Source: a virus. From it: a stretch of 44,500 nucleotides of DNA. The notes under the pieces are model-generated. The model was not told where the DNA came from and ran no database searches. It saw only the letters and a list, made by a program, of their open reading frames with translations. Positions 1-44,500 of this stretch are shown here, in pieces; the stretch's first letter is position 1, and every line of letters starts with the position of its first letter. The stretch lies in the IMG/VR virus record IMGVR_UViG_3300046463_000343, positions 1-44,500 of that record; one strand, written 5' to 3'. The position numbers were made by a program, and so were the translations under genes.

Positions 1-889
1 TGTTTTCGAGCAGGAGCCCGGCGCCGTTCTTAGCGAGCCGGAGCGGGTCCACCCAGCGGACGACGCCGCCGGTCGAGTTGTACGAGCCGTTGGCCAGCGT
101 ACAGGGGACGGTGAAGGTGTTGGCGTCCACGACGGTGACGGTAACGGGGCCGACGTTCAGTCGCTTGTCGACACAGAATTCAATCTCGATCCGGTCCCCA
201 CCCTTGAGCCCGTGGCCGGTCAGGGTGAAGGTAGCGACGTTGGAGGTGATGGAAGCGGTGGCGCCGGTCAGGGCAATGTCCGGCTGGGCGGCCATCGTGT
301 CGATGGCCCCGGTGGTCCCGTCCGTGGCGACCATGCCGAGGAATACTTCCTGCCCCACGATGCGCTGGGAGGTGGAGACGCCGAATCCGACGCGCATGGG
401 GAACTTGAAGACCTTTTTGGAGGTCAGGGTCACGCCGGAGTTATCCACAAACGGGGACAGGGACACACGGAGGTAAGAGGCCCCGAACGAGTCTCCGCCC
501 TGCGTGATGATGTGCCCGGAGTTGTCGCTCTGGGAGTCCCACACGGCCTGGCTGGGCTGGGTCTGCGGGGTGGCGAAGCCGTCCCGGAACTTGGTCCTGG
601 CGTTCCCCACCGTGACCTTGTCGTAGGCCTGATCGTCAAACACGGTGTCGTAGTCGATTCGGAGCGCGTCCGTGGCGGACATGGCCGTCGTGTCGTAGGC
701 CAGCGTGACGACGTTCCCGGCTGCTGTGGCGGAGCGGCCCGGGTCCGCGAAGTTGAACAGGATCGTATTGGACGGCAGATGGGTAATGAGGGCCAGCCGC
801 TCCAGCCGGACCGGGGTGTCGAAGTCCGTGAAAGTGACGGTCCGGGCGGCCGGGTTGAACGTGTAGCGGAAAATGATTTGCTTGCTCAA
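1..889 (-). CDS. Predicted virion structural protein, 3' part outside window
   Basis: The frame opens at TTG (889-887), eight bases after the previous stop, with GGAGCACCC just upstream as ribosome binding site. It runs off the left edge, so about 296 residues are visible. The protein begins MSKQIIFRYTFNPAARTVTF and is rich in beta-strand-like Thr/Val/Asn stretches. Near residues 210-260 it has a GHGLKGGDRIEIEF segment followed by DANTFTVP, a pattern I associate with beta-rich phage structural and tail proteins. No enzyme motif was seen. It follows a collagen-like fibre gene in the head-proximal block, so a virion role is likely, but whether head, neck or tail is open. The TTG start is chosen from spacing. 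Confidence 0.7.
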   Translation of the reverse strand, partial: MSKQIIFRYTFNPAARTVTFTDFDTPVRLERLALITHLPSNTILFNFADPGRSATAAGNVVTLAYDTTAMSATDALRIDYDTVFDDQAYDKVTVGNARTKFRDGFATPQTQPSQAVWDSQSDNSGHIITQGGDSFGASYLRVSLSPFVDNSGVTLTSKKVFKFPMRVGFGVSTSQRIVGQEVFLGMVATDGTTGAIDTMAAQPDIALTGATASITSNVATFTLTGHGLKGGDRIEIEFCVDKRLNVGPVTVTVVDANTFTVPCTLANGSYNSTGGVVRWVDPLRLAKNGAGLLLEN

Positions 890-897
890 GGGTGCTC

Positions 898-1518
898 CTA
901 CAGTGCGATGGCGAACGCGATTGCGGCCGCTGATGAGATGTCCGAGCCTCGCGGGATGCTGAGGTTTAGCGTCTGGGCTGGCGCTGTCCCGGTGATGTTG
1001 GCCGTTGCGCTTGTCCCGGCCTGCGTCGTCGTCACAGTCCCCATGGTGAGCGTGTTCGCCGGCCCGGCCGGGCCCCGAACGTTGCCTGCATCGACGGTGC
1101 TCCCGTCCGTCCTCGTCAGGACAAGGTCATTGCCTACAATCGACCCGGTTGTGACCGTAGAGTTTGCCATCGCCACCCATGCCGGGCTCGGCGCCGCCGT
1201 CGGCGTGAGCGTGCTCAGATCAACCTCGACAAGGTCCGTGTAATTCACCGTGCCCGTCGCCGGGACCGTCACATATTTCGTATACCCCGAGACCCCATTG
1301 ATATAGGTATCTACCGCCCAAACCCAGGTGCTTGTCGTCGCCTCCAGCGTTACTGTGGCTGCTCCCGTCGCGTCCAGGGTGACAATGAAAGGCAGCGGCA
1401 TAACGAACGCGGTCCCGACGATGTGCGTCTTTGTCGGCGTGAAGCGGAGCATCCCGACCGCCGGGACCGTGGTCCCGGCCTGGCTTGGGCCCGAGATGAG
1501 AATGTTTACCTGCGTCAT
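898..1518 (-). CDS. Collagen-like tail fibre / minor structural protein
   Basis: A 206-residue protein. The first 120 residues look like a beta-sandwich (TSTWVWAVDTYINGVSGY). A short collagen-like GPAGPA segment lies near residue 150, followed by Thr/Ala-rich repeats (TATANITGTAP-type) and a terminal SIPRGSDISS segment. This order, a short GPAG collagen stretch followed by a STPRG/SIPRG motif, is typical of phage tail fibres and minor tail proteins. It probably trimerises. It lies between the NlpC/P60-like gene and the structural gene at the left edge. No catalytic residues are visible. Confidence 0.7.
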   Translation of the reverse strand: MTQVNILISGPSQAGTTVPAVGMLRFTPTKTHIVGTAFVMPLPFIVTLDATGAATVTLEATTSTWVWAVDTYINGVSGYTKYVTVPATGTVNYTDLVEVDLSTLTPTAAPSPAWVAMANSTVTTGSIVGNDLVLTRTDGSTVDAGNVRGPAGPANTLTMGTVTTTQAGTSATANITGTAPAQTLNLSIPRGSDISSAAAIAFAIAL

Positions 1519-1527
1519 GGTGCTTTC

Positions 1528-2085
1528 CTATCGCCTGGCCGGCTGCGGCCGAACCTGTGACCCGATGCCAATACGGAAGCTCGCGAAGAACTCCGCCGTG
1601 TACCAGCCCCGCCTTATCCAGTCGTGCTCGAATGATCCTGGGTAGACCCTGTTCGGGTGGCGGCCGTCGTCGAACGCCTGAAAGCCTCCGGCGGCGAGTG
1701 CCTGGTCCGCGAGCTGGGCGCACTCCAGCGTCGTGCTGTTCCATGCCCCGTTTTCGATCCATGCCGGAAGCCGGACCCCGAACGCCTCCTCGATCCCGAT
1801 CACCGCGTCATCGAACCAGTTGTACGGGGTGCCCTGGCGTGCCCGTGCCCATGCTGCGGATGCTTCCGCCTGCGCTGGTGTGAGGTTGTAGCTCGACCAG
1901 ACAGCCGTCGGGAAGTCCTCGAGCCGGCGAATCCTTGCGCCGCCCGGCTCGGCGCTCATGCACTCCCCGTTGCCGATATCCGTGATGGTGTGCGCGACGT
2001 GCGATCGCGTGACCTTGCAGATGAGGTACTGGACAAGGTTGTTCGAGCCCGGGATGAGCCCCACCTGGCCGAGGCCGCTGCTCAT
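1528..2085 (-). CDS. Permuted NlpC/P60-like (papain-fold) protein
   Basis: A 185-residue protein starting at ATG 2085, whose ATGA overlaps the stop of the upstream gene. It has a histidine early (SHVAHT, His29 and His32), an acidic residue in SAEPGGA (Glu46), a conserved-looking GTPYNWFDD segment (residues 85-93) and a cysteine late (TTLECAQLA, Cys122). His before Cys is the circularly permuted NlpC/P60 (YiiX/C92-like) order. Such proteins are thiol hydrolases of amide or ester bonds. In this structural block it could trim peptidoglycan or act during maturation or entry; the substrate is unknown. A longer frame start exists upstream but lies inside the neighbour gene. Confidence 0.75.
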   Translation of the reverse strand: MSSGLGQVGLIPGSNNLVQYLICKVTRSHVAHTITDIGNGECMSAEPGGARIRRLEDFPTAVWSSYNLTPAQAEASAAWARARQGTPYNWFDDAVIGIEEAFGVRLPAWIENGAWNSTTLECAQLADQALAAGGFQAFDDGRHPNRVYPGSFEHDWIRRGWYTAEFFASFRIGIGSQVRPQPARR

Positions 2086-2633
2086 ACTGTGCCGGCCCGG
2101 ACGGTCTGCTTGAGCGCCTTGTTGTGCTCGATGTCGAGGATGTGGCGGGCCTCCGCACATGCTGTCGCACTGTTGACCACGGTCAGTTCGTTGTCCTGTT
2201 TCGTCTCCCCGCCGACGCTCCAGTTCGTCGATCCGCTGAGCCGCCAGATCCCGTCGACGATGACCATCTTCCGATGCATGATGGCGCCCTTCTCCGATGT
2301 GCCGATTGCGACACTGTTGGAGTCCATCTCGTGCTTGTACTTCTCCAGGAGCGTCCGCTCGTGGACGCCGCCGGCCTGGCTCTTGTCGAGCGTGATCTGT
2401 ACGTAGATCGCCGGGTTGTCGATGAGGTGCGCGATCATTTCCGCGAGCTCGTCGTCGTCGTACCCGTACATCGCCACAACGAGCGATTTGGTGGCCGCAC
2501 CGACAAGGGCTTTCAGTGCCCCGTGGACGTCGTCGTGCGGGCTGTAGAAGGTCCTCATCCCTACCGGGTAGGACGGGTCCACTGCGGCGCCGCCCGCCTT
2601 GTACTGATCGAGATCTGTGATGCTCAGGCCCAT
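2082..2633 (-). CDS. Phospholipase D-like phosphodiesterase/nuclease
   Basis: A 183-residue protein with one complete HKD motif, HRKMVIVD (His120, Lys122, Asp127), followed by GSTNWS (134-139) and QDNEL, as in the PLD superfamily. Single-HKD proteins of this size (Nuc type, about 150-180 residues) work as dimers and usually cleave DNA or another phosphodiester. The N-terminal half (LVVAMYGYDDDELAEMI) matches the usual first strand and helix. No signal peptide is seen. It sits between the VRR-NUC nuclease and the NlpC/P60-like gene within the head block. A role in virion DNA processing or entry is inference. Confidence 0.85.
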   Translation of the reverse strand: MGLSITDLDQYKAGGAAVDPSYPVGMRTFYSPHDDVHGALKALVGAATKSLVVAMYGYDDDELAEMIAHLIDNPAIYVQITLDKSQAGGVHERTLLEKYKHEMDSNSVAIGTSEKGAIMHRKMVIVDGIWRLSGSTNWSVGGETKQDNELTVVNSATACAEARHILDIEHNKALKQTVRAGTV

Positions 2634-2662
2634 GGCTCTCCTCGGGTGTGTTTCTCCCGATG

Positions 2663-3016
2663 CTAGGCCTTGAACTCCTGTCTCAGCACCTCGGACACGC
2701 GGGCGCTATCCCCTGGCCGCCATATGTGGGCCTCTGCGCCGGCTGCTGCGGCTGCAGCGAGCCAACGGTCCTGCTCCGGGGTTGTCTTGCCTGTCTGCTT
2801 CTTGAGCTCGATGAAGAGGAGCCGGCCGCCCCGGACCGCGACAAGGTCCGGGAAGCCTGCCTTGATGCCCTGCACCCTTCCGTTCACCGGCCGGTTGTCC
2901 GGGGCGTGGTACCACATCCACCCGAACGCCGTGAGAAGCTGCTGGACCTTGGCCTGCCAGTCCCGCTCCGTGATGGAGCGGAGCTGGAGGTCCCTGGCCG
3001 TGAGGCGTGCCGCCAT
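2663..3016 (-). CDS. VRR-NUC domain endonuclease
   Basis: A 117-residue protein starting at ATG 3016, one base beyond the previous stop. It shows the VRR-NUC order of the PD-(D/E)XK nuclease fold: an N-terminal helix (ITERDWQAKVQQLLTAFGW), GFPDLVA (Asp57), LLFIELKK (Glu70, Lys72), then TTPEQ (Gln82) and a final AHIWRPGD strand. All expected active-site residues are present and the length is right for a stand-alone VRR-NUC. Family members act on branched or structured DNA, so Holliday-junction or flap removal before packaging is plausible, but its position among head genes is unusual. Confidence 0.88.
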   Translation of the reverse strand: MAARLTARDLQLRSITERDWQAKVQQLLTAFGWMWYHAPDNRPVNGRVQGIKAGFPDLVAVRGGRLLFIELKKQTGKTTPEQDRWLAAAAAAGAEAHIWRPGDSARVSEVLRQEFKA

Positions 3017-3017
3017 G

Positions 3018-4136
3018 CTAGGCGCCGTCCGCCGGCATATCCACATACATGCGCTCGCTCGTGCCGCCGATGCTGTACCCACGGATTAGGCCCTTCTTCA
3101 CAAGCTGCCATGCCCACGGCTCCCACTGCACCCCAAGGAACGGGGTGCCGGCCGGGAAAGTGTGCTCCTGGTTGCTCCCGTCGGCTTTCTGCAGCGTGGT
3201 CGTGACCTCTGTCGGCCACACCACGCCATCGACCCAGCGGCCGGCGACTATCTTCGTGTTGTGCTGGAGGCGGATGTCCCTGTCTGCCTTCGCAAGGTAT
3301 CCCCAAAAGCTCTTCTGCAGCTCGTGCCGGTCCGACCATTCTCCGTGTGCGTCGAGGCGGTCCGGGATGTACCACGGGGCGAGCGTGTACCGGTCCTCGG
3401 CCACGGTGTCCATGGCCTTGTTGATGGCCTGCGGGGTCCACCCCGACGTCCGGATTGGGCCCATACTGTCCTGGTCGTCGTCCTGCTGGAGGTCCAGCGT
3501 GAACCGGTGCGGGCCGACGCATACGGTGATCTTGTCCACGCATACGTCGACGGGCTGGAAGTCGAGCGGCGGGATGGTGGAGCCGCCCGGGATGTAATCG
3601 ACCGTGATGTGCGGTGTGTAGGAGTCGCCGGCGCTGAATCCCTGGGGCTGGATCCCTGCGTCGACCAGTGCCGTCACGAGCGCCTGCCGGAGCTCGGTGA
3701 TGCCCGGGATGTTCACCCCGACCCAGAACGGGTCTGTCTCCTCCCCGTTGCTGAACGTACCGGTCCCCTCGATGCTGCCCCGGAGTGTGGCCTGGGTGAG
3801 GCAGACTTCCCCGACGACGCCGATGAGCTTTCGCTGGTCCGCGATGCTCAGCGCTGCGGCGTCCCCAAGGTAGGCGAGCGTGACGTGTAGGTCTTCCGCC
3901 GGCTGGCCGCCCGGGATGGCTACCTGCTCCGCCACGTAGTCCGGGAGCATCCATGCCACCATCACCCCATCCGGCTCTGACGCCGTGATGTCGTACGTCC
4001 CGTCACCGTTGTCCGTGAGAAGGAACTGGACGGCGTCCTGGCCGGCGTCCGCGGCCTTCGCCACCATGGCCTCGAGCTCCGTGCCCCGGGTGATCTCCTG
4101 GGCCCTTGCAATGGGGTATGTCAGCTCACGGCTCAT
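3018..4136 (-). CDS. 2H phosphoesterase fused to XkdF-like prohead protease
   Basis: A 372-residue two-domain protein. Residues about 55-215 carry the two HxT motifs of the 2H phosphoesterase (LigT/2'-5' RNA ligase-like) fold: HVTLAYLG (84-91) and HITVDYI (176-182). Residues about 225-372 resemble XkdF-type putative phage serine proteases: SGWTPQAINKAM, then GVVWPTEV, FLGVQWEPWAWQLVKKG and RGYSIGG (candidate nucleophile Ser355, candidate His291). The C-terminal domain would cleave scaffold and capsid proteins during head maturation. The 2H domain would hydrolyse a cyclic nucleotide or RNA end. Start ATG 4136 has AGGAAAG upstream. The domain assignments are firm; the activity of the 2H domain is not known. 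Confidence 0.85.
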   Translation of the reverse strand: MSRELTYPIARAQEITRGTELEAMVAKAADAGQDAVQFLLTDNGDGTYDITASEPDGVMVAWMLPDYVAEQVAIPGGQPAEDLHVTLAYLGDAAALSIADQRKLIGVVGEVCLTQATLRGSIEGTGTFSNGEETDPFWVGVNIPGITELRQALVTALVDAGIQPQGFSAGDSYTPHITVDYIPGGSTIPPLDFQPVDVCVDKITVCVGPHRFTLDLQQDDDQDSMGPIRTSGWTPQAINKAMDTVAEDRYTLAPWYIPDRLDAHGEWSDRHELQKSFWGYLAKADRDIRLQHNTKIVAGRWVDGVVWPTEVTTTLQKADGSNQEHTFPAGTPFLGVQWEPWAWQLVKKGLIRGYSIGGTSERMYVDMPADGA

Positions 4137-4333
4137 GGGGTTACTTTCCTGTTCTCGATTGCTCTATCTGTGCGGGCCTGATTGAATCCACGGATCCACG
4201 GGTCACTGCCCGGGTCCCCGTGCTTGTACGGGATGTCGCGCGGGTGCTTCCCCTCAAGGTAGGCCCGGTATCCCTCCTCCTGGTAGGCGAAGATTTGCCG
4301 GCGCTCCTCGGCGCTATAGCTGGCTTCTGTCAC
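4133..4333 (-). CDS. Ribosome modulation factor-like small protein
   Basis: A 66-residue protein. The likely start is GTG 4333, inside the end of the MuF gene (20-base overlap), and its stop overlaps the next ATG. The pattern EEGYRAYLEGK - PRDIPYKHGD - WIRGFNQARTDR matches the RMF/CrpP arrangement: G-Y-x-A-x-x-x-G, then a PY pair, then W-x-x-G-(W/F)-x-x-A. RMF proteins bind and silence ribosomes, while CrpP-like relatives have been linked to other functions. Here it lies in the head block between MuF and protease genes. The family call rests on motif pattern and length only. Confidence 0.6.
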   Translation of the reverse strand: MTEASYSAEERRQIFAYQEEGYRAYLEGKHPRDIPYKHGDPGSDPWIRGFNQARTDRAIENRKVTP

Positions 4334-6146
4334 GGAACGCCTGCCCTCTCTCGAATCCGTACTTACGGACGTTGTCTGCATACCACTTGTCGGAGGCCCT
4401 GCCCAGCATCTTGTACCGGAACGAGCCCAAGGTCTCGCGCCCATTCTCCCGCCACCACTGCATAAGTTCCTCGCTCGCGTATTTCTGCGCGGTGGTGATC
4501 TGGCCGGAGAAGATGTTCATGGACAGGTCGTAGTTGTCCTTGGCCGCTGCCCTACCCTCTTTGTTGAGGAGGTTGCCGTTCGTGTCGTCCAGTGCCTTGT
4601 TGTACTGGGACATCACATAGTTTTGGTACTCCTCTTCGACCATCTGGTCCGGGGTGATGCGCCGCTCGGGCCGTGCCGTCGGCGCCGTTACCGGGTTGTC
4701 TTCCGGCGTCCACTGCACGAACTGGTTCTCGGCCTCCCTCGCGGCTGCCTGCTCCGCAAGGTACTTGGCGTCCGCCGCCTCGAACGCGGCCTGCCGTGCC
4801 GCTGCTTCTTCGGCTTGTGCGGCGATGGCGTCGCGCTGATCCATGATGTTGAGGATCTTGTCGATGGCTTCGGGGTCGTCTGCGTAGTCCGCGAGCTTGG
4901 CCGCGAGCTCTTCGTCCGAAAGGTGCGCGGTCGCCTCGTACGTGAGGGTGTCTGCTGCGGTCGCTTCCGCCGGGATGGCGGCCTCTGCCCGGAGCGCGGT
5001 GTAGTCCGGGTAGCCCTGGTCGTCCATGCCCGCCTCAGCGTCTTCCAGCGCCGTGGTGTCGTCGGCCTCCGTCGGGGCGTCCTCTTCCGTGGCTGCGGCG
5101 TCTACTGCGTCCGTCGCCATGCCTGCCCCGTCGAGAAGCTCGTAGCCGCGGTCCAGTGCCGCGTAGTCGGTGTCGCCGGCCCGGTCCCCGAGCGGGTTGG
5201 TCCAGTCGATCGTGCGCGGGTTGAGAACGTCCTGGGCGTACTCCGGCGGGAGGAGGTTCGCGCTGCAGCGGCAGCTTGGGTGTGCGGGTGGCATGATTGC
5301 GCCGTTGCTGAACACACCATCCCACGGGACGATCTCGCCGGCGAGGCCCTGGCAGATCGTGCATGCGCCGGGGCCCGGGGACCATTCCTTGCGGCTCGCG
5401 GGTGAGTTGAAGCCCTGCCCGATGCTGTCTGCCCATGATGCGTACCGGCCAAGGTTCTCCGCCGTCAGGACTTCCGTGCGGGCGATGTTCAGGGAGCGTG
5501 CACGGACAAGCCTGTCCCGGTACCGTGTGACCGACCGGTCTATCTGGTCCATGTGCCGTGACGCGCTGATCCCGGTAGGCTTCGGGCTCGCCTCCAGCCT
5601 GGCGCGGTAGTTCTCGACCGCCGTCGCCCACCGCGGGTGCAGGCCGATGCCCTCCCGGATTTGCCGGGCTGCCTGATCCACCGTGTACTCCCCGTTGAGG
5701 GCCCGGCCGGCGATCTGCCGTACCGTTGCCCGCTGCGACTCTGTGATGTTCACAATGAGCTTGCTGCCCTGCTCCTGGGCGTACTTGCGGCTGATCGCGT
5801 CAATGGCGTCCAGCCTCATCCCGGCCTGGACTGAGCCAATCGCGCCCGTCTCCATATGCGATGCTGCCCGGACCGCGTCCTCCAGCGGTTTCGTTGCCGC
5901 CCCGAGGGACTGGATGAAGTCCTGCCACGGCATGGCATTGATGAGCCCGTCTGTGCTCCGTGCCGCAATCATGCGCTGCGCGACGTCGGAGTACATGCTC
6001 GCGTCGAGGAGCGGAAAGCTCTGGTTGATGATCTGCCCGACCGCCCGCTCGGCGTCGTCCTGGCCGGGCACGTTCAGGGAGGCTTTCGCCACAGTCTGCC
6101 GGCGGGGTGCCGGGCCCGGCTTACTTGCCCTGCTGAACCGGAGCAC
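4314..6146 (-). CDS. MuF-like head morphogenesis protein with long C-terminal extension
   Basis: Predicted 610 residues from GTG 6146, which has GAAGAAGG seven bases upstream and overlaps the portal end by 26 bases. A GTG at 6092 is the alternative. Residues about 120-300 are the Mu-F domain: NIARTEV (220-226), ACTICQ (Cys262, Cys265) and MPPAHPSCRC (His289, Cys292, Cys294), the usual zinc-site-like signature. MuF proteins enter the prohead and are ejected with DNA in some phages. The last about 280 residues are Ala/Asp/Glu-rich with helices and a basic end (RYKMLGRASDKWY), and I cannot assign them; in other phages this position often carries toxin or enzyme domains. Confidence 0.88.
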   Translation of the reverse strand: MLRFSRASKPGPAPRRQTVAKASLNVPGQDDAERAVGQIINQSFPLLDASMYSDVAQRMIAARSTDGLINAMPWQDFIQSLGAATKPLEDAVRAASHMETGAIGSVQAGMRLDAIDAISRKYAQEQGSKLIVNITESQRATVRQIAGRALNGEYTVDQAARQIREGIGLHPRWATAVENYRARLEASPKPTGISASRHMDQIDRSVTRYRDRLVRARSLNIARTEVLTAENLGRYASWADSIGQGFNSPASRKEWSPGPGACTICQGLAGEIVPWDGVFSNGAIMPPAHPSCRCSANLLPPEYAQDVLNPRTIDWTNPLGDRAGDTDYAALDRGYELLDGAGMATDAVDAAATEEDAPTEADDTTALEDAEAGMDDQGYPDYTALRAEAAIPAEATAADTLTYEATAHLSDEELAAKLADYADDPEAIDKILNIMDQRDAIAAQAEEAAARQAAFEAADAKYLAEQAAAREAENQFVQWTPEDNPVTAPTARPERRITPDQMVEEEYQNYVMSQYNKALDDTNGNLLNKEGRAAAKDNYDLSMNIFSGQITTAQKYASEELMQWWRENGRETLGSFRYKMLGRASDKWYADNVRKYGFERGQAFRDRSQL

Positions 6147-7701
6147 CGGGCGCCTTCTTCCGTCCCGTGGCGCCGGTGGTGCCCTTGGCTGCGTCGTCGG
6201 GGATTCCGTCCCCGGCCGGTGCCGGCGGGAGCGTGCCGCCCGGCTTCTTGGCTGCTGCCGCGGCTGTGGCTGCGGTCTTCTCTCCGGTCTCCGCCGTGAG
6301 CACCAGCGGGTCGCCTTCGGGGATGAGTGCCGGCGGTACGGTCTGCTTCCCGTACGGGTTGTAGTCCACCCCGTACATGTCCTCGCGCTCCGATGCGTCC
6401 ACCGGCGGCAGGTCCGCGACATTGCGGATGTACTCCTCGAGCCCGAGGTCCGGGATGAGGAGGCCCGCGTCTGCGGCCTGCTTGAGGAATATCCCCAGCT
6501 CCCCGAGGTTCACGTTCTCGATGGATCCGTAAACGAGCTTCGGGAGCTTGTCCGTGACCATGCCGTTCAGCTTGAGGAGCCTGGGGATGGCGTGCGTGTT
6601 GATGACCTGGGCGATGCTCTCCGCGATCGCCTCAATGGTCATCATCCATAGCTCAATCTTGGATACCCCGAGGCTGTGGGATCCGACGTTTTCGTGCCCG
6701 AGGAGCATGAAGTCCGCGAGTACGGACATGGCGATTTGCTGGTTGTAGCGGGCAATGATTTTGTCCGTGTCGAAGTTGCGTGTGCCGCCGGTGCTGAGGA
6801 GCTCCAGATCAATGATCTTGTTGCCCTTGTCGTCGAACGCGAGCGGGAAGACGAGCCCCTCGGTCTGGTTGCGTTTGATGTTCTGCACCATCTGCTGCAT
6901 CTGCATCATGAGCATTTTCTCGTCAGTGCTCGCGTTCGGGGAGAAGTATTTCGGCGCCATCTTCACCACGGGCAGGCCGGCGAGGTCCCGCTCAATGCCG
7001 ATGGCCTCGATCTCCTCGATGCGCTTCTTGAAGAACCACGGCCGGTACGCGTTCCGCAGCATGGAGCGGCCTTCGGGGTTGTTCCGCTCCGTCGTCGTCC
7101 GGAACAGGAGCGCTTTCTCGATCGGGATCTCAAAGTACCCGTCAATGGTCTGCTGCCCCATGCCCTGTACGCCGCCGGCCTCGTCCGTGATCCAGCGGAG
7201 GAGCGTCTCCTGGGAGCGCGGCGCCCATTTGCGCCAGCCAATGCGGCCGTCGTCGTAGTTGCTGTTCTGCCCCGGCTTGTCCGACTGCCCGTTGCGGCGC
7301 TTGTACACGATTTCGAGGAAGGACCAGCCGTAGGTGTGGCAGGACATGATGTTGTGGAGCGTGCTGGGCCAGTCCTCGCTCATGTCGTCGAGGGCCTCTT
7401 GGATGAACTCGGCGGCGTCCGTGGCGGCCTGGTCCGTCTCTTCGTCCTCGTCCTTCTCAATGTGCCAGTCGAGGCGCCCGATGGACCGTACGGCGGCCAT
7501 GGTGAGCCCGCCAATGATCGGGTCATTGTCGGCCATCTCCCGGAGGAGGCGCCGGCCGGTCGCTCCCCGGAGTGCCGGGAGGAACTCTTCAAGGACGATG
7601 CCGTTGCTGATGAGTAGGCCGGAGCGCCCGACCTCGCCCATGCCGCCGTCGCCGCCGGCTGGTGCGGTACCCGCTGCTCGGGTGCCTCGATTACGCGCCA
7701 C
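6121..7701 (-). CDS. Portal protein (Mu gp29/DUF935-like)
   Basis: A 526-residue protein starting at GTG 7701 with AGGAAAC upstream, overlapping the end of the preceding small gene. The N-terminal part (NGIVLEEFLPALRG, DNDPIIGGLTMAAVRSIGRLDWHIE) and the central WKWAPRSQETLLRW, NNPEGRSMLRNAYRPWFFKK and ADFMLLGHENVGSHSLGVSK segments match portal proteins of the DUF935/Mu gp29 group. The portal forms the dodecameric DNA channel at one vertex of the head. The C-terminal 70 residues are Pro/Ala/Lys-rich low complexity. The gene precedes MuF, the normal order, but is separated from terminase by about 6 kb of unrelated genes. Confidence 0.93.
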   Translation of the reverse strand: MARNRGTRAAGTAPAGGDGGMGEVGRSGLLISNGIVLEEFLPALRGATGRRLLREMADNDPIIGGLTMAAVRSIGRLDWHIEKDEDEETDQAATDAAEFIQEALDDMSEDWPSTLHNIMSCHTYGWSFLEIVYKRRNGQSDKPGQNSNYDDGRIGWRKWAPRSQETLLRWITDEAGGVQGMGQQTIDGYFEIPIEKALLFRTTTERNNPEGRSMLRNAYRPWFFKKRIEEIEAIGIERDLAGLPVVKMAPKYFSPNASTDEKMLMMQMQQMVQNIKRNQTEGLVFPLAFDDKGNKIIDLELLSTGGTRNFDTDKIIARYNQQIAMSVLADFMLLGHENVGSHSLGVSKIELWMMTIEAIAESIAQVINTHAIPRLLKLNGMVTDKLPKLVYGSIENVNLGELGIFLKQAADAGLLIPDLGLEEYIRNVADLPPVDASEREDMYGVDYNPYGKQTVPPALIPEGDPLVLTAETGEKTAATAAAAAKKPGGTLPPAPAGDGIPDDAAKGTTGATGRKKAPGAPVQQGK

Positions 7702-7843
7702 TGGGTTTCCTCGTGCTCTCCGCTAGGTAGATGAGCGCCTGGCGCTCCGTGAATCCTGCCCTGCATAGCTCGGTGAAAGCCTCGTGCATGCTGACCGCTG
7801 CTGCCTGCAGCGGTGTCGTACTCACAAGAATGTCCCCGGCCAT
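7691..7843 (-). CDS. Small protein of unknown function, 50 residues
   Basis: Starts MAGDILVSTTPLQAAAVSMH and ends AESTRKPSGA, with its TAA 11 bases inside the portal frame. The body (FTELCRAGFTERQALIYLAE) is a helix pair with one Cys, a common type of phage mini-protein preceding portal genes. ATG 7843 is preceded by TAGCAT at exactly six bases, suggesting leaderless translation. A GTG seven codons later (MSTTPLQ...) is an alternative start. Function unknown. Confidence 0.7.
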   Translation of the reverse strand: MAGDILVSTTPLQAAAVSMHEAFTELCRAGFTERQALIYLAESTRKPSGA

Positions 7844-7855
7844 AGCTTGATGCTA
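7844..7855 (-). promoter_or_regulatory. Leaderless -10 box TAGCAT
   Basis: TAGCAT six bases before ATG 7843, without the AACCTAGGTT palindrome. It lies in the loop of a 10-base inverted repeat (7831-7840/7859-7868). Confidence 0.5.
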
Positions 7856-7902
7856 CTCGCCGGGGACACTCTGCCTTGCACCCGGCACGCCGGGCTCCGC
7901 AC

Positions 7903-8229
7903 CTATGGTGTTGGGTCTCCTCCGAAACCTTGGGTGCCGATGTTGTCAGCGCGTTCCAGTAGCCAGCCACTCACCCAGCCAGACTCCATCTCTGCGGCTG
8001 CTGACCGGAGTGTGGCGCGCTGGATTTCCTGCGCTCCGGCGAGGATGGTGTCCCCGGCCCGGAGTACCTGGTTCGCGAGGCTGCGGTTCGCCCGGAGGAT
8101 CTCCCGTAGGTCGGCGCGGCTGAGTGTGTGCGTGGCGTCGTCGTCGCCGTAGAACTCGGTGACGTTGGGCTCGTCGCCCGGGATGGCGTTGAGGAACGCC
8201 TCTATGCGGTCCTGTGGTGTCTCGGTCAT
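7903..8229 (-). CDS. Hypothetical protein, 108 residues
   Basis: Starts at ATG 8229 (ATGA overlap with the upstream stop) with AAGAGGGAACC as ribosome binding site. It is acidic at the N-terminus (GDEPNVTEFYGDDDATH), followed by a helical region (LREILRANRSLANQVLRAGDTIL) and a tail ending FGGDPTP. No known motif was recognised. It is the last gene of a coupled chain 8572-7903. Confidence 0.75.
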   Translation of the reverse strand: MTETPQDRIEAFLNAIPGDEPNVTEFYGDDDATHTLSRADLREILRANRSLANQVLRAGDTILAGAQEIQRATLRSAAAEMESGWVSGWLLERADNIGTQGFGGDPTP

Positions 8230-8438
8230 GGTTCCCTCTTGTCGATGGTGACGGGCTCGCTGCTGCTGTAGTGGTGGTCGCCCGTCCATGTGTTGACGGT
8301 GATCCCGTCATCGTCTATCCAGACCCCCAGTACCGTGGCGGTGCCCGCTGGGGTGCGGCCGTTTTCCCGGGTCTGGTGGATGTGGTCCCCGCGCCGGAGT
8401 GTGATTGCCGGGACTGTCTGGGTCTCGTCGTCGCTCAT
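8226..8438 (-). CDS. Hypothetical protein, 70 residues, small beta fold
   Basis: Begins MSDDETQTVPAITLRRGDHI and continues GTATVLGVWIDDDGITVNT, ending TIDKREP. Alternating hydrophobic strands and a GD-H-x turn suggest a small beta-barrel of the kind found in phage accessory proteins. It is coupled on both sides by ATGA overlaps, which supports translation. Function not recognised. Confidence 0.75.
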   Translation of the reverse strand: MSDDETQTVPAITLRRGDHIHQTRENGRTPAGTATVLGVWIDDDGITVNTWTGDHHYSSSEPVTIDKREP

Positions 8439-8572
8439 CGCAGGATCAGGCCGATGGTCATGACGGCTGCGGGGATGATGATGAGGGCGAGGATGCCGGC
8501 GAGTGCGTCGCTGACGGCCTGGCCGCGTTCGGTGAGGTGGATCTTTTTGCAGGGTGTGTGGTGTGCGCTCAT
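8435..8572 (-). CDS. Small single-span membrane protein, 45 residues, leaderless
   Basis: Begins MSAHHTPCKKIHLTERGQAV and ends with one hydrophobic span (residues about 23-44, ALAGILALIIIPAAVMTIGL) and a terminal Arg. The ATG is six bases after the TATGAT box of a promoter element, so the mRNA is probably leaderless. Its stop overlaps the next ATG. It would sit in the host membrane with a basic cytoplasmic N-terminus. Function unknown. Confidence 0.75.
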   Translation of the reverse strand: MSAHHTPCKKIHLTERGQAVSDALAGILALIIIPAAVMTIGLILR

Positions 8573-8578
8573 AAACAG

Positions 8579-8595
8579 ATCATAACCTAGGTTTC
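8579..8595 (-). promoter_or_regulatory. Promoter/operator element A (leaderless)
   Basis: Minus-strand GAAACCTAGGTTATGAT; palindrome AACCTAGGTT, -10 TATGAT at 8579-8584. ATG 8572 follows after six bases, so transcription should begin at or near the A of ATG. It also encodes the last codons and stop of the gene ending at 8580. Confidence 0.75.
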
Positions 8596-8699
8596 GGCGG
8601 GTGGTGGTGTTTGCCCCAGCCCGTGTCCCGATGATCCGCCGCCCTGCAGCCCGGGTCCCTGATCCACCCCTCCGCCGTGTGGATGCAAGAGCACTCCAT
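8580..8699 (-). CDS. Cys/His-rich mini-protein, 39 residues
   Basis: Begins MECSCIHTAEGWIRDPGCRA and ends HHHPPKPRL. The ATG overlaps the lipoprotein stop (TGATG). Three cysteines and several histidines suggest a small metal-binding fold, a frequent phage type. The last residues PKPRL and the stop are encoded by the promoter element at 8579-8595. The same ending is seen in the gene at 11604. Function unknown. Confidence 0.6.
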   Translation of the reverse strand: MECSCIHTAEGWIRDPGCRAADHRDTGWGKHHHPPKPRL

Positions 8700-9082
8700 C
8701 ACGGGCACTGCTCCTGGGCACCCCTCGCCCCGTTGCCGTAGATGAAGTACGGGAAGGTGTTGCTTCGGTAGACGCCGGTCGGTGGCCGGCTGCTGGTGCT
8801 GCTCCCCGCGGCACTGTACCCGCCCCGGACCGTCGGCCGGCCGGCGATGCTGCCCCGGCCGCCGCTGCTGCTGCCCTCGGCCGCGTGGCCGCCGCTGCTG
8901 TGCCCGCCTCCGCCGTGGCCTCCGCCTCCCCCACCCTTGGCCGGGAAGTCCGCCAGCGCCACGCTGGGGCCCTCCACCGGTCCGCCCTGGCTCTGCGGGC
9001 ACCCCTGCTGCTGCCCTGGTGCGCCGCAGCCCGTCAGGCCCATTGCCGCGGCGATCGCTGCCGCCGCGATTGCCCGCCTCAC
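8699..9082 (-). CDS. Glycine-rich lipoprotein, 127 residues
   Basis: Starts at GTG 9082 (GTGA overlap, AGGGGC upstream). An arginine-led hydrophobic signal (MRRAIAAAAIAAAMGLTGCG) ends in a lipobox LTGC with Cys19 as lipidation site. The mature part is rich in Gly, His and Ser (residues 50-90) and ends in a region with aromatic residues (SNTFPYFIYGNG) and a final Cys. It should be secreted and anchored outside the cytoplasmic membrane. Phage lipoproteins of this kind can block superinfection; that role is inference. The Gly-rich stretch makes homology searches difficult. Confidence 0.72.
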   Translation of the reverse strand: MRRAIAAAAIAAAMGLTGCGAPGQQQGCPQSQGGPVEGPSVALADFPAKGGGGGGHGGGGHSSGGHAAEGSSSGGRGSIAGRPTVRGGYSAAGSSTSSRPPTGVYRSNTFPYFIYGNGARGAQEQCP

Positions 9083-9174
9083 TTGTTGCCCCTATGCGCC
9101 CACGCATGGCTGACCATGACAACCGTCAGCCACACATACCCGCAAATCAGTAGTGCCGTCTCCGTACCGCTCAT
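9079..9174 (-). CDS. 31-residue membrane mini-protein
   Basis: Starts MSGTETALLICGYVWLTVVM and ends AWAHRGNK: one hydrophobic span of about 20 residues followed by a short basic tail. The start (ATGA with the upstream stop) and the stop (GTGA with the lipoprotein start) are both coupled, which strongly suggests that it is translated. It may work with the lipoprotein encoded directly after it. Function unknown. Confidence 0.68.
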   Translation of the reverse strand: MSGTETALLICGYVWLTVVMVSHAWAHRGNK

Positions 9175-9461
9175 AGCTCGTGTACCTCCCAGATGATGTC
9201 CAACGGACCGTTGAAAGCATGGCGGCACTTCGGATTCGCGCACCGCACCGGGTACTCGAGCGCCTGCCATTCGTCTATGTGTTTCTGGCAGGCCGCGAAC
9301 AGCCCACCCTCCCCGGTGCGTTTCGTCGAGCACGTGTGCGCCCGTACAAGGTACTTCGCGTCCTCTTTGCACTGCGCTGTGCCGCGCGTGCATTCGTAGT
9401 GCAGCTCCACCTCCGGCATTCTCGTACTGTCGGCGTACTGCTCTGCTGGTCCTTCGCTCAT
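9171..9461 (-). CDS. Cys-rich putative zinc-binding protein, 96 residues
   Basis: The protein has cysteines at YECTRGTAQC, HTCSTK, AACQKH and a late CANPKCRHAF pair, with histidines between them, consistent with one or two zinc sites. The ATG at 9461 is preceded at six bases by TAGCAT and lies just after a GC-rich hairpin, so it probably starts its own leaderless transcript covering 9461-8580. The target of the zinc protein is unknown. Confidence 0.72.
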   Translation of the reverse strand: MSEGPAEQYADSTRMPEVELHYECTRGTAQCKEDAKYLVRAHTCSTKRTGEGGLFAACQKHIDEWQALEYPVRCANPKCRHAFNGPLDIIWEVHEL

Positions 9462-9473
9462 AGGGTGATGCTA
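9462..9473 (-). promoter_or_regulatory. Leaderless -10 box TAGCAT
   Basis: TAGCAT six bases before ATG 9461, just after the hairpin at 9478-9506. Same hexamer and flank (GTAGCATCA/AGTAGCATCA) as at 7844-7855. Confidence 0.5.
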
Positions 9474-9477
9474 CGAC

Positions 9478-9506
9478 GGCGCGCCCTCAAGGTGTGAGGA
9501 CGCGCC
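9478..9506 (-). terminator. GC-rich hairpin, putative terminator
   Basis: 12-base arms 9478-9489 and 9495-9506 with one mismatch and a five-base loop, between the mini-gene ending at 9526 and the promoter-like box before 9461. No T-tract. Confidence 0.55.
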
Positions 9507-9525
9507 GCCGTGGTGTTGCCTGGGC

Positions 9526-9591
9526 TTAGATGAATTGCCCGTCGTCGTTCTTACCGAACCAGTATTTGAGCCATGCCCGGAAACGCTTCAC
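9526..9591 (-). CDS. Possible 21-residue basic peptide
   Basis: MKRFRAWLKYWFGKNDDGQF-type peptide read from GTG 9591, whose GTGA overlaps the previous stop and whose TAA lies just before a hairpin. The sequence is amphipathic and basic-aromatic. Coupling and position at the operon end support it; length makes it uncertain. Confidence 0.45.
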   Translation of the reverse strand: MKRFRAWLKYWFGKNDDGQFI

Positions 9592-9752
9592 TCGTCGTCC
9601 TCCTCGTCTGGTTCTTCTGCCTGGATCGTCACGGTACCGCCGTAGCCCTCGCCGCGCATCCGGTGGCCCGGGTTCTCCTGGACGTGCAGGATGGCCGGCT
9701 GGGCGGCGTCCGCCGTCGCCTCACACCGGTCGCACCGCAGCTCCGCGCTCAC
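9588..9752 (-). CDS. Small acidic protein with CxxC, 54 residues
   Basis: Starts at GTG 9752 (GTGA overlap): MSAELRCDRCEATADAAQPA, then a GHRMRGEGYGGTVTI segment and a strongly acidic end (EEPDEEDDE). One CxxC pair suggests half a zinc ribbon or a dimeric metal site. Upstream and downstream genes are coupled by overlap. Function unknown. Confidence 0.65.
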   Translation of the reverse strand: MSAELRCDRCEATADAAQPAILHVQENPGHRMRGEGYGGTVTIQAEEPDEEDDE

Positions 9753-10420
9753 GCTTTGGTCTCCTGCTCGATGATGTAGTCAATTGCCTTGTGGACCATT
9801 GCCGGTACGGGGTGTTCCATGGGGCCGCCGGCGAATAGTTCCATGAGCGCCGCCCGGCGGGCCTTGACCTGGTCGACCTTGGCAGCGGTCCGTTCCGCCT
9901 GGATCCGGAGCGCCTCCTCCGCGACGTAGCGCATCCACTCCAGCTCTTCCGTGGTGCCGGTAGCCGCCCACTCCTCAGCGGTGAGCATGTTCACTTTGGC
10001 TTGGCCGGCGCTGGTCATTACCTTGCGCGGCTTGGGCATGGTCGGCGCCCACTGGACGGTCGTGCTGCAGCGGCAGTTCGGCCGGAACTCGAACTGGATG
10101 TCAGGATCGATCCCGGGCACGTAGGAGTCCGCCGGGTGGGTCTTCCGGTGCTCCTCGACTACCTGCTTGATCGTCTCGAAACCCCAATCGCCCGAGGCGT
10201 ACCATTCGACCGCCTTCCACACCGGGGCGAGATCCCTGATCCTGGCCGTCAGGTTATCGCTCACCCGGTTCACGATGCTGATGAGCCGCTCGGTCTCCCG
10301 CGCTTCCGCCTCGTGCCCGTAGGCCCGGAGCGAGTTGGTCATCTGCTGGAGCTGGTAGGTGTTGTTCATGATCCCGTGCGCGTTCATGTCACACAGGTAG
10401 TTGAAGCTTCCGCCGCTCAC
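9749..10420 (-). CDS. Hypothetical protein, 223 residues, MSGGSFNY-type N-terminus
   Basis: The N-terminus MSGGSFNYLCDMNAHGI begins a mostly helical domain ending ASGDWGFETIKQVVEEHRK, a sequence type seen repeatedly in phage proteins of unknown role. A CxC pair (NCRCSTT) is followed by a second helical part (LTAEEWAATGTTEELEWMRYV, then RIQAERTAAKVDQVKARRAA). It may be two joined modules. It is translationally coupled with both neighbours. No catalytic signature was recognised. Confidence 0.78.
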   Translation of the reverse strand: MSGGSFNYLCDMNAHGIMNNTYQLQQMTNSLRAYGHEAEARETERLISIVNRVSDNLTARIRDLAPVWKAVEWYASGDWGFETIKQVVEEHRKTHPADSYVPGIDPDIQFEFRPNCRCSTTVQWAPTMPKPRKVMTSAGQAKVNMLTAEEWAATGTTEELEWMRYVAEEALRIQAERTAAKVDQVKARRAALMELFAGGPMEHPVPAMVHKAIDYIIEQETKA

Positions 10421-10680
10421 TTGTCGTCTCCCTCGTCGGTTTGGTCCCTGCTGTCGAACACGACCGTGAACGGGCCGTATGCCTGCAGCCGCTTCCCCGG
10501 CCGGAGGCTCAATGCTGTGCCGACGTCGTGCGGGCCCGGCGTCAACGTCAGGTGGACCCCGCTCCGCGTGTATCCGCTGCTGACCCAGACGTATCCTCCA
10601 CTGTCCCGGAGGATGAGGGTGGAATCGTCTGATTCGGTGAGGAGCTCCTGCATCTGTTGTTCTGTTTCGATCCGTTTCAC
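10417..10680 (-). CDS. Hypothetical protein, 87 residues
   Basis: Starts at GTG 10680 with GGGAGAACACT upstream; the stop overlaps the next GTG. The protein (LTESDDSTLILRDSGGYVWVSSGY, then GPFTVVFDSRD) is beta-rich with an acidic tail TDEGDDK. It follows the SSB gene after a perfect hairpin. Function not recognised. Confidence 0.72.
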   Translation of the reverse strand: MKRIETEQQMQELLTESDDSTLILRDSGGYVWVSSGYTRSGVHLTLTPGPHDVGTALSLRPGKRLQAYGPFTVVFDSRDQTDEGDDK

Positions 10681-10706
10681 AGTGTTCTCCCTAACGTGGT
10701 GGTGGT

Positions 10707-10735
10707 GCTGCCCGGGGCGTGGTGCCCCGGGCAGC
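10707..10735 (-). terminator. Hairpin after ssb
   Basis: Perfect 12-base arms (GCTGCCCGGGGC type) with a five-base loop, directly after the ssb stop. No T-tract; may attenuate rather than stop transcription, as the next gene has no obvious promoter. Confidence 0.55.
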
Positions 10736-10744
10736 GGTGATGGT

Positions 10745-11560
10745 TTAGAACGGGGGTTCGGAGTCGGGGCCGTTGCCCCATCCGCCGCCGTTGCTGACGC
10801 CCGGGGTGGCCCACGGGTCCTGGCCGGGCGCGGCCTGTGCCGGGTCTACCTGGCTGTACCCTGCGGGCTGCTGCGCGTACTGCTGTGCGCCCGGCTGCGG
10901 GCCTGTCGCTGCTGCCTGCGCGTACTGCTGCGCCGGGGCCGTCTGCGGCTGTCCCTGGCCCTGCGGCTGCCCGCCCCACTGGCCCTGCGCCTGAGCTGCT
11001 ACCTGTTGCTGCGCCGCGGTCTGGTTCCAGTTGCCGGCCTGCTGCTGCTGCACGGGCTGCTGCCCGCCGAAACCTCCGCCGCCGCCCCACTGGCCGCCTG
11101 CTGCCTGCTGGCCGCCCCACTGCCCCGCGCCCGCCTGCTGGCCGCCACCGTTCCACTGGTCCTGCTGCTGCCCACCCTGCCCCTGCTGGCCCTTGCCCTG
11201 CACCCGCGTGACCTTGGCCTGCGCGTAACGGAGGGACGGCCCGATCTCGTCGACTTCCAACTCGATGACGGTACGCTTCTCGCCCTCTTTCGTCTCGTAG
11301 GATCGTGACTTGAGCCGTCCCTGTGCGATCACGCGCATACCCTTCACAAGGGTCTCCGCGACGTTTTCCGCCGCCTCACGCCAAACCGAGGCCCGGAGGA
11401 ACAGGGTCTCCCCGTCTTCCCACTCGTTGCTCTGCCGGTTGAACGTGCGCGGCGTGCTCGCAAGGGTAAAGTTTGCCACAGCCGAGCCGCTCGGCGTGAA
11501 CCGGAGCTCGGGGTCGGCGGTCAGGTTGCCGATGACGGTGATTTGTGTCTCTCCAGCCAT
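10745..11560 (-). CDS. ssb: Single-stranded DNA-binding protein
   Basis: A 271-residue protein. Residues 1-115 form the OB fold ([54 protein letters not shown]). A long Gln/Gly/Ala/Pro-rich linker (about 120-260) follows, ending in DSEPPF, the acidic tip that recruits replication and repair partners. It coats single-stranded DNA during phage replication and recombination. The linker is longer than in most bacterial SSBs (about 150-180 residues in total). The leader has the ribosome site AAGGGAG and lies behind promoter element B. It is separated from the replication genes and placed between terminase and portal. Confidence 0.95.
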
Positions 11561-11602
11561 GCTGGTTATCTCCCTTTTGGTTGTTCTGATTGGTTCCCGA
11601 TA

Positions 11603-11619
11603 ATCATAACCTTGGTTTC
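11603..11619 (-). promoter_or_regulatory. Promoter/operator element B (ssb)
   Basis: Variant copy GAAACCAAGGTTATGAT, in which the palindrome has an A instead of T in the centre. -10 TATGAT at 11603-11608. A leader of about 37 bases with AAGGGAG precedes ssb. GGGCGCA lies ten bases upstream of GAAACC, as in elements C and H. Confidence 0.72.
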
Positions 11620-11858
11620 GGGTGGGGTGTGCGCCCGCGTGCGGGGCTTGGGGTGGAGCCCGGGTTCAGTCCATGCGCGGTTACCCCATCGCGTTGCCTC
11701 GGCTCTCGCTGGTCACGATCTCCGCCGCCCCAGTCCCCCTCACGCGGGCTGTCTTGTGCCTGCTCCTCATGGCAGGCGCACCAGCACCGGTACCCGTGAT
11801 ACTCGCGCCCGGTGCAGCCCCGATGGCCGCCCGACAAGCAGGCAGCGCTCTCCATCAT
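11604..11858 (-). CDS. Cys-rich hypothetical protein, 84 residues
   Basis: Begins [20 protein letters not shown] and continues [13 protein letters not shown]: five cysteines and histidines suggest a zinc site, followed by an Arg/Asp/Pro-rich unstructured tail. The start overlaps the previous stop (ATGA). The final residues PKPRL and TGA come from promoter element B at 11603-11619, so gene end and promoter share bases. Function unknown. Confidence 0.6.
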
Positions 11859-12247
11859 CCCGGCGCTACTCCCGTGTCCGTCGCCGCGATGCCCGGCACC
11901 GGTGACGGCTCCGGAATCCCGAACGTGTCCGCCTGCACCGACAAGCTCAGCCCGTCCTGCTGCGTCACCCGGTACCTGATCTGCGACTCATGCTGATCAA
12001 TCTTCACCCCGACAACCGCTGCCGGGTCATACCCGTAAGCCTGGGCCATCCCGTCGAGCTGGGCCCGGGTGTTGTCCGTCATCAGGAAACCACGCTCCAC
12101 GATGGTGAACTCTCCGGCCGTGGCGCCCGCGAGCCGGAACCGGATGATCGCCTCATCCTGGCTGAGGTTGATGCTGGCGACGGTGGTCGGGTCGTACCCG
12201 TACATGGCCGCTACTTGGGCGAGGGTGTCTCTGGGGTTCAAGTCCAT
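11855..12247 (-). CDS. Protein with two GYDP repeat modules, 130 residues
   Basis: Two copies of a roughly 35-residue module are visible: DTLAQVAAMYGYDPTTVASI followed by EAIIRFRL (residues about 8-40), and AQLDGMAQAYGYDPAAVVGV followed by SQIRYRV (about 61-94). A third related copy occurs in the gene at 25557. Each would be a helix, a GYDP turn and a beta strand ending in basic residues. I know no named family. The stop overlaps the next ATG. Confidence 0.75.
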   Translation of the reverse strand: MDLNPRDTLAQVAAMYGYDPTTVASINLSQDEAIIRFRLAGATAGEFTIVERGFLMTDNTRAQLDGMAQAYGYDPAAVVGVKIDQHESQIRYRVTQQDGLSLSVQADTFGIPEPSPVPGIAATDTGVAPG

Positions 12248-12259
12248 TGCTGTCTGCTC

Positions 12260-13099
12260 CTAGATGTCCCGGTAGATGATGCCCGTGGACGTGAGGGTGC
12301 CGTCATCATTGTAGAGCGATGAGATCCCACCCACCGGGTCACTGATGGTGCGGCCGTGCCATGCGAAACGCTCCAGCCACGGGCGCTTCCTCATCTCCGG
12401 GATGACCGCCTGCATGAACGTATTCACTTGGGCCCGCGTGTATGCGTTCGGGACCGTGCTGCTCGCGTTGAAGTCGTACACCGCGAACTCTGTCACCCAC
12501 ACCGGGCGCTGGTACAGGTTCCACAGCTCGTCAATCTTCCCAATGAACGTGCTCACCGACGGCTGCTGGTAGATGTGGCATGCGATGAAGTCCACCCGGC
12601 GTCCCTGCGCGGCGACGCCTGCCATGAAGTCAGCGAACCATTGGGTGCGGGTGCCTGTGCATGCGGGGGAGCCAAGCCGGAGCCCCATCGCCTCCAGTTG
12701 CGGCCACAGCGTGAGCGCCTCGTCCACGGTCATGTTCGCCTGGCTGCTGCTGTCGGGCTCATTGAATCCGAGGATGTGGTCCGGGGTGTCCGGTGCTGCG
12801 ATGACGGCCGGGATCTGGGCAACCCTGGTGGGGTTGTCCGACCACATCATGGGTACGAACCTCTGCCCTTGCCACGGCATATTCTGCGTTGTGGCGAGGT
12901 TCATCGTGTTCGAGTAGGTGTAGAACCAGTCCGGGTTGATGGTGTTGAGGTGGTCGATGTCCGTCTGAGTCTTCATCCCGTTGCATAGCCCTTTCATGGC
13001 TGGCGGGGGTGACGGGAACGTGATCGGCCATGCGCCGGGGCTGGCGCTGGTCTTCCCGGTGGCTTTGAGTGCGACGTTGGCGTTGCGGAAGTCGGTCAT
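12260..13099 (-). CDS. GH128-type (Asl1-like) glycoside hydrolase
   Basis: Predicted 279 residues from ATG 13099 (AGAGGA upstream). Motifs along a TIM barrel: NPDWFYTYSN (55-64), PMMWSD (83-88), ILGFNEPD with candidate acid/base Glu114, FIACHIYQQP (171-180), VWVTEFAV with candidate nucleophile Glu204, and a late FAWHGR. This fits the Glyco_hydro_cc/GH128 family, whose characterised members cleave beta-1,3-glucan. No signal peptide is seen, so it would be cytoplasmic until lysis, or virion-bound. It stands among small accessory genes, not tail genes. Substrate is uncertain. Confidence 0.8.
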   Translation of the reverse strand: MTDFRNANVALKATGKTSASPGAWPITFPSPPPAMKGLCNGMKTQTDIDHLNTINPDWFYTYSNTMNLATTQNMPWQGQRFVPMMWSDNPTRVAQIPAVIAAPDTPDHILGFNEPDSSSQANMTVDEALTLWPQLEAMGLRLGSPACTGTRTQWFADFMAGVAAQGRRVDFIACHIYQQPSVSTFIGKIDELWNLYQRPVWVTEFAVYDFNASSTVPNAYTRAQVNTFMQAVIPEMRKRPWLERFAWHGRTISDPVGGISSLYNDDGTLTSTGIIYRDI

Positions 13100-13103
13100 G
13101 TGT

Positions 13104-13346
13104 TTAGTCCTCTGCCTGGTAGAGCGCCACCGCTGTGATGGCGTCCGTGAGTGTCTTGATGATTGCCTCTTTGCTGCCGGTGAGGCAGTAGCCGTCTCCG
13201 CCGGCGTCGAACATGAGCCCGATCTTGCCCGGGTCTGCCTCTTCGCCGTCGTCCCGGGGTGTCTGGCGGTCGCCGGCCTCCTCCTCATTGCCGAGTACGT
13301 ATGTGGCGCAGTGTCCCGCGCTTCCCCACTCGATGCTGCTGCTCAC
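13104..13346 (-). CDS. Hypothetical acidic protein, 80 residues
   Basis: Starts at GTG 13346 (GTGA overlap). After SSSIEWGSAGHCATYVLGNE comes an acidic loop, then GKIGLMFDAGGDGYCLTG and a C-terminal helix (IIKTLTDAITAVALYQAED). Two cysteines. Function unknown. It precedes the glycoside hydrolase by four bases. Confidence 0.7.
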   Translation of the reverse strand: MSSSIEWGSAGHCATYVLGNEEEAGDRQTPRDDGEEADPGKIGLMFDAGGDGYCLTGSKEAIIKTLTDAITAVALYQAED

Positions 13347-13582
13347 TTGGTTCCTCCCTTGCGGAGCCCGAGGCGGGCGTCCATGTCTTCTGCTATCTGC
13401 TTGCTGATGGGGTGCCCTGCGGCGATGCTCATCGCCGCTAACGCGAGGAGGTTGGCTGTGCGCTGCTCGTAGGCGAGCGCGAGGGTCGCCTCGACGGCCG
13501 CGCGGGCCACCTCCGTGTGTGTGCCGTTGCGGAGCCGACTGGTCGCCTGGGCTGCGTGCTGGTTGCCGTCCATGTCGCTCAC
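13343..13582 (-). CDS. Helical hypothetical protein, 79 residues
   Basis: Begins MSDMDGNQHAAQATSRLRNG at GTG 13582, overlapping the previous stop as TAGTG. The body is mainly helix (ARAAVEATLALAYEQRTANL, then ISKQIAEDMDARLGL) with a basic end. It may be a small dimeric or DNA-binding helical bundle, but no family was recognised. Confidence 0.72.
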   Translation of the reverse strand: MSDMDGNQHAAQATSRLRNGTHTEVARAAVEATLALAYEQRTANLLALAAMSIAAGHPISKQIAEDMDARLGLRKGGTK

Positions 13583-13788
13583 TAGCCCTCCTCCTGCCCG
13601 TATTCGAAATAGGCTGTGTCCGCCCGGAGGCCGCCGACCATGGCCTCCAGGTAGTCACACCTGGCCGCGAGCTGCTCCCGTGTGGCGCCTCCCCATTGCA
13701 TGTAGCTCCCGTGGTCCGGGCTGAGAAGGAACTCAGTCACGGAGCCGTCGGCGTCGTTGGTGATCTTCCCGCTAATCGTGAAGCTCAT
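13582..13788 (-). CDS. Hypothetical protein, 68 residues
   Basis: Starts at ATG 13788 (ATGA overlap; AGGGAGGGG upstream). It begins MSFTISGKITNDADGSVTEF, a beta hairpin-like start, then a helix (TREQLAARCDYLEAMVGGLR). Function not recognised. Confidence 0.72.
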   Translation of the reverse strand: MSFTISGKITNDADGSVTEFLLSPDHGSYMQWGGATREQLAARCDYLEAMVGGLRADTAYFEYGQEEG

Positions 13789-14159
13789 GCCCGCCCCTCC
13801 CTTACGTGTGTGTCGAGCTGCTCCAGCGCCTGCCATAGCTCGGGCCCGTGCTGGGGCCTCCATCCGCAGGCGCAGAACGGGTCGCCGTCGTGCCCGGGCG
13901 CCCTGTAGTGGCGCTCCCGCTCCTCCGCCGTCTTGTATGCCGGCGGGGTCCAGCCCAGCTCCAGTAGGGCCCTGATCTGCAGCTCCGCCACAAGGAGCGG
14001 GACCGCCGGGTCTGCCTGGTAGGCTACCGGGGCTTCGCTGACCCATTTGGTGCCGATCTCCGCGAGTGCGGTCCTGGCCTGCTGCCGTGTGCTGACCCGG
14101 TGCTTCAACGCTTCGTCCTTCTGAAACTCAGCGAGCGTCTTCTCTGGCTTGTCGTTCAT
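13785..14159 (-). CDS. Hypothetical protein, 124 residues
   Basis: A mostly helical protein (TLAEFQKDEALKHRVSTRQQ, VPLLVAELQIRALLELGW) with a late CxC/His segment (PFCACGWRPQHGP) that could bind a metal ion. It overlaps the preceding ribbon-helix-helix-like gene by 32 bases and the following gene by ATGA. Function unknown. Confidence 0.73.
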   Translation of the reverse strand: MNDKPEKTLAEFQKDEALKHRVSTRQQARTALAEIGTKWVSEAPVAYQADPAVPLLVAELQIRALLELGWTPPAYKTAEERERHYRAPGHDGDPFCACGWRPQHGPELWQALEQLDTHVREGRA

Positions 14160-14328
14160 TCTCTTCCCAGCTCTCCCTTGCTGCGGCGATGATCGCCTGA
14201 TTGATTGCTCCCTTAGCCTCGTGGCCGTGGGTTGTGAGGTATTCCAGCGCTTTGAGCCCCTCTGGTGTGAGGTTCACGCTGATGCGGGCGCCTCCGCCTT
14301 TGTGTCGGAACGTTGTGCTTGCTGGCAT
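14128..14328 (-). CDS. Ribbon-helix-helix-like DNA-binding protein, leaderless
   Basis: 66 residues from ATG 14328: a basic N-terminus (TTFRHKGGG), a beta strand ARISVNLTPEG, then two helices (LKALEYLTTHGHEAKGAINQ, AIIAAARESWEENERQ). This strand-helix-helix layout and the ISVNL strand resemble Arc/CopG-type repressors, which bind palindromic DNA as dimers. The ATG lies six bases after the TATGAT of promoter element C. It is therefore one of few candidates for the factor that reads the AACCTAGGTT palindrome, possibly regulating itself; this is inference. Confidence 0.62.
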   Translation of the reverse strand: MPASTTFRHKGGGARISVNLTPEGLKALEYLTTHGHEAKGAINQAIIAAARESWEENERQAREDAR

Positions 14329-14334
14329 AACTCG

Positions 14335-14351
14335 ATCATAACCTAGGTTTC
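14335..14351 (-). promoter_or_regulatory. Promoter/operator element C (leaderless)
   Basis: GAAACCTAGGTTATGAT, -10 at 14335-14340, six bases before ATG 14328 of the ribbon-helix-helix-like gene. GGGCGCA stands ten bases upstream of GAAACC. It follows the terminase large subunit stop. Confidence 0.75.
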
Positions 14352-14372
14352 GGGGTGTGTGTGCGCCCGGCC

Positions 14373-16001
14373 CTAGATCGTGCTCCACGGGTCCGACTGC
14401 CCCACCTCAACCACCCCGAGCGTCACCGACTCTGATCCTGGCGGCTCATAGTATGCGAGGAGCATCGCCTCCGCCCGGTCCGGGCTCCGCTTCCCGCGCT
14501 TCTTCATGTCGGCTTTCTTCTCAATCAGGATCCTGGCCGTACTGTCACTCCCGTACGTCGGGGTGTTGAGCTGTGCCATCTCCTTAGTGTCGATCTCCAA
14601 AAAGACCGGCACCTTATTCAGCGCGTTCGGCTGGATGAGCTCCCTCAGCGTCCACCACATCTCCGCCCGCTGGTTGTAGAACTTGGTCGAGTCGCGGGCC
14701 TTCTCCGCCACATTGACGGCCACGATGTGGGCCTTGAACTTATGCTCCTCCTCCCACTGCTGCAGGATGCCAGCCACGCCCCAGCCCACACCGATGGCGT
14801 CAATCTTCACCTGTACCGGCTGCGTGATGCCCCGGGCTTCGTGGTCCTTCTCCGCCTCCCTGATGTGGTGGAGGATGACGCCCGCGACGTGGGGTGCGTT
14901 CTCATTCTCGGCGCCGCGGCTGCTGTGCACGATCTTCGCCGCCCATCCGTCCAGCCTGGCAATCGCGAACTCGTCCCCACCGTCTGCTGCGATGTCACAA
15001 CCGAGCTTGATGCGGCCGGGTGCGGGCTCGTGGCCCTCTTCCGGGGGTTCCATGGCGTCCGATAGCCAGCCGGCCGGGAGCGTCTTGTTGGAGCCGTCCT
15101 TCACGAATCGTGCGAGCGCCCGTGCCTGGAACCATGCGCTGTCCTCCCCGAACTCGGAGCGGAGGTTCTCTACCCACACCTCATCGATCAGGTGTTGGAC
15201 AACCTCGTGCGGGTCGACCTCCGGCGGGCAGGTCTTGCACTGCCCGCTGTATTCGCCCGTGAACGCTGGTGTGGCGTCGTACGGGATGGGGACCGTGTTG
15301 TAGAGCGGGCTCGTGCAGATCTTCTCGAACCACTCACCCTTCTCCCCGTCGACCGGCGGGTTCCCGAGGACAAGGAGGCGCGTGTCAACACCTGTCATGA
15401 GCGCCTCGATGCTGTCACCGAAGGTCTTCTTGATGCCGCCGCCCTCGTCCACGATTATGAGGAGGTGCGGTTTGTGGTAGCCCGAGATGCCGGCCTCAGC
15501 ATCATCCGGGGGCTTCACACCGACGGCGAGCTCGTCAGGCCCGAACGTCCATGCCGTCGCTGATGTGGTGCCCATAAGCTCATGGGTCATCTGGATACGG
15601 CGGATGTGCGGCCATAGGAGCGACTTGACCTGCCGGAAGTTCGTTGCCGTGGTCACGACAAGGGCTGTGCCTGGTGGGTGGACGGCGATCCAATAGGCTG
15701 CGAGCCTCGCGGCGAGGTGTGTCTTGCCTGGGGCGTGGCATGCCGGTACCGCGGTCCTCTTGTTGTCCGCGACGGACTGCAGGACTTCCTTCTGCTTGGA
15801 CCACAGGGTCTCCCCGAGCCCCTCCTCGACGAAACGTACCGGGTCCCCAAGGTATTGCAGCCACTTGTTGTCGTGCCGGAACTGGATATGCCGGAGTAGT
15901 TCCTTCCGTTCCGCCTGCGACAGTTTGCCGATGGTGCGGCGCCGCTGCGCGTCTGGCATGGCGGCGAGCCGGTCGATGTACTGGTTGATGCTAAGAGCCA
16001 C
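14373..16001 (-). CDS. terL: Terminase large subunit
   Basis: 542 residues from GTG 16001 (11-base overlap with the small subunit). ATPase part: deviant Walker A CHAPGKT (88-94), Walker B LLIIVDEGG (Asp185, Glu186) and a GNPP coupling segment (213-216). RNase H-like nuclease part: GCDIAADGGDE (Asp336), VKIDAIGVGWG (Asp401) and SPDRAEAMLLA (Asp508). It cuts concatemeric DNA and pumps it into the prohead through the portal. It lies at the end of the chain that starts upstream of the TET-like gene. A leaderless promoter element follows. Confidence 0.95.
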   Translation of the reverse strand: MALSINQYIDRLAAMPDAQRRRTIGKLSQAERKELLRHIQFRHDNKWLQYLGDPVRFVEEGLGETLWSKQKEVLQSVADNKRTAVPACHAPGKTHLAARLAAYWIAVHPPGTALVVTTATNFRQVKSLLWPHIRRIQMTHELMGTTSATAWTFGPDELAVGVKPPDDAEAGISGYHKPHLLIIVDEGGGIKKTFGDSIEALMTGVDTRLLVLGNPPVDGEKGEWFEKICTSPLYNTVPIPYDATPAFTGEYSGQCKTCPPEVDPHEVVQHLIDEVWVENLRSEFGEDSAWFQARALARFVKDGSNKTLPAGWLSDAMEPPEEGHEPAPGRIKLGCDIAADGGDEFAIARLDGWAAKIVHSSRGAENENAPHVAGVILHHIREAEKDHEARGITQPVQVKIDAIGVGWGVAGILQQWEEEHKFKAHIVAVNVAEKARDSTKFYNQRAEMWWTLRELIQPNALNKVPVFLEIDTKEMAQLNTPTYGSDSTARILIEKKADMKKRGKRSPDRAEAMLLAYYEPPGSESVTLGVVEVGQSDPWSTI

Positions 16002-16731
16002 CGAGCGCCCGCTCCAGTGCCTCGCTCAGCGCGTCCACCGTGACCACGGTCTCGTGCTTGCTCTCCGTGCGGATAGGCTCCCCGGTGGTGCCTTCCAGCC
16101 CTAGCCGGTCCCTGCGGCCGTAGTCGCCTGGGCGGGTGCGTTCCAGCCACCACGCCTGGGCCTGCCACTGCGTCTTGCCCGCTGTCTGGATGTTGTGGAC
16201 GGCCCGGATCTCCGCCGCCGCGCTGGCGCGTTTGATCTGGTGCGCGAACACCACGTACGGCCATTCCGCCGCGAGGAAGCCTGCCGGCCGGTGCCGCCAC
16301 ATGTACTCGCCGCTGGCCTTCTCCGCCGGGTTGCCGAGCGCGTCGGTCTCCGTGTGGTCTTTCCCCTCGAACTGCTCCAGGATGAGGTCCGCGTTTTTGC
16401 CCGTGCTGTCGAGGCGATCCATCTCCAGCTCACCGCGCATACGCCACCGGTGGAACGTGTTCTCCCCGATGCCGGAGAACGCGCACGCTGTTTTGATGTA
16501 GTTACCGCCGGAAACAAGGTTCACGATCGCGTTCATTCGGGTGAGGCTGAGCTTGGTCTCTTTCCCCACGTTCGCTTTGCGGGGTGCCTTGTCGGGGTCT
16601 GTGCGCCGGCGGACGGGCGGTTTCGCGCGTGCCGGGGTGGCCGGTGTCTCCGCCGGTTGTGAAACGGTTCTTTTAGATGGCATCCCTAATCCCCTGTTCG
16701 CCGCGCCGGTGGCGCTCTTGCTTGACCTCAT
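15991..16731 (-). CDS. terS: Terminase small subunit
   Basis: 246 residues from ATG 16731 (ATGA overlap with the glycosyltransferase stop). A basic N-terminal arm (PVRRRTDPDKAPRKANVG) precedes a helix-turn-helix (MNAIVNLVSGGNYIKTACAF, then SGIGENTFHRWRMRGE, about residues 65-100), the packaging-site recognition module. A helical segment (RASAAAEIRAVHNIQTAGKT) resembles the oligomerisation part of small terminases. It should guide the large subunit to phage DNA. If phage cytosines are modified, this protein must recognise modified DNA. Confidence 0.88.
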   Translation of the reverse strand: MRSSKSATGAANRGLGMPSKRTVSQPAETPATPARAKPPVRRRTDPDKAPRKANVGKETKLSLTRMNAIVNLVSGGNYIKTACAFSGIGENTFHRWRMRGELEMDRLDSTGKNADLILEQFEGKDHTETDALGNPAEKASGEYMWRHRPAGFLAAEWPYVVFAHQIKRASAAAEIRAVHNIQTAGKTQWQAQAWWLERTRPGDYGRRDRLGLEGTTGEPIRTESKHETVVTVDALSEALERALGGS

Positions 16732-17486
16732 CGCTTCGGCGTGCGTAAAGCTATCTCAGGGTACCCACTCTTCCCATCCTTGGGGTGGACGAGTGCCGGG
16801 AAGCGCCGGAGCAGGCCTGCTTGGGCTTCATGCTCGGCCTGCACCCGTGCGTCTCCCTGTGCAGCTACCTGGCCGCCCTTGAAGGTACGCATGGGGCGCC
16901 CGTGGGCGGTGTGGTCATCTACCCGTAGGACTCCGCCGTCGCGCTCGTAGTGAATGAGCGTGATCTCGTAGTCCTGCTTGCTTGGTTCCTGGACCCTGAT
17001 TGTGGGGTCATTGATGTAGCCAAAGCAGTTGCCAATGGCGAAGTACAGGCCGACGACGCTGCGGTTCCTCATGTAGAAATGGTTCCCGGTCGCGTTCAGT
17101 CCCCACAGGGTGACGCGCTCGCGCCGGCATTGCTCAAATGCTGAGCTGGTGAGGTCTTCCCATCCTTGGGCGTCAAGGTCTTCGAGGTTCTTTCCGCCTG
17201 GGGCGAGGCGCCGGATTCCGCGTACGTCGTCGTCCATGAGGACCATGCGGTGCCCTGCCGGGAACTGCTGCCGGATGTGGTTCTGGGCATGCCCGTAGCC
17301 GGCCGGTGCGGTGTGCCAGTTGATGGTCGGGTGCTCTGCTTTGGGCTGGGTGTAGTCTCCCTTGGGCCCGACGAATACGTGGATCTTCTCCGGGGGTGTG
17401 CCGTACCCGAGGAGCGTCCCAATGGTGTCTTCGCTGATGGTGTCGGCCCGGTCGTACGTGGGGATGCAGATAGCGTCGTAGGTCAT
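16728..17486 (-). CDS. TET-associated-type GT-A glycosyltransferase
   Basis: 252 residues from ATG 17486 (GGAGACCGCAAGAG upstream, ATGA overlap). GT-A features: N-terminal ICIPTYDRADTI (6-17), VFVGPKG (38-43), and MVLMDDDV with the DxD-type metal/sugar-nucleotide site (85-87). The middle LYFAIGNCFGYIND, QEPSKQDYEITLIHYERDGG and VLRVDDHTAH resemble the TET/JBP-associated glycosyltransferase group of phages. It would transfer a sugar from a nucleotide donor to 5-hydroxymethylcytosine in phage DNA. Its closeness to the TET-like gene, with three small genes between, supports this. Donor sugar unknown. Confidence 0.78.
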   Translation of the reverse strand: MTYDAICIPTYDRADTISEDTIGTLLGYGTPPEKIHVFVGPKGDYTQPKAEHPTINWHTAPAGYGHAQNHIRQQFPAGHRMVLMDDDVRGIRRLAPGGKNLEDLDAQGWEDLTSSAFEQCRRERVTLWGLNATGNHFYMRNRSVVGLYFAIGNCFGYINDPTIRVQEPSKQDYEITLIHYERDGGVLRVDDHTAHGRPMRTFKGGQVAAQGDARVQAEHEAQAGLLRRFPALVHPKDGKSGYPEIALRTPKR

Positions 17487-17650
17487 CTCTTGCGGTCTCC
17501 GTGTGTGGGGCAGTCGGGGTTGGTTGGTTTCGGGTAGCGCGGGTTGTAGCGCCATGGTGGGCAGGAGCATCCGGGGTAGGTGTTCGTCGGCCGATGCCAG
17601 AATGATTCGTAGCCGGTGGCGACGACTTCGGGGTGCTCCTTACTGCTCAT
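17483..17650 (-). CDS. Small Pro/Cys-rich protein, 55 residues
   Basis: Starts MSSKEHPEVVATGYESFWHR at ATG 17650 and ends PTNPDCPTHGDRKR, with a GCSCPPW cluster. Three cysteines and histidines may bind a metal. It is coupled by ATGA overlap to the zinc-finger gene before it and the glycosyltransferase after it, so it is translated within the modification module. Role unknown. Confidence 0.7.
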   Translation of the reverse strand: MSSKEHPEVVATGYESFWHRPTNTYPGCSCPPWRYNPRYPKPTNPDCPTHGDRKR

Positions 17651-17802
17651 TGGGCCCGGTGCTCGCGTTCGTAGGCGGCCTGCTGGGCTTCTGGGCATTG
17701 GGCGTTGTTCTCGTGGTGTGTGGTCATCGTGGCGACGACGAAACTCTTGTTGCAGTACCGGCACTGGTAGCGGTGGTCGCCCTGGCGTGGTTTGTGGTCC
17801 AT
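17647..17802 (-). CDS. C2H2/C2HC-type zinc-finger mini-protein
   Basis: 51 residues from ATG 17802, with a strong GGAGGAG ribosome site. The sequence YQCRYCNKSFVVATMTTHHE then NNAQCPEA has two cysteines, an aromatic, two histidines and a further cysteine, the spacing of a single zinc finger. It could bind DNA or a partner protein of the modification module. The reading frame continues open further upstream into the preceding gene, but the internal Shine-Dalgarno and the codon-position bias favour a separate start here. Confidence 0.7.
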   Translation of the reverse strand: MDHKPRQGDHRYQCRYCNKSFVVATMTTHHENNAQCPEAQQAAYEREHRAQ

Positions 17803-17837
17803 GTGTGCTATCTCCTCCGGGTTGTAGCTCGGGTGTG

Positions 17838-18066
17838 CTATTTGCGTACCGTGATCGTCGTTATGACTGCGTCGACGTGGCCGCCCCGGTCTGCCTTGTG
17901 CTCCGCGCTGCCCGATGGGGGCGAGCTCCTCGTCCATGACGAGCTGCGCGCGCTTTGCTGCCCGGGTCATGATGCCGACGACGGCCACGGCCGGCATGTC
18001 AGCGGTGATGGTGAGGGCGTCCATCTCCTGGTTGAACGCTTCGTAGACGTTCTTGGGGGTGCTCAT
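17838..18066 (-). CDS. Hypothetical protein with apparent +1 frame change
   Basis: Starts MSTPKNVYEAFNQEMDALTI at ATG 18066 (overlap with the TET-like stop). The zero frame is convincing to about MDEELAP near 17915. From there the high third-position GC moves to the +1 frame, which reads SGSAEHKADRGGHVDAVITT and stops at TAG 17840-17838, just before the zinc-finger ribosome site. The zero frame itself stays open, with untypical codons, into the zinc-finger gene. Either a programmed +1 shift at GCC CCC A, a mutation, a sequencing error or a genuine 139-residue fusion would explain this. About 75 residues if shifted. Confidence 0.55.
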
Positions 18067-18944
18067 GCTTCGGTGCTCCTGAACTTTGCTGTGGCTTCGG
18101 CGGCGATCTTTCGTTCACGCGCTGTGCGGCGTTCCGCGCTGCTCGTGGTCTCCTCCGCATAGGTGCGGCAGTCTTTCATCCCGGACATGGCGTAGTAGAC
18201 GATGCTGAACCGGTACGGTTCCATTCGGGCGCCGGCGCGGGATGCCATGGGGGTGACGCCGTGGACAAGGTCCTTCCCGCAGAACCACGAAACCTCGCCG
18301 TCCCTGCACGGGAACGCTATGTCGTATTCGGGGAGGTGGAGGTGTCCGCCGTCCATCCGGTACCGGAGTGTGGGCATGGCTGACCATGTCGGGAAGTTCA
18401 TGCCGTCCCGGTGGTACGGGAGTGTGGCGGTTTTGTTGATGACTCCGCTCGTCCAGAGTGCGTCGTCTTCCATCTTCCACTCAGGGAGGATCTGGTTCAG
18501 GACTTCGCGGTCTGCTGCTGCCCGGTCCGGGAGTAGCTCGTCGAAGGTGCTGGAGAGGTGTGCGGCGAGGTGGGTGAGGGTCTGGTGTTGTGCCGGGAAT
18601 TGGGTGCTGGAGCCGGCCGCACGGCAGGACTCGCGTCCGTTCGCTACCCGCTTCGGTTGCCACCCGAACGTCTTCCCTCCTCCGCCCATGCCTCCACGGA
18701 TTCGGGCGACGGTGTCCATCTCCACCGTTGTGGCTGCCTGGCGGAGTGCTGTGGTCCACCATGGGTCGAGTTTGGTGATGAGCCCGATTATGGTTTGGGT
18801 GTCGCCGTCGATGATCCGGACGATGTCGCCGGCCTCTTCCGGGCTGGGGATGTTCGGGAGGATGTCTCCTACCTTGGTGCCTACCAGGGTGCCTGCTTCG
18901 GCGGGGGTGAGGATTCGGTAGGTGACGTAGTCGGTGATGGTCAT
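18063..18944 (-). CDS. TET/JBP-like 2-oxoglutarate/Fe(II) dioxygenase
   Basis: 293 residues from ATG 18944 (ATGA overlap). The N-terminal region has a CRAAGSSTQF segment (107-116). The double-stranded beta-helix carries YHRDGMNFPTW with the iron ligands His178-x-Asp180, a DIAFPCRDGEVSWFCG stretch, distal ligand His228 in LVHGVTPM, and Arg245 in YRFSIVYY, which would bind 2-oxoglutarate. This order matches phage TET/JBP enzymes, which oxidise 5-methylcytosine in DNA to 5-hydroxymethylcytosine. Partners in this window are the C5 methyltransferase (28490-29740) and the glycosyltransferase (16728-17486). An ordinary 2OG oxygenase of other substrate is the alternative. Confidence 0.82.
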   Translation of the reverse strand: MTITDYVTYRILTPAEAGTLVGTKVGDILPNIPSPEEAGDIVRIIDGDTQTIIGLITKLDPWWTTALRQAATTVEMDTVARIRGGMGGGGKTFGWQPKRVANGRESCRAAGSSTQFPAQHQTLTHLAAHLSSTFDELLPDRAAADREVLNQILPEWKMEDDALWTSGVINKTATLPYHRDGMNFPTWSAMPTLRYRMDGGHLHLPEYDIAFPCRDGEVSWFCGKDLVHGVTPMASRAGARMEPYRFSIVYYAMSGMKDCRTYAEETTSSAERRTARERKIAAEATAKFRSTEA

Positions 18945-19123
18945 GCCGTGATGGTCCTGCCTGTTTTGGTGTCCCAGATGGTGTACTCGAATTCTCCGCC
19001 GCAGACCTTGGTGAGGTGGTCTGCTGCGCGTTGGGCGCCGGCGCGGGTCCAGAACTTGTCCGCTACCCCGATGGCCCGGTACGTGCCGGTGAGCCATGCG
19101 TGCAGCTCGTAGCGGCGCCTCAT
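18941..19123 (-). CDS. Hypothetical protein, 60 residues
   Basis: Basic start MRRRYELHAWLTGTYRAIGV, then DKFWTRAGAQRAADHLTKVC and a beta hairpin FEYTIWDTKTGRTIT. The layout strand-helix-strand is compact. It is coupled on both sides by ATGA overlaps and precedes the TET-like gene. Function unknown. Confidence 0.72.
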   Translation of the reverse strand: MRRRYELHAWLTGTYRAIGVADKFWTRAGAQRAADHLTKVCGGEFEYTIWDTKTGRTITA

Positions 19124-19374
19124 TTCTTGCCGCCGATGCGGGCGAGGATGGGGCCGAGCTTCTCCGCGATCGCGAGCATCTTCGGGGCCTGAGCGTACAG
19201 TCGCTCCAGGTACTCGTCCTCCGTGATGCCCTGGGCTGCTGCTGGGTCCATGGGGCCCGGTTCCACCGTGATCCCGAGGACCGTGACCGGGCCTAGGCCG
19301 TTCTTCGCCATGGCGCGGTAGCGGGCCCGTGCCGCGTCCTTCTGCTCTTCGGTCAGGTCACTCCATGCGCTCAC
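19120..19374 (-). CDS. Hypothetical protein, 84 residues
   Basis: Starts at GTG 19374 (GTGA overlap): MSAWSDLTEEQKDAARARYR, a short central PVTVLGITVEPGPMDP segment, then a helix (EYLERLYAQAPKMLAIAEKL) and a basic end. No family recognised. Confidence 0.73.
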   Translation of the reverse strand: MSAWSDLTEEQKDAARARYRAMAKNGLGPVTVLGITVEPGPMDPAAAQGITEDEYLERLYAQAPKMLAIAEKLGPILARIGGKK

Positions 19375-19982
19375 TTTGTCTGCTCCTCGAGGATTGTCTT
19401 CACTGTGGCTGCGTTGCTCTTCGTACCCTTGGTTTTGGCGAGCTCGTAGAGCTGCTCCTGGATCCACTGGAAGATCGGAATGGGGTACTCAATGATGAGG
19501 GAGCGGCGGCTCGCTGCCGCCCACTTGTCTTCCGCCTCCACCGGGGCTGCTGCGGTGTCGGGGGTGTCTCCGGGGAGTGCCGGGGGTGCTGCGAGTTCCT
19601 GCTCAATGAGGAGGTCCTGGATGTCGTCCGCGTTGTACCCGGTCCCGTCCGTGTCCGGAAGATCCTGGATGAGGGCGAGGAGGTCAGCGTTGTCGTAGCC
19701 GGCCTTGTCGGCGGTGCGGTTGTCCGCGACGACGATCCGGGCTGCGGTGTCGTCGTCCACATCCACGTAGTCTGCCTCGATGTGCGTCCACCCGAGCTGG
19801 CGGGCTGCTTTGAGTGTGTGGTTTCCCGCGAGGACCTCGTGCCGGCGGCCCGTGTGGGTGCCCTTGTTCACGATGATGGGTTTGAACTGGCCCAGTGTGG
19901 CGAGGCTGTCCGCTACTGCGTCGACGTCGCCGCGGCGCGGGTTCTGGTGGTAGTGCTTGAGCTTGCTCACCGGTGTCTTCAC
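19371..19982 (-). CDS. ParB-like (ParB/sulfiredoxin fold) protein 1
   Basis: 203 residues from GTG 19982 with a strong GGAGGAG site. The ParB-like domain covers about 1-110: LKHYHQNPRRGDVDAVADSL, LGQFKPIIVNKG, HEVLAGNHTLKAARQLGW and IVVADNRTADKAGYDN. The usual GxRR phosphate/nucleotide loop is replaced by AGNHTLKAA, as in many phage ParB-like proteins near DNA methyltransferases. The C-terminal half is acidic then helical. Proteins of this fold can be DNA binders, nucleases or nucleotide-using enzymes; which applies is unknown. Confidence 0.85.
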   Translation of the reverse strand: MKTPVSKLKHYHQNPRRGDVDAVADSLATLGQFKPIIVNKGTHTGRRHEVLAGNHTLKAARQLGWTHIEADYVDVDDDTAARIVVADNRTADKAGYDNADLLALIQDLPDTDGTGYNADDIQDLLIEQELAAPPALPGDTPDTAAAPVEAEDKWAAASRRSLIIEYPIPIFQWIQEQLYELAKTKGTKSNAATVKTILEEQTK

Positions 19983-20149
19983 TCGGTCTCCTCCTGGCAG
20001 TTGTGGCCGGCTGTGAATGCTTGCAGTGTGGCGGCGCCGTGGCGGTTGTTTGGTCCGTTGGTGCCGTCGTGGCATTTCTCGCACTCCACGTAGATCCGGC
20101 CGGCCGCGTTGGTCAGGATGAATCCGGAGTCGTTCGGTACCGGCGTCAT
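19979..20149 (-). CDS. Small protein with one CxxC, 56 residues
   Basis: Begins MTPVPNDSGFILTNAAGRIY and has ECEKCHDGTNGPNNRHG and a later HNCQEE. The Cys/His set could form a zinc site. ATGA and GTG-overlap coupling on both sides. Function unknown. Confidence 0.7.
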   Translation of the reverse strand: MTPVPNDSGFILTNAAGRIYVECEKCHDGTNGPNNRHGAATLQAFTAGHNCQEETE

Positions 20150-20352
20150 GGCTGGTCCCCGCTGATCTGTTCGATGAGTTTGTTGAGTTGGGCCCGCTGG
20201 TCCACGTAGAACCGTGTGACCTTGGACCGGTTCGCGCTCGTGTCCCTCGGGCTGCCCTTGCCGTCGAGGAGCTCCCACGGGTGGTCGATGAAATGGTTGC
20301 ACCGCTCGATGGCTGCCTGTGCCTGCTCAGCGGTCTCGATTCGGCCGGTCAT
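20146..20352 (-). CDS. Helical hypothetical protein, 68 residues
   Basis: MTGRIETAEQAQAAIERCNH leads an extended helix, then HPWELLDGKG and a second helix VTRFYVDQRAQLNKLIEQIS. Coiled-coil-like pairing is possible. It is coupled to the ParB-like gene before it. Function unknown. Confidence 0.72.
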   Translation of the reverse strand: MTGRIETAEQAQAAIERCNHFIDHPWELLDGKGSPRDTSANRSKVTRFYVDQRAQLNKLIEQISGDQP

Positions 20353-20987
20353 GGCCTGGGGGCTTTCTGGCCCGTTGCAGCCTCCACGGCGGCGAGGATC
20401 GTCTCCGCCGGGCTGCTGGTGCCGTGGCGCTTCGCTGCCGTGTCGAGGAGGTCCCGCACTACCCAGTATTCGTCGAGGTCGTAGTCCAGCATCATCCCCT
20501 TACTGTCGCGCTCCTCCCAGTCCTTCCACTGGTGGAAAGGTGCCGGCGCCGGGGTGCTGCTCTTTTCCACCGGTGCCGGGGCGACGTCGTCCGCGAGCGT
20601 CGCCATATCGGCCGGGGTGAATCCTGTCCCGTCGAGGGTGCTCATGCCCTGCACAAGGGCGAGGAGCTGCTCCGGGTCATAGGTTGCGAGGTCGCTGGTG
20701 CGGTTGTCCGCGAGGACAATCTTCGCGGCCGTGGTGTCGTCGACATCCACGTACACTGCGGCGATGGTCTCCCACCCGAGGATGGTTGCGGCCTCGTGGG
20801 TGTGGTTGCCGGCGAGGATCTCGTCCGGGCGTCCGGTGAGGGTGCCGATGTTCACGACGATCGGCTTGTACTGGCCCAGCGTCCGGAGGGACTCCTGGAT
20901 AGCGGGGATGTCGCCGCGACGCGGGTTGCGCGGGTATTTGTGCAGCTCCGCCACCTTGGCGTCGCCTCTGCTCTTGATGGTGTCCAT
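20349..20987 (-). CDS. ParB-like protein 2
   Basis: 212 residues. The ParB-like domain (about 10-115) reads LHKYPRNPRRGDIPAIQESL, LGQYKPIVVNIG, DEILAGNHTHEAATILGW and IVLADNRTSDLATYD, closely parallel to ParB-like protein 1 three genes downstream, so the two are probably duplicates. The C-terminal part (YDLDEYWVVRDLLDTAAKRH) is helical. The ATG follows TACGAT by six bases and a strong terminator lies upstream, so a new leaderless transcript covering the ParB-TET-glycosyltransferase-terminase chain may begin here. Confidence 0.85.
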   Translation of the reverse strand: MDTIKSRGDAKVAELHKYPRNPRRGDIPAIQESLRTLGQYKPIVVNIGTLTGRPDEILAGNHTHEAATILGWETIAAVYVDVDDTTAAKIVLADNRTSDLATYDPEQLLALVQGMSTLDGTGFTPADMATLADDVAPAPVEKSSTPAPAPFHQWKDWEERDSKGMMLDYDLDEYWVVRDLLDTAAKRHGTSSPAETILAAVEAATGQKAPRP

Positions 20988-20999
20988 ACATCAATCGTA
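20988..20999 (-). promoter_or_regulatory. Leaderless -10 box TACGAT
   Basis: TACGAT six bases before ATG 20987 of ParB-like protein 2, located after a strong terminator, so a promoter is needed here for the downstream chain. Confidence 0.55.
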
Positions 21000-21027
21000 G
21001 TAGCGCCGCAAGGTGGCCCGGGTACGC

Positions 21028-21074
21028 AAAAAGGAGCGCCGCCCAACGATTCCCCAATCGTTGGGTGGCGCTCC
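21028..21074 (-). terminator. Strong intrinsic terminator
   Basis: 19-base arms (21033-21051 and 21056-21074, one non-canonical pair) with a four-base loop. On the minus strand the stem is followed by five T (21032-21028). It ends the operon 22030-21087. Confidence 0.85.
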
Positions 21075-21086
21075 GGTCTGTGAGGG

Positions 21087-21308
21087 CTATGCCCGTTTTG
21101 TTTTGCGTTCCTCGATCAGGTCATGCTCTGAGATGAACGCTGTCACGATAAGCAACTCTACCGCGTTTTCCTCCGGGGTTCCTTCCCCTTCGATGGTCTT
21201 GCACTTCGCTACCGTGGCGTCGTACTCCTCCGGGGTGAGGGTGCCGTCGGCCCGGCAGGATTCGAGGGCCTGGGCCATGGCGCGGCCTGCGTCTATCGGG
21301 TGCATCAT
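21087..21308 (-). CDS. Hypothetical protein, 73 residues
   Basis: MMHPIDAGRAMAQALESCRA, then GTLTPEEYDATVAKCKTIEG and a helix VELLIVTAFISEHDLIEERK. All-helical, two cysteines. The gene ends just before a strong intrinsic terminator and so closes the operon starting at promoter element D. Function unknown. Confidence 0.72.
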   Translation of the reverse strand: MMHPIDAGRAMAQALESCRADGTLTPEEYDATVAKCKTIEGEGTPEENAVELLIVTAFISEHDLIEERKTKRA

Positions 21309-21550
21309 CGTTCGCCCCTGACCTGTTCGTTGAGCCAGTTGGCGGCGACGGACCGGAGCTGGGCCTCCGACCGTACCTTGTTGCCGCCGCGCTCGTAGTC
21401 GCAGGTGTTGATCTCGTCGAGGAAGCCTTCTTCGCCTTTGACCTCCACCCGGTTTCCGTTCGTCCGGAACAGGGTGCCCGTCGCTTTGTGGACTACTTGA
21501 ATGACTGTGTGGAAGTCGCCTGCTCGCTTGCTGTACGGGTCCTTGCCCAT
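21305..21550 (-). CDS. Hypothetical protein, 81 residues
   Basis: Starts at ATG 21550 (AAGGGGAATAG upstream): MGKDPYSKRAGDFHTVIQVV, then KATGTLFRTNGNRVEVKG and a late helix (LRSVAANWLNEQVRGER). Beta-rich first half and helical end. Function not recognised. Confidence 0.72.
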   Translation of the reverse strand: MGKDPYSKRAGDFHTVIQVVHKATGTLFRTNGNRVEVKGEEGFLDEINTCDYERGGNKVRSEAQLRSVAANWLNEQVRGER

Positions 21551-21555
21551 GGTCT

Positions 21556-21816
21556 CTATTCCCCTTCGGTGTCGGTGGTGAGCTCGATGAGCCACTGGTA
21601 GTCGTGGCCGCCCATGTAGGAGGCCTCGATCTCGAGCGCCTCGATCGTCTCGATGTCGCAGCCGAGCTCGGTGCTGAGCGCGTACTGGGCCGTCGTGATG
21701 GCGAACTCTTCGCTGAGGTTCATCCCGGATGCGACGGTGATCTTTGCGGAGGCGATGCCGCCGCCGTCCAGCTCTTCGGTGTCCATTTCAATGACTGTGG
21801 CTGTGATGGTCTGCAC
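21556..21816 (-). CDS. Hypothetical acidic protein, 86 residues
   Basis: Starts at GTG 21816 with AAGGGAAGTAGG upstream. MQTITATVIEMDTEELDGGG is followed by ASAKITVASGMNLSEEFA and a strand-rich end (DYQWLIELTTDTEGE). Overall acidic with alternating beta strands. Function unknown. Confidence 0.72.
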   Translation of the reverse strand: MQTITATVIEMDTEELDGGGIASAKITVASGMNLSEEFAITTAQYALSTELGCDIETIEALEIEASYMGGHDYQWLIELTTDTEGE

Positions 21817-21820
21817 GGCC

Positions 21821-22030
21821 CTACTTCCCTTCGGTGATGACGGTGAGGGAGCGGGCTGCTGCGCCGCAGGTGCGGGTGTGGTCGGTGGTGAGGCGGAGGT
21901 AGGCGGCGCCGCCGACGATGCTGATGACTTCCCAACGGGCGTCGTTGCCTTCGCGGTGCTGCACGTCGCCTTCGGCGCGGGGTGCGAGGGTGACGATGTC
22001 GCCGGCGTTGATGTTGGTCTTCTTGTTCAT
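21821..22030 (-). CDS. Hypothetical small beta-barrel protein, 69 residues
   Basis: MNKKTNINAGDIVTLAPRAE, then DARWEVISIVGGAAYLRLTT and AAARSLTVITEGK. GDIVTL with alternating strands resembles SH3-like small barrels (KOW-like), a guess from pattern only. It is the first gene behind promoter element D, with ribosome site AGGGAGAGACC. Genes at 24060 and 26225 occupy the same position behind similar leaders and have similar beta-rich content. Confidence 0.73.
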   Translation of the reverse strand: MNKKTNINAGDIVTLAPRAEGDVQHREGNDARWEVISIVGGAAYLRLTTDHTRTCGAAARSLTVITEGK

Positions 22031-22074
22031 GGTCTCTCTCCCTAGAGTCCGTATCGGGTTGTTCCGATAGATAA

Positions 22075-22103
22075 ACCATAACCTAGGTTTCGATTGTTGA
22101 CAA
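22075..22103 (-). promoter_or_regulatory. Promoter/operator element D with -35 box
   Basis: -35 TTGTCA (22098-22103), 17-base spacer containing GAAACCTAGGT, -10 TATGGT (22075-22080). The predicted start is 22068, and the transcript would open with an ATCGG/CCGAT hairpin. First gene starts at 22030 with AGGGAGAG. Confidence 0.8.
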
Positions 22104-22120
22104 GTCGGGGCGCAACGGTA

Positions 22121-22200
22121 CGCCGCCGTACCCGCGGATACGGCGGCGCCCGGAGCCCTAGCCGGCGGCACGCTGGGGGCAGTGGCCGCCGGCCGGGCTC
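22121..22200 (-). terminator. Two consecutive hairpins, putative terminator region
   Basis: Arms 22153-22169/22185-22200 (imperfect) and 22121-22130/22139-22148 (perfect 10 bases), between the stop at 22237 and promoter element D. No T-tract. This fills most of the 206-base gap 22031-22236. Confidence 0.55.
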
Positions 22201-22236
22201 TGCCGGTTCGAGGTGAGGGAGCACCCCTGCCGGCTC

Positions 22237-22908
22237 CTAGCCCGGAAGCGTGTTGCTGCCTCCGGTGATCTGCGCGAGTAGGTCCCTGTTCGCCTGGCGG
22301 AGCTGCCCGATGGTCCGGGCCCGGCGGAGAAGCTTGCCCGTGAGTACCCGGTTCCGGAGGAGTAGCCTCATGCGCTCGCGGTGCTCGCGGTGGAACATCC
22401 CCCAGATCTGCATGGGATCCTTGAGCGGACTCACCCGGCGGAGCGCGCGTACCTGGTCCTCCAGCTCCCAGATGCGCTGCTGCCGTTCGGCGTTGACCGA
22501 CCGTAGCTGGTGGATCGTGGCCGCCTCCATGCCGGGCCCGTCCCATGCCGTGCCGTCGTTCACATCCACCCGGATGCGCTCCGGGTCGCCGTCGATCGTG
22601 ACCAGCATCTTCCCGTCAACGGTGGAGCGCTGGACCATCACCTCGACGTCGCCGTGGGCGATGGCGCACGCCTCGTGCGCGATGAGCTCCCCGTCGTCGT
22701 ACTGTGCCGGGATGTATGCGGCCGGTATGCCGCGGGCCGTGGTGTCCGTGTCGCTGACATGTATGGCCGCGATCTCTAGCGCCCGTTCGAGCTGCTCCTC
22801 GTAGCCCTGCAGCGTGTCGTACTGCCCGATTCCCCGGGATGATTCGAGGATGCCGCCGATGATCCGGTGAAGCTCCTGCGCTTCCGTATGGCTGGCTGTT
22901 TCCGTCAT
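22237..22908 (-). CDS. Hypothetical protein with C-terminal coiled coil, 223 residues
   Basis: Starts at ATG 22908 with GGAGGGAGAG upstream. The N-terminal part is helical (EAQELHRIIGGILESS), the middle beta-rich (EVMVQRSTVDGKMLVTIDGD), and residues about 150-215 form a long charged helix (VNAERQQRIWELEDQVRALR, then REHRERMRLLLRNRVLTGKL) with coiled-coil character. No enzyme motif. Two hairpins follow its stop. Function unknown. Confidence 0.76.
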   Translation of the reverse strand: MTETASHTEAQELHRIIGGILESSRGIGQYDTLQGYEEQLERALEIAAIHVSDTDTTARGIPAAYIPAQYDDGELIAHEACAIAHGDVEVMVQRSTVDGKMLVTIDGDPERIRVDVNDGTAWDGPGMEAATIHQLRSVNAERQQRIWELEDQVRALRRVSPLKDPMQIWGMFHREHRERMRLLLRNRVLTGKLLRRARTIGQLRQANRDLLAQITGGSNTLPG

Positions 22909-23072
22909 GCTGTCTCTCCCTCCGTGTGCTCCAGTGCCGCTTTGGCTTGTGTCTTGGTTTGGAATCCCCCGAACGTGACTGCCCCGCAGGTTTCGCACCG
23001 TGCCGCGTAGCCCTTGGCCTCGCCCTGGTTGCCCGATGTGCCACGCTCGAACGCTACCGTCTGGTGCTTCAT
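22905..23072 (-). CDS. Zinc-ribbon-like mini-protein, 55 residues
   Basis: MKHQTVAFERGTSGNQGEAK then ARCETCGAVTFGGFQTKTQA and a helix. One CxxC knuckle followed by a strand and an Ala-rich helix is a common phage pattern. ATGA overlaps on both sides. Function unknown. Confidence 0.7.
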   Translation of the reverse strand: MKHQTVAFERGTSGNQGEAKGYAARCETCGAVTFGGFQTKTQAKAALEHTEGETA

Positions 23073-23266
23073 TCCGTCTCTCCTCCGGTGTGCTCCTGCT
23101 TGGGCTCGAGTTCGGCCTCGAGCCGTACCATTTCTGCGTCAGCGTGCGCGAAGTCGGCTAGGTCTGCCGTGGTGGCGGTGCGCCCGATCATGACGACGCG
23201 GGTGACGCGGACGGCGGCCGTGTTGCGGCGCTGACGGGCCTTCTCCCAGTCCTCGTGCGTACTCAC
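23069..23266 (-). CDS. Hypothetical protein, 65 residues
   Basis: Starts at GTG 23266: MSTHEDWEKARQRRNTAAVR, then VTRVVMIGRTATTADLADFA and an acidic helix ending KQEHTGGETE. Probably helical with a basic first half. Coupled on both sides. Function unknown. Confidence 0.7.
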   Translation of the reverse strand: MSTHEDWEKARQRRNTAAVRVTRVVMIGRTATTADLADFAHADAEMVRLEAELEPKQEHTGGETE

Positions 23267-23460
23267 CGGCGCTTGTCCTCGATCGTGCCGAGCGGGTAGA
23301 TCGGCGGGTGCTCGATGTCGTGTGTGTAGTCGCAGCCGTCCTCGACGCAGGCGTAGCGGGTGATTGCCCGCCATCCCGTGTAGGCGATGGCGAGTGTGTG
23401 GTGGCCGCAGGCCGGGCACGCCGCGCGTGGCGGCTCTGTCGTCTCTACTGTTCCTGTCAT
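23263..23460 (-). CDS. Zinc-ribbon protein, 65 residues
   Basis: MTGTVETTEPPRAACPACGH, then ITRYACVEDGCDYTHDIEHP. CPACG and CVEDGC provide four cysteines in a classical two-knuckle zinc ribbon. It may bind nucleic acid or protein. Coupled to neighbours by ATGA and GTGA overlaps. Confidence 0.75.
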   Translation of the reverse strand: MTGTVETTEPPRAACPACGHHTLAIAYTGWRAITRYACVEDGCDYTHDIEHPPIYPLGTIEDKRR

Positions 23461-23873
23461 GCGTTCAGCTCCTCAATGGTTGCCATGAACTTAGCCGCGT
23501 AGCTGGTGTCCGTGGTGCGGTGGTCGATGTCGTCCAGCCATGCCTCGACTACTTCCGTTGCCTTCGGGAAACGGTTCTGGAGCTCGGTATCGATGACCCA
23601 GTACAAGGCGTTTTTCGTCGTCGGGAGCGTCGCGTAGTCGAGCGCTTCAAGGTCGCGGTAGTCCTTGAGGAGGGCCTCCGTCGTTGTGACCTTCGCGAGG
23701 GCCTCCAGCCGGTGCCGGTACTCCGTGGTCATCGCGAGGAGGACGATGGTCTCCGCCTCTTCGCGGTCGGTCTTTGCCCCGAGGGTGTCGAGTGCCTGCA
23801 TCATCATGCCCGTAGGCATGGCCTTGATTTTGGCGGTGAGCTTCTGCTTCGCCGTGGTTCCTGTGGTGCTCAT
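23457..23873 (-). CDS. Helical hypothetical protein, 138 residues
   Basis: MSTTGTTAKQKLTAKIKAMP, then MMMQALDTLGAKTDREEAET and a run of helices to the end (ATEVVEAWLDDIDHRTTDTS). The Lys/Thr-rich basic start and acidic rest recall small regulatory proteins, but no family was recognised. Its stop overlaps the next ATG. Confidence 0.74.
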   Translation of the reverse strand: MSTTGTTAKQKLTAKIKAMPTGMMMQALDTLGAKTDREEAETIVLLAMTTEYRHRLEALAKVTTTEALLKDYRDLEALDYATLPTTKNALYWVIDTELQNRFPKATEVVEAWLDDIDHRTTDTSYAAKFMATIEELNA

Positions 23874-23875
23874 GT

Positions 23876-24055
23876 CTACTTACCTACCCATTCCGGCTTA
23901 GTCGTTTCGGTGGCGAGGCCCGTTGCGAGCTCGAGCTCGGCCTGAGCCATGGGGACCCGGAAGGCCCGGAATGCGTGGCGGCTGAAAAACCAGGCCTGCC
24001 GCTGTCCCTTCTTTGTAGTGGTGAACCAGATCTCGCGGGGCGTCTTCGTTGCCAT
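23876..24055 (-). CDS. Hypothetical basic protein, 59 residues
   Basis: Starts at ATG 24055: MATKTPREIWFTTTKKGQRQ, then AWFFSRHAFRAFRVPMAQAE. Basic, aromatic-rich strands followed by a helix. A nucleic-acid-binding role is possible but not shown. Function unknown. Confidence 0.7.
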   Translation of the reverse strand: MATKTPREIWFTTTKKGQRQAWFFSRHAFRAFRVPMAQAELELATGLATETTKPEWVGK

Positions 24056-24059
24056 GGTC

Positions 24060-24254
24060 TTAGGCCTTCGGGGTCCAGATGCCCACAACCTTGCCGGCGG
24101 GGTAGTGCTGCACCCGCGGGCTGTTGTTCCACTTCGCGTCCACGGTGCCGTCCTCGTGGACCTCGATGTTCGTGAGGCGGGACTTGCTGCTCGTGCGGTC
24201 CCCAACCTGGAGTTCGGTAGCCGGTACGGTGGTGAAGTTCTCGAAGTTGCTCAT
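24060..24254 (-). CDS. Hypothetical small beta protein, 64 residues
   Basis: MSNFENFTTVPATELQVGDR, then LTNIEVHEDGTVDAKWNNSP and YPAGKVVGIWTPKA. VGDR followed by strands looks like a small barrel. It is the first gene behind promoter element E, with ribosome site AGGGAGAG in a leader shared with elements D and F. Function unknown. Confidence 0.73.
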   Translation of the reverse strand: MSNFENFTTVPATELQVGDRTSSKSRLTNIEVHEDGTVDAKWNNSPRVQHYPAGKVVGIWTPKA

Positions 24255-24299
24255 TGGATTCTCTCCCTAGAATCGTTCGCCCTTGGTGGCGATAAATCA

Positions 24300-24316
24300 A
24301 GCATAACCTAGGTTTC
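24300..24316 (-). promoter_or_regulatory. Promoter/operator element E
   Basis: GAAACCTAGGTTATGCT with -10 TATGCT (24300-24305). No good -35 hexamer was seen, but A-rich sequence lies upstream. Predicted start 24293, followed by a TCGCC/GGCGA hairpin and leader to ATG 24254. Confidence 0.75.
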
Positions 24317-24363
24317 GATCGTTGGGTGACCGTTCCCGAAAGTTTCTCGAAAAAGTTTTCCGC

Positions 24364-25560
24364 CTACCGTCCCGGGCCCACCTGGTCCGGTGAAATGCCC
24401 AGCATCATTGCCGCCTCGACAAGCTCCTGGCCCGGGGTCCACGCCTGTTCCGCGAGGAGGCCCGGCCGTACCTTGGCCCGGAGTTTCCCGACCACGATCG
24501 CCGCTCCTCCGGTGCGGTCCGGTTCCCGTAGCTGCTTCCCCGCAATGATGTCGTCGAGGTCCCCGAGGGTGTAGCCGGCCGCCTCGATGCCGGCGGCGCC
24601 GGTGCCGGAGACGAGCCGGCCGAGGGCCTCCATGTCGTAGGATGCGAGATCGCTTGCGCGGTTGTCCACGAGCACGATCCGCTTCTCTGTGTCTGCGTCC
24701 GCGTCCACCCATGAAACGCCGATGCGCTCCCACCCGAGCTGCTTCGCTGCTTCCATGAGGTGATTACCCGCGAGGACCCTGTTGTTCCGCTTGTTCACCA
24801 CGATCGGCCGGTACTGCCCATGGATCCGGAGTAGGCCCGTGAGCATCCCAACGTCACCCTGGCGCGGGTTCCCCGGGTACGGTACAAGGTCCCGGATGAG
24901 CGCCCACGCCGTGCTCACCGTGTTCGGGGCCGCAGTGGTGGTGCTGATCTCCTCGACCAGCCCCAGCCGTGTGAGCATGACGTCCACGGCGTCTGCCTGC
25001 GCCCGCGGGAGCGTACCCCTCCACGCCTCGTACGCGGCTGGGCTGATGCTGCCCCGGGCCGTGCCCATCTGGAAGCTCAGCGGCTTCGCCTGCGGCGGCG
25101 GTGCCGGCTCGGCGTCGTCGCGCTCGCCGTCGTCCTGGCCGCGGTCCGGGTTGAATGCGTCGAGGTCGATGTCCGGGAGCTCGAAGTCCTCTTGGGTGTA
25201 GCCCGTGCCGAGAAGATCCGGGAGGCCGGCCGCGAGCTCGAACGCTGCTGCCGGGTCGGTATACCCGGCGTCGGACGCGCGGTTGTCCGCGAGCATGATC
25301 TGGACCGCCTGAGCCTCCGTGCAGTCCGTGAACGTCACGCCGATGCTCGCCCACCCCAGCTTGCGGGCTGCCTTCCACGTGTGCGTACCGGCGAGGATAT
25401 GCCCCGTCGGCCGGTGGACGAGGATTGGTTTGTACTGGCTGTTCGTCCGGAGGCTCTCCGTGATGACCGCGACGTTCCCGCGGCGGGCGTTGCCGGGGTG
25501 CGGCCGGATGCTCCCAATAGGGACCTGCTCGGCGTCTACCCGGATGTTCTCGGCGCTCAT
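24364..25560 (-). CDS. Tandem ParB-like protein 3 (two ParB-like domains)
   Basis: 398 residues with two ParB-like domains. The first (about 8-120) shows IRPHPGNARRGNVAVITESL, SQYKPILVHRPTGHILAGTH and IMLADNRASDAGYTD. The second (about 222-335) shows LVPYPGNPRQGDVGMLTGLL, GQYRPIVVNKRNN, VLAGNHLMEAAKQLGW and IVLVDNRASDLASYD. An acidic linker (GQDDGERDDAEPAPPP) and a helical segment separate them. With the two single-domain proteins this gives four related domains in about 6 kb. Function unknown; an architecture of two domains in one chain suggests a pseudo-dimer. Confidence 0.85.
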   Translation of the reverse strand: MSAENIRVDAEQVPIGSIRPHPGNARRGNVAVITESLRTNSQYKPILVHRPTGHILAGTHTWKAARKLGWASIGVTFTDCTEAQAVQIMLADNRASDAGYTDPAAAFELAAGLPDLLGTGYTQEDFELPDIDLDAFNPDRGQDDGERDDAEPAPPPQAKPLSFQMGTARGSISPAAYEAWRGTLPRAQADAVDVMLTRLGLVEEISTTTAAPNTVSTAWALIRDLVPYPGNPRQGDVGMLTGLLRIHGQYRPIVVNKRNNRVLAGNHLMEAAKQLGWERIGVSWVDADADTEKRIVLVDNRASDLASYDMEALGRLVSGTGAAGIEAAGYTLGDLDDIIAGKQLREPDRTGGAAIVVGKLRAKVRPGLLAEQAWTPGQELVEAAMMLGISPDQVGPGR

Positions 25561-25880
25561 CTGATGACGTGCTTCACTCGCTCGCAGAATCCGGTGATGA
25601 GGTGGGCGCCGGTCGGTGATGATTTGCGGGTGGAGTAGTGGATTGTGACCTGACGGGCGTCCGCGTAAATGCTGTGGACCTCATTCGGGTCAAACCCTAG
25701 GAGCCTGGCGATCTCCCCGAGCGTCTCGCGACTGACCGTCGCGTCCTCGATGGTGAGGGGTGCCTGCGGCTCCCAGACAATTTCGTCCGGTTCGCCGGGG
25801 TGCTTGATGCAGTACTCTCCGGATTTGGAACCGAACTTCGTGATGTCTCGCGTCTGGACGTAGCGCTCTTCGTTTTCCAT
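25557..25880 (-). CDS. GYDP-module protein, 107 residues
   Basis: Starts at ATG 25880, six bases after TACACT. A GTG at 25901 is a less likely alternative. The N-terminal half is beta-rich (FGSKSGEYCIKHPGEPDEIV). Residues about 57-91 carry one module ETLGEIARLLGFDPNEVHSI then QVTIHYST, related to the two modules in the protein at 11855-12247. The C-terminus is basic. A perfect 17-base inverted repeat lies upstream. Its stop overlaps the tandem ParB-like gene. Confidence 0.74.
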   Translation of the reverse strand: MENEERYVQTRDITKFGSKSGEYCIKHPGEPDEIVWEPQAPLTIEDATVSRETLGEIARLLGFDPNEVHSIYADARQVTIHYSTRKSSPTGAHLITGFCERVKHVIR

Positions 25881-25892
25881 ACCCTTAGTGTA
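25881..25892 (-). promoter_or_regulatory. Leaderless -10 box TACACT
   Basis: TACACT six bases before ATG 25880, downstream of the 17-base inverted repeat. AAGGG directly before the ATG is too close for a normal ribosome site. Confidence 0.45.
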
Positions 25893-25904
25893 CTGGGGCA
25901 CGAA

Positions 25905-25944
25905 AGAGCCCCGGCCACGTAAGGGAGTACGTGGCCGGGGCTCT
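25905..25944 (-). terminator. Perfect 17-base inverted repeat, putative terminator
   Basis: Arms 25905-25921 and 25928-25944 pair perfectly around a six-base loop. It lies after the stop at 25988 and before the box driving the gene at 25880. Only TTT follows the stem on the minus strand. Confidence 0.65.
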
Positions 25945-25987
25945 GGTCGGTGCTGCCCCGGGGTCTCACGGCCGGAGTAGCTGGTCT

Positions 25988-26212
25988 TTACCCTACACGG
26001 GGTGCGGGGTCATACGGTAGCCCGTCTGCGGTCCGGAATGATTCCGGCCGGGCGTGATCGAGGTGGAAGATTTTCGTACCGTAGCGGATGGCTGCGGAGA
26101 CCCTGCCGGAGGCATAATTCCTGCAGCAGGTGCAGTCCCGGATTTCGATGACGTCGGCGCCCCGAACCTCTTCGAGACTGCCCTCGTACGTCATGCCCAG
26201 CGGTGTTGCCAT
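25988..26212 (-). CDS. Hypothetical Cys-containing protein, 74 residues
   Basis: MATPLGMTYEGSLEEVRGAD, then EIRDCTCCRNYASGRVSAAI and a C-terminal HLDHARPESFRT segment. A CxCC cluster and histidines could hold a metal. It ends the operon behind promoter element F, before a hairpin. Function unknown. Confidence 0.7.
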   Translation of the reverse strand: MATPLGMTYEGSLEEVRGADVIEIRDCTCCRNYASGRVSAAIRYGTKIFHLDHARPESFRTADGLPYDPAPRVG

Positions 26213-26224
26213 GGCCTTACTCTC

Positions 26225-26509
26225 CTATGCTTTCGAGGTATGCCTGACCGTGATGGTGACCTGTGCGCTCGCTGCCTTGAGGCCGAGGCCTGAGCTCTGG
26301 CGGGTGCCGTCATGGAACTCAACAACGGCGTCGAAGGTGCGGATTTCGCGGATGGTTGCGGGCTCCCACCATTCGGTGAGGACGATGCTGCGGGCGTCGG
26401 TGGTGACGCGCTTGGCGCTGACCTCCATGCCGACGGTGAGGTTCTCTGCCTCTACCCGCGCGGCCCACTCGTTGGCCCGTTCCTGGTTCTTTTTGCTGAG
26501 CTTTACCAT
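26225..26509 (-). CDS. Hypothetical protein, 94 residues
   Basis: Starts at ATG 26509: MVKLSKKNQERANEWAARVE, a basic helix, then small-barrel-like strands (LTVGMEVSAKRVTTDARSIV, ATIREIRTFDAVVEFHDGTR). First gene behind promoter element F. The combination of helix and barrel is similar to other first genes behind elements D and E. Function unknown. Confidence 0.74.
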   Translation of the reverse strand: MVKLSKKNQERANEWAARVEAENLTVGMEVSAKRVTTDARSIVLTEWWEPATIREIRTFDAVVEFHDGTRQSSGLGLKAASAQVTITVRHTSKA

Positions 26510-26552
26510 GGTGTCTCTCCCTAGACTCCGTTCGGCTTGTGCCGATAGATAA

Positions 26553-26581
26553 ACCATAACCTAGGTTTCGATTCCTGACAA
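26553..26581 (-). promoter_or_regulatory. Promoter/operator element F with -35 box
   Basis: -35 TTGTCA (26576-26581), 17-base spacer, -10 TATGGT (26553-26558). Core and leader are nearly identical to element D, suggesting duplication of the promoter-leader unit. Predicted start 26546; first gene at 26509. Confidence 0.8.
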
Positions 26582-26588
26582 CTGCTGG

Positions 26589-28493
26589 CTAGGCTGCCTT
26601 CTCCGCGAGCTTCACCACAAGGTCCTGCAGGATGCTCCCACCCCCGGTCTCGTCGCGCTCGATACCGTCCACCACCCCGTCGACCTCCTTCCGTTTGTGC
26701 TCGATCAGTTCCGCGATGTCGTAGTCAATCGTGCCCTCCGTCAGCATGAGCCAGCCCGTGACGTCGCTGTCCTGGCCGCGGCGGTGGAACCGGTCGAGTA
26801 CCTGGTCCATGCCGCCCGGTGTCCAGCCCTGCTCGACTATGAGCGCGTTTGATGCTGCGGTGAGTGTAATGCCTAGGCCGGCTGCTTTGATCTGCCCCAC
26901 GAAAACTCTGGTCTTGGAATCCTCTTGGAATGCCCGGACCGCTGCGTCCTTTTGTGTCTCGGATAGTTTGCCGTTGTGCGTGACCGCCTTGAGTGCTGTG
27001 GCGAGCGGCTCCATGATGTCATGGTGCCACCCAAAGATCCCCAGCTTGGCCGTGGCGTCGCCGTCGAGGAACGTCTTCGCCCAATCCACCGCCGCTTTGT
27101 GCTTGGCCCTGGCTGCCAGCTTCTTGAGGTGTGTGATCGCGACAAGGTGCTGCGCGGCCTCCGCCCGGAGCTCCGCCTTCCACGCCGCCTCTTGCGCCTC
27201 CACGCTGCTGTTCCCTGCCCGGAGTGCCGCCTCTTCTGCCCGCTTCCCCAGGTACTCGACGATGTTCGCCTCAGCGTGCCGGTACTCGACCATGATGCGC
27301 GGGTCTCCCTCGACCACGATCGGGGCCCAGCGGCGCTCCGGGGCGCCCTTCCAGACGTCGACCTTGTTCCGGCGGACGTAGCATGTTGCTCGCATGTCGC
27401 GGTTCAGTGCGACGTTCCTGCCCGCGTACTTGGCCTTCGCTTTCTTCCCGCCGAAGTCTTCGAGCCGGCCGACGGCCTCGATCTGCGTCCACACCTCGGC
27501 CTGTTTGTTTTCTATCGGGGTGCCCGACAGGCACAGCCGTGCCGTGTCCTGCTCTTGCGGGACCCTTTCGAACAGTTCCAGTGTTGCCCGGGTTCGCATG
27601 ATGGCGGGATTTTTGATGAGGTGCGACTCGTCCGCGACGGCGCCGCGCGGCGTCGGAAGGATCGGCAGCCATGCGTCGAGGATGTCGTAATTGATGATCG
27701 TGATATCTGCCCATGCGAGCGGCTCCTGGGCTTTCCGCCCCGACAGGACCTGGACCGTCGCGTACGGGAGCGCCCGTTCCGCCTCGCGGCGCCAGTTCCG
27801 TTTCAGTGATGCCGGCACGACGATGACGGCGGGCATGGCCTGGAGCTGGTGGATCACCCCGAGCGCCTGGGCCGTCTTCCCCACCCCCGGCTCGTCCCCG
27901 ATGATGCCCCGCCCGGCCGCGTGCCGCACCATGTACTCGATCCCTGCCCGCTGGTAGTCGTAAGGCTCCAGCCCGAAACCGTCCCGGAGCTGGTAGTCGG
28001 TGTCGCCGGCGGCGCTCGCCGTGATCCGGAGCGCCTCCGCCTTACCCTGCTCGATCCGGAGCATGGCCTCCATACTGACAACCGCGTCGACCTTGGCCGC
28101 CCATGCCGCGAGCCGGAGCGCAGCCTCCCCTGGGACCACCCAGCAGCGGGCCGGCTGGAACCAGCTCGCGCCCTTCATGCTGGCGATGCCGGCGCCGAGC
28201 GTCTGGTCCGCGAAGTCGTACCGGACCTCGAAATGGGTGCCCGTGTAGTGGAGCTTCGGTTTCTCCGCCACCCGGAGGAGGCGGACGCGGGCCTGCCCTT
28301 TCATGCCGAGCCGGAACTCGTCCGCGAACTCCCGGACCGCGGCGGCCTGGTGTATCGGCACCATCCATCCTTTGAGCTCCAGGCTGTACGCCCGGCCGGG
28401 CAGCCGCGTGGCCGCCCGGACGAGTGTGCTGTCGAATCCCTCGAACCGGATGATGAATGAGCCGCGCTCGACCGTCACCGTTCCTGCGGTCAT
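26589..28493 (-). CDS. SNF2-family (SMARCAL1-like) DNA helicase/annealing ATPase
   Basis: 634 residues from ATG 28493 (ATGA overlap with the methyltransferase stop). Two N-terminal HARP-like modules (GFDSTLVRAATRLPG to WMVP; then FEVRYDFADQTLG to CWVVP) precede the motor: motif I IGDEPGVGKT (198-207), VVPASLKRNW, DESH (288-291), LCLSGTP, and C-terminal motif VI QVLDRFHRRGQ. SMARCAL1-type enzymes anneal or remodel forked DNA. It is likely to serve phage replication or recombination. The adjoining methyltransferase could also suggest a role linked with modified DNA, which is inference. Confidence 0.88.
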   Translation of the reverse strand: MTAGTVTVERGSFIIRFEGFDSTLVRAATRLPGRAYSLELKGWMVPIHQAAAVREFADEFRLGMKGQARVRLLRVAEKPKLHYTGTHFEVRYDFADQTLGAGIASMKGASWFQPARCWVVPGEAALRLAAWAAKVDAVVSMEAMLRIEQGKAEALRITASAAGDTDYQLRDGFGLEPYDYQRAGIEYMVRHAAGRGIIGDEPGVGKTAQALGVIHQLQAMPAVIVVPASLKRNWRREAERALPYATVQVLSGRKAQEPLAWADITIINYDILDAWLPILPTPRGAVADESHLIKNPAIMRTRATLELFERVPQEQDTARLCLSGTPIENKQAEVWTQIEAVGRLEDFGGKKAKAKYAGRNVALNRDMRATCYVRRNKVDVWKGAPERRWAPIVVEGDPRIMVEYRHAEANIVEYLGKRAEEAALRAGNSSVEAQEAAWKAELRAEAAQHLVAITHLKKLAARAKHKAAVDWAKTFLDGDATAKLGIFGWHHDIMEPLATALKAVTHNGKLSETQKDAAVRAFQEDSKTRVFVGQIKAAGLGITLTAASNALIVEQGWTPGGMDQVLDRFHRRGQDSDVTGWLMLTEGTIDYDIAELIEHKRKEVDGVVDGIERDETGGGSILQDLVVKLAEKAA

Positions 28494-29740
28494 GCTGCCT
28501 GCTCCTCTTCTGCCTGCTGGAATGCTTCGATCATGTCCATGAGTGCCGCGTAGGCCTGCTGGGGGACGACGCCGTTCCCGCATGCCTTGAGCTGCTCGCT
28601 CCGGGTTAGCCCGATCTCCGGGGCTGTGAGCCATCCGTCGGGGAGGCCCATCATCCATTCTGTGAACCGTGCGCTCAGTCGCTCTGCCCCAGTGCGTCCA
28701 GTAGGCTCTGTTGGCCGGGGAGCTCGCCGGCCGGTGACCCGTTCCCAGCGTTCGATTGCTGCGGTGTAGTCGCCCCAATTCGTACTGACGCCGACGGGAG
28801 TGTCAGGTCCCCGCTGGATCCGCGCTGGTTCGGTCCGCCCTTCTCCCCATCCGATGCTTTCGGCGTCGGTAGCAGGCTGACTGCCGTCCGTAGGTTCGGT
28901 CCGCCTGTCTTGTTCGGGCCCGCGCCCGGTCCTGTTGTGTCCGAAGTCGTCGGCGTAGGCAGCATCAGTACGCGTGTATTTAGTGGCGGTGTGTTCCGTA
29001 GGAACTGGCTCGGTCCGCCGTTGTTCGCCCCGTCCTGCGTCGTCACCGTCGGCAGCAACAGGACCTCCGCCTCCGTGTCCCCATGCCTCAGCAGCCACTC
29101 GTGGCTCTTCGACCCCACCGGCCCGCAGCCCTTCCATGCCCTGGCTGTTGGCGTCCCCAGTATTGCGTCGTCGGGCGAGAACAAAGACCCTGAACCTTGC
29201 GTGGCAGGCTCCCACGTCGGCAGCCCGGAGACCACGCCATTCCGCATCGTACCCGAGGTCGGAAAGGTCTCCGAGAACACGTCCAAGTGCTCGCAAAACA
29301 GTCCCTCCGTCGCCGGTGTCTCCCATACATCCCGGGCACTGTTCCATATCGCTAGCGGCTTCGGCACTGTAGGCTCCTCGTACGTTTTCCCAGACAACCC
29401 ACTCGGGCTGCAGCTCGGCAATGGCTTCTCTCATCTGGACCCACAGGTTTGAGCGGGTCCCTTCATTCATGCCGCGGCGCTTGCCGGCGGCGGAAAGGTC
29501 CTGGCATGGGGTGCCGCCCGACACTATGGTTATGCGGCCGTGGCGGCGGCCGAGCCCGGCCCAGTCGATCTTCGTCATGTCCCCGTAGTTGGGGATGCCC
29601 GGGTATCGGTAGGCGAGGATCTTCGACGGGGCTGCATCGAATTCGCTGAACGCGGCGGTGCGGGCGTTGAATGCTGCCTCGACGGCCATGCCCAGCCCGT
29701 TGTAGCCGGCGCACAGCTCCAGTACCGTTGCCTCGCTCAT
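28490..29740 (-). CDS. C5-cytosine DNA methyltransferase
   Basis: 416 residues. Motif I ELCAGYNGLGMAVEA (8-22), motif IV GGTPCQDLS with catalytic Cys79, motif VI WENV (Glu118), motif VIII HARFRVFVLARR (180-191), and motifs IX-X RLSARFTEWMMG (354-365) and GNGVVPQQAY (388-397). It methylates carbon 5 of cytosine with S-adenosylmethionine. Between VIII and IX, where the target-recognition domain is expected, the sequence is Gly/Asp/Arg/Thr-rich and a second long frame overlaps it. 5-methylcytosine made here would be the substrate of the TET-like enzyme. Coupled to an HTH gene before and the helicase after. Confidence 0.88.
   Translation of the reverse strand: MSEATVLELCAGYNGLGMAVEAAFNARTAAFSEFDAAPSKILAYRYPGIPNYGDMTKIDWAGLGRRHGRITIVSGGTPCQDLSAAGKRRGMNEGTRSNLWVQMREAIAELQPEWVVWENVRGAYSAEAASDMEQCPGCMGDTGDGGTVLRALGRVLGDLSDLGYDAEWRGLRAADVGACHARFRVFVLARRRNTGDANSQGMEGLRAGGVEEPRVAAEAWGHGGGGPVAADGDDAGRGEQRRTEPVPTEHTATKYTRTDAAYADDFGHNRTGRGPEQDRRTEPTDGSQPATDAESIGWGEGRTEPARIQRGPDTPVGVSTNWGDYTAAIERWERVTGRRAPRPTEPTGRTGAERLSARFTEWMMGLPDGWLTAPEIGLTRSEQLKACGNGVVPQQAYAALMDMIEAFQQAEEEQAA
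28675..29421 (-). CDS. Second, overlapping reading frame inside the methyltransferase gene
   Basis: A 248-codon frame in +1 relative to the methyltransferase, opening with MPSCSPSGLSGKTYEEPTVP near 29421. It has family-like content: VWETPATEGLFCEHLDVFSE, SGTMRNGVVSGLPTWEP, and repeated LLPTP motifs (LLPTVTTQDG, MLPTPTTSD, LLPTPKASDGEKGGPNQRG). LPTP-repeat sequences of this kind are, to my memory, common in actinobacterial and phage proteins linked to C5 methyltransferases. In the sampled stretch 29041-29120 third positions are almost all G/C in this frame and mixed in the methyltransferase frame. It may be a real overprinted gene or reflect a constrained linker. No clear ribosome site was found. 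Confidence 0.45.
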   Translation of the reverse strand: MPSCSPSGLSGKTYEEPTVPKPLAIWNSARDVWETPATEGLFCEHLDVFSETFPTSGTMRNGVVSGLPTWEPATQGSGSLFSPDDAILGTPTARAWKGCGPVGSKSHEWLLRHGDTEAEVLLLPTVTTQDGANNGGPSQFLRNTPPLNTRVLMLPTPTTSDTTGPGAGPNKTGGPNLRTAVSLLPTPKASDGEKGGPNQRGSSGDLTLPSASVRIGATTPQQSNAGNGSPAGELPGQQSLLDALGQSD

Positions 29741-29964
29741 AGTCTCACTCTCAGTTTTCGTGTCAGTGCGCGGTGGTTGCCGCCTTGCCTGTAGGTCCAG
29801 CCCATGCCCGGGAACTCTTCCTTGAGTTTCTCGTGGCTGACGCCGGTGGTCCTGGTGGTCTCAGCGTAGCTTGCCCCGTCCGCGAGGAGCCGGCCGGCGG
29901 CCTCGATCTCCTCCGGGGTGGCCCGGGCCTTCTTCGGCCCGGGCGCCCATTTCTTCCCCTTCAC
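29737..29964 (-). CDS. Small helix-turn-helix protein, 75 residues
   Basis: Starts at GTG 29964: MKGKKWAPGPKKARATPEEI, then a helix-turn-helix (IEAAGRLLADGASYAETTRT, then TGVSHEKLKEEFPGMGW) and a basic end (HRALTRKLRVRL). The resolvase/Hin-like helix pair suggests DNA binding. Its stop overlaps the methyltransferase start, so it may regulate or assist that enzyme; this is inference from position. Confidence 0.68.
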   Translation of the reverse strand: MKGKKWAPGPKKARATPEEIEAAGRLLADGASYAETTRTTGVSHEKLKEEFPGMGWTYRQGGNHRALTRKLRVRL

Positions 29965-30425
29965 GGTTTCTCCTCGTAGACCCAGTGGCGGGCTGTCTCG
30001 TCCCATCCGGTGCAGTAGAGCGTGATGGGTGCGGACGGTTCGGGCAGTAATGCGTCGTCCTGGTACGCGAACACCATGCTCTCGACGGGTGCTGCCGGGA
30101 TCCGGAGCGGGGTGTGGGGTGCGCTCGTGAATCTGAGCTGGAGCCGGTCCCGGTAGGTGCCCCGAATCTCAAGGTCATGGACCTTGGGCTCCCAGTACAT
30201 CGCCCATGCCTCCGTGAACCTGGTGTGGTCCTCGCCTCGCTTCACCATGTGCGCGTCAATGGGGTTCAGCTCTGCCCCGTAGGTGTGAGCCATCTGCTGC
30301 AGCGTGTGGAAGAGCTTGCCGGCGATAGCCTCCATTGCGCCCGGCCGGAGAACTGTGCCCAGCGATACGTCGACCTGGGCGCCGAGCCGCTGGAGCGCGT
30401 ACACGGTCTCCATGCTGTGAATCAT
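29961..30425 (-). CDS. Hypothetical protein, 154 residues
   Basis: Starts MIHSMETVYALQRLGAQVDV at ATG 30425 with a GAGGAGGA site. The first half is helical (AMEAIAGKLFHTLQQMAHTY), the rest beta-rich (DLEIRGTYRDRLQLRFTSAP, then PITLYCTGWDETARHWVYEE). No family recognised. Confidence 0.75.
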   Translation of the reverse strand: MIHSMETVYALQRLGAQVDVSLGTVLRPGAMEAIAGKLFHTLQQMAHTYGAELNPIDAHMVKRGEDHTRFTEAWAMYWEPKVHDLEIRGTYRDRLQLRFTSAPHTPLRIPAAPVESMVFAYQDDALLPEPSAPITLYCTGWDETARHWVYEEKP

Positions 30426-30429
30426 GGCC

Positions 30430-30771
30430 CTAATCCTCCTCGAACGTGACGCCGTAGAATGCTTGGTCGGGGTGCTCCTCGATGATCTCCCGCGGCGGTA
30501 CCGTCCCGTCGATGGCGATCTCGTAGGAGCCGTCGGTGTACTGCTTGATGCGGACGCCGCAGCCGATCATGAGGCCCATGGCGCAGTGAATCTCGATGTC
30601 TGCTGCCTTGCGGAGCGCGTGCGCGTGCACGGCGTCACTGATGGCCTTACTGACTGCTTGGGCCTCCGGGCTCGGTTCGATCGTCTCGAACGTGAACGCT
30701 ACCTTGGCGGCCGGCGCCGCTGCTGCGCGGGCCCGTGCCTCGCGGTCGATGTGTTCCTGCAAACTGCACAT
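30430..30771 (-). CDS. Hypothetical protein, 113 residues
   Basis: Starts at ATG 30771 with GGAGGGG upstream: MCSLQEHIDREARARAAAAP, then AFTFETIEPSPEAQAVSKAI and a central segment (HCAMGLMIGCGVRIKQYTDG) ending in acidic residues. Mixed alpha/beta. Function unknown. Confidence 0.73.
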   Translation of the reverse strand: MCSLQEHIDREARARAAAAPAAKVAFTFETIEPSPEAQAVSKAISDAVHAHALRKAADIEIHCAMGLMIGCGVRIKQYTDGSYEIAIDGTVPPREIIEEHPDQAFYGVTFEED

Positions 30772-30851
30772 AGCTATCCCCTCCATTGCTTTGCACTTCG
30801 TTGTGGTTCCCCCAGACTATGGTGTCCGGGGTGGTGGCCGTGAGCCCGGCC

Positions 30852-31565
30852 TTAGTATGCGTAGCGGGCGCAGTCCCAGCATTCCGGGTCCCGCTTGAAC
30901 CGTCTGATTGCGGCCTCCGTGCCGTCGCGTTCCATGAGCGCGTACAATCCCCTGGCGATGTCGAGGGCCCGTTCCGCTATGCCCCGGTCGTACGGGACCA
31001 TGTACGGGATCCCCTCGAACGGTGTCTTGGCCGTCGTCGGGAAGAACATGACGCAGACGTTCCGGGCCGGGTAGCCTTCGTTCTCGTATCCGAGCCCGTA
31101 GAGGTGCGGCTGCACCTGGTAGTGCTGCTTGATTTTGCCCTTGCGGGCGTTGGTGATGGTGAAGTCTGAGCGGGGGAATTTCCAGTCGACGACTGTCTCC
31201 TCTTCGACGTCGTAGCAGTCCGCCGTGCCCCGGATCTGGAGGGGCCCGATGTCCCCCACATACACTTTTCGTTCCGGGATGTAGAGCTGCCGGCCCGCTT
31301 TTGTGTTGATGGCTTCGAGGATCCGCTCCATGCCTGCGTGCGACTGGGTGCCGACCCAGTTCGCCATGACCTCATTCTCGCGCCCGGCCTTCACGTTGGT
31401 CTGCGGGATCTCCATGAGCTCGCAGGCGAGGCAGTGATAGCACGGGTTCCCGAGCCCGCTGGGCCCGATCTGGCGTTGCAGTGTCCGGTCCGTGCCGTTG
31501 GCGTCGTCGACAATCATCTGCGCGAATTTGCGGGCGTACTGGTACCCGCCTGGCGGGAGTGCCAT
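30852..31565 (-). CDS. Cas4/RecB-like PD-(D/E)XK exonuclease with Fe-S cysteines
   Basis: 237 residues. An early cysteine cluster PCYHCLAC (Cys42, 45, 48) and late CWDC (Cys229, 232) are arranged as in Cas4/AddB-type Fe-S nucleases. The catalytic core reads IRGTADCYD (Asp116) and VVDWKFP (Asp127, Lys129), followed by HYQVQPHLYGLGYE, the usual QxxxY helix. It would resect double-strand ends to produce single strands for the Rad52-type protein encoded upstream. Start overlaps the WhiB stop (TAATG). Confidence 0.87.
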   Translation of the reverse strand: MALPPGGYQYARKFAQMIVDDANGTDRTLQRQIGPSGLGNPCYHCLACELMEIPQTNVKAGRENEVMANWVGTQSHAGMERILEAINTKAGRQLYIPERKVYVGDIGPLQIRGTADCYDVEEETVVDWKFPRSDFTITNARKGKIKQHYQVQPHLYGLGYENEGYPARNVCVMFFPTTAKTPFEGIPYMVPYDRGIAERALDIARGLYALMERDGTEAAIRRFKRDPECWDCARYAY

Positions 31566-31939
31566 TAGAAGAGTGCCGGCTCGAGCTCAGCCCGTTCCAC
31601 CTCCGCCCGGGCTGCTTCTTCGGCGCGGCGGTCGCGGGCCCGTGCTGCTTTCGCGGCGCGGCTGCGGCGCCCGAGGATGTCGTTCCTCTCGGCCTCGTCC
31701 GTGCCGCCCCACACTCCGTCGCGCTCGCGGGCGTCCAGTGCGTACATGAGGCAGAGTGCCTTGAGCGGGCAGGTGTTGCAGAGGTCTTTGGCGGCCTGAA
31801 TCTTCTGCTTGTTGTAGGACCAGAAGATTTCGGCGTCCGTCTGCGTGCACGGTGTCTGCTCTTCGGCGGCCCGGTTCAGGAAGTGCTTGAACATGCTCTC
31901 CGAGCCCTGCGGGATCCCGAGCGCTCCGATGGCGCTCAC
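31565..31939 (-). CDS. WhiB-like iron-sulphur transcription regulator
   Basis: 124 residues from GTG 31939 (GTGA overlap). Four cysteines Cys31, Cys54, Cys57 and Cys63 (LCNTCPLKALC) would hold a [4Fe-4S] cluster, followed by the WhiB signature DGVWGGT (74-80) and an Arg/Ala/Glu-rich basic helix. WhiB proteins occur only in actinobacteria and their phages and act with the main sigma factor at promoters. It could govern the AACCTAGGTT promoter set or alter host transcription; neither is shown by the sequence. Confidence 0.93.
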   Translation of the reverse strand: MSAIGALGIPQGSESMFKHFLNRAAEEQTPCTQTDAEIFWSYNKQKIQAAKDLCNTCPLKALCLMYALDARERDGVWGGTDEAERNDILGRRSRAAKAARARDRRAEEAARAEVERAELEPALF

Positions 31940-32217
31940 TTGCTGACCAGCTTGTTGATCTGTGCGCCGTTGACGAGCTCGTACTGTGCCGCGCCCCATG
32001 CCGTCCGGAGCATCCCCTGATGGCGGGATGTGGTGCCGGTGTACTTGTTTGCGTTGACGTAGCGCTTGCCGTCCGCCGTGGCGAGCCCGATCAGGACGCC
32101 GTAAGAGCGTACCTGGTAGGCGCCGGCGGTGGTGTCTGCCGTCATGCTGTTGCAAAGGAAATTTTCCTGTGCGGTGAGTCGTGCTGGTACTGCTGATTGC
32201 GTGACTTTGTAGGCCAT
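31936..32217 (-). CDS. Hypothetical protein, 93 residues
   Basis: MAYKVTQSAVPARLTAQENF, then YQVRSYGVLIGLATADGKRY and NKYTGTTSRHQGMLRTAWGA. A VRSYGxxI strand and a KYTGTTSRHQ motif recur in small phage proteins (DUF8033-like, by pattern). First gene behind promoter element G with ribosome site AGGGAGGGA. Role unknown. Confidence 0.75.
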   Translation of the reverse strand: MAYKVTQSAVPARLTAQENFLCNSMTADTTAGAYQVRSYGVLIGLATADGKRYVNANKYTGTTSRHQGMLRTAWGAAQYELVNGAQINKLVSK

Positions 32218-32266
32218 GACAATCCCTCCCTGGACTGGTGTTGGCCGGTTCCCCCCGGCTACCACA

Positions 32267-32283
32267 ATCATAACCTAGGTTTC
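32267..32283 (-). promoter_or_regulatory. Promoter/operator element G
   Basis: GAAACCTAGGTTATGAT preceded directly by a second partial copy (AAACCTA). -10 TATGAT at 32267-32272, predicted start 32260, then a GCCGG/CCGGC hairpin and a leader with AGGGAGGGA to ATG 32217. It should drive the WhiB-Cas4-methyltransferase-helicase operon. Confidence 0.75.
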
Positions 32284-32349
32284 TAGGTTTGGGTACCGTT
32301 TCTGGGGTTTTTCTTGGGAAAGTTTTTCGGGCCCGTCCCATGGCGTGCC

Positions 32350-32383
32350 GCTGCCCCGACGCATGGCTGAGCGCCGGGGCAGC
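32350..32383 (-). terminator. Hairpin after the HTH gene
   Basis: Arms GCTGCCCCG (32350-32358) and CGGGGCAGC (32375-32383), loop 16 bases, after the stop at 32403. The following A/T-rich stretch leads to promoter element G. Confidence 0.5.
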
Positions 32384-32402
32384 CCCCGTGTCCTGTCGGG
32401 CC

Positions 32403-32651
32403 CTAGCTGATGCGCTGGGCCCGCGGTGCGTTCTTGCTGCCGTCCCCATGGACTAGCCGGTACGCCGCCGTCGGGCTAATGCCCATGGCCCGCGCCAGTG
32501 CCGCGATCGGGACATGCTCCTCGAAGTGGTGCCGCTTTGCCGCAGCCTTCCGCTTCTCCCCGATGAGGGCCCGCTTCTTGGTCAGGTGGGTGATTTGCTG
32601 CGTGTAGCCTGCGATGTCTCGGAGGTCCGCTTCGGTCTCGGTGGTAGCCAT
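32403..32651 (-). CDS. Helix-turn-helix DNA-binding protein, 82 residues
   Basis: From ATG 32651, seven bases after TATGAT; an ATG further upstream in the same frame is possible. A charged N-terminal helix (QQITHLTKKRALIGEKRKAA) precedes HFEEHVPIAALARAMGISPTAAYRLVHGD, a classic helix-turn-helix of about 22 residues with AAYRLV as recognition helix. A transcription regulator of the early region is likely. It is followed by a GC-rich hairpin. Confidence 0.75.
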   Translation of the reverse strand: MATTETEADLRDIAGYTQQITHLTKKRALIGEKRKAAAKRHHFEEHVPIAALARAMGISPTAAYRLVHGDGSKNAPRAQRIS

Positions 32652-32659
32652 GCTCTTAA

Positions 32660-33001
32660 TCATATCCTTGGTTGCGTGAGCCATGGTCTCATGACTGCGT
32701 TGTGTTCTTCGGCGGTCCTCGCCCTGACCAGTCCGAGCTCGCGGGCGTCGGTCTCGTGCTCCGTCACCCATTTGTGGCATTCCCGGCACAGGCACAGGAT
32801 GTTGGCGCCGTCCGTGGGGTCTCCTCCCCTGGCGCGGGTGAGGATCTCGTGCATGTCGCTCCATGGCCGCGGGTCTCTCCGGTTGCCTACCGGGGTGAGG
32901 TGGCAGGCCTGGCAGCCGGCGCCGCGCTCGACAAGGAGCTCCCACTGCAGCCGCTTCCGCGTCACCCCGTTCTTCCGGGCCTTCGTGCTCTGTGCCCTCA
33001 C
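32660..33001 (-). CDS. HNH endonuclease
   Basis: 113 residues from GTG 33001 (GTGA overlap). CQACH, then DMHEILTRARGGDPTDGANI and LCRECHKWVTEH show the HNH metal finger: two CxxC-like pairs for structural zinc and His/Asn/His in the catalytic core. It may be a homing-type or packaging-associated nuclease; located after replication genes rather than near terminase, a mobile HNH gene is also possible. Confidence 0.85.
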   Translation of the reverse strand: MRAQSTKARKNGVTRKRLQWELLVERGAGCQACHLTPVGNRRDPRPWSDMHEILTRARGGDPTDGANILCLCRECHKWVTEHETDARELGLVRARTAEEHNAVMRPWLTQPRI

Positions 33002-33108
33002 GCGCCCGTCTCCCGCCCGCAACGCCTGCAGACCGCCATGGGTGCCGCCGTGGTGCTGCGGCGACTCCATGGCCCCCAGCGGTGCCCGGTCAGCCAGCAC
33101 CAGATCAT
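32998..33108 (-). CDS. Zinc-knuckle mini-protein, 36 residues
   Basis: MIWCWLTGHRWGPWSRRSTT, ending AVCRRCGRETGA. The HRW segment with a later CxxCG pair is a frequent tiny phage protein type. Starts (ATGA) and ends (GTGA) inside overlaps, which supports translation. Function unknown. Confidence 0.65.
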   Translation of the reverse strand: MIWCWLTGHRWGPWSRRSTTAAPMAVCRRCGRETGA

Positions 33109-33515
33109 TCCGGCACCCGGAACATGTTGCCGGCGCCGTCGCGGAGCTTCTGCAACCACGCCTTGGCCTGGGCTGCGGATGCCTCGACTTGCTCCTCGAA
33201 GTCCTCCGGCTTCGAGTACACCGTGGCCGGCGGTTCGATCATGCGCCGCGCCCGTTCCCGGGACTGCTCGATCTCCTGCGCCAGCTTCACGGCCTTGATC
33301 TGGCGTTTGAGTTCCCGCGGGTCCAGGTACGGGGCCTCGCCCCACACCGGCGGGACCTGCTCGTAGAACCTCTGGACGGCTGCCTTCGCCGTCGGCAGGT
33401 CCGTGCGCTGGATCGTCTCCAGCGACGCCCACGCGAGGACGTCCGCCTTCCCGATTGTCCGCCGGTCAAACGCTGCCATAAACGTCAGCAGCTCTGCGAC
33501 TTCCGAGTGGATCAC
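33105..33515 (-). CDS. Putative helicase-loader-type replication accessory protein
   Basis: 136 residues. Helical: ELLTFMAAFDRRTIGKADVL, AWASLETIQRTDLPTAKAAV and a long charged helix (LKRQIKAVKLAQEIEQSRER). Actinophages commonly place such a helical protein right after a winged-helix replication initiator; the call as loader-like rests on this position and layout, not on a diagnostic motif. Coupled to the initiator stop by ATGA. Confidence 0.55.
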   Translation of the reverse strand: MIHSEVAELLTFMAAFDRRTIGKADVLAWASLETIQRTDLPTAKAAVQRFYEQVPPVWGEAPYLDPRELKRQIKAVKLAQEIEQSRERARRMIEPPATVYSKPEDFEEQVEASAAQAKAWLQKLRDGAGNMFRVPE

Positions 33516-34492
33516 TGGCTCTCCTCCATCTTCCTAAATTCGTCCGCGAGGCTCATGCCCTGGGCCACGCGCTGGTCTGTGGTGCTCGCTGCCGGTGCCC
33601 GGCCTGCGGTGTTGATGATCCCGGCGAGGTACTGGGCCACGGTCTGCTGCGTGACCGCCCGGCCGGCGTTCCAAAGATCCCGGAACGCTGCCTGCACCTG
33701 GTTCGGGTGGTAGCCCTGCCCGGCCGCCCACGTGGTTATCTTCCGGAGGCCCATGTACGAGACTCCGTGGTTGGTGTCCTCGTAGGCCTGCTTCGCTACT
33801 GCCTCGATGGCTGCCGTCCGTGCGATCGCCCCGGATGTTTTGGCGGTGCCGATGGCGACAACGTTCGATGCCGGGATTCCCTCGATTGGCAGCTCGTCGG
33901 CGCTCCGGGCCGAAAGCTCGCTTTCGGCTGGTTCTAGTTCTTTGGTTGTAGTTAATTTGGTTCTTAGTTCTAGGCCCTTTTCAGGGCCTACGTGGGGCCC
34001 TGTTTGGGTCCTACGTGGGGCCCTATTTGGGTTGTACTGACTTTCCGGTAGTACCTGATTTGGTCCTACCGGAAACTCGGGGTTTTTGGTTTCCTGCGGT
34101 GCCGCCGGTTTTGCCGGCGCGGCGGCCGGTTTCGGCGCCCTGGTCTGCGGCTGCCGCGGGGCCTTCCGCACGGGTGTTTTCGTGATGATGTGGTAGTGAT
34201 TCGCGAGCCTCATGCCGGCGCCGCTGCGCCTCGTCACGACGACGGCGCCCATCTCTTCGAGCTCCCTCAGCGCGGGGTCCACGTTCTTTGCCAGCTTGTA
34301 TCCCATGGCCTCCGCGAGTACCTGCTTGCCCGGCCATGCGTTGAGTGTGGCGTTGTCCGCAAACCTCCGCAGGACCGCGTACAGCTTGACCGCGTTGGCG
34401 CTTGCGTCCAGCATCCAGATCGGGAGCATGATGAACGGCTCCCGTTCGACGCTGACGCTTGAGACGTCCTCGCCCTGGTCCTCGGTGCTCAT
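33512..34492 (-). CDS. Winged-helix replication initiator
   Basis: 326 residues from ATG 34492. Residues about 18-100 form a winged helix: FIMLPIWMLDASANAVKLYA, WPGKQVLAEAMGYKLAKNVD, ALRELEEMGAVVVTRR. A Pro/Thr-rich linker (about 110-215) is encoded by an unusual AT-rich, repeat-bearing stretch that looks like the replication origin. The C-terminal part (GLRKITTWAAGQGYHPNQVQ, AAFRDLWNAGRAVTQQTVAQ) resembles a helicase-recruiting domain. The arrangement parallels lambda O, where the origin lies inside the initiator gene. Start is coupled to a 16-codon upstream frame. Confidence 0.78.
   Translation of the reverse strand: MSTEDQGEDVSSVSVEREPFIMLPIWMLDASANAVKLYAVLRRFADNATLNAWPGKQVLAEAMGYKLAKNVDPALRELEEMGAVVVTRRSGAGMRLANHYHIITKTPVRKAPRQPQTRAPKPAAAPAKPAAPQETKNPEFPVGPNQVLPESQYNPNRAPRRTQTGPHVGPEKGLELRTKLTTTKELEPAESELSARSADELPIEGIPASNVVAIGTAKTSGAIARTAAIEAVAKQAYEDTNHGVSYMGLRKITTWAAGQGYHPNQVQAAFRDLWNAGRAVTQQTVAQYLAGIINTAGRAPAASTTDQRVAQGMSLADEFRKMEESQ
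33929..34080. other. Putative origin of replication inside the initiator gene
   Basis: An AT-rich stretch (about 33930-33972, with GTTAATTTGG) is followed by an 8-base inverted repeat (33971-33978/33983-33990), two head-to-tail 23-base repeats (33987-34009 and 34010-34032) and a 10-base inverted repeat (34042-34051/34066-34075). All lie within the linker region of the winged-helix initiator, as in lambda O. Confidence 0.6.
33987..34032. repeat. Tandem 23-base iterons
   Basis: Two contiguous copies starting CCTACGTGGGGCCCT, differing at one base (G/A in the 16th position). Likely initiator-binding sites. Confidence 0.7.
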
Positions 34493-34539
34493 CGCTGCCC
34501 GCCGTTTTGGGCGCGTGAAATTCCCCAGCTTGTGTTCAT
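34489..34539 (-). CDS. Possible 16-codon leader peptide of the initiator gene
   Basis: A frame MNTSWGISRAQNGGQR opens at ATG 34539 with GGGAAGAACAACC upstream and ends in TGA overlapping the ATG of the initiator (ATGA). The initiator has no strong ribosome site of its own, so its translation may depend on ribosomes finishing this frame. Evidence is arrangement only. Confidence 0.4.
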   Translation of the reverse strand: MNTSWGISRAQNGGQR

Positions 34540-34621
34540 GGTTGTTCTTCCCAGACTTTCCGCGGGTGAGACTGCCCGCGCTTCCCAGCTTCCCAGCCGC
34601 CTCTCCCTGCGGCCGGGGTGT

Positions 34622-34641
34622 GGCGGGCCTTTCGGCCCGCC
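34622..34641 (-). terminator. Hairpin after the Rad52-type gene
   Basis: Perfect 8-base arms GGCGGGCC/GGCCCGCC with a TTTC loop, in the 194-base gap 34493-34686 between the annealing-protein and initiator genes. No T-tract; may limit read-through to the initiator. Confidence 0.5.
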
Positions 34642-34686
34642 GTATCGCCCTCAATGTTGCCTTATGGTACTGCCCCCAGCGGGCTT

Positions 34687-35727
34687 TTAGCTATAGAACT
34701 TATGTTCGAGCGCCCCGGCCGGTGCCGGTTCCTGTACTGGTGCGTTCGGGAAATGCCTGCGGGCCTGCTCGATCTCGGCCGCCCGTTGCGGGTCTGCTGC
34801 CTGCCCCTGCTGCTGGCGGAGCTCCTCCTGGTAGGCCTCCTCCGGGTCCAGCGGCGGCGCCGCGTCCACAGGGTTATCCACGGCTGTGGATTTCGTCAGG
34901 TCGTCCAGCGTCGCGTGGATCCACTGAATGTGGTCGTCCCCGAGCCGGTGGTAGCCCGGCGGGAGCCCGGCCTTCTTCCATGCCGCCCGGAACGTTGCCC
35001 GGACCGGCGGCGTGAGCTGCCCGACAAGGTCCTTGACCTCCGCCTGCGCGGGCGTCATGCCCTGATCCGGTTCGACCGGCGCCGGCTGCTGTGTGGGCTG
35101 CTGCGGGGCTGGTTCCTGCTGGGTGGGCGCCGGTGCCTGCTGCTGCGTCGCGGGCTGCTGCGCCGGGGCTGCGGTGTCCTCTTCGAGCACGTTCGCCTCC
35201 GGCTGCACCGGGACCTCGATGACCTCAAGCTCTTTCGGCGCCTCCGTGACTCCCCACATGAGTGTCCCCTGGATTGTCGGGCCCATGTACCCATTGTTGT
35301 AGAGCGAAAGCCCGAAACCGTCCCCGAGGTTCACCGCGCAGCGTTTGAGCGCCTGGCTCTCCGCAGTCTTCATCGCGAAATCGTGGAGATCTCCCCGCAT
35401 GTACTCGGGCTGCGTGTGTGCCCCGACCGCGTACTCCGTGTACGTCGCCAGTACCGTTCCGTCGGGCGCGTTGACCGTGAGCTTCACGCCCGCCTTGTAC
35501 CCGACGTCGAGCGCCGGCTTGCCGTTCTTTGTCGTCGTCGGGGCCTCGTAGATGAGGTCCATGCAGATGACCTCCTGGCTCCACCGCCCGAAACCAAACA
35601 CGCGGGTCAGGTGTACCCGGATGTCGTGCGCTTCGAGGTGGCTCATCCCCCGGAGATTCTGCACCCGTGTGGGCTCGACCGGATTCAGAAGGAACTGAAT
35701 CTGTTGTGGTGTCAAATAACTGGACAT
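34687..35727 (-). CDS. Rad52/Rad22-type single-strand annealing protein
   Basis: 346 residues from ATG 35727. The N-terminal 150 residues show the Rad52 fold: YLTPQQIQFLLNPVEPTRVQ, HDIRVHLTRVFGFGRWSQEV, LTVNAPDGTVLATYTEYAVG and AESQALKRCAVNLGDGFGLS. It anneals complementary single strands during phage recombination. A long Gln/Pro/Ala linker (about 180-235) and a helical C-terminal domain ending in EHKFYS follow; the latter may contact SSB or replication proteins. Neighbours are a Gam-like inhibitor before and the initiator after; a Cas4-like exonuclease lies downstream. Confidence 0.86.
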   Translation of the reverse strand: MSSYLTPQQIQFLLNPVEPTRVQNLRGMSHLEAHDIRVHLTRVFGFGRWSQEVICMDLIYEAPTTTKNGKPALDVGYKAGVKLTVNAPDGTVLATYTEYAVGAHTQPEYMRGDLHDFAMKTAESQALKRCAVNLGDGFGLSLYNNGYMGPTIQGTLMWGVTEAPKELEVIEVPVQPEANVLEEDTAAPAQQPATQQQAPAPTQQEPAPQQPTQQPAPVEPDQGMTPAQAEVKDLVGQLTPPVRATFRAAWKKAGLPPGYHRLGDDHIQWIHATLDDLTKSTAVDNPVDAAPPLDPEEAYQEELRQQQGQAADPQRAAEIEQARRHFPNAPVQEPAPAGALEHKFYS

Positions 35728-35758
35728 GGCTCTCCCTTGCCTTGTGGTGCTGATGGGT

Positions 35759-36331
35759 CTAGCTGGTTTTGATCGTGACCGTGAACGGCTGCGGTGCTGC
35801 GGTGATCTTGATGCCCGGGACAATGTCGCCGGTCTCTGGGTCTACGGCCTGCCCGTCCTGCGCGAGGAGCTCTTTCTTGATTGCGACAAGCTTGATTTTC
35901 TCCGTGATCTGGAGGAGGTGCTTGCGGTCCTCGTCGGACTTCGCCCATGCCACGGCGGCGTCCTCGTCCTCGAGGGTCCATTTGTCCTGTGCGGGCAGGG
36001 ACTTGAGCACGCCGAACGGGGTGCTAATCGTCTTGCGGGTCTTCTCGTCGCGGGCCCGTTCCGCGAGTGCGTAGCCTTCGAGTGATGCCCGGAGGCGGAT
36101 GGCCTGGGCCTGCAGCGGTTCGTTTACCGCGGTCTCCCATGCGGTGATCTTCTCCCGCTCCGTGGCGGCGAGGTCCGCGTTCGCCGTGATGCGCTGCTCG
36201 ACGGCCCGGAGGGTGCGGAGCATCCGCCCGGCTTCCTCGTCGTCGTTGTCGCGGATGCCCTCGATAAAGCTCTCCGGCCGGATCGGGTCGTGTGTTTCCA
36301 GGAATTCGTCTAGTGCTTCATGTTCGCTCAT
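35759..36331 (-). CDS. Gam-like host-nuclease inhibitor
   Basis: 190 residues. A long charged helical segment (LRTLRAVEQRITANADLAAT, EREKITAWETAVNEPLQAQA, IRLRASLEGYALAERARDEK) is followed by KTISTPFGVLKSLPAQDKW and DEDAAVAWAKSDED, the pattern of Mu Gam/DUF-type proteins that coat DNA ends and block RecBCD-like or AddAB/AdnAB-type nucleases. The ATG is six bases after TATGAT of promoter element H, giving a leaderless first gene of the recombination-replication operon. Confidence 0.78.
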   Translation of the reverse strand: MSEHEALDEFLETHDPIRPESFIEGIRDNDDEEAGRMLRTLRAVEQRITANADLAATEREKITAWETAVNEPLQAQAIRLRASLEGYALAERARDEKTRKTISTPFGVLKSLPAQDKWTLEDEDAAVAWAKSDEDRKHLLQITEKIKLVAIKKELLAQDGQAVDPETGDIVPGIKITAAPQPFTVTIKTS

Positions 36332-36337
36332 GCGTCG

Positions 36338-36354
36338 ATCATAACCTAGGTTTC
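36338..36354 (-). promoter_or_regulatory. Promoter/operator element H (leaderless)
   Basis: GAAACCTAGGTTATGAT, -10 at 36338-36343, six bases before ATG 36331 of the Gam-like gene. GGGCGCA is ten bases upstream of GAAACC. Likely promoter of the recombination-replication operon. Confidence 0.75.
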
Positions 36355-36430
36355 TAAGTATTTATGCGCCCGCCTGCGTATCCTCCCGAGTGGTGTGATC
36401 CTTCTCATTCGGGTATCGGGCCCAAGTGGT

Positions 36431-37270
36431 CTACGGGACCACGTTGCGCGGCGGCTTCCCAAGCAGAATCGTCCATTCCGGCGCCGACATGTCGCTCGAC
36501 TGCCGGAGCCCGTACTCCGCCTGGAGCTTCCGGACCGCCCGGTGCGTCACTTCATCGAACCGGCCCGTGACAAGGACGTCATAGTCCCAGTCGTACGCGA
36601 CAAGTGCTGCCTGCAGCACGCGGACAATGTGGCCGCTGTCCCCGTACCCAATGCTGTACGTCATCGCCGTGGGGAGGATGCTCTTCCACACATTCTCATT
36701 GACCGTGCCCGTGACTGGTACGCCCCAGCGCTCCTGCAGAAGCTTCGCCATTGCCCCGCACCAGCTATCGAAGATGCCGTGCTGCTCCGGCGCCGCGAAC
36801 ACCATCTGGAAGAATTGGACGTCGTCGCCCTTGTCCCCCAGCTCCAGCTCGCGCTCGCCCGGTCGGCCCGTCCCCCACTCGTGCTCGTGCCTGACCTCAT
36901 CCTCGACGCGCTGCTCCATGCGCTGCGCTTCCGCGGTCTCCGTGAGTTTCTTCGCTGCTGCCGGTGTCCCCATGAACACGTACCACCCATCCTCGTACGG
37001 CTCGAAACCGTATGCGTTCGCTCCGTCGATCGGGCCCTCCGCCCGTACCGCAATTCCGTAGTGCCGCGGGTGGTCGTCGTCGCCCTTGCGCGGCGCCACC
37101 CATCCCTCCAGTGCGACGCCTGCCGCGTCCGCGAGCCTGCCCGCGAGGTCCTGGATGTCCGCATGCACGTACGTGGCCTTGCCGCCGGCCGTGATCCTCC
37201 GAATGCAGCGCTTCTTGTAGGTGGGTGCTGCCGGGTTTCCCCAGTCACGACTAAGGGCAGGATTCGTCAT
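36431..37270 (-). CDS. Cell-wall-binding protein with two peptidoglycan-binding-like repeats
   Basis: 279 residues. The N-terminus (SRDWGNPAAPTYKKRCIRRI, GGKATYVHADIQDLAGRLAD) resembles starts of actinophage M15-type lysins, but the SxHxxGxAxD zinc signature is not present (HPRHYGIAVRAEG instead), so activity is doubtful. The C-terminal half holds two PG_binding_1-like units: LELGDKGDDVQFFQMVF to GTVNENVWKSILP, and GYGDSGHIVRVLQAALV to EVTHRAVRKLQAEYG. Last gene of the lysis cassette; possibly an accessory lysin. Confidence 0.62.
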   Translation of the reverse strand: MTNPALSRDWGNPAAPTYKKRCIRRITAGGKATYVHADIQDLAGRLADAAGVALEGWVAPRKGDDDHPRHYGIAVRAEGPIDGANAYGFEPYEDGWYVFMGTPAAAKKLTETAEAQRMEQRVEDEVRHEHEWGTGRPGERELELGDKGDDVQFFQMVFAAPEQHGIFDSWCGAMAKLLQERWGVPVTGTVNENVWKSILPTAMTYSIGYGDSGHIVRVLQAALVAYDWDYDVLVTGRFDEVTHRAVRKLQAEYGLRQSSDMSAPEWTILLGKPPRNVVP

Positions 37271-37308
37271 GAAACGAATCCTACCCCGTAGTCGTATCCT
37301 TTGTTGCG

Positions 37309-37818
37309 TTACGCCACCGGAGCGTCTGCCGGTGCGGCGGCCGGGGCCTCCGGTGCGGTGAATGCCGGCATGGCGTCCAGCGTCACCGGCGCCGGGTCGC
37401 TGATAGTCGTGACATCCACAGCGGCCGGGGCTGCCGGCGGTTCTGCTGCGGGTGCTGCGGCCTTGATCGCTGCCAGCTTGGCATCAAATTCAGCGGCCGT
37501 CATGGGTGCGGGTGCAGGTGCGGGGTTCACGGTCGGTACTGCGGTCGCTGCTGCGGAAACCTGTTTCGGCGCTTCGGTGTCGACCGGCGCCTGCGGCGGG
37601 GTGAGCGCCGCGGCGCCTGCATCCCGGAGCGGGTCGCTCTTCCACCATGCCGAGACCGCGGATACCGCGAGCGTCGCAACCAGGAACGCGAGGCCCTCGC
37701 CCTTGCCGAGGAACGCGAACGTGTCCGGGGTGAGCTGTGCCGTGAGCTGCAGGAACAGCCCGACGATCATGCCGACGGCCGCGCCGGCGGTCACCTTCGG
37801 GGAAACTTGGGTCTTCAT
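37309..37818 (-). CDS. Holin-like protein with long Ala/Pro tail
   Basis: 169 residues from ATG 37818 (GGAGAAC upstream). Two hydrophobic spans: VTAGAAVGMIVGLFLQLTAQ (9-28) and EGLAFLVATLAVSAVSAWW (41-59). The tail (about 60-169) is Ala/Pro-rich with acidic and basic residues, as in phage phi29-like/actinophage holins with extended tails. It would permeabilise the membrane so that the endolysin encoded just before reaches the wall. Confidence 0.8.
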   Translation of the reverse strand: MKTQVSPKVTAGAAVGMIVGLFLQLTAQLTPDTFAFLGKGEGLAFLVATLAVSAVSAWWKSDPLRDAGAAALTPPQAPVDTEAPKQVSAAATAVPTVNPAPAPAPMTAAEFDAKLAAIKAAAPAAEPPAAPAAVDVTTISDPAPVTLDAMPAFTAPEAPAAAPADAPVA

Positions 37819-37832
37819 GCTTTGTTCTCCTT

Positions 37833-38912
37833 CTAGAGTGTCGTACTGAGTTTGGTGGCTAGCGCCGTGAGCATGGCGCCCGGGATCTCCGCCTTGAGCT
37901 TGGTCACGAATGCGTCGACGTCGAACGGTGCGCCGCTGCCGTTGTCCGTGATCGCCTTTACTGCCGTGGCTACCCGGTCGCCCTGGGCTGCCGTGTTGGC
38001 CCGGACCTCCGCGACGACGGTGTTGGTGTCCTCGTGGTCGAGCTGCTGCACGAAAGTGTCCACGGTGTAGGAGATGTCCTCGCCCAGGCACTCGATGCCG
38101 GCCGGGATGGTCTGCACTGCCCCGTCCGCGTAGACCTTGTAGAATCCATGGGTTGCCATCCACTGGTAGGCGGCGAGGGTCTGCGAGTCCGGGATGTGCC
38201 GGCGGTGGACGGCGTTCCCAATCCAGATCGCGTCGTTTCCGGGTGCTTTGGCAATAATCAGTGGCATGTCGTCATCCTCTGGTGTTGTGGCGGGTGCCGC
38301 CGGTGTGGTGATGGTTCCCTCGGTGTTGATTCCGCCCGGGATCCCGTACTTGAGCAGGGTGGCCCTGTCGCCGTAGAAGATGTCTGAGTCTCCGCCGCTG
38401 ACGTTGGTGTCCGCGTTCTGCCACATCGCCACATCGGACCATGGTGCGGGGCTGCCCGGCCCGACGGGGTTGTACTCCGGGTCGATGAGGCCACCCCCGC
38501 GCTGCGCGAGCGGCGCCCAGTTCCATCGACGGCGGACGTTGGGCCCGGCGTAGTCCATGGCCCAGCATCCCGAGAGGCGGTGCAGCTCGTCCTCGAACGC
38601 GCAGCACCACGTCACCGGGTCTGCCGGCCATGGCGTGTAGACGGAATCCTCGATGTCCAGCACAAGGAAGTCGCCCGGCTGCGCGTTGATCGCCGCCCAG
38701 AAAGCCTGGGCCTCCGCCTGCGGGTTTCCCCATGCCGGGAAGTGGTAGTGCCCGACGATGAGGCCCTCTGCCCTCGCCTGCGCTACCTGTGCGTCGTGGT
38801 TCCCGTTGACCTTGTAGGTCCCCTGGGTGTACTTGACGTAGACAAACTGCATGCCCGCGAAATTGACGCTCGCCGGCTGCCATCCTGAGATGTCGCACCC
38901 TTGTATGCTCAT
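37833..38912 (-). CDS. Endolysin with GH25-type muramidase domain
   Basis: 359 residues. The N-terminal 190 residues fit a GH25-type lysozyme: GCDISGWQ (Asp7), FVYVKYTQGTYK, IVGHYHFPAWGN, and FLVLDIED with Asp86 and Glu88 as catalytic pair. After a Thr/Pro linker (TEGTITTPAAPATTPEDDD) comes a C-terminal domain (DDMPLIIAKAPGNDAIWIGN, then WMATHGFYKVYADG and helices to the end) probably for wall binding or multimerisation. It has no signal peptide, so needs the holin. ATG lies six bases after TACGCT. Confidence 0.84.
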   Translation of the reverse strand: MSIQGCDISGWQPASVNFAGMQFVYVKYTQGTYKVNGNHDAQVAQARAEGLIVGHYHFPAWGNPQAEAQAFWAAINAQPGDFLVLDIEDSVYTPWPADPVTWCCAFEDELHRLSGCWAMDYAGPNVRRRWNWAPLAQRGGGLIDPEYNPVGPGSPAPWSDVAMWQNADTNVSGGDSDIFYGDRATLLKYGIPGGINTEGTITTPAAPATTPEDDDMPLIIAKAPGNDAIWIGNAVHRRHIPDSQTLAAYQWMATHGFYKVYADGAVQTIPAGIECLGEDISYTVDTFVQQLDHEDTNTVVAEVRANTAAQGDRVATAVKAITDNGSGAPFDVDAFVTKLKAEIPGAMLTALATKLSTTL

Positions 38913-38938
38913 GCTCGTAGCGTACCGTACCCTTTGTT
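38913..38938 (-). promoter_or_regulatory. Possible lysis promoter with TACGCT box
   Basis: TACGCT is six bases before ATG 38912 of the endolysin. Upstream AACAAAGGGTACG (38926-38938) recurs with one change at 37293-37305 before the next lysis gene but one. Weak evidence. Confidence 0.35.
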
Positions 38939-39320
38939 ATTCGTAGAGGTCCGCGGGCCACGCCGGCGGCGGCGGCGGGAGCTGCTTGTAGATGTGCTCC
39001 CGGAGTGCCTCGATGTATCGGCGGATGGCCCTGTCTCGGCGGTCCTGCCGCTCAACCCTCGCGGTCTCGCGCTCCTCCATCGCCTCGACCCTGGTCCGGA
39101 GCCCTGCAATCTCCGTCGCCTTGCTGGCCTTCTCCTCCTGCACCTGGTCAAGGAGTGCGCTGTTGCTCGCGAGAAGGTCCTTGTACTGCGTCACCAGATT
39201 GTTGTCCCCGGTGAGGAGATTCTGCTCGCGGGTGCTCTTCCGGTTCATCCGGATAGTGAAATATGTGGTGACGAGACCGACCGCGAGTGTTGCCAGTCCC
39301 ATCATGACGCCGGAGTCCAT
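38937..39320 (-). CDS. Single-span membrane protein with coiled coil, lysis accessory
   Basis: 127 residues: one N-terminal hydrophobic span (VMMGLATLAVGLVTTYFTIR), then a long coiled coil (LLDQVQEEKASKATEIAGLR, TRVEAMEERETARVERQDRR) and a Pro-rich end (PPPPPAWPADLYE). This topology is found in holin partners and spanin-like proteins in phage lysis cassettes. Position between the four-span protein and endolysin supports lysis function. Confidence 0.68.
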   Translation of the reverse strand: MDSGVMMGLATLAVGLVTTYFTIRMNRKSTREQNLLTGDNNLVTQYKDLLASNSALLDQVQEEKASKATEIAGLRTRVEAMEERETARVERQDRRDRAIRRYIEALREHIYKQLPPPPPAWPADLYE

Positions 39321-39811
39321 TACGCGCGGTCCTCCTGGCCTTCTTCTGTCTCCGGCTTGGGTGCCGGGCCCGGGGCCTCGACCAGCTCAAAATGGAGCGG
39401 CGCCGGGTTGACCATGCGGGCGAGGCCCTGGAGCGCGACGACCATGCCGGCGAACAGGACAACGCTCAGCCAGTAGCGTGTCTGCCCCGTGGCCGTGAAC
39501 TGCTGCGCTGCTGCGATCGCGTAATTGATCGTCCATATGGTGAACAGTCCCGTGGTAAGCCCGAGGGAGCGGGATTGGTCCGCCCGGAACGCTGCCGCCA
39601 CAAGGAACGCCCCGTTGACTATCCAGATGATGCCCCACACGCTGAGCGGGAGGATCGCGCTGATGATGTCCATCGCCTGCACTGTGGGGAGCGCCCATGG
39701 CCCGACGTAGGAGAGCCCGAAACCGACGGACACGAACGCGAAACCGAGTAACGCTGCTCCTCGCGGGCCGTGGAGTTTCGACCAGTGCCAAAGCTTTTTG
39801 TGGATCCCCAT
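39320..39811 (-). CDS. Four-span membrane protein, candidate holin/antiholin
   Basis: 163 residues with about four hydrophobic spans (GAALLGFAFVSVGFGLSYVG; ILPLSVWGIIWIVNGAFLVA; LGLTTGLFTIWTINYAIAAA; YWLSVVLFAGMVVALQGLAR) and a short acidic cytoplasmic tail (ETEEGQEDRA). The start overlaps the previous stop (TAATG). Together with the 37309 and 38937 genes it gives three membrane proteins around one endolysin. Confidence 0.7.
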   Translation of the reverse strand: MGIHKKLWHWSKLHGPRGAALLGFAFVSVGFGLSYVGPWALPTVQAMDIISAILPLSVWGIIWIVNGAFLVAAAFRADQSRSLGLTTGLFTIWTINYAIAAAQQFTATGQTRYWLSVVLFAGMVVALQGLARMVNPAPLHFELVEAPGPAPKPETEEGQEDRA

Positions 39812-40428
39812 TACCAGCCCCAGGCGGTGTACTCGATACGGACCGTCGATGATGCGTACGCGACGCCGGCGCCCGTCGTTACTCCGCCGTAGATGGTGGA
39901 GAGGGTCTGCGTGAACGGTGATCCCGCGACGTCAATTTTCTTGTCTCGGCCCGAGGTGTAGGAGTCGCCGTTCGTGAACTGCACGCTGATCAGGCCGTTG
40001 GGGAACGGTGTCGGGAATGTGATCGAGAAGTACCCGGAGGCGTCCGTCGTGATGACAATCGATCCGACCTGCACGATCGGCAGAATGGATCCATCGTTGA
40101 GCGATGTCTGGAGCGTCCCGTAGTTGGTCAGCCGGCCGGCGGTGCCCGGGCCGATATACATTTTTGCCCCGCCCATCCCTACCCAGCCGGAGGTTCCCTT
40201 CGCCTCGATGGTCTTGCTCGCCCCGTTCCAGACCACGAGCGGGTTGGTGTCGCTGACCGGCCGGCCGTCGGTGTTCATGGCCGCGGCCACGGTGTCGCCG
40301 GCGGCACGGTTCGTGACCGGGACCACGGAGCGGATGCTCGACGATAGCCGCCTCTGGTCATTCACGTAGTCGTATGCGTCCGAGCCGATTGGGATGACGA
40401 GACCCTCCGCCGTTATGAAACCTGCCAT
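39811..40428 (-). CDS. Tail-tip / receptor-binding-side structural protein
   Basis: 205 residues. The N-terminus (MAGFITAEGLVIPIGSDAYD) and NGASKTIEAKGTSGWVGMGG resemble phage fibre knobs. The C-terminal part contains SITFPTPFPNGLISVQFTNG, a strand-turn motif typical of gp53-like phage tail-fibre tips, and ends VRIEYTAWGW. Likely trimeric and involved in host recognition. It lies between minor tail and lysis genes, the normal place for this type. Confidence 0.75.
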   Translation of the reverse strand: MAGFITAEGLVIPIGSDAYDYVNDQRRLSSSIRSVVPVTNRAAGDTVAAAMNTDGRPVSDTNPLVVWNGASKTIEAKGTSGWVGMGGAKMYIGPGTAGRLTNYGTLQTSLNDGSILPIVQVGSIVITTDASGYFSITFPTPFPNGLISVQFTNGDSYTSGRDKKIDVAGSPFTQTLSTIYGGVTTGAGVAYASSTVRIEYTAWGW

Positions 40429-40429
40429 G

Positions 40430-41431
40430 CTAACTCCAATCCACGCTTAGTGCTCCGCTGCTGCCGTTTTCCCCTACTCCGGTGAAGCCTGCGTACGGGT
40501 CTCCCGCTATGCTAATGCCGCCACCCGCCTGGATTGTTGCAGCGAAACTCAGGGGCAACGTGATCCAGTCGCCGCCCCAGCCTGCCGGGACACTGAAATC
40601 GAACGGGCCCGCTGCCCTGCTGGGCTCGGTGCTGCCCCGGGAAACTGATGTGTGCGCGTATAGGTGGATGGTCGCCGCGCTGTTGTAGGCGCCGGCCTGG
40701 CGCCGTGGCGGGAGCCAGAATCGGATCGCGCTAATGGTCTTGTTTGCCAGCCCGAGCGTGCCGCCGTTGTAGAACCATGAGCCCGTGCTCACCGGGACGT
40801 ACCCGCTGCCGGAGTAGACGTTCTGCCCGTAGTAGCTGTTCCATCCGCCATAGGTTGCCGTCCATGTCCCGGAGTCCTGGCATGGGACCAGCGAGTTCGA
40901 TGCTGCGGTCTGCTGCGGTGGTGCCGCGACGGCCGGTGCCGTGGGGATGGGTGCCGGCGTGAAAACGGTCAGCGCCATGATGGCGTACAGGAGCCCGTTC
41001 ATCTCCAGGGTGATCGCGACGTCCCCGACCGTCGGCGTGTAGCCGGCCGCCCGCTGCGCCGTGTAGACCGTGCCGTTAATTTTCACGCTGCATGTTGCCG
41101 CTCCGGCGGTGAACGCCGTGATGGTCCCCGTCCCCGACAGGCTCGGCCGGGCGTCCGTGATCCACATGACATAGTAGATGCTCGTCTTCCCCACGGTCGC
41201 CAGCGCGAGGACGCACGGTGCCCCGTTGTATGGTGTGAGACCGTTGTTCCAGATCGCATTCACAAGGTTGCCGCCCGACGACACAAGCCATGTTGCCGGC
41301 CCGACCGCGGGGTTCTGTGATTGCGTGACCACCCCGGACCGGAGCTCGACCGTGGCGCCCTGGCTGACCATGTCCGAGAACGTCCCCACGAGCCGGCTGA
41401 TCTCCACGGCGCTGCTGTGTTCTGTGCTCAT
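40430..41431 (-). CDS. Minor tail protein, 333 residues
   Basis: From ATG 41431 (ATGA overlap). Residues 1-130 are strand-rich (GATVELRSGVVTQSQNPAVG, TPTVGDVAITLEMNGLLYAI), followed by a Pro/Ala hinge and a C-terminal domain of about 190 residues (TWTATYGGWNSYYGQNVYSG, ISAIRFWLPPRRQAGAYNSA, FSVPAGWGGDWITLPLSFAA) resembling carbohydrate-binding jelly rolls. A role in wall-polymer recognition is plausible. Confidence 0.78.
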   Translation of the reverse strand: MSTEHSSAVEISRLVGTFSDMVSQGATVELRSGVVTQSQNPAVGPATWLVSSGGNLVNAIWNNGLTPYNGAPCVLALATVGKTSIYYVMWITDARPSLSGTGTITAFTAGAATCSVKINGTVYTAQRAAGYTPTVGDVAITLEMNGLLYAIMALTVFTPAPIPTAPAVAAPPQQTAASNSLVPCQDSGTWTATYGGWNSYYGQNVYSGSGYVPVSTGSWFYNGGTLGLANKTISAIRFWLPPRRQAGAYNSAATIHLYAHTSVSRGSTEPSRAAGPFDFSVPAGWGGDWITLPLSFAATIQAGGGISIAGDPYAGFTGVGENGSSGALSVDWS

Positions 41432-42603
41432 CCGAGGTACTTCTTCTTCTTGTTGATTGCCGCGATCGCAGCAATGTCCGTGTCGAGGACGTCGACGGTG
41501 TAGTCCATCGTTGCCCCGACGTTGCCGTTGCCTCCGATGGTAACGCTCGAGATCGTCCCCGGCAGAGGCCATTCCGTGCCGTCGAAGATCGGCATCATGA
41601 GCGTCACCGGGTCTCCGGTCTCGATGCCCGGGTGAATCTTTGCCGTGAACGGGATGGTGGATGATCTGGACTTGATGATCGACTGCAGCATTGTGGTCGC
41701 GTCGGCCTGCACGCTGGACTGGTCCGTCGCGAAATTGGCTTGGTGCTCGTACGGTACGTGCCCGTGCGGGCCGTCCCAGTCGAGGGGCCCGCCGCGCTGC
41801 ACAACGACCGCCTGCAGCTCCGCCCCGTTGGAAAGGACTGTCCTGGATACGACCGCGTTGTAGAGGCCGGCGTAGAGTGCGCTGCGCTTCGCCGTGACGA
41901 GGTTGGCGTCGTGGTCTCCGCCCTTGACCGTCCACACCGATGTCGTCTGCGGTGCGTAAACGGAAAGCTGTCCGCCGCCCGTCACCCGGAGGCCTGCCCC
42001 GATGGCGTCCGCGAGCTGCTGCACCGTCGCCATCCTGTCGCCCTTATAGACCACCGTCGCCGGGACCGGCCGGTCCGTGAGCGCCCCGTCGATAACGACG
42101 TTCATGAACGGCTTGCAGACCCTCGCCAGCTCCCCGAACACGGTCGCCCCGGCGGCCGGGGTCTCCGGCGCGAGGAACCTGTTCGCACTGACCACCGTCG
42201 TCAGGTCGTCGGCCTGTATGGCGATGGTGTGCGTCCCCGCCACCCACGTCTTCACGCCGCCCGGCTGGTACAGCCTCCACGATTCCGCCGGCTCGCTCCT
42301 GGTGATCCTCTGAAACGCGAGGTCCACGCTGCTGCTCCCACAAATGAGTTTCGACTGGACCATGCCCCCGCCCACGCTCAGCGGGTCCTCGTATCCCCAC
42401 GGGAGGAGCTTCGCGTCCGGGTCAAGGAACGTGAACGTCCCCTGCCCTTTGGTCTGCCGTGTCTTGTCCCAGTTGATCGACCACGATGTGGCCGGCACAT
42501 TCGGGTAAACGAGCTGCTGGTTGTACCAGATATTGAACACCATGGAGACGTCGGCGGCGCTCTCGCGGAGCGCGTCCAGCATGTCTGTTGGGAGAGTTCT
42601 CAT
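41428..42603 (-). CDS. Minor tail protein (DUF5047-like baseplate protein)
   Basis: 391 residues from ATG 42603 (ATGA overlap). Motifs MVFNIWYNQQLVYPNVPATS, TFTFLDPDAKLLPWGYEDPL, AIQADDLTTVVSANRFLAPE, VIDGALTDRPVPATVVYKGD and LADAIGAGLRVTGGGQLSVY follow the order of actinophage DUF5047-type tail proteins, which are baseplate-hub-like. The C-terminus is basic (NKKKKYLG). Confidence 0.82.
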   Translation of the reverse strand: MRTLPTDMLDALRESAADVSMVFNIWYNQQLVYPNVPATSWSINWDKTRQTKGQGTFTFLDPDAKLLPWGYEDPLSVGGGMVQSKLICGSSSVDLAFQRITRSEPAESWRLYQPGGVKTWVAGTHTIAIQADDLTTVVSANRFLAPETPAAGATVFGELARVCKPFMNVVIDGALTDRPVPATVVYKGDRMATVQQLADAIGAGLRVTGGGQLSVYAPQTTSVWTVKGGDHDANLVTAKRSALYAGLYNAVVSRTVLSNGAELQAVVVQRGGPLDWDGPHGHVPYEHQANFATDQSSVQADATTMLQSIIKSRSSTIPFTAKIHPGIETGDPVTLMMPIFDGTEWPLPGTISSVTIGGNGNVGATMDYTVDVLDTDIAAIAAINKKKKYLG

Positions 42604-44500
42604 AGGCTTAGCGGGTTCGCTTTGACGTCGATGTTGCGCTTCGTTCCGGACCTCGCCGCGATCGTCGTATTTGTGACGCCCGCGAGGTTTGTCTGGACCT
42701 GGTCGTTGGTGATCTGCCCGGTTACTGGTTGCCGGCTGATCGGCTGGATGAGGTCGCCCGTGATCGTCCAGACCGTGAGCGCGTTGTTCCCGCTCTTCCG
42801 GTACCGGTCCTCCGCCGCTTCCTGCACGGGCCCGTCGATGTATGCCAGCCCCGGGAGGGATCCCCATGACGGGAGACCCCGGAACAGGAGCACGGGCGCG
42901 TCTGCCACGTTCTTGAATGCGTCGCTCGTGGTGTTCTGCCATGCGTGCAGGATGATGCTCACCCCGCTCTCGGTGATCCGTTGCCCGCTGATGCTGTACG
43001 GCCGGCTGGATCCCATCACCGTGGCCCGGGAGGCGTTTGTGGCGCCGCTCCTGGTGGCGAGCGCCCCGTGCGCCATGGTGAGAATTGTCGGGTCTGTGAG
43101 GAGCGTGTTGATCGGCATAGCCGTAGTCGGGTCGTACGGGTCCTGCACCCATCCCGTCGCGGACGGTACCGTGATGCTCATCTGTCCGAGCTGCTGCCCG
43201 TTGAAGAAGACCGTGTACGTGACCGGCCGCCCGAGCGGTGGCGCGAAGTCGGGCCCGGTGTCGGTGTCGATCACTGACCGCCCGTACCAGCCCGGCACCG
43301 TCCATGTCTCGCCGTCGGCGGTCCTCGTCACCTGGACCGTCCCGGCCACGGTCCCGAGCCCGGACACCGTGACCTGCACCTTGGGCGCCCCGGATGCTGA
43401 GATGGTCTCCACCCATACACCGCGGTACTCCATGCTCGATGTGCTCGCGTTGGCTGTGCCGTTCCAGATGTAGCGCCAGTTTGCATCTGGTGCTGTCGCC
43501 CCACTGAAATAGGTTGGGTCTGCCCACTGGATGCTGCTGGAGGCGTTCGCTGTACCGTTCCATGAGTACCGGGTGGTGCTCGTGTCCGGGGTGTTGCCGT
43601 CGAAGTAGGGGCCGGTGTAGGTGCCCTGTACGACGACCAAGGAGTCCCACCAAATGTCCGTCCCGCCCGCTTGGTCCGGGGTGAACCGGACCGAGTAGGA
43701 CGTGGCGTCCGAGGGGCAAACGAACGTCCCGATGTGGACGTAGGCGCCCACCTGCCCGGCGGGTGCCGTGACGGTCAGCGGGTAGGTGGTGGCGGAGCCG
43801 TAGGCCCGGAGCTGGACCATGCGCCGGGCCCCGGTCCCGACGATGGGGGCTGTGGAGTAGCTGGTCACCATGATCGTGTACGTCTGCCCCGGGACCATCC
43901 CGGAGCTACTGACGGCGAACTCGTCATAATGCCCGGTAGCGGTCTGCCTCATGGAGTAGACCCCGGTGCCCGCCCACCACGTAGAGCGGTAGGAGAGCGC
44001 ACCGGAGATGCCCGTCGAGAGGCCTGCTACCCTCTGCACAGTCAGGGCCGCGGCGGAGGCGTTCGCCGCCCCGGTCCACGCGAACGTCAGGTCATTGTCC
44101 GTCAGTCGGGAGATCGAGTTGTTTGTCGTCCCGAACCAAGCGTATGTCTGCCCTGGCGGGTTCGCGGTGTTGCCCGAGAAGAATGTGCCGGCGCTGCTCC
44201 CCGGCTCCACGAGGGATCCTGTAGCGTCTAGCGTTGCACCCACGGGGAGAATAGTGGTGCTGTTCTGGTAGGCCCACCAACCGACTGAGGAGTAGTCCCC
44301 GCCAGCCCCGGGCAGGGTGCAAGAGACCCGGACCCACGTGTTCGCCGGAAGCGGGACGCTCGCGGCGTCCGTAAAGTTGATCGTGGACCCCGCGGGGGAG
44401 TACACAGCCGTCCTCATGATGACCGATGTGGCCACGGAGGAACGGAGGTACACGGAGGCCGTGACGTAGTCCCCGGCGAGGCCGTTCATGAACGCCCTCA
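42600..44500 (-). CDS. Minor tail protein with carbohydrate-binding-like modules, 5' part outside window
   Basis: At least 630 residues; the frame is open to the right edge, so the first methionine at 44489 is probably internal. Jelly-roll-like segments repeat: NGLAGDYVTASVYLRSSVAT, VPLPANTWVRVSCTLPGAGG, then SSGMVPGQTYTIMVTSYSTA, TFVCPSDATSYSVRFTPDQA. WNGTANAS motifs (at least two copies) follow. The C-terminal third (YTVFFNGQQLGQMSITVPSA, AYIDGPVQEAAEDRYRKSGN) is like actinophage minor tail proteins. It probably binds wall sugars. Confidence 0.8.
   Translation of the reverse strand, partial: RAFMNGLAGDYVTASVYLRSSVATSVIMRTAVYSPAGSTINFTDAASVPLPANTWVRVSCTLPGAGGDYSSVGWWAYQNSTTILPVGATLDATGSLVEPGSSAGTFFSGNTANPPGQTYAWFGTTNNSISRLTDNDLTFAWTGAANASAAALTVQRVAGLSTGISGALSYRSTWWAGTGVYSMRQTATGHYDEFAVSSSGMVPGQTYTIMVTSYSTAPIVGTGARRMVQLRAYGSATTYPLTVTAPAGQVGAYVHIGTFVCPSDATSYSVRFTPDQAGGTDIWWDSLVVVQGTYTGPYFDGNTPDTSTTRYSWNGTANASSSIQWADPTYFSGATAPDANWRYIWNGTANASTSSMEYRGVWVETISASGAPKVQVTVSGLGTVAGTVQVTRTADGETWTVPGWYGRSVIDTDTGPDFAPPLGRPVTYTVFFNGQQLGQMSITVPSATGWVQDPYDPTTAMPINTLLTDPTILTMAHGALATRSGATNASRATVMGSSRPYSISGQRITESGVSIILHAWQNTTSDAFKNVADAPVLLFRGLPSWGSLPGLAYIDGPVQEAAEDRYRKSGNNALTVWTITGDLIQPISRQPVTGQITNDQVQTNLAGVTNTTIAARSGTKRNIDVKANPLSL

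Follow-up and report, generated by a model that had tools for sequence, protein, structure and literature searches.

A predicted thymine-directed TET/JBP and glycosyltransferase cassette in the genome of an actinobacterial virus

Introduction

TET-TAGT cassettes, in which a TET/JBP oxygenase gene is accompanied by a gene for a TET-associated glycosyltransferase (TAGT), were reportedly described by Iyer et al. in 2013, and the phage TETs characterised by Burke et al. in 2021 are said to act on 5-methylcytosine (5mC). In thymidine hypermodification, tailoring enzymes like those in the loci compared here act after 5-hydroxymethyluracil (5hmU) (PMC6449724), and this post-5hmU tailoring is attributed to Lee et al. 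(2018, 2022) in the form in which that work is cited in PMC6449724 and PMC11955845. A cassette of Rhodococcus phage Tonitrus, homologous to the one analysed here, has been described as thymidine hypermodification (PMC11955845). As of 2019, no glucosylated 5hmdU had been reported in phage genomes (PMC6449724); later reports are possible.

In this study, we analysed the whole of a 44.5 kb virus record (hereafter the window), which may be incomplete. The window has a GC content of 65% and carries nearly all of its genes on the minus strand, and the host of the virus is an actinobacterium. We consider it likely that the virus encodes a thymine-directed DNA hypermodification cassette, in which a TET enzyme would form 5hmU and a TAGT would add a sugar, and that a C5-methyltransferase (C5-MTase) encoded in the same genome is separate from it.

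Results

Organization of the cassette

The open reading frames for the TET protein, the glycosyltransferase (GT) and the C5-MTase are intact, as the first-pass annotation had reported. The cassette and its neighbours comprise the following genes:

14373–16001, minus strand: terminase large subunit
15991–16731, minus strand: terminase small subunit; start codon in an ATGA overlap with the stop codon of GT; 3' border of the cassette
16728–17486, minus strand: divergent TAGT with a GT-A fold (from profiles and fold), predicted to glycosylate a hydroxymethyl base; the exchanged slot
17483–17650, minus strand: 55-aa ORF rich in Cys/His, coupled to GT by ATGA overlaps
17647–18066, minus strand: small ORF with a zinc-finger-like motif at its C-terminus
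18063–18944, minus strand: TET/JBP 2OG-Fe(II) dioxygenase (from profiles, fold and catalytic residues), predicted thymine-5-hydroxylase on DNA
18941–19123, minus strand: 60-aa ORF, coupled, upstream of TET
19371–20084, minus strand: ParB-like protein 1 (start codon probably further in)
20349–20987, minus strand: ParB-like protein 2
24364–25560, minus strand: ParB-like protein 3, double-domain (phrog_8071)

Because ATGA overlaps join the TET gene, the zinc-finger ORF, the 55-aa ORF, the GT gene and the gene for the terminase small subunit, these five make up a single coupled unit. Small genes, earlier described as zinc-finger genes, are indeed present between TET and GT, and one of them gave a weak C2H2-type zinc-finger match (E = 0.036). 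They were found in near-identical relatives only, and in two of these, the IMG/VR contigs L011 and L012, the zinc part (17647–17802) is a separate ORF. Family searches with the zinc-finger and 55-aa genes gave no informative family.

Elsewhere in the window, a glycosyl hydrolase catalytic core of 342 aa is encoded near the terminase genes (12260–13288, minus strand; PF11790, E = 1e-47; no PHROG match). An RNA ligase gene (phrog_14859; 3018–4136, minus strand) adjoins the head genes and occupies the same place in Arthrobacter phage Ottawa.

The TET/JBP oxygenase

The TET protein (293 aa) has the residues expected from the first-pass annotation: H178 and D180 of the HRD motif, the distal H228, and R245, all four of them unchanged in 99/99 homologues. 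Profile searches placed it in the TET/JBP family, with a strong match to phrog_6059 (E = 4.2e-59) and a match to Pfam Tet_JBP (PF12851; E = 9e-7) whose 28.7 bits lie below the curated cut-off of 34.9; a relative in contig G034 clears that cut-off with 35.6 bits. An AlphaFold model (pLDDT 87) was used for a fold search of the PDB, in which matches 1 to 26 were all TET2, CcTET, NgTET1 or CMD1. The fold search contradicts the label queuine tRNA-ribosyltransferase that the family bears in phrog_6059 and in GenBank (e.g. NC_051582.1 gp2); the label is apparently a propagated mis-annotation. Homologues were found in 85 phage records, nearly all from actinophages, and in 256 IMG/VR stretches, of which the best 80 were used.

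The residue aligned to NgTet1 H297 and TET2 H1904, the histidine that contacts the base in those structures, is Leu, Met or Ile in 99/99 TETs. The replacement argues against a TET2-like reading, yet it is no proof of thymine.

The glycosyltransferase

The second enzyme (252 aa) is a GT-A glycosyltransferase, as had been proposed, with a conserved DDD at residues 85–87. It matched phrog_25200 (E = 7e-17) and the Pfam TAGT family (PF20691; E = 4.6e-4), the latter with 20.6 bits against a cut-off of 27.5; its homologues in L011 (GT2), L017 and Mycobacterium phage Rich clear this cut-off. The structural model (pLDDT 89) gave TM scores of 0.70–0.76 with viral TAGTs and 0.86 with another phage glycosyltransferase. 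With its GT-A fold, DxD and a TET as neighbour, the protein is a divergent TAGT. When the GT profile was searched against PDB sequences, only SRP9 matches came back, which were judged to be chance.

GT-A folds match many glycosyltransferases that do not act on DNA, and TET occurs without a recognised tailoring enzyme in phage KayaCho and several of 90 related loci. Both observations would suit a virus whose TET makes 5hmU and whose GT modifies a virion protein or the cell envelope, leaving DNA that bears 5hmU only. We consider this quite improbable, given the resemblance of the GT to the TAGT family in profile and fold, its translational coupling and its position in the same slot as the DNA-acting amino-acid:DNA transferase (ADDT) of other loci.

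Exchange of the GT gene between near-identical phages

L011 and L012 share 96–99% identity with the window in the TET region and about 97–98% in the terminase genes, but their GT differs. In L012, similarity to the window stops at 17483 and resumes at 16726, and the GT homologue in between is only 30% identical. L011 carries two tandem GTs, 52% and 30% identical to that of the window, and its divergence begins slightly upstream, in the small genes. The breakpoints lie near the edges of the GT gene in both contigs. Since TET and the flanks are 96–99% identical while the GTs differ, the tailoring gene has been exchanged and its surroundings have stayed nearly constant. Such an exchange would fit a sugar coat under host-defence pressure.

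Conservation of the cassette in related loci

The gene order ParB-TET-[tailoring]-(kinase)-terminase is common to the 90 related loci, 85 of which have a ParB gene ahead of TET. The tailoring slot holds ADDT (PF18724) in 49 loci, a count made up of 32 plus a divergent family of 17 that was included because two tested members score as ADDT. A P-loop kinase (PF18751) occurs in 52, an FAD oxidase in 24, a TAGT in 14 and PIG-L in 6; these contents are largely the thymidine-hypermodification toolkit. The cassette of the window is homologous to the ADDT/kinase loci, and GT is its only tailoring enzyme; neither a P-loop kinase nor a PIG-L deacetylase was found elsewhere in the window.

Phage Ottawa (L002) is collinear with the window across 15 genes, has a TET with 64% identity and encodes all three ParBs. 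Ottawa has a P-loop kinase in place of the GT and lacks a C5-MTase. Along a TET tree that did not include the phage enzymes characterised by Burke et al. (2021), the tailoring labels switch many times; GT requires 8–10 changes, and the sisters of the window's TET carry either a kinase (the Ottawa group) or ADDT and a PLP enzyme (L015). One TET type therefore feeds alternative tailoring chemistries.

Several neighbouring genes were recorded along the way. Upstream of its ParB-TET cassette (9925–11900), Ottawa encodes a carboxylate-amine ligase and a glutamine amidotransferase, possibly for extra tailoring. Slot proteins of L065 (6507–7454), L069 (1526–2506) and L079 (10472–11398) had no Pfam or clear PHROG match and are candidate new base-tailoring enzymes. 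In Pelagibacter phage HTVC112P (L106; 6958–9180), an FkbM-type methyltransferase comes after a distant ParB-TET pair, and there is no C5-MTase.

In most loci the cassette ends at terminase genes, an arrangement that would be expected if the modification served chiefly to mark phage DNA for terminase packaging and less to protect it from restriction. We regard this role as very improbable: Lilmac1015, Klevey and Altadena have TET-GT with no terminase gene in the annotated stretch, and a function cannot be read from gene order alone. A packaging role would be compatible with the chemistry of the thymine reading.

Dissociation of the C5-MTase from the TET cassette

The C5-MTase identified in the first-pass annotation proved to be a member of that family in profile searches (PF00145, E = 5e-28), with both the PCQ and ENV motifs. 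It lies 9.5 kb away from TET, in another translationally coupled group:

26589–28493, minus strand: SNF2-type helicase, coupled to the C5-MTase; also in Ottawa
28490–29740, minus strand: C5-cytosine methyltransferase (PF00145), judged an independent accessory gene outside the pathway

That annotation had joined the three enzymes into a cytosine pathway, in which TET converts the 5mC that the phage C5-MTase has placed at set sites to 5-hydroxymethylcytosine (5hmC) and GT glycosylates the 5hmC. All three genes are intact in one genome, 4/45 IMG/VR TET contigs also have a C5-MTase, and phage TETs that work with C5-MTases have been published (Burke et al. 2021, to the extent cited in PMC13222311). 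However, PF00145 was missing from 18/18 complete actinophage genomes that encode this TET family, six of which have GT, and from two phages bearing a distant TET, and it was absent from the other 41/45 IMG/VR contigs. All four positives come from the 16 longest contigs (≥35 kb); in one of them, L070, the C5-MTase lies ~2.5 kb upstream of TET, within an ADDT/FAD/kinase cassette. In the reverse direction, 0/49 contigs with homologues of the window's C5-MTase encoded a TET, with the positive control detected, and a further count gave 0/32; these homologues sit in TET-less phages.

Both search directions and collinear Ottawa thus speak against the C5-MTase as the default partner of TET, and we rejected it in that role. 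Together with the replaced histidine and partner genes that are thymidine-hypermodification enzymes, these results make the cytosine pathway unlikely. The proposal of a TET-GT base-hypermodification cassette is itself well supported; cytosine as its base is not. The C5-MTase looks, from its distribution, like a separate, common phage gene, and a phage genome that encodes both a C5-MTase and a TET does not necessarily combine them in one pathway.

The C5-MTase gene contains a second open frame (28675–29421, minus strand), +1 to the MTase frame, with protein-level similarity in 44/80 MTase homologues; among the rows checked, its relative frame was almost always the same. In several homologues (e.g. 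L128–L133), the MTase C-terminal block lies in this second frame, an arrangement like that of a split or overlapping methyltransferase.

Discussion

Thymine is the more likely substrate base on sequence comparison, because the TET clade adjoins ADDT, P-loop kinase, FAD oxidase and PLP enzyme genes and because the Tonitrus system was published as a thymidine system. A search of 25 records for the thymidylate synthase/dUMP hydroxymethylase family (PF00303) found no member, which makes TET the likely source of 5hmU; formation of 5hmU at the nucleotide level by a thymidylate synthase homologue was rejected for the same records. Thymine is thus favoured by the absence of a C5-MTase from most TET-bearing relatives, the missing thymidylate-synthase route, the replaced histidine and the tailoring partners taken together. 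That ADDT and the kinase would be specific for thymine rests on the M6/ViI precedent in the literature.

We propose that, after replication, the TET/JBP enzyme would use Fe(II), 2-oxoglutarate and O2 to convert some of the thymines in phage DNA to 5hmU by hydroxylating their methyl group. The adjacent TAGT would then move a sugar from a nucleotide-sugar to the new hydroxyl; the product, a base-J-like glycosyl-5hmU, may shield phage DNA against host nucleases. The ParB-like proteins probably help to target the reaction or couple it to DNA, and the C5-MTase would work separately from the TET-GT cassette. More broadly, we lean slightly toward the view that actinobacterial phages make in situ glycosylated 5hmU by TET/JBP and TAGT as a counterpart of base J, with the sugar switched by exchange of the GT gene alone between phages that are otherwise nearly identical. 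Since Arthrobacter phage Lilmac1015 and Mycobacterium phage Rich are GT-type relatives in culture, this reading is directly testable.

The individual components, like the cassette in its general form, are already known or predicted, and the thymine-glycosyl version without kinase or deacetylase and with GT exchange is a variant of them. Compared with the actinophage ParB-TET-ADDT-kinase cassette (Tonitrus, PMC11955845; Mycobacterium Bclasvirinae, Gordonia and Microbacterium phages), the window has a homologous TET (about 38–64% identical), ParB upstream, tailoring next, terminase after and no C5-MTase in the cassette, but its slot holds GT instead of ADDT and kinase. It shares TET followed by a TAGT-like GT with the TET-TAGT cassettes (PF20691) of Arthrobacter phages Lilmac1015 and Klevey and Mycobacterium phage Rich; these add a PIG-L deacetylase and sometimes a kinase, which the window lacks, and its TAGT scores under the Pfam cut-off. 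The TET fold and catalytic residues are shared with phage TET and C5-MTase cytosine hypermodification, whereas here there is no conserved linked C5-MTase, the base-contacting histidine is replaced and the partners are different. The sister loci share ADDT, kinase, FAD and PLP tailoring enzymes and a 5hmU intermediate with M6/ViI thymidine hypermodification; in M6/ViI, 5hmU arises at the nucleotide level, whereas here TET probably forms it in DNA. Finally, kinetoplastid base J (JBP1/2 and JGT) has the same predicted logic of thymine hydroxylation in DNA followed by glycosylation; the organisms differ, and ParB partners stand here in place of the J-binding domain.
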